Part shown: piece after piece, positions 1 to 33,812 of the stretch
Numbering within the stretch: position 1 is the stretch's first letter
How the letters are laid out: each line of letters opens with the position of its first letter
NCBI GenBank assembly: GCA_025362555.1
Contig: JANYFP010000399.1
Location: 1-33,812 of the forward strand
From: Verrucomicrobiota bacterium
GTDB lineage: Bacteria > Verrucomicrobiota > Verrucomicrobiia > Opitutales > Opitutaceae
DNA: 33,812 nucleotides
Reading direction: 5' to 3'
Translations under genes and position numbers: made by a program
Notes under the pieces: generated by a model
The model's input: only the letters and a program-made list of their open reading frames with translations
Told to the model about the DNA's origin: nothing
Databases searched by the model: none

Positions 1-849
1 CTTGGTCTCGCCGTCAAGGTTCCGCTTTTTCCACTGCACACGTGGTTGCCATCCGCTTATTCGGAAGCTCCCACCGGTGGGTCAATGTTTCTCACGGGCA
101 TCATGTCGAAGATGGGCGTCTACGGTTTCCTCCGAATTCTCTGGCCGCTCTTTCCGGAACAACTGCACGTCGCCGCCCCAGTTCTCATCGGACTAGCTCT
201 GTGCGGGATCGTCTTCGGCGCGTTCGCCGCGATGGCGCAGACCGACCTCAAACGGATGGTCGCCTACTCGTCCATCAATCACGTCAGCTACTGCCTGCTC
301 GCGCTCTTTGCGGTCGCGGCAGCCGGCAGTCTCCACGCAGAAGCATCCAGCGCGGCACTCAGCGGCGCACTCTTGCAAATGTTCAACCACGGTCTCTCCG
401 CTTCCGCGCTTTTCTTCTGCGTCGGGATCCTCGAGGCTCGCTCCGGTGGTCAGCGCGACATCGCTAATTTCGGCGGCGTCCGCACCGCCATGCCGATCTT
501 CGCCGGGTTCTGCGGCATCGCGTTGTTCTCCTCCCTCGGCTTGCCCGGGCTCAACGGCTTCGTGGGAGAATTTCTTATTTTCCGCGGCGTGTTCGGTCTC
601 GCCCCGTGGGCGGCCGCAGTCGGTTGCCTCGGCCTTTTCGCCACCGCGTTTTTCCTCCTCACGTTCTGGCAACGCGTTTTCCACGGCCCGCAAAACACTC
701 AGGTCGCGAGCTTCCGAGATCTGAGCGGTTTGGAAATTCTCACCCTCGCCCCCGCGCTGATGCTCATGTTCGTCCTCGGCATCTGGCCGCAATTCATCGT
801 GAGCATTTTCAATCCGCTCGTTACCGCCTGGGCCACGCACTTGCCATGA
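1..849 (+). CDS. nuoM: NADH-quinone oxidoreductase subunit M (first copy, 5'-truncated)
   Basis: This is the C-terminal part of a proton-pumping antiporter-like subunit of complex I in the inner membrane. The reading frame is open from base 1, so the gene begins upstream of the window. It carries the NuoM signature LFPLHTWLPSAYSEAPTGGS, followed by a transmembrane segment with a conserved lysine (GIMSKMGVYGFLR), then DLKRMVAYSSINH, and near the end GLPGLNGFVGEF with the conserved glutamate. At least five further hydrophobic helices are visible. Its stop codon overlaps the start of the next gene (ATGA at 846-849), which indicates translational coupling. NuoL is an alternative, but the absence of a long C-terminal lateral-helix extension and the motif pattern favour NuoM. 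Confidence 0.9.
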   Translation, partial: LGLAVKVPLFPLHTWLPSAYSEAPTGGSMFLTGIMSKMGVYGFLRILWPLFPEQLHVAAPVLIGLALCGIVFGAFAAMAQTDLKRMVAYSSINHVSYCLLALFAVAAAGSLHAEASSAALSGALLQMFNHGLSASALFFCVGILEARSGGQRDIANFGGVRTAMPIFAGFCGIALFSSLGLPGLNGFVGEFLIFRGVFGLAPWAAAVGCLGLFATAFFLLTFWQRVFHGPQNTQVASFRDLSGLEILTLAPALMLMFVLGIWPQFIVSIFNPLVTAWATHLP

Positions 850-2363
850 ACCTGCTGCCTTACACGATCACCCTTTCGTTCGCCGGCGCGGCGTTATCGC
901 TCGTCGCAGGCAGGCGTTCGGCCGCGACGGCACGCGTGGTCGCCCTGCTGACCGCCGCGAGTTGCTGGGGCATCACGCTGTACGCAGCCTGCAGCTTCGT
1001 TCCGTCGAGCCAGATCCTGACCCTCATCGACCTGCCCTGGATCACTCAACTGGGCATTAACTACCATCTCGCCGTCGACGGCATCAGCCTGACGCTCGTC
1101 GTCCTGACCGGACTCGCCGCCACTGCCGGCGTGCTCTTCTCGTGGAATATCGAGGAACGCACCGGCGAATTCTTCGCCTTCTACCTCGCGCTGATTGGTG
1201 GCGTGTACGGCGTGTTCCTCAGTGCCGACGCCTTCCTCTTCTTCGTTTTCTACGAAATCGCGATCGTGCCAAAATATTTCCTGATCGCGAACTGGGGCTC
1301 AACCAATCGCGAATACGGCGCGATGAAGCTCGCGCTCTATTCATTCGCCGGCAGTGCCCTCGTGCTCGCCGGTCTGCTTTGGATTTACGCGACCGGCCAC
1401 GCCACCGGTTTTGGTTTTTGGGAACTCGCGCAAGCCGCCGCCGCCATCAGCCATCCGCAACAGATGGCCATCTTCGCCCTTCTCTTCACCGGCTTTGCGA
1501 TCCTCGCCGGCATGTTTCCATTTCACACGTGGGCGCCCACCGGTCACGTCGCTGCGCCGACCGGCGCGTCCATGCTGCTCGCCGGCGTCGTGATGAAACT
1601 CGGTGCTTACGGCTGCCTCCGCATCGCGATGGCGCTTGTCCCCGCCGGCCTCGATTTCTGGCAACCACTCATCGCGTGGCTCGCTCTCATCGGCATCATC
1701 TACGCCGGACTCGTCGCACTCGTGCAGGATGATTTCAAATTTGTCATCGGTTACTCCAGCGTCAGCCACATGGGTTTCGTCTTGCTCGGTCTCGCCGCCG
1801 CCAATCCGACCGCCGCCGCCGGTGCGATTCTCCAAATGTTTTCCCATGGTGTCATTGCCGGACTGCTCTTCGCCGTCGTCGGTCGCATGGTCTACGAACG
1901 GACGCACACCCGCCAGCTCGATGCGCTGAAAAAACTGCCGCTGCACCGATTGATACCGTTTGCGGCGGTCGTATTTGTCATCGCCGGCCTCGCTTCGATG
2001 GGCATGCCGGGCTTCAGCGGATTTCCCGCGGAACTCACCATTCTAAGTGGCGTGTGGCAGATCTCGAAACTCTGGGCCATCGTCGCCACATTCGGCATTT
2101 TAATCGCCGCCGCGTTCACGTTGCGTGTCATCCAAGTGTCCTTCTTCGGCACGGTCGAATCCGCTAACGCTGGCCTCTCTGAGCGGGCTGGGGTCAGCCC
2201 GCTCCACCTGGATCCGATTACTTGGCCGGAAAAAGCGGGCACGTTTCTCCTGCTCGCTGCGACGTTGCTGGTCGGTCTGAGACCTGACCTGCTGCTCAAC
2301 TGGATTGTCCCGAGTCTGCAATCGCCGCTGCTACAAGCCATCTGGCACGGAGGCACTCCATGA
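846..2363 (+). CDS. nuoM: NADH-quinone oxidoreductase subunit M (second, complete copy)
   Basis: This 505-residue multi-pass membrane protein is a second NuoM-type proton-translocating subunit of complex I. The start ATG at 846 overlaps the preceding stop, and this start gives a hydrophobic first helix (MNLLPYTITLSFAGAAL). Conserved features are FYEIAIVPKYFLIANWG (antiporter glutamate in helix 5), FPFHTWAPTGHVAAPTGASM, GVVMKLGAYGCLR (helix lysine), DDFKFVIGYSSVSHMG and GMPGFSGFPAEL (C-terminal glutamate). Length is normal for NuoM. It is clearly divergent from the first copy, so it is not an assembly duplicate. A REP-like palindrome lies inside the coding sequence at 2181-2204 and encodes part of the loop after the FFGTVES segment. 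The gene overlaps nuoN by ATGA. Confidence 0.93.
   Translation: MNLLPYTITLSFAGAALSLVAGRRSAATARVVALLTAASCWGITLYAACSFVPSSQILTLIDLPWITQLGINYHLAVDGISLTLVVLTGLAATAGVLFSWNIEERTGEFFAFYLALIGGVYGVFLSADAFLFFVFYEIAIVPKYFLIANWGSTNREYGAMKLALYSFAGSALVLAGLLWIYATGHATGFGFWELAQAAAAISHPQQMAIFALLFTGFAILAGMFPFHTWAPTGHVAAPTGASMLLAGVVMKLGAYGCLRIAMALVPAGLDFWQPLIAWLALIGIIYAGLVALVQDDFKFVIGYSSVSHMGFVLLGLAAANPTAAAGAILQMFSHGVIAGLLFAVVGRMVYERTHTRQLDALKKLPLHRLIPFAAVVFVIAGLASMGMPGFSGFPAELTILSGVWQISKLWAIVATFGILIAAAFTLRVIQVSFFGTVESANAGLSERAGVSPLHLDPITWPEKAGTFLLLAATLLVGLRPDLLLNWIVPSLQSPLLQAIWHGGTP
2181..2204. repeat. REP-like palindrome inside nuoM coding sequence
   Basis: The sequence has a perfect 10-bp stem, GAGCGGGCTG paired with CAGCCCGCTC, around a 4-base loop. 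It closely matches the intergenic palindrome at 8630-8651 (AGCGGGTTGA/TCAACCCGCT), including the adjoining GGTGG on one side. It stays in frame and encodes SERAGVSPLH within a hydrophilic loop of the second NuoM. Confidence 0.7.
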
Positions 2364-3829
2364 GTTACAGCTACGCCATTCTCGCCCGGGCCCTGTTGCC
2401 GGAAATCACCGTGGTCGCCGGCGCGCTGCTGGTTCTCGCTTACGATCTGATCTTCGGACGGCGCTATTCCCTCAACGAGCGCACCTCAGCCGCGCTCTGG
2501 ATCGGGGCCACCGCGTTAGTCGCCGCCCTCATCGACACCGTATCCGTCGGACCACTCGGCCCGGTTTATGGGAACACGTTGATGCTGGACCAACTCGCAG
2601 TCGCGACGCGAATTGGCGTACTCGGTTTGGCCTTGATCACTCTGGGAGTTGCAGCGGGCGCGAAAAACCCGCGTCATCCTGCAGAATACGTGGCGATCAT
2701 TTTGTTTGCGACCACTGGCTTCACGTTGATGGCCGCGTCGAACCACTTGCTCATCGCCTTTGTCGCGCTCGAACTCGCCAGTCTTTCGCTCTACATTTTG
2801 ACCGGCTTCGACAAAGAACGACGCGAATCCGCTGAAGCTGCGCTAAAATATTTTCTCTTCGGCGGGATGGCTACGGCGTTCCTCCTTTTCGGATTCAGTT
2901 TGATTTACGGTGTCACCGGCGAACTCGATCTCAGCCGTATTTCCATCGTTCTCACGCACACGGGCATGTCGCCGCTGCTGACGCTCGCACTCGTGATGGT
3001 ATTAGTCGCGTTCGGTTTTAAAGCCGCCGCTGCGCCGTTTCACCTTTGGGCGCCCGACGCCTATCAAGGCGCGCCCACGCCCTCAGCCGCCCTCATCGCC
3101 TCCGCCTCCAAACTCGCCGGCTTCACGCTCTTCCTGCGTCTGCTCTGGCCCGGCCTCGGCGCATTGGCCGGGGACGTCTCAGTCGCGGGCAACTCGGGCG
3201 GTTGGCTGACCATCGTCGCGCTGCTCGCGGGCGCGTCGCTGCTCCTCGGAAATTTCGCCGCACTCGCGCAGACCAACATCCGCCGACTTCTCGCCTATTC
3301 CGCCATCGCCCACACCGGCGTGATGTTACTCGGCGTCATCGCAGCGGGAGCCGCGGGGGCAGGTCCGCTCTTCTATTATCTCGCGACGTACGGCGTGGCG
3401 ACCGCAGGTGCGTTCGGCGTCATTGCGGTGCTGGAGTCTAACGGTGGTTGTCAGAAAATCACCGACCTCGCCGGCTTGAGCCGACGCTCACCGTTACTGG
3501 CCGGTTGTTTGACAATATTTATTCTTTCACTCGCTGGCATTCCACCTCTCGCAGGATTCTTCGGTAAATTCGCGGTGTTCGCGGCCGCGCTAAAACTCGG
3601 CGGCGTGGCTGGACCGGCTGGTTGGCTGACGATGCTCGCTATCGCGCTCAGTGCCGTCGCGCTGTATTATTATTTGATCGTGTTAAAACAGGCGCTCGTC
3701 GCCGCGCCGAACTCGGAAAGTTCGAGCCCGATCCGCGTACCAACAGGTGCAGCACTTACGTTGTTAGTGTCAGCCGGCATCATCATCGCGCTCGGACTTT
3801 TCCCATCATTGCTGCTCGGAATATTTTGA
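2360..3829 (+). CDS. nuoN: NADH-quinone oxidoreductase subunit N
   Basis: This 489-residue inner-membrane subunit is the third antiporter-like proton pump of complex I. Visible NuoN features are YILTGFDKERRESAEAALKYFLFGGMATAFLLFG, FKAAAAPFHLWAPDAYQGAPTP, a lysine-bearing helix (SASKLAGFTLFLR), QTNIRRLLAYSAIAHTG and GIPPLAGFFGKF. The C-terminal lysine in GFFGKF is typical of NuoN where NuoM/L have Glu or Asp. Length matches the family. It starts inside the nuoM stop (ATGA), so nuoM-nuoM-nuoN read as one translationally coupled block, and nuoN is the last gene of the operon here. The next gene is convergent. Confidence 0.95.
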   Translation: MSYSYAILARALLPEITVVAGALLVLAYDLIFGRRYSLNERTSAALWIGATALVAALIDTVSVGPLGPVYGNTLMLDQLAVATRIGVLGLALITLGVAAGAKNPRHPAEYVAIILFATTGFTLMAASNHLLIAFVALELASLSLYILTGFDKERRESAEAALKYFLFGGMATAFLLFGFSLIYGVTGELDLSRISIVLTHTGMSPLLTLALVMVLVAFGFKAAAAPFHLWAPDAYQGAPTPSAALIASASKLAGFTLFLRLLWPGLGALAGDVSVAGNSGGWLTIVALLAGASLLLGNFAALAQTNIRRLLAYSAIAHTGVMLLGVIAAGAAGAGPLFYYLATYGVATAGAFGVIAVLESNGGCQKITDLAGLSRRSPLLAGCLTIFILSLAGIPPLAGFFGKFAVFAAALKLGGVAGPAGWLTMLAIALSAVALYYYLIVLKQALVAAPNSESSSPIRVPTGAALTLLVSAGIIIALGLFPSLLLGIF

Positions 3830-3912
3830 GGGGTGTCTCGCGAAGGAAAGGCCACGCAACGAGCGACAGTAACCACCCGTACCGCTTTCACTGGCCAATA
3901 AGGATTTTTGCA

Positions 3913-6900
3913 TCATTGCCCCGGCGCTTTCGTGCGAATGGCGTAGAGCGAACTGCGCGCCGTGATGAACAAAGTTCGCCGGTCGGCGCCACCGAAAACC
4001 AGTGCACTGGGACGCTCGGGCACGTCGATCGTGCCGAGTGACCGGCCTGATTTATCGTAGACGAAAATCTGCCCGGCACAGACGTAAACATTCCCGTCGG
4101 CATCGACGGCGGTGCCGCATTCTCCTTCCTCGGCGAAAAGCTGCGGCTCGGCGAGAGTGCCGTCGGGTTGCACCAAAAAACTCCACGTCTTCTGATTAAA
4201 TTCATCAGCAACAAAAAATTTCCGGCCAGGCACGGCGGGGGCGAGCGCATAAGTTCGAGCAAGGTCCACCGGGCCAAGTCCCCAATTGCGCCCCGGCTGC
4301 CCAACTAGCGGATAAGACTCCGGCGCTGGAATAAAAACACTTCCGTCCGCCGAGACAAAATGCAGTGGCTCACGGCGCGTGCTGGCCGCGACAAAATTAT
4401 GTTCATCACGCCAACGATTGACCGGCAACCATGCAATGGCATCCGTTCGAGCAGCAGCCACCACGGGTGAAATCACTGCCAACGAGGCGTCACTCGCTCC
4501 GGGTGGCAGCGAGTAAACGGTGCCGTGTGCGGAAACGATCAGCAGACAACCGCGGCCATCGAGCGCAAGCGCGACCGGTTGCAAGGCGGCATCAGAAATT
4601 ACTTCAACACGTTTTCCGGACTGCGACCAACGGTAGATTGTATTCCAGCGCTGATCCGCGAAGTACACGTCGCCCGCGGCATCCGCCACGGCGCCGTCGA
4701 TGTTATTAAAGCCACCGGCGAGCAGTGCAATTTTCGCTCCAGCTTCGAGTACGGCCGAGTCATTTGTCAGTCGCGCCGCCGCAGATTCACCCGAAACCGT
4801 CAGCCAGGCAATTTCCCGCGCGCGCACCTGTGCCCCGGAATCGGAGTCGATCAGCGTGTTATCGAAAGTGTATTTCCCCGGACTGTAGGCGTGAACCCCA
4901 CGGAAATGAATATCGCGGGAAGCCGTCACTTTGATCCCCGTGGCAAACGGAGTTTCAGTGTCGACGCGGTAGATGAAGAAATTGGCGAAAGTAAGATTGC
5001 TGCAATGTTCGATTTCCAAGGGCAGCGCGTGCGGGCTTTCACCCCGCTCCTCCTCGGTTTGCAGATCGTAGATCTGCCAATTTGAAACCCGGCGAAAAAT
5101 GACTTCGTGGCGGACGTGATGCTCGCTCGAGAGAGCATAAATTCGACCGGAAGTCGTCGTATCGGTGATGACCATGCCAGCGGACGCGAACGGGCTCGGG
5201 GTCCAAATCCCCTTGAATGTTCCACCGCCGCCATCCGTCACCCACAGGCTCGGAAATTGCGCATCCCACCGGCGGTGCGGATCGGCATCCGCAGTGCGCG
5301 TGTTGTTATAGATTTCGAGCCACTGCCCATCCGGACCGTAGGTGCCGTGACCGCCGATAAAACGAACATCGTTCACGAGCGAGTTCGCACCCGCCATCCA
5401 TTTGAGTGCAACCGCGCGGTTATTAATGCCGCCGGTATCGAGCCCGATGCCGGTGAGAATATTACTTCCACCCTTCGGCGCTTCGAGCAAAGCCTTCGGC
5501 GCACCGATGCCAGGAAACGGTGGCAACTGAAGAAAACTGCGTGGCACACCCGGAATATTGGGTGGCTTCGGAGCGGTGGTCGGCCCGTTCACGCCCTGAA
5601 ATACCGCCGTATAATCGGTGAGAATAATCTGCGTGGTGATTGGATTTAGCCCGATGAGCACCGTCTCCGGCTTGAGCGTGATCGTATCGCTCACGCGGTA
5701 ACGGCCACTGGGCAGATAGATCGTGCGGTGGTGAGCAATGGCGGTGCGCAATGCATCGGTGTCGTCTGTGACGCCATCTCCTTTTGCTCCGAATGAACGC
5801 AGGTTCGCCCACGACGCTTGAGGCGGTAGAGCAGGAATATCCGAGGGCACGGCCACAGGCATCGCCTCGAGTGCGACCGCATCCACTAACGTTTTGATTT
5901 CACCGACGGCCCCGGGCTCGGCGATGTGCCAGCCGTGGGAAAATTCCTTCACGCGATAAAGCGATCCCTGGCCCGGCACTTCGCGGCCGCTCTCCCGGAA
6001 ATGGGCAAAAACTGGGACGTTCGCACAAACTGTATCCTGCAAATTGATCTGCGTGCGGGCGCTTTTCTCATCGCTGATCACCAATGCCGGGCCCGTGATA
6101 TTTTCAAAGCGGGAATCTTTCATCCAAAGTTCTTCGGCCCGATTCTCGCGCACCAGAATTGCAGTTGGCAAATTTTTATACTGCGTACGAACAAGCGTGA
6201 GTCCGCCTTCCTCGGTTTCAATCGCCGCCTGGCGCTGGCCTTCGAACGTGGAATCAATCAGCAAAAACGGCCAGCTCGGCGACGGCTTATGGGTCGTGAT
6301 GCCAAATTCGCCTCCGTAAAAATGGAGGTCCTCCGCCTCGTTTCCTACTTCCTCGATGCCGGCGCGACCCTGTCCGATCCGAAAATCCATGTGGGCCAGA
6401 TAACCGTGTTGCGCGTAATGCGTCCGCACCCCCACCGCCGCGCGATTGCCATCGCCGATCTCGAGATCGATGTTGCTCATCGCCGAATAAAACGTGCCGG
6501 GATTGGCATCGCGCACGGGCCGGTCGGGTGGGGCTGGGCGATCGCTGACGAAGTGTACGAGATATTTTCCTTCACCCTCCTGGAAACCCGGCGTATTTGG
6601 CGCGAGGACAAACACCGGGCGATTTGCGCCGTAGCCGATCAAGCGAATTCCACTCCAAACCAGCAGCGTGCGCGTCAATCGGTAGCGCCCCGCCGGAATG
6701 AAAACAATGCCGCGCCGCGTTGTCTCCTGCACCCGGTCAATCGCCTTTTGCAGCGCCCCGCTGTCGTCGGCCACGCCGTCGGCGCGCACGGCAAAATCTT
6801 CTTTAGTCACGTAGACCGCAGCCGAATCCTCCAACCGCTGCGGATAGAAAGATGCCGCAGTCAAGGCAGGAGCGAGCGCAACAACCGAAAAAATCCCAAC

Positions 6901-6915
6901 GAACAATGAGCGCAT
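3913..6915 (-). CDS. Secreted GH55-like double beta-helix protein with C-terminal SMP-30-like propeller
   Basis: This 1000-residue protein has a signal peptide at about residues 1-21. Two right-handed beta-helix domains of the pectate-lyase-3 type follow. The first starts at residues 41-60 (ADGVADDSGALQKAI) and the second at about 370-392 (SFGAKGDGVTDDTDALRTAI). Two tandem helices, each opened by this motif, are the hallmark of GH55 exo-beta-1,3-glucanases. The stretch SSEHHVRHEV to LQTEEERGESP (about 596-627) recalls the EHH to QTE region of that family. Residues from about 730 to the end look like a gluconolactonase/SMP-30 six-bladed propeller (DAAGDVYFADQRWNTIYRW; C-terminal ADRRTLFITARSSLYAIR). 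It is the last gene of the glycan cluster, 80 nt after GH43. Hydrolysis of beta-1,3-glucan is inferred; the family could instead be an uncharacterised pectate-lyase-like group. Confidence 0.75.
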   Translation of the reverse strand: MRSLFVGIFSVVALAPALTAASFYPQRLEDSAAVYVTKEDFAVRADGVADDSGALQKAIDRVQETTRRGIVFIPAGRYRLTRTLLVWSGIRLIGYGANRPVFVLAPNTPGFQEGEGKYLVHFVSDRPAPPDRPVRDANPGTFYSAMSNIDLEIGDGNRAAVGVRTHYAQHGYLAHMDFRIGQGRAGIEEVGNEAEDLHFYGGEFGITTHKPSPSWPFLLIDSTFEGQRQAAIETEEGGLTLVRTQYKNLPTAILVRENRAEELWMKDSRFENITGPALVISDEKSARTQINLQDTVCANVPVFAHFRESGREVPGQGSLYRVKEFSHGWHIAEPGAVGEIKTLVDAVALEAMPVAVPSDIPALPPQASWANLRSFGAKGDGVTDDTDALRTAIAHHRTIYLPSGRYRVSDTITLKPETVLIGLNPITTQIILTDYTAVFQGVNGPTTAPKPPNIPGVPRSFLQLPPFPGIGAPKALLEAPKGGSNILTGIGLDTGGINNRAVALKWMAGANSLVNDVRFIGGHGTYGPDGQWLEIYNNTRTADADPHRRWDAQFPSLWVTDGGGGTFKGIWTPSPFASAGMVITDTTTSGRIYALSSEHHVRHEVIFRRVSNWQIYDLQTEEERGESPHALPLEIEHCSNLTFANFFIYRVDTETPFATGIKVTASRDIHFRGVHAYSPGKYTFDNTLIDSDSGAQVRAREIAWLTVSGESAAARLTNDSAVLEAGAKIALLAGGFNNIDGAVADAAGDVYFADQRWNTIYRWSQSGKRVEVISDAALQPVALALDGRGCLLIVSAHGTVYSLPPGASDASLAVISPVVAAARTDAIAWLPVNRWRDEHNFVAASTRREPLHFVSADGSVFIPAPESYPLVGQPGRNWGLGPVDLARTYALAPAVPGRKFFVADEFNQKTWSFLVQPDGTLAEPQLFAEEGECGTAVDADGNVYVCAGQIFVYDKSGRSLGTIDVPERPSALVFGGADRRTLFITARSSLYAIRTKAPGQ

Positions 6916-6995
6916 AATTTAAGGCCGAGCGGTGATGAGGAACGGGAAATTGACGGTCAAAAAATAGCCCGGAAAAAAAACTCCCCCCATTCGCA

Positions 6996-8594
6996 TCAGC
7001 ATGACGTTTTAGAATAATGAAATGAATCGAAGTCCGCCGGCAGACCGAGATCGCCACTGTCTTGCGCGCACAAAACAGCAAAGGCTCCGGTGAAACCCCA
7101 ACCACCGCCTTCGTGGACAAAATCATCGGAGAGCGTCGTCGCATCGATGCCGGCAATCAACACGACGGCAACGGCGTCCGGCGCGTCGACGCCGAGAATG
7201 AAGCGGAGTGCGCCATCATTGAGTTCCGCCACAATGGCCACCGCACCGGTACCCGGCAACGGATGCGGGGGCATAAGCAAGTCGGCAAACTTCCCATTTA
7301 ACGCGGCAAGGATCCGCAATTCACGTTGGCCGGAATCGTCGCAACTGATGCAGGCATAATAAAAATTTTCCGTGTTATAATAGAGCGCAAGGCCGGCCGT
7401 TTGCTGAAAACTTCGTGGATAAAACTCCAATCGCGTCGAGATTCGGCAACGCGGGTGCAACAAACGAAATCCGATCAGGCTCTGATCGAACATCGAATTC
7501 AACGAATGCCGGCCACGCAGCCGCAAGTAGCCCGGGCGCTCCGCGAGGGAGAGCCAACTGGCGTCCGCCGGTTCGCGTAGTGTGTTCCATTGCAGATCGA
7601 GTTGTGACGCATTGAACGAGTCCACGAAGTCGGGCAAATAATCCGTTGCGACCGCCGTCCCTGGAACGTCGACGGTCAGCGCGGGAAGATTTCCCTGCGG
7701 CAATCGCGGCCAATCACCCTCCGGCCAATCAAACGGCTGCAGTGCGGTCTCGCGGCCCAGGATACACCGTCGCTTCGCACCACGGGGACGACTGCAAAGA
7801 TAAACGACGTACCAGCAACCGTCCGGCGACTGAACCAAGCAACCGTGACCCGTTTTTTGGAGCGGATGCGCCGCAAAATCACGGGCACTCAGCAACGGAT
7901 GATGCGGGGATAACTCATAGGGGCCAACGAGTGAGCGCGAGCGAGCCACTGTAACCGCGTGTTCGAAACCGGTGCCACCTTCCGCCGTGACCAAGTAGTA
8001 ATAGTTGTCCTTTAAATAGAGATGCGGGCCCTCGGTGACCCCAAGCGCACTCCCTTTAAAAATAGTCACTGGCTCACCCACGAGCTGCTGCTGGGCCACG
8101 GAATATTCCTGCAGCGCGATCCCGGCGAAAGCATTCCGACCAGGGCGCGGGTCCCAAATTTGATTGATGATCCATTTGCGGTCATCGGTGTGGTCGTGGA
8201 AAAGCGAAGGATCAAACCCACTTGAATTGAGCAACACCGGCTCCGACCACGGACCTTCAATGCGCGGCGCCGTCACGAGATAATTGCGCACGTCCTTGAA
8301 GATACCGTTGAGCGACTTCGCGTTGGAATAAATTAGCCAAAAACGTCCGTCCGCGTAGCTCAGGCACGGCGCCCACACGCCGCCGGAATCGGGATTACCC
8401 CGCATCTCCAGTTGAGAACGGCGGGTGAGCGCATAGCCGGCAAGTTCCCATTGCACGAGATCACGCGAGCGATGAATCCGCACGCCCGGCCACCATTCAA
8501 ACGTCGAATTCGCGAGGTAATACCACTCTCCCACCCGGACAATGCTCGGATCGGGATGGAAGCCGGGGAGAATAGGATTCGTGACCGTGGACAT
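6996..8594 (-). CDS. Glycoside hydrolase family 43 protein (beta-xylosidase/arabinofuranosidase type)
   Basis: The ATG at 8594 gives a 532-residue protein starting MSTVTNPILPGFHPDPS. GH43 five-bladed propeller residues are present: the general base Asp15 in FHPDPS, the pKa-modulating Asp128 in GFDPSLFHD, and the general acid Glu188 in GVTEGPHLY. The C-terminal part, from about residue 320, resembles the beta-sandwich domain attached to XynB-like GH43 enzymes (FYPRSFQQTAGLALYYNTENFYYACIS). No signal peptide is visible, which suggests a cytoplasmic enzyme acting on imported oligosaccharides. A longer in-frame start at 8645 exists but runs into the upstream palindrome. The family usually releases xylose or arabinose. 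That does not match the beta-glucan signals of its neighbours, so the substrate is open. Confidence 0.9.
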   Translation of the reverse strand: MSTVTNPILPGFHPDPSIVRVGEWYYLANSTFEWWPGVRIHRSRDLVQWELAGYALTRRSQLEMRGNPDSGGVWAPCLSYADGRFWLIYSNAKSLNGIFKDVRNYLVTAPRIEGPWSEPVLLNSSGFDPSLFHDHTDDRKWIINQIWDPRPGRNAFAGIALQEYSVAQQQLVGEPVTIFKGSALGVTEGPHLYLKDNYYYLVTAEGGTGFEHAVTVARSRSLVGPYELSPHHPLLSARDFAAHPLQKTGHGCLVQSPDGCWYVVYLCSRPRGAKRRCILGRETALQPFDWPEGDWPRLPQGNLPALTVDVPGTAVATDYLPDFVDSFNASQLDLQWNTLREPADASWLSLAERPGYLRLRGRHSLNSMFDQSLIGFRLLHPRCRISTRLEFYPRSFQQTAGLALYYNTENFYYACISCDDSGQRELRILAALNGKFADLLMPPHPLPGTGAVAIVAELNDGALRFILGVDAPDAVAVVLIAGIDATTLSDDFVHEGGGWGFTGAFAVLCAQDSGDLGLPADFDSFHYSKTSC

Positions 8595-8629
8595 TAAAAT
8601 ACGCGCAGGCAGAATGCGATCAGAGGTGG

Positions 8630-8651
8630 AGCGGGTTGACCTCAACCCGCT
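8630..8651. repeat. REP-like palindrome between GH16 and GH43
   Basis: A perfect 10-bp inverted repeat, AGCGGGTTGA and TCAACCCGCT, is separated by CC. It is the same element as 2181-2204. No U-tract follows on either strand, so it is more likely a dispersed repeat or an mRNA-stabilising hairpin than a terminator. Confidence 0.7.
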
Positions 8652-8722
8652 GGGTCGGGCGGCGACATTGAAGACTCGCGATCATCGCAGAGAAAATTGG
8701 GCGGCATCATTACGAGGGAAGA

Positions 8723-9598
8723 TCACCGTGTGACCGCAGGAACAATGTCTCGCTGATAGACACGGACAAAATCCACCTCCATGCGCTGGGGAAATGACTT
8801 GTCATCGATTCCCTTGACCGCGCCCCAGTCGCCACCCACGGCCAGATTCAGAACGAGATAAAAATCCCGCGTGAATGGCCACGTCGTCCAATCCCCGCCG
8901 TCACGGCGCGAAGTGAAATACGGCCGGTCGTCCACATAAATGCGGATTTCCTCCGCGTCCCATTCCAGCGCGTAAGTATGAAAAGCAGTGCCGGCATCGG
9001 GCACCGGTATCGTCGCAGTGCGCTGAGTATTATTTTTCCATTGATTCTTCCTCGAATGAGTCGAGGCATGAACCACGCCGGGATTATGGCCCACGTGCTC
9101 CATGATATCGATTTCCCCGTTGTCGGGCCATTGGCCGTCACCGAGATTCCACACCGTCGGCAACATCCAGATGGCCGGCCACGTGCCGCGTCCGAGGGGC
9201 AGTTTTGCCCTGATTTCAAACCGGCCCGCCGGCCAATCGCCTTTATTCTTCGTGACGAGCCGAGCGGAGGTGTAAGCGGCGCCCTGCCACGCTTCGCGCC
9301 GCGCCTCGATCACGAGGTGACCATTCTCCACGCGGGCATTTTCCTGCCGCGCATAAGTGTAGAACTCCAATTCGTGATTGCCCCAACCATTGCCGCCGAC
9401 GTCGTAGCTCCAACGAAGCGGATCCGGTAAGCCGAGCTGATCGAATTCATCATGCCAAACCAATTTCCAGCCAGTGGGCGCGCGGAATTCCGTGGCCGGA
9501 GTTTCAGCCCGAGCAAAAACCGCCCAAAACGCGGCGAACGCGATTGAGAGGAAGTGAAATTGGAGCGGGTTTCGCGGTGAAGAGTTGAAATAATTCAT
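8723..9598 (-). CDS. Secreted GH16 beta-glucanase (laminarinase-like)
   Basis: This 291-residue enzyme is predicted to hydrolyse internal beta-1,3 or mixed beta-1,3/1,4 glucosidic bonds. An N-terminal signal peptide runs to about residue 31 (FAAFWAVFARA). The GH16 jelly-roll follows with LVWHDEFDQ near the start, GRFEIRAKLPLGRGTWPAIWMLP, and the catalytic motif GEIDIMEHVG, in which Glu162 is the nucleophile, Asp164 the helper and Glu167 the acid/base. The extra Met in EIDIME is typical of laminarinases and distinct from the EIDIE of carrageenases. Length equals a single catalytic domain with no carbohydrate-binding module. It lies between GH30 and GH43 in the same orientation, with gaps of about 120-130 nt. 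Confidence 0.95.
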   Translation of the reverse strand: MNYFNSSPRNPLQFHFLSIAFAAFWAVFARAETPATEFRAPTGWKLVWHDEFDQLGLPDPLRWSYDVGGNGWGNHELEFYTYARQENARVENGHLVIEARREAWQGAAYTSARLVTKNKGDWPAGRFEIRAKLPLGRGTWPAIWMLPTVWNLGDGQWPDNGEIDIMEHVGHNPGVVHASTHSRKNQWKNNTQRTATIPVPDAGTAFHTYALEWDAEEIRIYVDDRPYFTSRRDGGDWTTWPFTRDFYLVLNLAVGGDWGAVKGIDDKSFPQRMEVDFVRVYQRDIVPAVTR

Positions 9599-9721
9599 GG
9601 AAGTTCTGCGTTTACCCCCGACAAATCGCCCGCACCACTGGCCTCATTATTTTCACGAATGATCGCGATTCAGAACATTCACGGTGGCATATTTTCGGGG
9701 AGAATTGCCCTCCTCCGCGGC

Positions 9722-11140
9722 TCAGCGCGCAGCGCCAACGTAGCTCTGGATGGCGTGAGCGGGAATGGTGCAGGCCAGCGATTCGGCGTCGACGGTAAGA
9801 TTGAAGGTGATCGCGAGGTCGGTCTCATTGAGCACGACCGTGACGAGCGAGCCGTCCGGATTCACGAAGGCCACGGATTGCAACGCGGCCGGCCCGCCGG
9901 TCGACGCGATCCGGTGAGCGCCGGGTTTCACAAATTTGCTGAACTGACCGATGTAGTAGAACGCGCTTTGGTAACGCACTTCTCCGGTGCGGGTATCGAT
10001 AATCACCGGAGCGTCACAGAAATTGCCGACATGATTCGGGCCGCCGCGCTGATCGAGGACGATATTCCAATCGATGAAGCCGCAAACCCAGTGATTGAAA
10101 TCACCCATCATCTGATGAGCGTAGCCCTCGCCATGCTGCCAGAGGCCGATGCCGCCACCGCCCTCCCAGCAACCTTCCGTGAAAAGAATGTGTTTGTCCG
10201 GATACGCGGCGTGCACGCGGGAGGATGCGGCGAAGTCATTGCTCACATACCAGTGCAGCGCGGCACCCCAGAGGTATTTCGACGAAGCCGGATCACCGAA
10301 AAGAGCGGCAACCTGCTTTTCTAAAATGTCGCGATTGTGGTCGAAGCCGAGCAGCTTCACCTTTTGCAATCCGGCTTTCTCAAGCGCAGGTCCGAGATGA
10401 TCGCGGACAAAATCGCGTTCCTGCTCCGGTGAATAGAGGCAGGATTCCCACACCTGATTGGCTTGGGGTTCATTTTGCACGGTCAGAGCCCAGATGGAAA
10501 GTTTCTCTTCCCGCTCCATCGCTTGCACAAATTTGACGTAGTATTGCGCCCAGGCCGGGGCGTATTCACTGCGCAACGAGCCGCCGGCATCCATCCGGTT
10601 ATTCGTTTTCATCCATGCCGGAGGACTCCACGGGGAAACCAGCAAATTCAATTTTCCCTTTGCCGCGTTGTTCGCGTCGTGGAGCAGCGGCATGAGCCAG
10701 CGCCGCATCGGTGCGAGGGAGAAATTGAGCAAATCATAATCACCAGGCGTCTCATCGAGCGCCCACATGTTAAGCGAAAAATCGCAACTGTTGAGGTGCG
10801 TGCGGGCGAGTGTGTAACCCAAACCTTCCTGGGGATCGAAATAGCGATGAAGCACCTCGGCGCGTTTTTCGGCGGGCAGTTGAGCCAGCACCCACGCGGA
10901 TGATTCGGTCAATGCGCCGCCGAAGCCGCTCATCTCCTGAAACTGCTGCGCCGGATTGAGGGTCAATGCGGCCGAAGAGGCGGCACCACTGGAAACCACG
11001 GGAGAGGCAATCGGGCTTAAGCGGTGCGAATTATCACGCGCGGTTTCGATCACGGACCACGTGCGGGCGGAAGAGGTAGCGAACATGACGGGTGCAATCA
11101 GGAGTGAGCCTGCGAACATTAATTTTTCAGAGATTTTCAT
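9722..11140 (-). CDS. Secreted GH30 glycosidase (beta-1,6-glucanase / glucosylceramidase-like)
   Basis: The ATG at 11140 yields a 472-residue protein with a hydrophobic signal peptide (KLMFAGSLLIAPVMFATSSA). GH30 features include EMSGFGGALTESSAWVL, GYTLARTHLNSCDFS, LLVSPWSPPAWMKTN, the acid/base Glu224 in TVQNEPQ and the nucleophile Glu322 in LFTEGCWE. A small C-terminal beta-sandwich follows. The NSCDFS and PWSPPAWMK pattern fits the glucosylceramidase/beta-1,6-glucanase subfamilies better than the xylanase one. Next to a GH16 laminarinase, this suggests removal of beta-1,6 branches from a beta-1,3-glucan. Subfamily and substrate are inferred. Confidence 0.93.
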   Translation of the reverse strand: MKISEKLMFAGSLLIAPVMFATSSARTWSVIETARDNSHRLSPIASPVVSSGAASSAALTLNPAQQFQEMSGFGGALTESSAWVLAQLPAEKRAEVLHRYFDPQEGLGYTLARTHLNSCDFSLNMWALDETPGDYDLLNFSLAPMRRWLMPLLHDANNAAKGKLNLLVSPWSPPAWMKTNNRMDAGGSLRSEYAPAWAQYYVKFVQAMEREEKLSIWALTVQNEPQANQVWESCLYSPEQERDFVRDHLGPALEKAGLQKVKLLGFDHNRDILEKQVAALFGDPASSKYLWGAALHWYVSNDFAASSRVHAAYPDKHILFTEGCWEGGGGIGLWQHGEGYAHQMMGDFNHWVCGFIDWNIVLDQRGGPNHVGNFCDAPVIIDTRTGEVRYQSAFYYIGQFSKFVKPGAHRIASTGGPAALQSVAFVNPDGSLVTVVLNETDLAITFNLTVDAESLACTIPAHAIQSYVGAAR

Positions 11141-11251
11141 TGGCAATGAATTAAACCAAACGACCGGCTCCACTCCATTTGAGAGCAAAGCTTTTGCTTG
11201 CTTGAAGACTGACGGGGGTCTCGAAATACGGGAGAGATGGCGACAGGGAAA

Positions 11252-12631
11252 TTAGTTGCTCACGGGCGGCGCGACGGCGGCTTTGCGGGCGGCGAGTTCG
11301 CGCTCCATTAACTTCACCGTCGGCTCATCCAGCCGGTAAAAGACAATGGCGAGGCCGGCCAGGAGAGCGAAGCTTCCGGGCAGCAAACTGAAAAGCAGGT
11401 TAATGCTGTGCAAGGCCCGCGGGGTCTGCTCGGCGTTGGCCACGTAACCGGAGTAGCTGCAAAGCCAACCGATCATCGCCCCACCGATCGCGAGGCCGAC
11501 TTTCTGCGCCAGGACCGTCGCAGAAAAAACCAAGCCGGTGGCGCGGCGGCCGAACTTCCATTCGCCGTAATCGGCGGTGTCGGCGTAGAGCGACCAGACG
11601 ATGGCCGGCGTCGGACCGGCGGCGAAACTGCCGAGGATATTCAACGCGTACAGCAGCGGAAGATTATGCGGGTCGACAAAATAGCACAGCCCGATGCCCA
11701 GCGCGTTGACGATGGTCAAACCGATCATCAGCGAACGCCGCGAGAAGTAGCGCGTGAACAGTTTCGTGGAAAGCGCCCCCAGAATAAAACAGATGAAACC
11801 AACAAGATTGAAAGTGCCGAGGCTCGTTTCCCGACCGACGCAGTATTTAAAATAAAAGATACCAGCACCACTGCGAAGCCCGACGTTGGTCAGATTGAGG
11901 AATGCGACGAAGAAGAGCACGAGCCAGGGCTTGTTGGCCAGCAAGTCGCGGAGATCGGGACCGATCGAGGAACCCTGACTCGGCGGCGACTTCACGCGCT
12001 CGCGGGTGTTCGCAAAGGTATACAAAAACATGGCCACTGAGATCACGGCGAAGATCGCCATCGTGTTGCGGAATCCATCCGCCGGACTGCCACCCGCAGG
12101 GATCAGGAAATCCTTCATCCACGGCACGAGCCAACCGATGAGCAACGTGCCGGTGAAAGCACAGGCGAAGCGATAGGAAGAAAGCGAAGTGCGATCATCG
12201 GATGAGGGCGACATGACCCCCATGAGAGCGCCGTAGGGCGTGTTAATGGCCGCGTAGGCGATCAAGGTGAGCGTGTAAGTGATGTACGCATAAACGAGCG
12301 TGCCGTGAACACCGAAGCCGGGATTGGCAAACATGACATACCCCAAAATTCCGTACGGCAATGCGCCCCACAAAATCCAAGGGCGAAACTTACCCCAGCG
12401 AGTGTCGGTGCGATCGGCGATCATGCCGATGACGGGATTCAAGAGCGCCACCACACTCGGGATGAAGGCCATTAAGGTTCCGGCCGCTGAATCCTTGATC
12501 CCAAGGACGTCGATATAATAGTAGGCGAGGAATTGATTGAACGCCTGAAAATAAAAATTAGAGGCCGTGTCGCCCAAGCCGTAGGCGAATTTTTCCCGGA
12601 AGGAGAGACGTTGATCGTTGGGGGTAGACAC
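11252..12631 (-). CDS. GPH-family (MelB/XynP-type) sugar:cation symporter, MFS
   Basis: A protein of about 459 residues with 12 predicted membrane helices. It begins with the GPH signature LSFREKFAYGLGDTASNFYFQ, followed by DRTDTRWGKFRPWILWGALPYG, the cation/sugar-symporter loop of the MelB family. The C-terminal tail is short. The role is uptake of an oligosaccharide or glycoside across the inner membrane, following the TonB-dependent receptor gene upstream. Start choice is uncertain. GTG at 12631 gives VSTPNDQRLSFREK, the usual distance to the first motif, while a TTG at 12673 would add 14 residues. Neither has a good ribosome binding site. Confidence 0.9.
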   Translation of the reverse strand: MSTPNDQRLSFREKFAYGLGDTASNFYFQAFNQFLAYYYIDVLGIKDSAAGTLMAFIPSVVALLNPVIGMIADRTDTRWGKFRPWILWGALPYGILGYVMFANPGFGVHGTLVYAYITYTLTLIAYAAINTPYGALMGVMSPSSDDRTSLSSYRFACAFTGTLLIGWLVPWMKDFLIPAGGSPADGFRNTMAIFAVISVAMFLYTFANTRERVKSPPSQGSSIGPDLRDLLANKPWLVLFFVAFLNLTNVGLRSGAGIFYFKYCVGRETSLGTFNLVGFICFILGALSTKLFTRYFSRRSLMIGLTIVNALGIGLCYFVDPHNLPLLYALNILGSFAAGPTPAIVWSLYADTADYGEWKFGRRATGLVFSATVLAQKVGLAIGGAMIGWLCSYSGYVANAEQTPRALHSINLLFSLLPGSFALLAGLAIVFYRLDEPTVKLMERELAARKAAVAPPVSN

Positions 12632-12730
12632 AGCAGCGAGTGGGGTTGAGAGAGAAGCTTCAGCGAAGACCAAAGCGTCACCAAAGGATAGGCGCTACAC
12701 AGCAGCGCGGAAGACAAATCAGTACTTTTG

Positions 12731-12766
12731 AAAATAGCGCGCACCAGCATGTCAGCTGGTGCGCGT
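12731..12766 (-). terminator. Probable intrinsic terminator after the TonB-dependent receptor gene
   Basis: A 10-11-bp perfect stem, GCGCACCAGC paired with GCTGGTGCGC, surrounds a 6-base loop. Read on the minus strand it is followed by TATTTTC. It lies 27 nt past the receptor stop and upstream of the symporter, so it could attenuate transcription between receptor and downstream enzymes. Confidence 0.6.
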
Positions 12767-12792
12767 GAACCCTAAACTAACCCTAAATGTTT

Positions 12793-15711
12793 TTAGAACT
12801 TATAATCAAACTCGAGGCGCATTGAACGCGGATCCGAGTAGATGAACCCGTAACGCTTTTGATCATCGAGCAAGTTGGAAACGTTCAACTGCACGGAAGC
12901 ATCGTGCTTCTCGATCTTGAAGGCGTACTTGACAAAAAGATCGACGTTATGGCGGGCCGCCGTGGAGAGAATGAGACGATTGCCATTCTTGTCGGTGATG
13001 AACTGACCGGAACCGTGGGTGACACCCGACATATACTCGCGGGGTGATTCCCAGTAGCCGCCGGCACCGATCGTGAAGCCTTTCAGCACACCGTCGCTGA
13101 AATTATAATTGCCCCACAAGCTGACCTGGTGCTCGGGCGTGTCGTCCTGGCGCTCGCCCGAACCAAAGCCTTCACCGGTCCAAGTCGACGTATCGTTTGG
13201 ATCTTTATAAACCGTGGCCAGAGGGCGATTGGCCAGACCCCAGTCGCTGTTAGGGAAATACCAGACGGCCCATTTGTCCTGAGGATAAGGATATTTCGCC
13301 CACACGCCGGCACTATCGATGATGCGATTAACATGCGCATAGGTCGCGATGATCTGCAGGTTCTTCGTGGGGGTGAACATGATTTGAGCATCCCAACCCT
13401 TGGAGGAATCTTCGGCGGAAACATATTCATTCGGTTGGCCGCTCGCCGTGGCGATCGCGCCCCAGGAATTATTGGTCAGACTGTCCTGGCCGTAGATCCA
13501 GCCCGGCCAGCCGCCGTTGGCTTTCGTATAATCAAAGACGCCGTCCATGAAGGCCGCGCCGCTGACGGAGGAGGCGTTGACGTATTGTTGGCTACCGACG
13601 GTCCAAATACCCTGCCCTGGGGTCGCGGTGCCCACGGCTACGGCCGCATTGTAGAGCGTCGGGTTGAAACCGGTGCCGAATCCATTCTGGTAAACGATCG
13701 GCTTGTTCGGATCGAACGTCACGTGATTCGTGGTCGGTGCCCACCAGTAAAGCACGGGGGTGCCGGTGCGCTTGATCTTGTAGGCACTGATCGTGCCGGT
13801 GATCTTGCCTTCAAAGAGATCGATCTTTACGCCGACTTCCTTGCTCTTGGCAATGATCGGGCCCATCGCCTTGCCATTGACATCAATATTGCCCGCAAAG
13901 TTGGGCGAGATGCCGCCGGCTTTGAGTGCATAGATCGAGATCGCGCGCGTGATTTGCACCGAGACACCATTCTGTGGCGTGCGGTCAACCTGCTGTGTGC
14001 TCTTGGTCGTGTCGGAAGTGTTCGCGATATAGTTTTTATTGGTGACGTTCGTATTGTTCGCATCGCGACGAATACCAGAGACAACGGTCACGCGATCATC
14101 GAGGAACTTCCCTTGATAAACGAAGTAGTCGCCCTTGTTCCACGCCGTGCTGTCGGTGCTGTTTTTCAGCACCATCGCGGCATCACCGGCGAGACCGGTA
14201 GCGGTGCCGTTATTTTGCACGCCTTGGCCAAAACGAATTGGGGTCAGGTCACCTGGGCTCTTGTAATTGTAGACGTTATCCAGCGCAGATTTGTACTTGT
14301 ACCCATTCTGGTCCCGTTCTTCCGAATGGCCGGCGAGCAAGGAGCTGTTAATGTGAAACCATTTATTGGATTTCTCAAACAGCTTGAAGCTGTAGTTCAG
14401 TTCCACGCGGGACTGGGCGCGAGCGATCTTGGCGTCGGTGTCAGTCCAGTTGTATTCGAAAATCTCGTTGGGCGTTGGACCCGAGCCAACGGCGCCGCTG
14501 CTGTCTCCCCGCACCTGATCGATGGGCTGGAGGAAAACGGTGGACCAGAGCGAGGAAGGTCCCGCGGATTGACGGAAATTACCCTGCACATCGCGACCTT
14601 GTGAATCCACATGGGAGACGTTGTAGCCGGCGAGCAGCGTCATATTTTCAATGATCTGCTGGGTGAGCTTGAGATTCAAATTGTCGGTCTGGTCGTTGTA
14701 GTAGGTATCGGGACCGCTCCAACGGAACGTCCGCGGGTTGGTGCCCTGAAACACCACGAAGCCGCCATGCTCGTTTTGGTCGTTATTGATGCCGACACCA
14801 GCAACGCCGCGGATCTGCTTGAAGCCGACGCCGGATTGCCGCTGCTTGCCGTTTTCATAGTCCACCACCACTTCCGTGGTCTTGGTCGGCTTAAAGCTGA
14901 TGACCGGAGAAACAAAACTGTGAGACTCCTTCTTGTATTGCGTGTAATCATTCGTGGCCTGATAGACGGCAGTCAGCAGGTAATCGAAATTCCACGTGTT
15001 GCTCAGCGGCCCGGTGACATCAATACTGCTGCGCTTGAAACCGTAGCTGCCCACTGACAGGGTGAATTCAGCCCGCTGTTTATCTTCTGGGGTCTTGGGC
15101 AGATAGTTCACAATGCCACCGAAATTACCGATGCCGTAAAGCAACGCTGCAGGTCCGCGGACGACTTCCACGCGGGCGATGTTGACCGTATCCGAGCCCG
15201 CCTGGCGGCGGAAACCATCACGCAGCACGGTGTCCGTCACATAACCACGAATCTTAATCGTGGTCTGATTGGGATTGGCGGTCGCACCTTCCGGATTGTT
15301 CACGCCACCTGGCCCCTGATAAGCCCCGCCAGGAAGTCCTTTGATTCCCTGGTCGTTTTGCGACTGGAGCAGAACGCCGGCGCTGTAGCGCAAGCCACCA
15401 CGCAAATCATTCGAACCCGTATCGCGCAGAAATTTTTCTGTGATAACCTCGATTGGCATCGGGATTTCTTTAATCGCCGTGTTCAAGCGCGAGCCAGTAA
15501 CCGAATTGGTCGCACGATAACCGGTATCTTTGTCGGTCGTAACGGTAAAGGGGGAGAGAACGACGATTTCGTCTTCTTTGGCGGCCGCAACGGGAGCGGC
15601 AGGTTTCGTAGCGTCAGTTTGCTGCGCTCGGGCGACCACCGGCAAAAAGCCGAGAAGCGTTGAGCAGACCAGCAAGCCGGCGCGGAGCGCGGAACTTTGT
15701 TTGGTGTTCAT
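12793..15711 (-). CDS. TonB-dependent outer-membrane receptor (glycan import)
   Basis: This 972-residue outer-membrane receptor has a signal peptide ending near residue 29 (PVVARAQ), a TonB-box-like EIVVLSPFTV at 48-57, and a plug domain (TGSRLNTAIKEIPMPIEVITEKFLRD; IKIRGYVTDTVLRDGFRRQ; VEVVRGPAALLYGIGNFGGIVNYLPKTP). A long 22-strand barrel follows, ending in the aromatic C-terminal residue of SMRLEFDYKF. The N-terminal pattern is typical of the expanded receptor family of Opitutaceae. No SusD-like partner is visible. It is the first gene of the minus-strand run and faces the divergent LacI gene, so it is the probable main regulated promoter target. Substrate is inferred from the cluster; siderophore uptake cannot be excluded from sequence alone. 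Confidence 0.93.
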   Translation of the reverse strand: MNTKQSSALRAGLLVCSTLLGFLPVVARAQQTDATKPAAPVAAAKEDEIVVLSPFTVTTDKDTGYRATNSVTGSRLNTAIKEIPMPIEVITEKFLRDTGSNDLRGGLRYSAGVLLQSQNDQGIKGLPGGAYQGPGGVNNPEGATANPNQTTIKIRGYVTDTVLRDGFRRQAGSDTVNIARVEVVRGPAALLYGIGNFGGIVNYLPKTPEDKQRAEFTLSVGSYGFKRSSIDVTGPLSNTWNFDYLLTAVYQATNDYTQYKKESHSFVSPVISFKPTKTTEVVVDYENGKQRQSGVGFKQIRGVAGVGINNDQNEHGGFVVFQGTNPRTFRWSGPDTYYNDQTDNLNLKLTQQIIENMTLLAGYNVSHVDSQGRDVQGNFRQSAGPSSLWSTVFLQPIDQVRGDSSGAVGSGPTPNEIFEYNWTDTDAKIARAQSRVELNYSFKLFEKSNKWFHINSSLLAGHSEERDQNGYKYKSALDNVYNYKSPGDLTPIRFGQGVQNNGTATGLAGDAAMVLKNSTDSTAWNKGDYFVYQGKFLDDRVTVVSGIRRDANNTNVTNKNYIANTSDTTKSTQQVDRTPQNGVSVQITRAISIYALKAGGISPNFAGNIDVNGKAMGPIIAKSKEVGVKIDLFEGKITGTISAYKIKRTGTPVLYWWAPTTNHVTFDPNKPIVYQNGFGTGFNPTLYNAAVAVGTATPGQGIWTVGSQQYVNASSVSGAAFMDGVFDYTKANGGWPGWIYGQDSLTNNSWGAIATASGQPNEYVSAEDSSKGWDAQIMFTPTKNLQIIATYAHVNRIIDSAGVWAKYPYPQDKWAVWYFPNSDWGLANRPLATVYKDPNDTSTWTGEGFGSGERQDDTPEHQVSLWGNYNFSDGVLKGFTIGAGGYWESPREYMSGVTHGSGQFITDKNGNRLILSTAARHNVDLFVKYAFKIEKHDASVQLNVSNLLDDQKRYGFIYSDPRSMRLEFDYKF

Positions 15712-15833
15712 AACAGGGGAGCAGTTATATCGGGTTTGGTTTTACCACTGCGCAGTCGCCCGTCCGTCAAAATTCTCAAAGAGAAAATAGGCCGGAAAAC
15801 AAGCGACTACTGGGGCAAGAAACATGGGGGGAT

Positions 15834-15887
15834 AGGTTACATCGACCATTCGCTGTGACTGTTTTTATGAACCGATAAGTGTAACCT
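15834..15887. promoter_or_regulatory. Perfect 8-bp inverted repeat in the receptor/LacI intergenic region
   Basis: AGGTTACA at 15834-15841 is mirrored by TGTAACCT at 15880-15887, with arms 38 nt apart. The repeat lies about 120-175 bp upstream of the receptor start and within the divergent promoter region. LacI-family operators often contain this kind of GTTAC/GTAAC half-site, so these may be two operator halves or two separate sites. No function is demonstrated. Confidence 0.4.
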
Positions 15888-15903
15888 AATGTCAACTTAG
15901 AGG

Positions 15904-15919
15904 TGCACAACAACGTGCA
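15904..15919. promoter_or_regulatory. Palindromic operator candidate
   Basis: TGCAC-AACAAC-GTGCA is a perfect 5-bp inverted repeat at the edge of the AT-rich tract. A related TGCAT occurs at 16026-16030. Size and position fit a LacI-type operator, but a chance palindrome is possible. Confidence 0.3.
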
Positions 15920-16070
15920 TTAAAAAAAAACAAAACAATTAAATTAAAAATAATTTATCATCAATAATTTATGATATTAAAAATAGAATAATAGAATGGA
16001 AATTAGCATTCATATCATATTTTGGTGCATAACATATTGCTCTTATTATTTGCGTCCCTTTAACTAGCAC
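15920..16070. promoter_or_regulatory. AT-rich divergent promoter region
   Basis: This stretch between the receptor and LacI genes is strongly AT-rich (runs such as TTAAAAAAAAAC and ATTAAAAATAATTTATCATC) in an otherwise GC-rich window. No open frame of note is present. It probably holds UP-element-like and promoter sequences for one or both divergent genes. No convincing -35/-10 pair could be fixed by eye. Confidence 0.5.
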
Positions 16071-16134
16071 TGTGTATAAAAAGAAGTCACCGCCACCACC
16101 CACTTCTGGCCTGCCCGCCCGCCCCCTTTCTGGA

Positions 16135-17190
16135 ATGCCCGCTGTCAATCAGGACCTCATCGCCACCAAGCTTAATATCTCCCGCACCACGGTGTCGCGG
16201 AGCTTGGCCAACCATCCCGCGATCAGCACCGAGACGCGCGCCAAAGTCCACGCCATGGCCGAGGAACTGGGCTATCGACAAAGCCCGGGCCGCGCCGGCC
16301 GCCGCCACGGCAGAGGCGCACGTGCGATCACCATCGGCGTCCTGATCGGAATTCCCGCCGAGAATGTCGTGATGGCGACCTTCCCCTATATCTTGAAGGG
16401 AATTCGTGAACGCGCCGAAGTGGAACACGTCAAGGTTGACGTCTATTATCAGTCGCCGGACGGCTTTCAGATTGAGTCCAACCGCCAATCGCTTTTCCGA
16501 CACCTCCGCAACGGTGACTGGCGCGGCACGATTCTCATTTACCCATTCACCGAATCTGCGGTCGAGATGATTGCCCGAAAAATTTCCACGGTGGCGGTAC
16601 TCGAAAGCTACAACCATCCCGGCGTTGATATCATCGATACGGACGACGCCGAGGCCGTGGTCTCGCTCGTCGAATGCCTGCACACCGCCGGCCACCAGCG
16701 CATCGGTTTCATCTCCTGGCACTACCCGATTGGCGGCCATTGGGTCGCTCGCCGATTCAGCGGCTACGTCGAAGCCCTTTTCCTTCACGGCTTGGAATTC
16801 CGCCCCGAATGGGTGCTGAACGTGAACAAGAATGGCCCTCGCCTCACGCCTACCGAAGTCGCCGACGCGGCCGCCCGCATCATCAAGGAATCCGGCGTTA
16901 CCGCCTGGGTCTGCGCGGCGGATCACCAAGCCTACCAACTCATGCAAGACCTGCAGGCGCGCGGCATTCGCGTGCCTGAGGATTGCTCCATAACCGGCTT
17001 CGATGGACTCGAACCAGCAACCGGAGTCCGCCGGGCCACCTCCATGCGCGTCCCGCACGAACACATCGGTTCCTCGGCGCTCACCCGCTTAATCAATCGC
17101 ATCGAACACCCCGCATCACCCCGCCGGAAAATTCTGGTGGAAGCCCAACTCGTCACCGGCGAAACCATCGCCCCGCCAAAAAGCCCCTGA
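16135..17190 (+). CDS. LacI-family transcriptional regulator
   Basis: A 351-residue DNA-binding sugar sensor. The helix-turn-helix is at residues 5-27 (NQDLIATKLNISRTTVSRSLANH), followed by the hinge-helix region. A periplasmic-binding-protein-like ligand domain then includes ITIGVLIGIPAENV, HTAGHQRIGFISW and the C-terminal marker CSITGFDGLEPA. The ATG at 16135 puts the helix-turn-helix at the usual distance from the N-terminus. A GTG at 16072 would add a proline-rich 21-residue extension and is less likely. It is divergent from the glycan-uptake genes and upstream of the phosphorylase-like gene, so it probably controls both in response to an imported oligosaccharide. Confidence 0.93.
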   Translation: MPAVNQDLIATKLNISRTTVSRSLANHPAISTETRAKVHAMAEELGYRQSPGRAGRRHGRGARAITIGVLIGIPAENVVMATFPYILKGIRERAEVEHVKVDVYYQSPDGFQIESNRQSLFRHLRNGDWRGTILIYPFTESAVEMIARKISTVAVLESYNHPGVDIIDTDDAEAVVSLVECLHTAGHQRIGFISWHYPIGGHWVARRFSGYVEALFLHGLEFRPEWVLNVNKNGPRLTPTEVADAAARIIKESGVTAWVCAADHQAYQLMQDLQARGIRVPEDCSITGFDGLEPATGVRRATSMRVPHEHIGSSALTRLINRIEHPASPRRKILVEAQLVTGETIAPPKSP

Positions 17191-17600
17191 GCCACGCCCG
17201 CTCCACCCCCCCCCGTGCAGGCAATTTTTACTCATCAATTTCACCCCACTATTTTCCCCGCAGTGCATTTTCTAAACCACAAAGGCTGTCCCTTCCTGCT
17301 GTAAGAGGCGCTTTACGCCCCGATTTGCCTGGCGACGGCCAGAACACCCCCCGCACGGGTCGCAACCAGCAACGGCCTTTCCCGAATTCCGCGCATACAG
17401 TCCGTCCCCCAGCCTTCAGGAAACGCTCCAACTCTTTCCCATAAATCCGGTGCCGCCGTCGGCATCGACCCACCACGGACCACCCCTCCCAATCAGCCGG
17501 TGATCCACCCATTCCAACCCGCCCGCGAGGATTCCTTTCCTCCCGCCGAGCCCCTCCCCGCTCTCCATTGATTTCGGATCAGCGGAAAAAATCTCATTCC
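17191..17600. other. Intergenic region between LacI gene and phosphorylase-like gene
   Basis: About 410 nt with no convincing gene. It contains a small hairpin-forming stretch (GGCGCTTTACGCC near 17308-17320) in a context resembling dispersed intergenic repeats. The C-rich part after it shows no clear promoter. Short open frames here lack coding character. Confidence 0.5.
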
Positions 17601-20600
17601 ATGCAGCCCGCTTCCATCGCCCGCGCGTCCACTGATCCCGAGCCCACCGGGACTCTCGTCAACGCATTCGGCGGACGTTACTATCGCATCACCCACTCCG
17701 ATCGCCTCCCCACATTTTTTATGAATGTGGTCAGCTCCTCCGACTTGTGGCTCTTCCTCGCCAGCAACGGCGGTCTGACCGCGGGCCGCATCAATGCCGA
17801 GCACGCCTTGTTTCCCTACGAAACCGTCGATCGCATCTACGACAGCGCCGGAATAAATGGCCCCGTGACCGCACTCTGGGTCGAAACCAACGGCACCGCC
17901 ATCCTCTGGGAACCATTCGCGCGCCGCACTGCCGCCCACGCCGCTATCACGCGTAATCTCTATAAAAGCGTGGAAGGCGATCGCGTGTGGTTTGAAGAAA
18001 TAAATCCGACCCTGGGCCTGACGTTTCGGTACGGCTGGAGCACTTCCGAGGCACACGGCTTTATCCGCCGCAGCGAACTCGAAAATCTCACCGACCAACC
18101 CCGGAGCGTCCGCGTGCTCGACGGTCTGCGCAATATCCTGCCTTCCGGCATCCCGCTTCGGCTGCAGAGTAGCAGCAGTTGCCTCGCCGATGCCTACAAA
18201 ACGGCAGAGCTGCACGCGGGCACCTCGCTCGCCGTCTACGCGCTCGCGGCGGCAATCGTGGATCGCGCCATTCCACTCGAATCACTTCGCTCCAGCATTG
18301 TCTGTGCCGAAGGGTTGACTGGGGCTGTCGTTTTGCTCTCGGACCGCCAACTCGGTAAATTCTATGAAGGTAAAATGCCTGTCGCCGAGTCCCACAGCCG
18401 CGGTCTGCGCACGAGCTATTTTCTCACCGCCACGGTGTCGCTCGCCCCGAGGGAAACGCAGCGTTGGATGATGGTCGCCGACGGAGGCCTCAGCCAATCC
18501 GACGTCACCCTGCGCCACCGTGCGCTCGTCTCGGGCAACTTCGGGACCAGTGTAATCGCCGCCGCTGATTCATCCACCCAGCGACTGCGCCAACTCGTCG
18601 GCGCCGCCGACGGCTTGCAGGCCGGCGCGGAAGAAGCCACCAGTGCCCACCATTTCGCCAATGTCCTTTTCAACATCATGCGCGGCGGCATCTACGTCAG
18701 CGGCCATGATATCCCCGGCCGTGACTTCGCCGCCTTTGTCCATACGCGCAATCGCGCCGCTGCGGAACGTTTCGCCGCACTCCTGGCCGCACTGCCCGAA
18801 ACCCTGTCGCGCCCGGATTTCCTCGCGCGCCTCACCGCGCCGGCTGATCGCGACCTCGAACGCCTAGGCTACGAATACCTGCCGCTGACCTTCAGTCGCC
18901 GTCACGGCGATCCCAGCCGGCCGTGGAATCGATTCAGCATTCGCGTGCGCGACGCCCAGGGCAACCGCCTCCTCAGCCACGAGGGCAACTGGCGCGACAT
19001 TTTCCAAAACTGGGAAGCGCTTGGTTTGAGCCATCCGGAATTCTTCGAGAGCATCGTCACCAAATTCGTCAACGCCTCCACCCGCGACGGCTACAATCCG
19101 TACCGCGTCACCCATGCCGGCATCGATTGGGAGGTGCCGGATCACGAGGACCCGTGGTCTTCCATCGGGTATTGGGGCGACCACCAAGTCATCTATCTGC
19201 TCAAACTGCTCGAATGGTCCGGACGCTTCCACCCCGGCCGACTGGAAACCTGGCTGCGCCGCGATCTTTTCAGTTACGCGAACGTACCCTATCGCATCGC
19301 CGGCTATCCCGCGATGCGCCAGGATCCGCATGTCACCATCGAATTTGATGCCGCGCAAAACCGCACCATCGAACAGCTCACCACAAAGGCTGGCACCGAT
19401 GGACGGCTGGTGCAACGCGAGAGTGGCGGCGTGCTGCACGTCAACCTCACCGAAAAGCTTCTCATCCTCGCCCTCACCCGGTTGACCAATTTCGTCCCCG
19501 GCGGCGGCATCTGGATGAATACGCAGCGGCCCGAGTGGAACGATGCCAATAACGCGCTCGTCGGTTACGGCGTGTCCGTGGTCACACTCGGTTATTTGCG
19601 CCGCCTGCTGGTCCACCTCCAACGCGAATTCCTGCCCGCCCTGGGCGCGGCCCCGGTGGCAATTTCTCCTCCGGTGGTCACGCTCCTCCGTAGCTTGCAA
19701 ACGGCCTTCGACACTCATCGCACGCTGCTGAATGTTGCCCCAATCAATCCGTCCGCCCGACGTGCCTTACTCGATGCTCTGGCCACTGCTGGCACCGACT
19801 ACCGTACGCAAGTTTACACCACAGGCCTCGGCGCTCCCACCGATCTTTCGCCCCGGGAGATTGCGCAATGGGTTGAAACCGCTCTCGCCTTTGTCGACCA
19901 CACGCTACGAACAAACCGCCGCAGCGACGGACTCTACCACTCCTACAATTTACTCGAATTCGCCGAGGAACCCGCCGCGCTCAATCTCCATTACCTCAGT
20001 CCGATGCTCGAGGGTCAGGTGGCAATTCTCAGTTCCGGTTTACTCAACGCGTCCGAGGTGATCGAACTCCTCACTGCCCTGCGCCAGAGCGCACTCTATC
20101 GGGCTGACCAACAGAGTTACCTGCTATATCCGGATCGGCAACTGCCGGGCTTCTTGGCCAGAAACATCATTCCCGACGATGCGATCGCAGGGTGTCCATT
20201 ACTCTCCGCCCTGCTCGCCGCCGGCGACCCGCGACTGATCCTGCGCGACGCGGCTGGCCGCCACCGTTTCGCCGCCGATCTCACCAACAGCACGGCACTG
20301 AATGAGCGTCTCACGCAACTCGCGGCCGACACGCTTTGGGCGAGCGCAGTAAAAACTCACGCACCGCAAATCAGAGCCATCTACGAGAATGTCTTCAATC
20401 ATCGCGCCTTCACCGGACGCAGCGGTTCGATGTTCGGCTACGAGGGCTTGGGGTGTATTTACTGGCACATGGTGGCGAAACTTCTCCTCGCAGTGCAGGA
20501 GAATTTATTCGCCGCAGAAGCCGCCGGCGATCCGCACGCCTCACGCCTCGCGGCGCTCTATTACGACGTGCGCTCCGGACTTGGCTTCAACAAAACACCC

Positions 20601-21077
20601 GCCGCCTACGGCGCATTCCCCACCGATCCGTATTCGCATACGCCCGGACACTCTGGCGCACAGCAACCCGGCATGACCGGCCAGGTCAAAGAAGAAATTC
20701 TCACGCGCCTCGGCGAACTCGGCGTTAAAATCGCCCACGGCTGCGTCAGTTTTAATCCAACGTTGCTCCAGGCCGGCGAATTTTTATCGGCTCCGGGAAA
20801 GCTTCCGTTTTTTTCCGCCGGCCAAGAAACCGCTCTGGATCTGCCGACAGGATCACTCGGCTTTTCTTTCTGCGGAACACCCGTGATCTACCAATTGAGT
20901 CAGGGGCCGGCCACGATCCAAGTTCATCAATCCGACAGTATCACTCAGCATATCATCGATCGGAAACTCGATGCCGTAAGCAGTGCGCGTCTCTTCGCCC
21001 GCGACGGCAGCATTCACCATCTTACCGTCCAACTCGGATCTGATTTTCAAGCCTGGCGAGGAAACGCAGAGTATTGA
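17601..21077 (+). CDS. Large cytosolic GH94-clan-like protein, candidate beta-glucan phosphorylase (GH149/GH161 type)
   Basis: The ATG at 17601 gives 1158 residues without a signal peptide. An N-terminal beta-sandwich-like region (AFGGRYYRITHSDRLPTFF, LASNGGLTAGRINAEHALFPYETVDRIY) precedes a linker and a probable (alpha/alpha)6 barrel. The most family-like blocks are YEYLPLTFSRRHGDPSRPWN, EGNWRDIFQNWEAL (461-474), DPWSSIGYWGDHQ (517-529) and PEWNDANNALVGYG, where WND (646-648) sits like the catalytic WND of GH94-type phosphorylases. Over 1100 residues is the size of beta-1,3-glucan phosphorylases of GH149/GH161. The cluster (GH16, GH30, GPH symporter) supports phosphorolysis of imported beta-glucan oligosaccharides to glucose 1-phosphate. 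Assignment is from remembered family features; a hydrolase or unknown family in the same fold is possible. Confidence 0.6.
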   Translation: MQPASIARASTDPEPTGTLVNAFGGRYYRITHSDRLPTFFMNVVSSSDLWLFLASNGGLTAGRINAEHALFPYETVDRIYDSAGINGPVTALWVETNGTAILWEPFARRTAAHAAITRNLYKSVEGDRVWFEEINPTLGLTFRYGWSTSEAHGFIRRSELENLTDQPRSVRVLDGLRNILPSGIPLRLQSSSSCLADAYKTAELHAGTSLAVYALAAAIVDRAIPLESLRSSIVCAEGLTGAVVLLSDRQLGKFYEGKMPVAESHSRGLRTSYFLTATVSLAPRETQRWMMVADGGLSQSDVTLRHRALVSGNFGTSVIAAADSSTQRLRQLVGAADGLQAGAEEATSAHHFANVLFNIMRGGIYVSGHDIPGRDFAAFVHTRNRAAAERFAALLAALPETLSRPDFLARLTAPADRDLERLGYEYLPLTFSRRHGDPSRPWNRFSIRVRDAQGNRLLSHEGNWRDIFQNWEALGLSHPEFFESIVTKFVNASTRDGYNPYRVTHAGIDWEVPDHEDPWSSIGYWGDHQVIYLLKLLEWSGRFHPGRLETWLRRDLFSYANVPYRIAGYPAMRQDPHVTIEFDAAQNRTIEQLTTKAGTDGRLVQRESGGVLHVNLTEKLLILALTRLTNFVPGGGIWMNTQRPEWNDANNALVGYGVSVVTLGYLRRLLVHLQREFLPALGAAPVAISPPVVTLLRSLQTAFDTHRTLLNVAPINPSARRALLDALATAGTDYRTQVYTTGLGAPTDLSPREIAQWVETALAFVDHTLRTNRRSDGLYHSYNLLEFAEEPAALNLHYLSPMLEGQVAILSSGLLNASEVIELLTALRQSALYRADQQSYLLYPDRQLPGFLARNIIPDDAIAGCPLLSALLAAGDPRLILRDAAGRHRFAADLTNSTALNERLTQLAADTLWASAVKTHAPQIRAIYENVFNHRAFTGRSGSMFGYEGLGCIYWHMVAKLLLAVQENLFAAEAAGDPHASRLAALYYDVRSGLGFNKTPAAYGAFPTDPYSHTPGHSGAQQPGMTGQVKEEILTRLGELGVKIAHGCVSFNPTLLQAGEFLSAPGKLPFFSAGQETALDLPTGSLGFSFCGTPVIYQLSQGPATIQVHQSDSITQHIIDRKLDAVSSARLFARDGSIHHLTVQLGSDFQAWRGNAEY

Positions 21078-21144
21078 TCGCGCACATTGGACTGCGTTCC
21101 CCGCTCAAGCCTTCCTGTCCTCCCGCACAGGGCTACATTCGAGG

Positions 21145-21258
21145 GTAGGCAGCGTGCTGGCACGCGCGGATTGGGCAGTATCTTTGAAACGGCCAAGCCT
21201 GATGCGACCGACCGCTGTGCCTGCCGTCTCCGGAGCGCGTGCAAGCACGCTGGCCTAC
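21145..21258. repeat. Inverted pair of REP-like hairpins (BIME-like)
   Basis: A 22-nt arm at 21145-21166 (GTAGGC then AGCGTGCTGGCACGCG) is mirrored at 21236-21258 with one mismatch and one extra base. Each arm is itself palindromic (GCGTGC-TG-GCACGC; GCGTGC-AA-GCACGC). A further GCGAGCAAGCTCGC palindrome follows near 21279-21292. It lies in the gap after the phosphorylase-like gene. Confidence 0.75.
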
Positions 21259-21339
21259 GACGGAGGCCGGATTTGTATCGCGAGCAAGCTCGCTCGCACA
21301 GGTTCGGAGAAATCATCCTGGAAAACTCAGATGAGAAAC

Positions 21340-21469
21340 CGCTCATCTACGCTAATGTCGCTCATCAAGAAATTCAAAAAGCACTGGACCAAAAAAATGA
21401 TTCACCTGATCGGTGAACAACACTCCCTGAACGAAAGCCAAGTATGGCCTCCATTAGCGCCGATGAGCG
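21340..21469. repeat. Fold-back element of CGCTCATC/CGCTAATG units
   Basis: Left arm 21340-21357 reads CGCTCATC-TA-CGCTAATG. The right arm 21452-21469 is its inverse except for the central two bases. The left side continues with another CGCTCATC unit and the right with an ATTAGCGG unit, so each side is built from phased units of about 9-10 nt. It lies between two convergent genes and encodes nothing convincing. Confidence 0.75.
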
Positions 21470-21512
21470 AAAATTAGCGGTTAACTCACTGCGGAATTTA
21501 GGATCATTGCAC

Positions 21513-22451
21513 TCAACTCACGCCCCATTTCACCGACCAGCGAACCGTCGCACCGGCCGCGATCACGGCGAATTGCTTCCATTGCTCGACCGCGTCCTTC
21601 AATGAATCCGGCGCGGCATTCGTCGGCTCCAGCGCCACGTGATGAAACCCCGCGTGCCCGCGATTCAGCCACAAACCGAGATACGGAATATCCCGCACCT
21701 TCCACTCCAAAAACAATCGATCGCCCGTGTCATCATTGACGATTGCGGCACGGCCCACCTGCAACGGTCCAGCAAAGCCTTTGACACACCCCTTCGGCAT
21801 TCCTGGTGTCTCCAAACGATCGAGACGAAACCCGGCGAAAGGCTCGGGATAGGACCAGAGGTCGCCGGAATTAATTGGCCGATCGCCGAGTCCGCCGTTG
21901 AGCCTCAGCGTCGTCACTTCGGCGGGCAGCTCCAACCTGTCCCCTGACGTGATCGTGAACAACGGATGCAAGCACCACATGAACTCCTCCGCCGTAGCGC
22001 CGTGATTGGTTAAGGCGTAATCAAAAACAAACCCGCCGGATGCGTCCGCCCTAATCGTTCGGTGAAATACAAAAGGGGAAATCTTCAGCGGCACCGTCGC
22101 ACTCAAACGCCCGGCGGCCAACTCTGCCGCGTCGAGGTTCCAAGCTTCGGCCCACACTTCGCCATGATCTGGAATTGCCCGTCCGCGCCAGCGACAGGCT
22201 GCGACCGATGGAATACATTCATCCACTCCGGCCTGCGTGCTTTGACCAAAATCGTCACCTAACTGATTCGCCCAAAGCCAATCCGGCCGTTCCTGGTGCC
22301 AGCACCACTCGCGTCCCGTACGCCGGCTGCGCAGGCTGATGATGCGCCCGCCCAAGGCCGGAACCATTTCAAGTTCAGCCAACGCGGTCCGCAAACCCGT
22401 GACAGCAAATCCTTGCTCGGTGCGGGAAAATACTTCCGATGTGATCGCCAT
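21513..22451 (-). CDS. Aldose-1-epimerase-like (galactose mutarotase fold) protein
   Basis: The ATG at 22451 yields 312 residues starting MAITSEVFSRTEQGF. The fold-level features are those of the aldose epimerase superfamily: ALGGRIISLRSRRTGREW, then GVDECIPSV, a conserved His in CLHPLFTIT, and the C-terminal GLWLNRGHAGFHHVALEPTNA with a Glu positioned like the catalytic base. The likely role is interconversion of sugar anomers in the cytoplasm; no signal peptide is visible. It is convergent with the phosphorylase-like gene, which suits a role in handling sugars from phosphorolysis. Members of this sequence subgroup are mostly uncharacterised, so substrate is unknown. Confidence 0.8.
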   Translation of the reverse strand: MAITSEVFSRTEQGFAVTGLRTALAELEMVPALGGRIISLRSRRTGREWCWHQERPDWLWANQLGDDFGQSTQAGVDECIPSVAACRWRGRAIPDHGEVWAEAWNLDAAELAAGRLSATVPLKISPFVFHRTIRADASGGFVFDYALTNHGATAEEFMWCLHPLFTITSGDRLELPAEVTTLRLNGGLGDRPINSGDLWSYPEPFAGFRLDRLETPGMPKGCVKGFAGPLQVGRAAIVNDDTGDRLFLEWKVRDIPYLGLWLNRGHAGFHHVALEPTNAAPDSLKDAVEQWKQFAVIAAGATVRWSVKWGVS

Positions 22452-22546
22452 TGCTACCAGCCAAGCTCGCAAAAAGAGCCGCGTCGAGCCAACAGCACGC
22501 CGGTCCACGCGCGGACCGCATGGGCGCATGTCAGTCTTTATCTGAT

Positions 22547-22616
22547 GCAGGGCTGTTGCTTGCAGCGTGCCTTGTTGGGTGCGCTTCAGCAGGCACGTCG
22601 CAAGCGACGGCCCTGC
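22547..22616. repeat. Long imperfect hairpin repeat upstream of purA
   Basis: A 25-nt arm at 22547-22571 (GCAGGGCTGTTGCTTGC and onward) pairs with 22592-22616 (ending GCGACGGCCCTGC). There are about four differences, two of them G-U compatible. The loop is 20 nt. A second small hairpin, CGGTCC/GGACCG, lies at 22501-22518. The remaining 300 nt between the epimerase and purA genes hold no gene. Confidence 0.7.
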
Positions 22617-22759
22617 TAGGGGAAAACGAACGGCTTACAGAAATGGGGCTGCCTGCGGGCTGCGTCTTATGGTGCATTTAGCCTTGCCGCGCGGCGGCGG
22701 CTGGCTGTTTCTGATTTTTGGCAACTTGGGCTTCTCTCCGGCTGCCACCCTCCGCAGTT

Positions 22760-24283
<1,524 letters not shown>

Positions 24284-24303
24284 AACCCGACCAGAATACT
24301 TTC

Positions 24304-24762
24304 GTGCGTAAATTTCAACTACTGGTCCTATCCTGCATCATCTTTTATTTCTGTTCCGGCTGCTCAGTTTACATGGCGACGAATCAGCCGTCCAAGAAGA
24401 ATCTCATCGTCTTAAAACCCGGCACTGAAAGAGACTTGGTCATCGCCGAACTCGGCGCGCCCATCACTTCCGATGCGACCGCTGAAGGGAAAAAAGACAT
24501 TTACACGTTCACTCAGGGTTACGGAAAACTCAACAAAGCAAGCCGAGCCATATTCCACGGAGCCGCCGATCTATTCACGGCCTGCATTTGGGAAGCAGTT
24601 GGCACCCCGCTCGAAGGATCCTTTGATGGAAAGAGGATCTCAGTCCGCGTCCTGTTCGACAAAAACGACAAGGTGATGGAATCGACCACGCTTTCGATTG
24701 GCGATCCGAAGACCGCCAAAACGCTGCCAGCTCCAGCAGCGATGGGTGGGATGGCGCCGTAA
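24304..24762 (+). CDS. Small putative lipoprotein
   Basis: This 152-residue protein has a GTG start at 24304. The N-terminus has two basic residues, a hydrophobic core and a lipobox-like FCSGC, so Cys20 is the probable lipidated residue; Cys at the -3 position is unusual. The mature part (GTERDLVIAELGAPITSD followed by KKDIYTFTQGYGK) resembles the start of small BamE/SmpA-like outer-membrane lipoproteins, in which a helix precedes a GxP turn. That similarity is weak. It lies 20 nt after purA in the same direction and may be co-transcribed. Function is unknown. Confidence 0.75.
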   Translation: MRKFQLLVLSCIIFYFCSGCSVYMATNQPSKKNLIVLKPGTERDLVIAELGAPITSDATAEGKKDIYTFTQGYGKLNKASRAIFHGAADLFTACIWEAVGTPLEGSFDGKRISVRVLFDKNDKVMESTTLSIGDPKTAKTLPAPAAMGGMAP

Positions 24763-24964
24763 AACGAAACGAAGTTGTCACTTTCTTTGGTCAGTCACAA
24801 TGAGTCTGCGGGAACCCTGAAGCGCCTCGAGGTCATTCTGCCGGCCAGTAGAACGCTCCACCGTACGGACCGTGTGATTGCGATCAGGTCAAAAATTCTG
24901 CTGCATGGTTACTGATTGGCAGTGGACCCAACCTGCCATCGCAGCGTCAAGCCGCTCCTACCGC

Positions 24965-25909
24965 TCAATTCGATTTTCCCGTCGCGGTCACATTGAGCTT
25001 CATGAAAACCGGGCGGTGATCGCTCGCATCCGGCACCCCGGCTCCATCGTAGATCCTGCCGCACCCACCCACGACGTAGGGCTTCAGCGCCGGCGACACG
25101 AGCAGGTAATCGATCCGACTGTACGTGTCCTCCCGACGCCAGAAATGCGTCCACACCTCACCATGCGCATCCGCCGCGCGCAGGATTTCTCCGAGTGCAA
25201 GGTCACCCCGCTTCTGCATGGCCCGCACCGGCCGACTGCCGCGCGTGTCGTTCCAGTCACCGCAAATCATGAAGCGACCCTTCGCCGGATCGGGATAACG
25301 CGACAGCACCAAGTCGCGCACCGCCTCAGCCTCCAGCGCGCGCTGGATCGCACTCTCAGGATCACTGGTGCGCTCCGTGTGCCGACTTTTCAAATGGATC
25401 ACAAAGAGCGAAAAATCGCCGGCCTCCGTCGAGAAAACCACCTCGAGTGCGCCACGTTTCACCGTTTGTTTCTGACCAAAATACATCGTCTCAAGTCGGG
25501 CGTGCGGGCGCACTTCTTTAAACGGCACCTTGGACAACACGGCCACGTGCCGATCAGGGTCCGGCCCTTCCAACAAAACCGTAAACGGAAAATTCTGCCC
25601 GGCCTGTTTAAGATCGCGTTGAAATTCATCGAGGAACGGCTGCGGCCCCATTTCTTCCACGGCTAAAATATCAGGGGAGATCCCCGCGATGACCTGCCGC
25701 AGTGCCGCCTTTTCCGTCTCGGGTTTTGGATACGCCTGCCTAAATACGCCTTCAACCATGCGGTCGGTCACCAAATAGTTTTCCACATTATACGCCGCGA
25801 CCGTCAATGCCCACCCGGGCGTAACCAGGCCGAAGCAACAAAAAATAAACCAAACGATTTGCCCGCGAAATGACGCGAAACGATCCGAAATGGAGACAGC
25901 AAAGGACAC
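24965..25909 (-). CDS. Secreted endonuclease/exonuclease/phosphatase family protein
   Basis: This 314-residue metal-dependent phosphoesterase has the DNase I-like fold. Visible motifs are AAYNVENYL (Asn41), DILAVEEMG (metal-binding Glu85), FVIHLKSRH, MICGDWNDTRGS, SRIDYLLVSP and the C-terminal SDHRPV. A hydrophobic stretch at about residues 18-34 (IVWFIFCCFGLVTPGWA) looks like a signal peptide. The only usable start codon upstream is a GTG at 25909, which lies in the loop of a fold-back repeat. It is 37 nt downstream of the M48 protease gene in the same direction, so the two probably share an mRNA. The substrate (nucleic acid, lipid or sugar phosphate) is unknown. Confidence 0.88.
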   Translation of the reverse strand: MSFAVSISDRFASFRGQIVWFIFCCFGLVTPGWALTVAAYNVENYLVTDRMVEGVFRQAYPKPETEKAALRQVIAGISPDILAVEEMGPQPFLDEFQRDLKQAGQNFPFTVLLEGPDPDRHVAVLSKVPFKEVRPHARLETMYFGQKQTVKRGALEVVFSTEAGDFSLFVIHLKSRHTERTSDPESAIQRALEAEAVRDLVLSRYPDPAKGRFMICGDWNDTRGSRPVRAMQKRGDLALGEILRAADAHGEVWTHFWRREDTYSRIDYLLVSPALKPYVVGGCGRIYDGAGVPDASDHRPVFMKLNVTATGKSN

Positions 25910-25941
25910 CGTGTTTCTGGTTTCGCGTATTTCGCGGGCAA
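25859..25941. repeat. Fold-back element of CGCGAAAT-type units spanning a gene start
   Basis: The left arm, 25859-25881, begins TTGCCCGCGAAATG and continues ACGCGAAAC. The right arm 25920-25941 (GTTTCGCGTATTTCGCGGGC plus AA) is its inverse with a single one-base bulge. A third unit, ATCCGAAATG, lies inside the left side. It occupies the gap between the protease and phosphatase-like genes and extends into the latter's first codons. Confidence 0.8.
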
Positions 25942-25946
25942 GCGTC

Positions 25947-27185
25947 TCAGCTCATCAGCGCCCGCTCGCGCTCGACGAGTGTTGGATGGGAATAGTGAAA
26001 CGTGCTGTAGAGCGGATGAGGCGTGAGATTGGAAAGATTTTTTTGCGACATCTTGCGCAGCGCGCTGACCAACGGGCCCGCCCCCCCCATCGCGTCTTTG
26101 GCAAACGCGTCGGCTTCATACTCGTGTTTGCGCGACACCCAATTTCCGATCGGCGAAAACCAAAACGTCACAAGTCCACCCAGCAAACCGAAGAGCAAAA
26201 ACGTCGGAGCCAACATCCCCGGCGGCAGGCCGAACGCCGCATTAAACCACGCCGCATTGGTCAGCCACGCGATCGCGGCGAATGCCCCGAGTTGCATGAG
26301 TGCCATCGTCACGAGGCGCTGCGGAATATGGCCGCGCTTGTAGTGCCCGATCTCGTGCGCGAGCACCGCTTCGACACCGTCCTGCGCCAACTGCGCCATT
26401 AAGGTGTCGTATAAAACGATCCGCCGAAACCGCCCGAAACCGGTGAAAAATGCGTTCGAATGTCCGGAGCGTTTGCTGCCATCCATCACCTCAATCGTCT
26501 GCGCGCGAAACCCGGTGCGATCCGCCAGTGCCATCAAGCGCGTGCGCGCGTCGCCCTCGGGCAAGGGCGTGAGTTTATTAAACAACGGCATAATCAATTT
26601 TGGATAGAGCACCATCATGAGCAGCTGAAAACCAAACAGCAGAGCGAACCCCCACAGCCACCAGAGCGAACCGACTTTGCCCACGAGCGCCAGCAGCGCC
26701 CACATCAATGGAAATCCGATCACGAGTCCCAACAAGGTGGACTTGATGTGATCCGTCACCCACAGCCCCATCGTGCTTTTGTTGAAACCGAATTTCTCTT
26801 CCAAGCGGAATTGCGACCACCATTCCAACGGCAATCCGGGCAGGCCGAGCAAGATCATCGTGCCGACCAAAAACAACGCCCCGCTCCACGCTGCGCCCGG
26901 CGAGAGCGCGTTGAATTTCAACCAGAGCCACGGCAACGCGCCGCTGAACAACAACGCGAGCAGGATAACCACTTCGAAGATCGTTTCCACCGTGCTGAAC
27001 CGACTCTTGGCCAGGGTGTATTGCACCGCTTTGGCGTAGGTCGCCTCATCCATCACATCGACGAACGCGGCCGGGCGCTGGCTGGCATTACGCCGCACCT
27101 CCCTGCGGTTCAGCGCCTCCAAGGCCAATTGGGCGACGAGGCGCAAAATCACGAGGGCAACAACCGCGGTGGGTAACCAGTCCAT
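25947..27185 (-). CDS. M48-family membrane metalloprotease (Ste24/CAAX protease 1-like)
   Basis: This 412-residue inner-membrane zinc protease has several transmembrane helices in the N-terminal half. KFGFNKSTMGLWVTDHIKS is the family signature before the catalytic domain. The HExxH motif is HEIGH (277-281) and the third ligand Glu lies in KHEYEADAFA (about 355-362). Further helices sit between them, as in Ste24p. The ATG at 27185 is preferred; a GTG at 27215 would add 10 residues. The likely role is membrane-protein quality control or peptide cleavage; a prenyl-protein substrate is not expected in bacteria. It is divergent from xseB and followed by the phosphatase-like gene. Confidence 0.93.
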   Translation of the reverse strand: MDWLPTAVVALVILRLVAQLALEALNRREVRRNASQRPAAFVDVMDEATYAKAVQYTLAKSRFSTVETIFEVVILLALLFSGALPWLWLKFNALSPGAAWSGALFLVGTMILLGLPGLPLEWWSQFRLEEKFGFNKSTMGLWVTDHIKSTLLGLVIGFPLMWALLALVGKVGSLWWLWGFALLFGFQLLMMVLYPKLIMPLFNKLTPLPEGDARTRLMALADRTGFRAQTIEVMDGSKRSGHSNAFFTGFGRFRRIVLYDTLMAQLAQDGVEAVLAHEIGHYKRGHIPQRLVTMALMQLGAFAAIAWLTNAAWFNAAFGLPPGMLAPTFLLFGLLGGLVTFWFSPIGNWVSRKHEYEADAFAKDAMGGAGPLVSALRKMSQKNLSNLTPHPLYSTFHYSHPTLVERERALMS

Positions 27186-27292
27186 CCTTCCACTCACAAG
27201 GAAATAGTGCGTCACGCCAACCTTAAATCACTGATCCTTAGCGCCGCGCGAAAGATTGTTGAAATCCGGAGGAGCCCCCGCATGGTGTCGCG

Positions 27293-27541
27293 GTGGATTC
27301 AGACAAGACTTCCAAACTCAGTTTCGAGGCCGCACTCCTCAAGCTCGAAGCCATCGTGGACACGATGGAACAGGGCGACGTGCCGCTGGCCGATTTGCTG
27401 GCCAAGTATGAGGAAGGCACCAAATTATTGAAAGCCTGCGAAGCCCGTTTGCAGGAAGCCGAAATCAAAATCGAGCAGCTGAAAAAGAAAAAGGACGGCA
27501 AAGTCGCGTTCGAACCGTTTGCCTCCGACCGCGCGGAATAA
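27293..27541 (+). CDS. xseB: Exodeoxyribonuclease VII small subunit
   Basis: This 82-residue protein combines with XseA to degrade single-stranded DNA. It matches XseB across its length: LSFEAALLKLEAIVDTMEQGDVPLADLLAKYEEGTKLLKACEARLQEAEIKIEQL, a helical coiled-coil hairpin. The start is a GTG at 27293 (VDSDKTSK); GGAGG at 27268-27272 is about 20 nt upstream, farther than usual. It is followed after 22 nt by dxs, the common xseB-dxs arrangement. The large subunit gene is not in this window. Confidence 0.93.
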   Translation: MDSDKTSKLSFEAALLKLEAIVDTMEQGDVPLADLLAKYEEGTKLLKACEARLQEAEIKIEQLKKKKDGKVAFEPFASDRAE

Positions 27542-27563
27542 CCGCCGGCACTGTTATCAACTG

Positions 27564-29495
27564 ATGAGCACTTCTCCGTCCGTCCCCCGCCTTCTCGACC
27601 GCATCGCCGGCCCCTCCGACGTCAAGGCGCTCCGCCCTGAACAACTGCCCCTACTCGCCGCAGAAATCCGCGCCGAACTGATCGAGGTCACCTCCAAGAA
27701 CGGCGGCCACATCGGACCCAATCTCGGCGTCGTCGAGCTCACCATCGCGCTGCATCGTGTCTTCACTACGCCGGACGATCAATTTGTCTTCGACGTCGCT
27801 CATCAGGGCTACGTGCACAAACTCCTGACCGGTCGCGGTGGTGATTTTTTCCGCCAACTGCGCAAGACGAACGGGGCCTCCGGCTTTCTTTACCGCCGGG
27901 AGAGCGCGCACGATTCCTTCGGCGCCGGCCACGCGGGCACGGCCTTATCCGCCGCCCTCGGCATGGCCACCGCGCGTGATCTGCGCAACTCCAGCGAACA
28001 CGTCGTCGCCGTCTGCGGCGACGCGGCCTTCACCTGCGGCATCACCCTCGAAGCCCTCAACAATGTCGTCAGCTCAACCAAACGCCTCATCGTCATTCTC
28101 AATGACAACGAATGGTCGATCGCGAAGAACGTCGGCGCGATTTCGCAGTACCTGAACCGCATCAGCACAAGCGAAACCTATAACAAAATCCACCACGACG
28201 TGGAGGCGTTTTTCAAAAGTTTCCCCACTGGCGAAGGCATGAACCGCGTTTACACCAAATGGAAACGCGAGACGAAGGACTTCTTTGTCGAGTCCTCGTT
28301 GTTCGAAAAATTTGGCCTGCGCTACCTCGGTCCGGTCGACGGTCACGACTTCGAATCCCTCGCGAAAAACCTGGAATTCGCCAAGCACTGCGATGTGCCC
28401 GTGCTCATCCACGTGTTGACGAAAAAAGGCAAAGGACTCGAAGCCGCCGTCGCCCATCCGGAAAAATTCCACGGAGCCAGTCCCTTTGATCCCGCCACCG
28501 GCGAGAACGCAAAATCTCCGCCGGGCACACCGCCGAATTATCAAGATGTCTTCGGTGCCGCGATGACTCGTTTCGCCAAAGCAAACCCCATGGTCCTCGG
28601 CATTACGGGTGCGATGCCGGCCGGCACAGGACTGTCCGTCCTCGCCAAGGAAGTTCCCGCGCAATTTTTCGACGTCGGCATCGCCGAAGAACACGCCGTC
28701 CTCTTCGCCTCCGGTCTCGCGACCAAAGGATTTCGCCCCGTGTGCGCGATCTACTCCACCTTCCTGCAGCGCGCTTACGATCAGATCATCCACGACGTGT
28801 GCCTGCAAAATCTGCCAGTGACTTTCTGCATGGATCGCGCCGGCCTTTCCCCGAATGACGGCCCGACCCATCATGGCCTCTTCGATCTCTCGTATCTGCG
28901 TTGCGTCCCCAACGCCATCGTCATGCAACCGAGGAACGAGGACGAACTCGTGGACATGCTGCACACCTCGCTCCAGTTGCCCTCCCCCGCCTTTATCCGC
29001 TATCCGCGCGGTGCCGGCACCGGCGTTAAAATAAAGGAACAGCCCGCCGTGATGACCATTGGCCAAGCCGAAGTGTTGCGCGAGGGAACCGACTTGGTGA
29101 TCTGGGCGCTCGGGGCGATGGTCGCCGACGCGCTTAAGCTCGCGGAACGCCTCGCCACTGAAGACGGACTTTCCGTCGGCGTCGTGAACGCGCGTTTCGT
29201 CAAGCCACTCGATCGCACTCTTCTGATTAGCCAAGCTGCGGTTATTCCACTGATCGTCACGATGGAAGATCACGTGATCACCGGCGGGTTTGGCACCGCT
29301 GTCATGGAAGCCTTGCAAGAAGCCGGTTGCCTCACCGCCGTCGAGCGCATCGGCTGGCCCGATAAATTCGTCGAGCACGGCAGCAGCGTGGAAATCCTTC
29401 GCGCCGCCTACGACCTCGCCCCCGACGACATCGCCCGCCGGATCAAAGCCCGTTACCAGCGAGTGAAAGCTGCGGTGATCGAAACGAACGCATAA
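27564..29495 (+). CDS. dxs: 1-deoxy-D-xylulose-5-phosphate synthase
   Basis: This 643-residue thiamine-diphosphate enzyme makes DXP from pyruvate and glyceraldehyde 3-phosphate, the first step of MEP isoprenoid and thiamine/pyridoxal precursor synthesis. Motifs are the catalytic-His region NGGHIGPNLGVVELT, DVAHQGYVHKLLTGR, FGAGHAGTALSAALGMA, the diphosphate-binding GDAAFTCG to LNDNEWSIAKNVG, DVGIAEEHAV (catalytic Glu), and MDRAGLSPNDGPTHHGLFDLSYLR. The ATG at 27564 gives the normal N-terminus. Departures from well-studied Dxs are GDA for GDG and IGPN for the usual ASGL-like loop after the His. Length and domain order are otherwise standard. Confidence 0.95.
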   Translation: MSTSPSVPRLLDRIAGPSDVKALRPEQLPLLAAEIRAELIEVTSKNGGHIGPNLGVVELTIALHRVFTTPDDQFVFDVAHQGYVHKLLTGRGGDFFRQLRKTNGASGFLYRRESAHDSFGAGHAGTALSAALGMATARDLRNSSEHVVAVCGDAAFTCGITLEALNNVVSSTKRLIVILNDNEWSIAKNVGAISQYLNRISTSETYNKIHHDVEAFFKSFPTGEGMNRVYTKWKRETKDFFVESSLFEKFGLRYLGPVDGHDFESLAKNLEFAKHCDVPVLIHVLTKKGKGLEAAVAHPEKFHGASPFDPATGENAKSPPGTPPNYQDVFGAAMTRFAKANPMVLGITGAMPAGTGLSVLAKEVPAQFFDVGIAEEHAVLFASGLATKGFRPVCAIYSTFLQRAYDQIIHDVCLQNLPVTFCMDRAGLSPNDGPTHHGLFDLSYLRCVPNAIVMQPRNEDELVDMLHTSLQLPSPAFIRYPRGAGTGVKIKEQPAVMTIGQAEVLREGTDLVIWALGAMVADALKLAERLATEDGLSVGVVNARFVKPLDRTLLISQAAVIPLIVTMEDHVITGGFGTAVMEALQEAGCLTAVERIGWPDKFVEHGSSVEILRAAYDLAPDDIARRIKARYQRVKAAVIETNA

Positions 29496-29654
29496 CGGTG
29501 GATTAATCTATTCGGCTTGAAGCCGCGCTTCTTGCTGACCGATTTTGTAGGCGGGGTGCCCCCACCCACATCACACCTAACCGAACAGCCCTGCCGGACT
29601 GACGGATCTGCACTCTGTCACGACGACGAAGCCAAACCAAAGCCCACGACCCAT

Positions 29655-29683
29655 AAAAAAGCCGCACACGGGAAGTGTGCGGC
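29655..29683 (-). terminator. Rho-independent terminator
   Basis: A perfect 9-bp stem, GCCGCACAC (29661-29669) and GTGTGCGGC (29675-29683), surrounds a 5-base loop. On the minus strand it is followed immediately by six U residues (AAAAAA at 29655-29660 on the plus strand). It lies 32 nt after the small Cys-rich gene and terminates it. Confidence 0.9.
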
Positions 29684-29714
29684 GTGACAGGTGACGTTGA
29701 GAACGCGGCGAGGA

Positions 29715-29933
29715 TTATTTCTTAACCTCGTTCGTGCCGCCACATTTCTCGCAGTTTTTGTGTTCCTTGGCGGCAGCGACGCAGCACGCGTGATCGCAGG
29801 TTTTGCCATCTTTCTCAGCTTTAACGCAGCAGTTTCCTTCTTTGCCGGCTGGCTTGGGATCTTCGGCACGGGAAACTGTATAACCAAAGGCCAACACAAT
29901 GGCCAGGAGGGGAATCAATCGCAGTGATTTCAT
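29715..29933 (-). CDS. Small secreted cysteine-rich protein
   Basis: This 72-residue protein has a clear signal peptide (KSLRLIPLLAIVLAFGYTVSRA, cleavage near residue 23) and a mature part of about 49 residues. Seven cysteines (35, 36, 46, 50, 51, 61, 64) and two histidines are arranged as CC, CxHxCC and CxxC. This looks like a small extracytoplasmic metal-binding or disulfide-rich protein. Its reality as a gene is supported by the signal peptide, the lack of frame interruptions and the strong terminator directly downstream. No ribosome binding site is obvious. I recognise no named family; metal binding is inferred only from the Cys/His spacing. Confidence 0.8.
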   Translation of the reverse strand: MKSLRLIPLLAIVLAFGYTVSRAEDPKPAGKEGNCCVKAEKDGKTCDHACCVAAAKEHKNCEKCGGTNEVKK

Positions 29934-30013
29934 AGGGGAAATGAACTTTCAGGGTTGAATAAATCCGGACTAATTAAAACGGCTGGAATACCAGTCGGAA
30001 CTGTGGCGAAAGC

Positions 30014-30087
30014 TGGTGCGGGCGGAGGGAGTCGAACCCTCCTCTCATGCTTGGGAAGCACGCATAATACCGATATACTACGCCCGC
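30014..30087 (-). tRNA. tRNA-Gly(CCC)
   Basis: The acceptor stem GCGGGCG/CGCCCGC, the D arm, the anticodon stem CGTGC/GCATG with loop TTCCCAA (anticodon CCC), and the T arm GGAGG-GTTCGAC-TCCCTCC pattern are all present. The 3' CCA is encoded (TGG on the plus strand at 30014-30016). It resembles bacterial tRNA-Gly(CCC), which reads GGG. A Gly(TCC) reading is excluded by the 7-base loop. Confidence 0.95.
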
Positions 30088-30263
30088 AATGAACAGCCCC
30101 TTCATTGCTAACCACCCCGCCCTGACGGTCAAGCCCGCAACTGATTCACGGGTGCGGAAATAAATAGGCTCTGCTCATTTTCCGATCAGGAACGTCAGTG
30201 TTTTTGTGAGCGGGGTGCCCTCAATTATAAAACGGCCTTCGACCGATCCACCACCAAATGGTC

Positions 30264-30857
30264 TCAGGTATAATCCCGCCGACCTTCCAGCGCGCTCTTC
30301 AGCGTCACCGCGTCCGCGTACAACACCCCGCTGCCGCTCGGCAGACCGAACCCAATTCGGGACACCTTCATGCCCGTGGCGGGCAGTCGTTCGGTGAGAT
30401 AATGACAGGTCGCCTCGCCCTCAACGTCATTGGACAACGCCAGGATCAATTCACTAATTTCACCCGTATTGATGCGCTCCAACAATCCACTGATATTGAG
30501 ATCCTCCGGTGCCACACCGCGAATCGGGGAAAGTTTCCCATGCAGCACGTGGTAACACCCGCGGTACGCCGCAGATCGCTCAATCGCCGCCAGATCTGTG
30601 ACATATTCCACGACGCACACCTGGCCATTTCGCCGGCGCTCATCCGCGCAAACCGGACAATTCTCCTGCTCCGAAAGATTCCCGCAAACCGTACAACGTC
30701 GGACATTTTTCGCCGCCACTTGCAACGCTGAGACTAATTCCGGCAAGCGCGCCGGTTTCTCGACCAACAAATGCAGCGCGATCCGTTCCGCCGAGCGATA
30801 ACCAATGCCCGGAAGCTGCTTCAGCAGCTTTTGCAAATGTTCGAGAGCCGGAGTCAT
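30264..30857 (-). CDS. recR: Recombination mediator protein RecR
   Basis: This 197-residue DNA-repair protein of the RecFOR pathway has a helix-hairpin-helix at the N-terminus (LKQLPGIGYRSAERIALHLL, about 12-31), a four-cysteine zinc finger (C55, C58, C67, C70: CTVCGN to CPVC), and a Toprim domain beginning QVCVVEYVTDLAAIE and including SNDVEGEATCHYL. The C-terminal Walker-B-like segment VSRIGFGLPSGSGVLYADAVTLKSAL is intact. Size matches the family. It lies downstream of ybaB in the same direction, a widespread ybaB-recR pair, although here a gap of about 150 nt with small hairpins (TGCGGA/TCCGCA near 30916-30936) separates them. Confidence 0.97.
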   Translation of the reverse strand: MTPALEHLQKLLKQLPGIGYRSAERIALHLLVEKPARLPELVSALQVAAKNVRRCTVCGNLSEQENCPVCADERRRNGQVCVVEYVTDLAAIERSAAYRGCYHVLHGKLSPIRGVAPEDLNISGLLERINTGEISELILALSNDVEGEATCHYLTERLPATGMKVSRIGFGLPSGSGVLYADAVTLKSALEGRRDYT

Positions 30858-31010
30858 CGGAATTTATGATTTGAGATTTTTGAATTTTCGATCGACCGCA
30901 TCGTGCTCCTGAACTGCGGACTTCCCCATTCCGCAAGCGAGTCGAAGGGCTCGATGCGACATGGCGCAAGCACCTGGCCCGACAATTCGCCGAAATCACT
31001 TCTCCGGGGA

Positions 31011-31319
31011 TTAAAACATCCCCGGCATCTGGAACCCGGAAGAGATGCGTTGCATCTCGGAATCATTGAGTTCCTTCGCCTTCTGCGCGGCTTCTTGCAC
31101 CGCATTGAGAATCGTTTCTTCGATTAGTTTTTTGTCTTCCTTCAAGAACTCGGGGTCGAGGGTCAGCGAGAGAAATTTACTGGCACCGTTAATCTTGATC
31201 TTCACCGCACCACCACCGCTGGTGACGTCGATTTCGCGCGTCGCGAGTGATGCCTGCATCAACTCGATCTGCTTTTGCATTTTCTGAGCTTGTTTAAGGA
31301 GTGTGCCTACGCCGGCCAT
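31011..31319 (-). CDS. ybaB: YbaB/EbfC nucleoid-associated protein
   Basis: This 102-residue small DNA-binding protein forms dimers on the nucleoid. Starting at the ATG at 31319, it reads MAGVGTLLKQAQKMQKQIELMQ, the helical N-terminus of the family. The beta region GGGAVKIKINGASKFLSLTLDPEF and a C-terminal helix VQEAAQKAKELNDSEMQRISSG follow, and it ends in the glycine/methionine-rich MPGMF tail. It lies upstream of recR, the common gene order, but dnaX is not on its upstream side here. Confidence 0.95.
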   Translation of the reverse strand: MAGVGTLLKQAQKMQKQIELMQASLATREIDVTSGGGAVKIKINGASKFLSLTLDPEFLKEDKKLIEETILNAVQEAAQKAKELNDSEMQRISSGFQMPGMF

Positions 31320-31429
31320 GGTGGGATTGGGTTGGAATTTAAAGTGGGTAACGAACCACCATGAAGACCGCCCCACCCGATTTCCTTCAAGCCATAAATA
31401 GCGTCACGAACAGACTAGGCAGATTAAAA

Positions 31430-31521
31430 CCACGAAACATACCAAACACACGAAAAGGTGATGGCCCCCTATTTCAATCATTACAGGGGAATTTATTTCG
31501 TGTGTTTGGTGTGTTTCGTGG
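31430..31521. repeat. Fold-back element of CACGAAACA-type 9-nt units
   Basis: The left arm (31430-31455) consists of CACGAAACA, TACCAAACA and CACGAAA units. The right arm (31496-31521) is its inverse with one difference that is G-U compatible. The 40-nt loop contains a nested CCCCT/AGGGG stem (31466-31470 with 31485-31489). It ends 5 nt from the stop codon of the SDR gene and could act as a transcription or RNA-end signal. Confidence 0.85.
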
Positions 31522-31526
31522 TGACC

Positions 31527-32441
31527 TCAATTGGTGGTTCCATCTTCCCGGAATATCGCCTCAAATCCGGCCCGATAATCCGGATACTTCGGCTGCCAAC
31601 CCAACACCCGCTGGATTTTACTGCTGGAAATAATTCGATCTGGCATCGGTTCACCTCCGCGGCGACTGCCCGCCACCCCATCGAACCCCGGCATCGCCCG
31701 CTGCAAACGCTCGGCCAACCAGCGCACCACTTCTTCTCGGCGCGCCGGCGCAAGATCCGCCGCATTGAAAACCTGGCTCCCGATTGCGTCCGAAGCAGAA
31801 AAACACGCCATCATCGCCGACACGATATCGTCGCGATGAATCAAATTCAGGTGATGCGCCCCCCTGCCCCCCAACGAAGTCGCCCCCTCGCGCAATTGAT
31901 TCAACAGATGATGCCGTTCCGGCCCGTAAATTCCGGCCAAACGCAAAATGAACCAGCGAGCACAAATCGTCGCAGCGACATTCTCCACAAGTTGCTCGGA
32001 CTCCCGGATAATTTTCCCATTTGTCGTCGCTCCCACTGCGGGCGAGCTTTCCACCACCACCGCCCCACCGCCCTGCGGATAGACCGACGTGCTGCTCGTG
32101 TAGATCATCGTTCCAATCGGCATACCCGACATTGCCGCCCAACTCAAAATCGACGCCATTCCCATCAAATACGACTGGCGGTAACCCTCCGGCCCACCTC
32201 CGGAACTGACGCAATTAACCACAAAATCCGCCCCGCCGTAGAGCTGCCCGTGCCAGTCGGACGATGACAACTCCGCGACCACGACCTTCGTCAGACCCAT
32301 GGCCCGCAGCGCCGTGGCTTTTTCCGGATTCCGAGTCAGCGCCTCCACCCGTGCGCCCTCCGCCACCGCCGCTCGCGCCACCGCCGAGCCCACGTAGCCG
32401 CAACCAAAAATAACGAGCCGTTTGCCGCGAAGAGAAGTCAT
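31527..32441 (-). CDS. NAD(P)-binding SDR-superfamily protein (YeeZ-like epimerase/dehydratase)
   Basis: This 304-residue protein has a Rossmann fold. The nucleotide-binding loop is LVIFGCGYVGSAVARAA near residues 9-25. A serine-rich strand, IYTSSTSVYPQGGG, sits where extended SDRs carry the catalytic Ser. FILRLAGIYGPERH, LIHRDDIVSAMM and FNAADLAPARREEVVRW match the C-terminal half of the family. The usual Tyr-xxx-Lys pair is not evident; at the expected site the sequence reads NGKIIRESEQLVE, as in the YeeZ-like subgroup. Substrate is unknown. Fold-back repeats lie on both sides of the gene. Confidence 0.85.
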   Translation of the reverse strand: MTSLRGKRLVIFGCGYVGSAVARAAVAEGARVEALTRNPEKATALRAMGLTKVVVAELSSSDWHGQLYGGADFVVNCVSSGGGPEGYRQSYLMGMASILSWAAMSGMPIGTMIYTSSTSVYPQGGGAVVVESSPAVGATTNGKIIRESEQLVENVAATICARWFILRLAGIYGPERHHLLNQLREGATSLGGRGAHHLNLIHRDDIVSAMMACFSASDAIGSQVFNAADLAPARREEVVRWLAERLQRAMPGFDGVAGSRRGGEPMPDRIISSSKIQRVLGWQPKYPDYRAGFEAIFREDGTTN

Positions 32442-32538
32442 GTTTCGATAAAGCGTGGAGCCAATGCATGAAGCGGGAAAACTCCAATATTAAGTTGGAT
32501 TTCGGCGGTCCTATCCAAATCGCAGACGTCAGAAATAT

Positions 32539-32605
32539 TGCCCACGGAACACACGGAATACACGGAAAACAGAGGGGATTTAATATTCCGTGTATTCCGT
32601 GGGCA
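32539..32605. repeat. Fold-back element of CACGGAATA-type 9-nt units
   Basis: The left side (32539-32569) carries three phased units: CACGGAACA, CACGGAATA and CACGGAAAA. The right arm TTCCGTGTATTCCGTGGGCA (32586-32605) carries the inverse of two units. It can pair with the outer left copy with one mismatch or with the inner copy perfectly. It lies between the divergent SDR and DJ-1 genes. Confidence 0.85.
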
Positions 32606-32672
32606 AATCCTCAGGTTCCCCAGACGAAGATTAATGTCCCATTCGTGAAAATGAGTGGTTAACAATTCTTCT

Positions 32673-33218
32673 ATGTCCAAGCCCAGCGTACTCGTGATTC
32701 TTGCCGATGGCTTTGAGGAAATCGAAACGTTCGCCCCGGTCGATCTGCTGCGCCGCGCCGAAGTCGACGTCACCGTGGCGTCGCTCAATGAAAACCGCCA
32801 CGCCACCGGCCGCAGCCACATCACCACCCACGCCGATTGCGCTCTGTCCAGCGTGCAAGGCCGCGCTTTCGACCTCGTCTTTTTGCCCGGTGGCGCCGGC
32901 GTGAAAAACCTCCGGGCTGATCCTCGCGTGCGTGAAATCGTCCTGCAACATCACGCCGCCAACCGCTGGCTCGCCGCCATCTGCGCCGCACCCACGGTGC
33001 TCAACGATTGCGGACTGCTGGCCGGCAAACGCTACACCGCGCACTTCTCCGTGGCGAACGAGCTGCCGCATATTTTAGCGCAGGAACGCATCGTAACCGA
33101 TGGCAAACTCACGACCTCGCGCGGTGCCGGCACCGCCATGGAATTCGGCCTACACTTGGTCGCATTACTGATCTCGCCGGCCAAATCCGAAGAAATCAGC
33201 AAAGCTATTTGTCTCTAA
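32673..33218 (+). CDS. DJ-1/PfpI family protein
   Basis: The ATG at 32673 gives 181 residues. It aligns closely with DJ-1/YajL/ThiJ proteins: VLVILADGFEEIETFAPVDLLRRA carries the conserved Glu18, and AAICAAPTVLNDCGLLAGKR carries the reactive Cys104. LVFLPGGAGVKNLRAD and TSRGAGTAMEFGL are also typical. The family includes proteins with protective roles against oxidative and carbonyl stress and glyoxalase or deglycase-like activities; which applies here cannot be read from the sequence. No signal peptide is visible, so it is cytoplasmic. A GTG at 32655 would add six residues and is less likely. Confidence 0.93.
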   Translation: MSKPSVLVILADGFEEIETFAPVDLLRRAEVDVTVASLNENRHATGRSHITTHADCALSSVQGRAFDLVFLPGGAGVKNLRADPRVREIVLQHHAANRWLAAICAAPTVLNDCGLLAGKRYTAHFSVANELPHILAQERIVTDGKLTTSRGAGTAMEFGLHLVALLISPAKSEEISKAICL

Positions 33219-33429
33219 CGCTTTGCGCTAAATCGGCATTGCTACGCCGCAGGCATTCTCGTTGGATCAAGCCGGTCCAGCCCCGGACCACTGTTTGCAA
33301 GTGATTGCTCTCCTTTTTGAAGGGCGCCGCCTCCTGAATTTGGAAGCGACGGGGCGAAGCAGTCTTCAAACGAATCTCGCGTAAACCTGCAAAATATTTT
33401 CCCGCCGTCTCGATCAACCCGCATCGACT

Positions 33430-33812
33430 ATGAAAACCCCGATATTTTTCCTCCTCATTCTCCTCCTTGGCAGCCGCCTTCACGGCCAGATCCACCAAGA
33501 TAATTTGGACTCGGCCTTCAATCAACTGAAGGGAAACGGTCTCACGCCGTTTGCCCGAGCGCTCTACGAAGACACGGATAGCGCCAACAATTTTATTCAT
33601 CATCTCGATCCGCTCATGCGCGGTGCCGGCGAATTCCTCGATTATGAAATTTTAAGCATTCATCCTCTCGCCAAGAAAATCAATCGCATGATCATTGTCA
33701 TCTATTTCGAAAAATTCCCGATGTATCTGCGGCTTGACACCTACGACACGCCCAAGGGCCGGATTTACTTATCTCCGCTCGCCTCCAAGGAAGCCTCCGA
33801 CGTTCTCCCGCC
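33430..33812 (+). CDS. Putative secreted protein, 3'-truncated by window edge
   Basis: An ATG at 33430 opens a frame that continues to the end of the window (127 complete codons). The N-terminus MKTPIFFLLILLLGSRLHG is a good signal peptide. The mature part begins QIHQDNLDSAFNQLKGNGLTPFARALYED and continues through GAGEFLDYEILSIHPLAKKINRMIIVIYFEKFPMYLRLDTYDTPKGRIYLSPLA. Alternating charged and hydrophobic residues suggest a small soluble alpha/beta domain. I recognise no family. The 211 nt upstream contain no other gene. Confidence 0.75.
   Translation, partial: MKTPIFFLLILLLGSRLHGQIHQDNLDSAFNQLKGNGLTPFARALYEDTDSANNFIHHLDPLMRGAGEFLDYEILSIHPLAKKINRMIIVIYFEKFPMYLRLDTYDTPKGRIYLSPLASKEASDVLP

Follow-up and report, generated by a model that had tools for sequence, protein, structure and literature searches.

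Algae use laminarin as one of their main storage sugars. The described loci closest to the one analyzed here are the laminarin polysaccharide utilization loci (PULs) of benthic Woeseiaceae which, in the sections of PMC12175321 that deal with them, combine GH149 with GH16, have a single SusC in seven cases, and have no SusD, as here. These sections also list GH3, GH17, GH13, GH158, and GT51 and do not name GH55 or GH43, and the organisms belong to another phylum. The same excerpts describe gammaproteobacterial PULs without SusD and note that Verrucomicrobiota metagenome-assembled genomes (MAGs) lack the typical structures as well. The laminarin PULs of Formosa likewise have GH30, GH16/GH17, GH149, and an MFS carrier, as given in a figure legend of PMC6246565, and FbGH30, an exo beta-1,6-glucosidase, is described there as removing the branches of laminarin; unlike the present locus they include SusD, and the excerpted text does not mention GH55 or GH43. 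Excerpts of two further sources weigh against a laminarin locus here: one survey found its Verrucomicrobiota MAGs to be without laminarin PULs (PMC8857213), and Verrucomicrobiota hold a small share of the beta-1,3-glucan genes during a bloom (PMC10877868). In excerpts of another source, neither TonB nor "Verrucomicrobi" is mentioned (PMC6484121).

Because SusD-less laminarin loci with GH149 are known in Gammaproteobacteria (PMC12175321, in the part cited above), we regard the locus in the window (the whole 33,812-nucleotide stretch of DNA analyzed) as a variation on described loci. In an Opitutaceae-like host, it probably serves as an inducible beta-1,3/1,6-glucan (laminarin-like) utilization locus to which a step releasing xylose is accessory. 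All eight genes named in the original prediction are present, between positions 3913 and 22529, and the end point that it gave, 22451, corresponds to an internal methionine (M27) of the epimerase-like open reading frame. Its gene list was incomplete, having left out a 549-codon GH43 gene (6996-8645) that is fifth in the operon. The features are as follows.

3913-4755, minus strand: C-terminal SMP-30/gluconolactonase-type propeller, residues 721-1000 of the GH55-like protein (PF08450, E=3.3e-19; 3e5z, E=2.4e-10)
4756-6915, minus strand: GH55-like double beta-helix, residues 1-720, with signal-like N-terminus (profile against 3eqn, E=3.3e-20)
6996-8645, minus strand: GH43 beta-xylosidase with GH43_C2 domain, probable start M18 (PF04616, E=1.3e-92; PF17851, E=1.5e-49)
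8723-9598, minus strand: GH16 laminarinase-like enzyme with signal-like N-terminus (PF00722; laminarinase 3iln, E=2.2e-92)
9722-11188, minus strand: GH30 enzyme, probably starting at M17, whose N-terminus is signal-like (PF02055, E=4.3e-74)
11252-12673, minus strand: GPH-family sugar:cation symporter, 473 aa (TIGR00792, 360.7 bits, above the cutoff of 231.35)
12738-12765, minus strand: 11-bp GC-rich hairpin between the receptor and symporter genes, 27 nt past the receptor stop codon
12793-15711, minus strand: first operon gene, encoding a lone TonB-dependent receptor of 972 aa (Plug domain PF07715, E=1.6e-11)
16021-16034, no strand assigned: weak candidate LacI operator TTTGGTGCATAACA, differing at 3 of 14 positions from the palindrome TTTTGTGCACAAAA (motif comparison)
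16072-17190, plus strand: LacI-family regulator, probable start M22 (16135), divergent from the operon (PF00356, PF13377)
17568-21077, plus strand: GH149 beta-1,3-glucan phosphorylase of 1,158 aa when started at M12 (17601), signal peptide not evident (NF058639, 1453.9 bits, above the cutoff of 1150)
21513-22529, minus strand: mutarotase-like protein, probable start 22451, convergent with GH149 (DUF4432, E=0.0011; 3q1n, E=2.1e-4)

The operon comprises six co-directional minus-strand genes, encoding in order the TonB receptor, the GPH symporter, GH30, GH16, GH43, and the GH55-like protein, with intergenic gaps of 119, 63, 123, 77, and 80 bp. The locus had been described as ending in the phosphorylase; this is too simple, as GH149 sits in the divergent LacI-GH149 arm. 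The same core is found in three related genomes (G010, G023, and G220), and the locus and its kin offer a plausible, recurring route for laminarin in Opitutaceae-like bacteria. Five sigma-70 promoters were found in the window (8.6 in shuffles) together with 35 terminator-like sites (23.6 in shuffles, standard deviation 5.6), counts that do not settle the transcription units.

The GH16 protein is of the laminarinase type, as predicted; the nearest solved structure is laminarinase 3iln, and a GEIDIMEH motif lies at residue 161. If exported, it would cut the beta-1,3 backbone. The placing of GH30 in a glucan locus also held up. Its PDB matches come in the order GBA1, 2wnw, 5ngk, and then AcXbh30A and xylanases, and it scores 273.8 bits against the BT3312 endo-1,6-beta-glucanase equivalog model, short of the cutoff of 700, suggesting a related branch. 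By these comparisons, GH30 xylanases are much more remote from it than are the glucosidases and the beta-1,6-glucanase model, and an exported enzyme of this kind would remove beta-1,6 branches. The 1,158-residue protein had been called GH94-clan-like; it is a predicted phosphorylase, and the family is specifically GH149, with NF058639 matched above its curated cutoff. Judged by sequence it is a GH149 beta-1,3-glucan phosphorylase, and it matches Pro_7066 (6hq6/6hq8) over nearly its full length with the same WND, RD, and phosphate-site His motifs that the excerpted text of PMC6771811 gives for GH149. Specifically, W657-N658-D659, R476-D477, and H967 align to Pro_7066 W651-N652-D653, R470-D471, and H959 (counted along the 6hq6 alignment, in which chain numbering differs from the published numbering by 19 throughout). 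In the cytosol this enzyme would phosphorolyze beta-1,3-gluco-oligosaccharides to glucose 1-phosphate. Counting against the glucan reading, GH149 is missing from the glucanase loci fetched for G016 and G091.

The lone TonB receptor and the absence of SusD were both borne out, the first by the PF07715 Plug match and the second by PF07980, which found no SusD in any of 38 genomes, the window's own included. Of the profiles PF07980, PF12741, PF12771, and PF14322, the SusD search used the first, which matched one of 14 control genomes (Bacteroides ihuae). The layout had been termed Verrucomicrobiota-style; it is SusD-less by PF07980 but not specific to the phylum, being known in Gammaproteobacteria from the portion of PMC12175321 discussed above. 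The receptor would bring fragments into the periplasm, and the symporter, whose GPH assignment is upheld by a TIGR00792 score above cutoff, would carry small oligosaccharides into the cytosol. The best NCBIfam match of the receptor is the siderophore-type model TIGR01783 (124 bits, cutoff 223.5); we do not read it as a plain siderophore receptor, given a score under the cutoff and the place of the gene at the head of a glycosidase operon. The receptor of one relative shows 41% identity, compared with 77 to 88% for the neighboring genes.

The original prediction of a compact glucan locus is supported for the glucan enzymes but misses a GH43 beta-xylosidase that lies within the operon. The GH43 protein matches the xylan beta-1,4-xylosidase 1yrz (E=2e-169), and D32, D145, and E205, which we take to be its three catalytic acids, align with identical residues of 1yrz. 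By this comparison it is a beta-xylosidase with domains and catalytic acids intact, presumably of subfamily 11, and probably cytosolic, having no evident signal peptide. The top subfamily score of the symporter is to YagG (371.5, under the YagG cutoff of 610), and the two together lean towards xylosides. YagG and YagH of E. coli, which we assume to be a xyloside symporter and its GH43 partner, also share one operon, whereas the window's pair is embedded in a glucanase operon. Xylan-type assignments had been named as a sign against a glucan locus, and with GH43 that sign is partly present. We suggest that cytosolic GH43 would split xylosides arriving with the glucan, and the locus offers a clear case in which a xylosidase within a glucan operon can be put to the test.

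The distribution of GH43 bears on this suggestion. Three other genera also have the gene next to glucanase genes, and its clade adjoins glucanase genes in four of eight distinct members (a tree from which L133 and L141 were dropped for internal stops, and in which L125 is the window's own gene). GH43 is missing from the otherwise similar G010 and G023 loci, and thus is not essential to glucan use. This absence argues against a dual plant- or algal-cell-wall locus, in which GH43 would be an equal partner and one receptor and one symporter would serve co-occurring fragments of both beta-1,3-glucan and xylan, as do the GH30 enzyme, which is not of the xylanase type, and a profile search that recognized no xylanase families among the operon's proteins. 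We consider such a locus unlikely, even with a GH43 that shares 66% identity with a beta-1,4-xylosidase across the first 206 columns of the alignment, the YagG score of the symporter, and a GH43 followed by GH3 in L148. Also in its favor, G091 (L145) carries a xylose isomerase gene (704 bits, above 533.25) about 3.1 kb beyond the LacI gene and, about 1.8 kb beyond it, a gene with sugar-binding and AraC-type domains that is presumably XylR-like. We hold it equally improbable that GH43 belonged to an older LacI/receptor/GPH/GH43 set and slid into the glucan operon with no glucan role. Four of the eight clade members (L147-L150) do sit in LacI-linked loci that show no match to the glucanases of the window, and the GH16-GH55 slot holds a 443-aa GH2/GH5-like gene in G010 and a second GH16 in G016 and is empty in G023; nonetheless, GH43 is kept beside GH16 in G220 (80% identity), has GPH and GH30 on either side in G034, and lies between the receptor and GPH in G091.

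The preferred reading, a glucan locus with an accessory xylose-releasing step, would also have an exported GH55-like enzyme trimming beta-1,3 ends. The relationship to GH55 predicted for this protein is supported by the profile match to 3eqn, which we take to be PcLam55A of GH55. The alignment spans profile positions 34-417 and chain positions 52-456, into both helices at the sequence level, and SEHH and Q-x-E stretches are spaced 23 residues apart as in 3eqn, in a stretch that aligns at just 0.5 bits. The sequences are distant, and the matched chain is shorter, at 758 residues. E598 and E621 are invariant in all 17 rows of the GH55-like alignment; the catalytic Glu of PcLam55A is, we believe, Glu633. 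A literature search on GH55 catalytic residues found nothing, and one on GH55-gluconolactonase fusions brought up a marine fungus proteome. Predicting the structure of the 1000-aa protein from its single sequence gave a mean pLDDT of 33.8, too low to be usable.

Structure matches of the C-terminal propeller are to lactonases and designed propellers, not to GH55. The Glu and Asp that we take to form the SMP-30 lactonase metal site are both absent from their columns in all 17 fused rows, the window's included (L176, matched in the beta-helix part, was left out, and L171 is without the first stretch); stand-alone paralogues, chosen from the matches listed and not at random, have the Asp in all 10 cases and the Glu in all nine that cover it. 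The Glu plus Asp needed for an SMP-30/gluconolactonase metal site are therefore lacking, and the propeller is probably a non-lactonase part that holds glucan, a defined candidate binding module. That it is a still-active lactonase opening gluconolactone is very improbable given these absences, despite the PF08450 match (E=3.3e-19), an Asp one column off in 4 of 17 fused rows (L157-L160), and an Asp standing where Glu would be in 15 of 17, which might still bind metal. A bolder proposal, in which a retired lactonase propeller became a new glucan-binding module in an operon for xylose-bearing beta-1,3-glucan (or for glucan and xylan together), with phosphorolysis and xyloside hydrolysis taking place in parallel in the cytosol, strikes us as doubtful.

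The hairpin behind the receptor gene may cause receptor and enzymes to be made in different amounts. It lies at the same place in L146, L013, and L152 and is single copy in four of eight genomes (G000, G010, G016, and G220); one copy per genome where present rules out a REP-like repeat family as its source. G023 and G034 have strong hairpins 3' of the receptor gene that are unlike the window's (0 of 200 shuffles as good), and G091 and G060 have no strong hairpin there (16 and 75 of 200 shuffles as good, respectively).

The LacI regulator, with homologues in related loci, could control both arms. The palindrome TTTTGTGCACAAAA was derived by comparing promoter regions of the relatives and the window. 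Of its sites with at most three mismatches in 13 loci, 9 of 15 fall in promoter regions (the window's own excluded), a partly circular count, as the motif came from the same regions. The half-site TTTGTG, with at most two mismatches, occurs in 7 of 13 promoter regions, the window's not included, compared with two to four in shuffles. The window's best candidate operator is equaled in 21 of 300 shuffles and is not significant alone, and a 12-base version of the motif shows no enrichment in the window, with 10 sites against an expected 12.6.

The gene predicted to encode an epimerase is present, with just weak similarity to mutarotase-like proteins (18.3 bits against DUF4432, below the cutoff of 32.5), and lies outside the operon. 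Positions 21078-21512, between it and GH149, hold no inverted repeats of at least 10 bp. It is a linked neighbor, not an operon member, and adjoins GH149 in two relatives (L012 and L025).

The core of the locus is of a known kind, here in a less-described lineage, and its distinguishing features are a slot holding a GH43 gene, the fusion of a GH55-like enzyme to a propeller, and a conserved hairpin. Six minus-strand genes lie in the order TonB-dependent receptor, GPH symporter, GH30, GH16, GH43 and GH55-like, with gaps of 119, 63, 123, 77 and 80 bp, in contig C434 of a 5.19-Mb, 94% complete genome. A LacI gene and GH149 are oriented opposite to this operon, and a weakly mutarotase-like gene is convergent with GH149. 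Features located by coordinate are as follows.

6996-8645, minus strand, GH43 protein
12738-12765, hairpin between the receptor and symporter genes
12793-15711, minus strand, lone TonB-dependent receptor
21513-22529, minus strand, mutarotase-like (epimerase-like) gene

Every gene named in the original prediction was recovered, and its list was incomplete, having left GH43 out of the operon. Its interpretation as a SusD-less beta-1,3/1,6-glucan locus is partly supported; the absence of SusD held, with a PF07980 search finding none in 38 genomes.

The assignment of the core to a known kind follows from GH149-containing loci in two other groups. In PMC12175321, Woeseiaceae laminarin loci carry GH149 (seven with a single SusC) and gammaproteobacterial PULs are stated to lack SusD; the Woeseiaceae loci resemble the window locus in having GH149 and no SusD. 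Formosa loci combine GH30, GH16/17 and GH149 with SusD, according to PMC6246565, whereas the window genome lacks SusD by PF07980. A Verrucomicrobia single-cell genome with laminarinase and xylanase genes was described in 2012 (PMC3335022). Counting against a wide role, one study found no laminarin PUL in its Verrucomicrobiota MAGs (PMC8857213), and in another the share of Verrucomicrobiota in beta-1,3-glucan genes was only small (PMC10877868). The main pathway is expected, and the propeller and xylosidase are testable oddities.

Read from M12, the 1169-codon GH149 frame encodes 1158 aa; it reaches 1453.9 bits with the GH149 equivalog model, above the cut-off of 1150, and residues 19-1156 align to Pro_7066 (6hq6). 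Counted along the alignment, and matched with a single constant numbering offset of 19, W657-N658-D659, R476-D477 and H967 correspond to W651-N652-D653, R470-D471 and H959, the Pro_7066 motif residues of PMC6771811. The top matches among named records are from Opitutaceae and Opitutia MAGs (L025, 68%; L026, 67%), which suggests the host's family. In a sample of 200 genomes of the family, 42 carry GH149 (39 above the cut-off), as do 11 of 57 in a closer set; the window's own genome is counted in both. GH17-like genes adjoin GH149 in relatives' stretches L026 (13433-14452) and L016 (8234-9274) and lie one gene away in L155 (14908-15999), standing where the window carries the mutarotase-like gene.

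The nearest match of GH16 is laminarinase 3iln (E=2.2e-92). For GH30, the top PDB matches are human glucosylceramidase (294 bits), 2wnw (290.6) and then 5ngk (BT3312; 212.8), with AcXbh30A and xylanases at ≤89.4 bits; the BT3312 endo-beta-1,6-glucanase model gives 273.8 bits, below the required 700. The window GH30 is also 36% identical to a GH30 near GH149 in a Formosa Hel1_33_131 MAG, probably though not certainly the exo-beta-1,6-glucosidase FbGH30 of PMC6246565. From the PDB ranking, model score and Formosa likeness, the best reading of this GH30 is that it takes off branches, whether by endo or exo action. A crude hydrophobicity scan (best ten-residue N-terminal mean) gave export-like values for GH55-like, GH16, GH30 and the receptor (2.28-2.71), and none for GH43 (0.68), LacI (0.60) or GH149 (0.65); the symporter, a membrane protein, scored 1.33 and the epimerase-like gene 1.25.

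The window genes were compared against 27 fetched stretches. Relative G010 (L012, L013) retains the epimerase-like gene, GH149, LacI, receptor, symporter, GH30, GH16 and GH55-like, with a 443-aa GH2/GH5-like gene at the GH43 position; G023 (L014, L015) retains GH149, LacI, receptor, GH30, symporter, GH16 and GH55-like, and lacks GH43 and the epimerase-like gene. G220 (L146, L174) matches at 77% (GH149, cut off by the contig end), 81% (LacI), 88% (symporter), 82% (GH30), 78% (GH16) and 80% (GH43), with no GH55-like match found there. Its receptor (L146 1665-4787) is only 41% identical, the other matched genes being 77-88%, so the receptor may have been exchanged or may have diverged very quickly. 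The order is GPH-GH43-GH30-TBDR-LacI-GH149 in G034 (L024) and LacI-TBDR-GH43-GPH-GH16-GH55-like in G091 (L145), where GH149 is absent from the locus; beyond LacI, G091 has a presumably XylR-like gene and a xylose isomerase, which scores 704 bits where 533.25 are needed.

GH43 itself has GH43 and GH43_C2 domains and matches xylan beta-1,4-xylosidase 1yrz (E=2e-169; 66% identity across the first 206 aligned columns); D32, D145 and E205 occupy the places of the catalytic acids. In the GH43 tree, eight distinct sequences form one group (support 96/99). Four adjoin glucanase genes (window, L146, L145 and L024, representing four genera: those of G000 (the window's own genome), G220, G091 and G034); the other four (L147-L150) belong to LacI-linked loci in which nothing matches the window glucanases. 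Given this distribution and the differing loci of relatives, the GH16/GH55-like interval is a variable slot. The own genome has two partial xylose isomerase matches on two contigs, both under the cut-off, which makes xylose use plausible, though short of proof. In the GH43 loci of L149 (997-2019) and L150 (17166-17954), LacI adjoins a protein whose start is signal-like; this protein has no Pfam or NCBIfam match and looks clan GH-A-like by eye. Another protein with such a start, of 431-443 aa, adjoins GH55-like in L013 (6340-7671; weak GH2_C match) and L155 (2900-4195), and openings in Woeseiaceae GH149 loci L068 and L089 resemble it by eye; it is possibly GH158.

The hairpin (11 pairs, 9 G-C) lies 27 nt past the receptor stop, and its stem core recurs in G220, G010 and G016, again at the junction of receptor and symporter genes. 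Among eight genomes searched, GCGCACCRGN{5,12}CYGGTGCGC has a single site in each of these and G000, and none in G023, G091, G034 or G199. One pair is A-T in G000 and G220 and G-C in G010 and G016, both sides being altered. Because it is kept in G220 despite the 41% receptor, the hairpin seems tied to the operon rather than to the receptor. Its role is likely differential expression of receptor and enzymes. Strong hairpins of different sequence follow the receptor gene in G023 and G034. A search for a LacI operator yielded a weak candidate in the window.

A profile built from 17 GH55-like homologues, one of them from the window, hits 3eqn with E=3.3e-20 across profile positions 34-417. SEHH and Q-x-E stretches lie 23 residues apart in both and align, at only 0.5 bits, where the presumed catalytic place of PcLam55A lies; E598 and E621 are invariant (17/17). 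In its last 280 residues the GH55-like protein matches SMP-30-type lactonases (PF08450; 3e5z). The xDG Asp is present in 10/10 stand-alone paralogues of the same bacterial family and in 0/17 fused rows at that column, an alignment in some doubt because four fused rows have Asp one column away; the xEG Glu is in 9/9 covering stand-alone rows and 0/17 fused rows (15 Asp, 2 Ser). RWRD and DEF stretches are each common to 15/17 fused rows (exceptions L161 and L162), and propeller-domain E185 is invariant (17/17). We infer that the propeller may be a binding part. Matches at E ≤1e-60 occur in 4 of 288 genomes drawn from the phylum, three full-length within the family (own included) and one helix-only with an internal stop within the order; another family of the order has a fused copy 2.9 kb from GH149 (G039, L023). 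In G091, a PF10091 'Glycoamylase' protein, from a family that includes beta-1,2-glucanases, follows GH55-like (L145 16513-17904).

An adenylosuccinate synthetase gene (22718-24283) borders the window locus, and an opening like it, by eye, lies near the G010 locus (L012 6632-8197), which suggests a common chromosomal site. The window also carries a tRNA-Gly (CCC) at 30014-30087.
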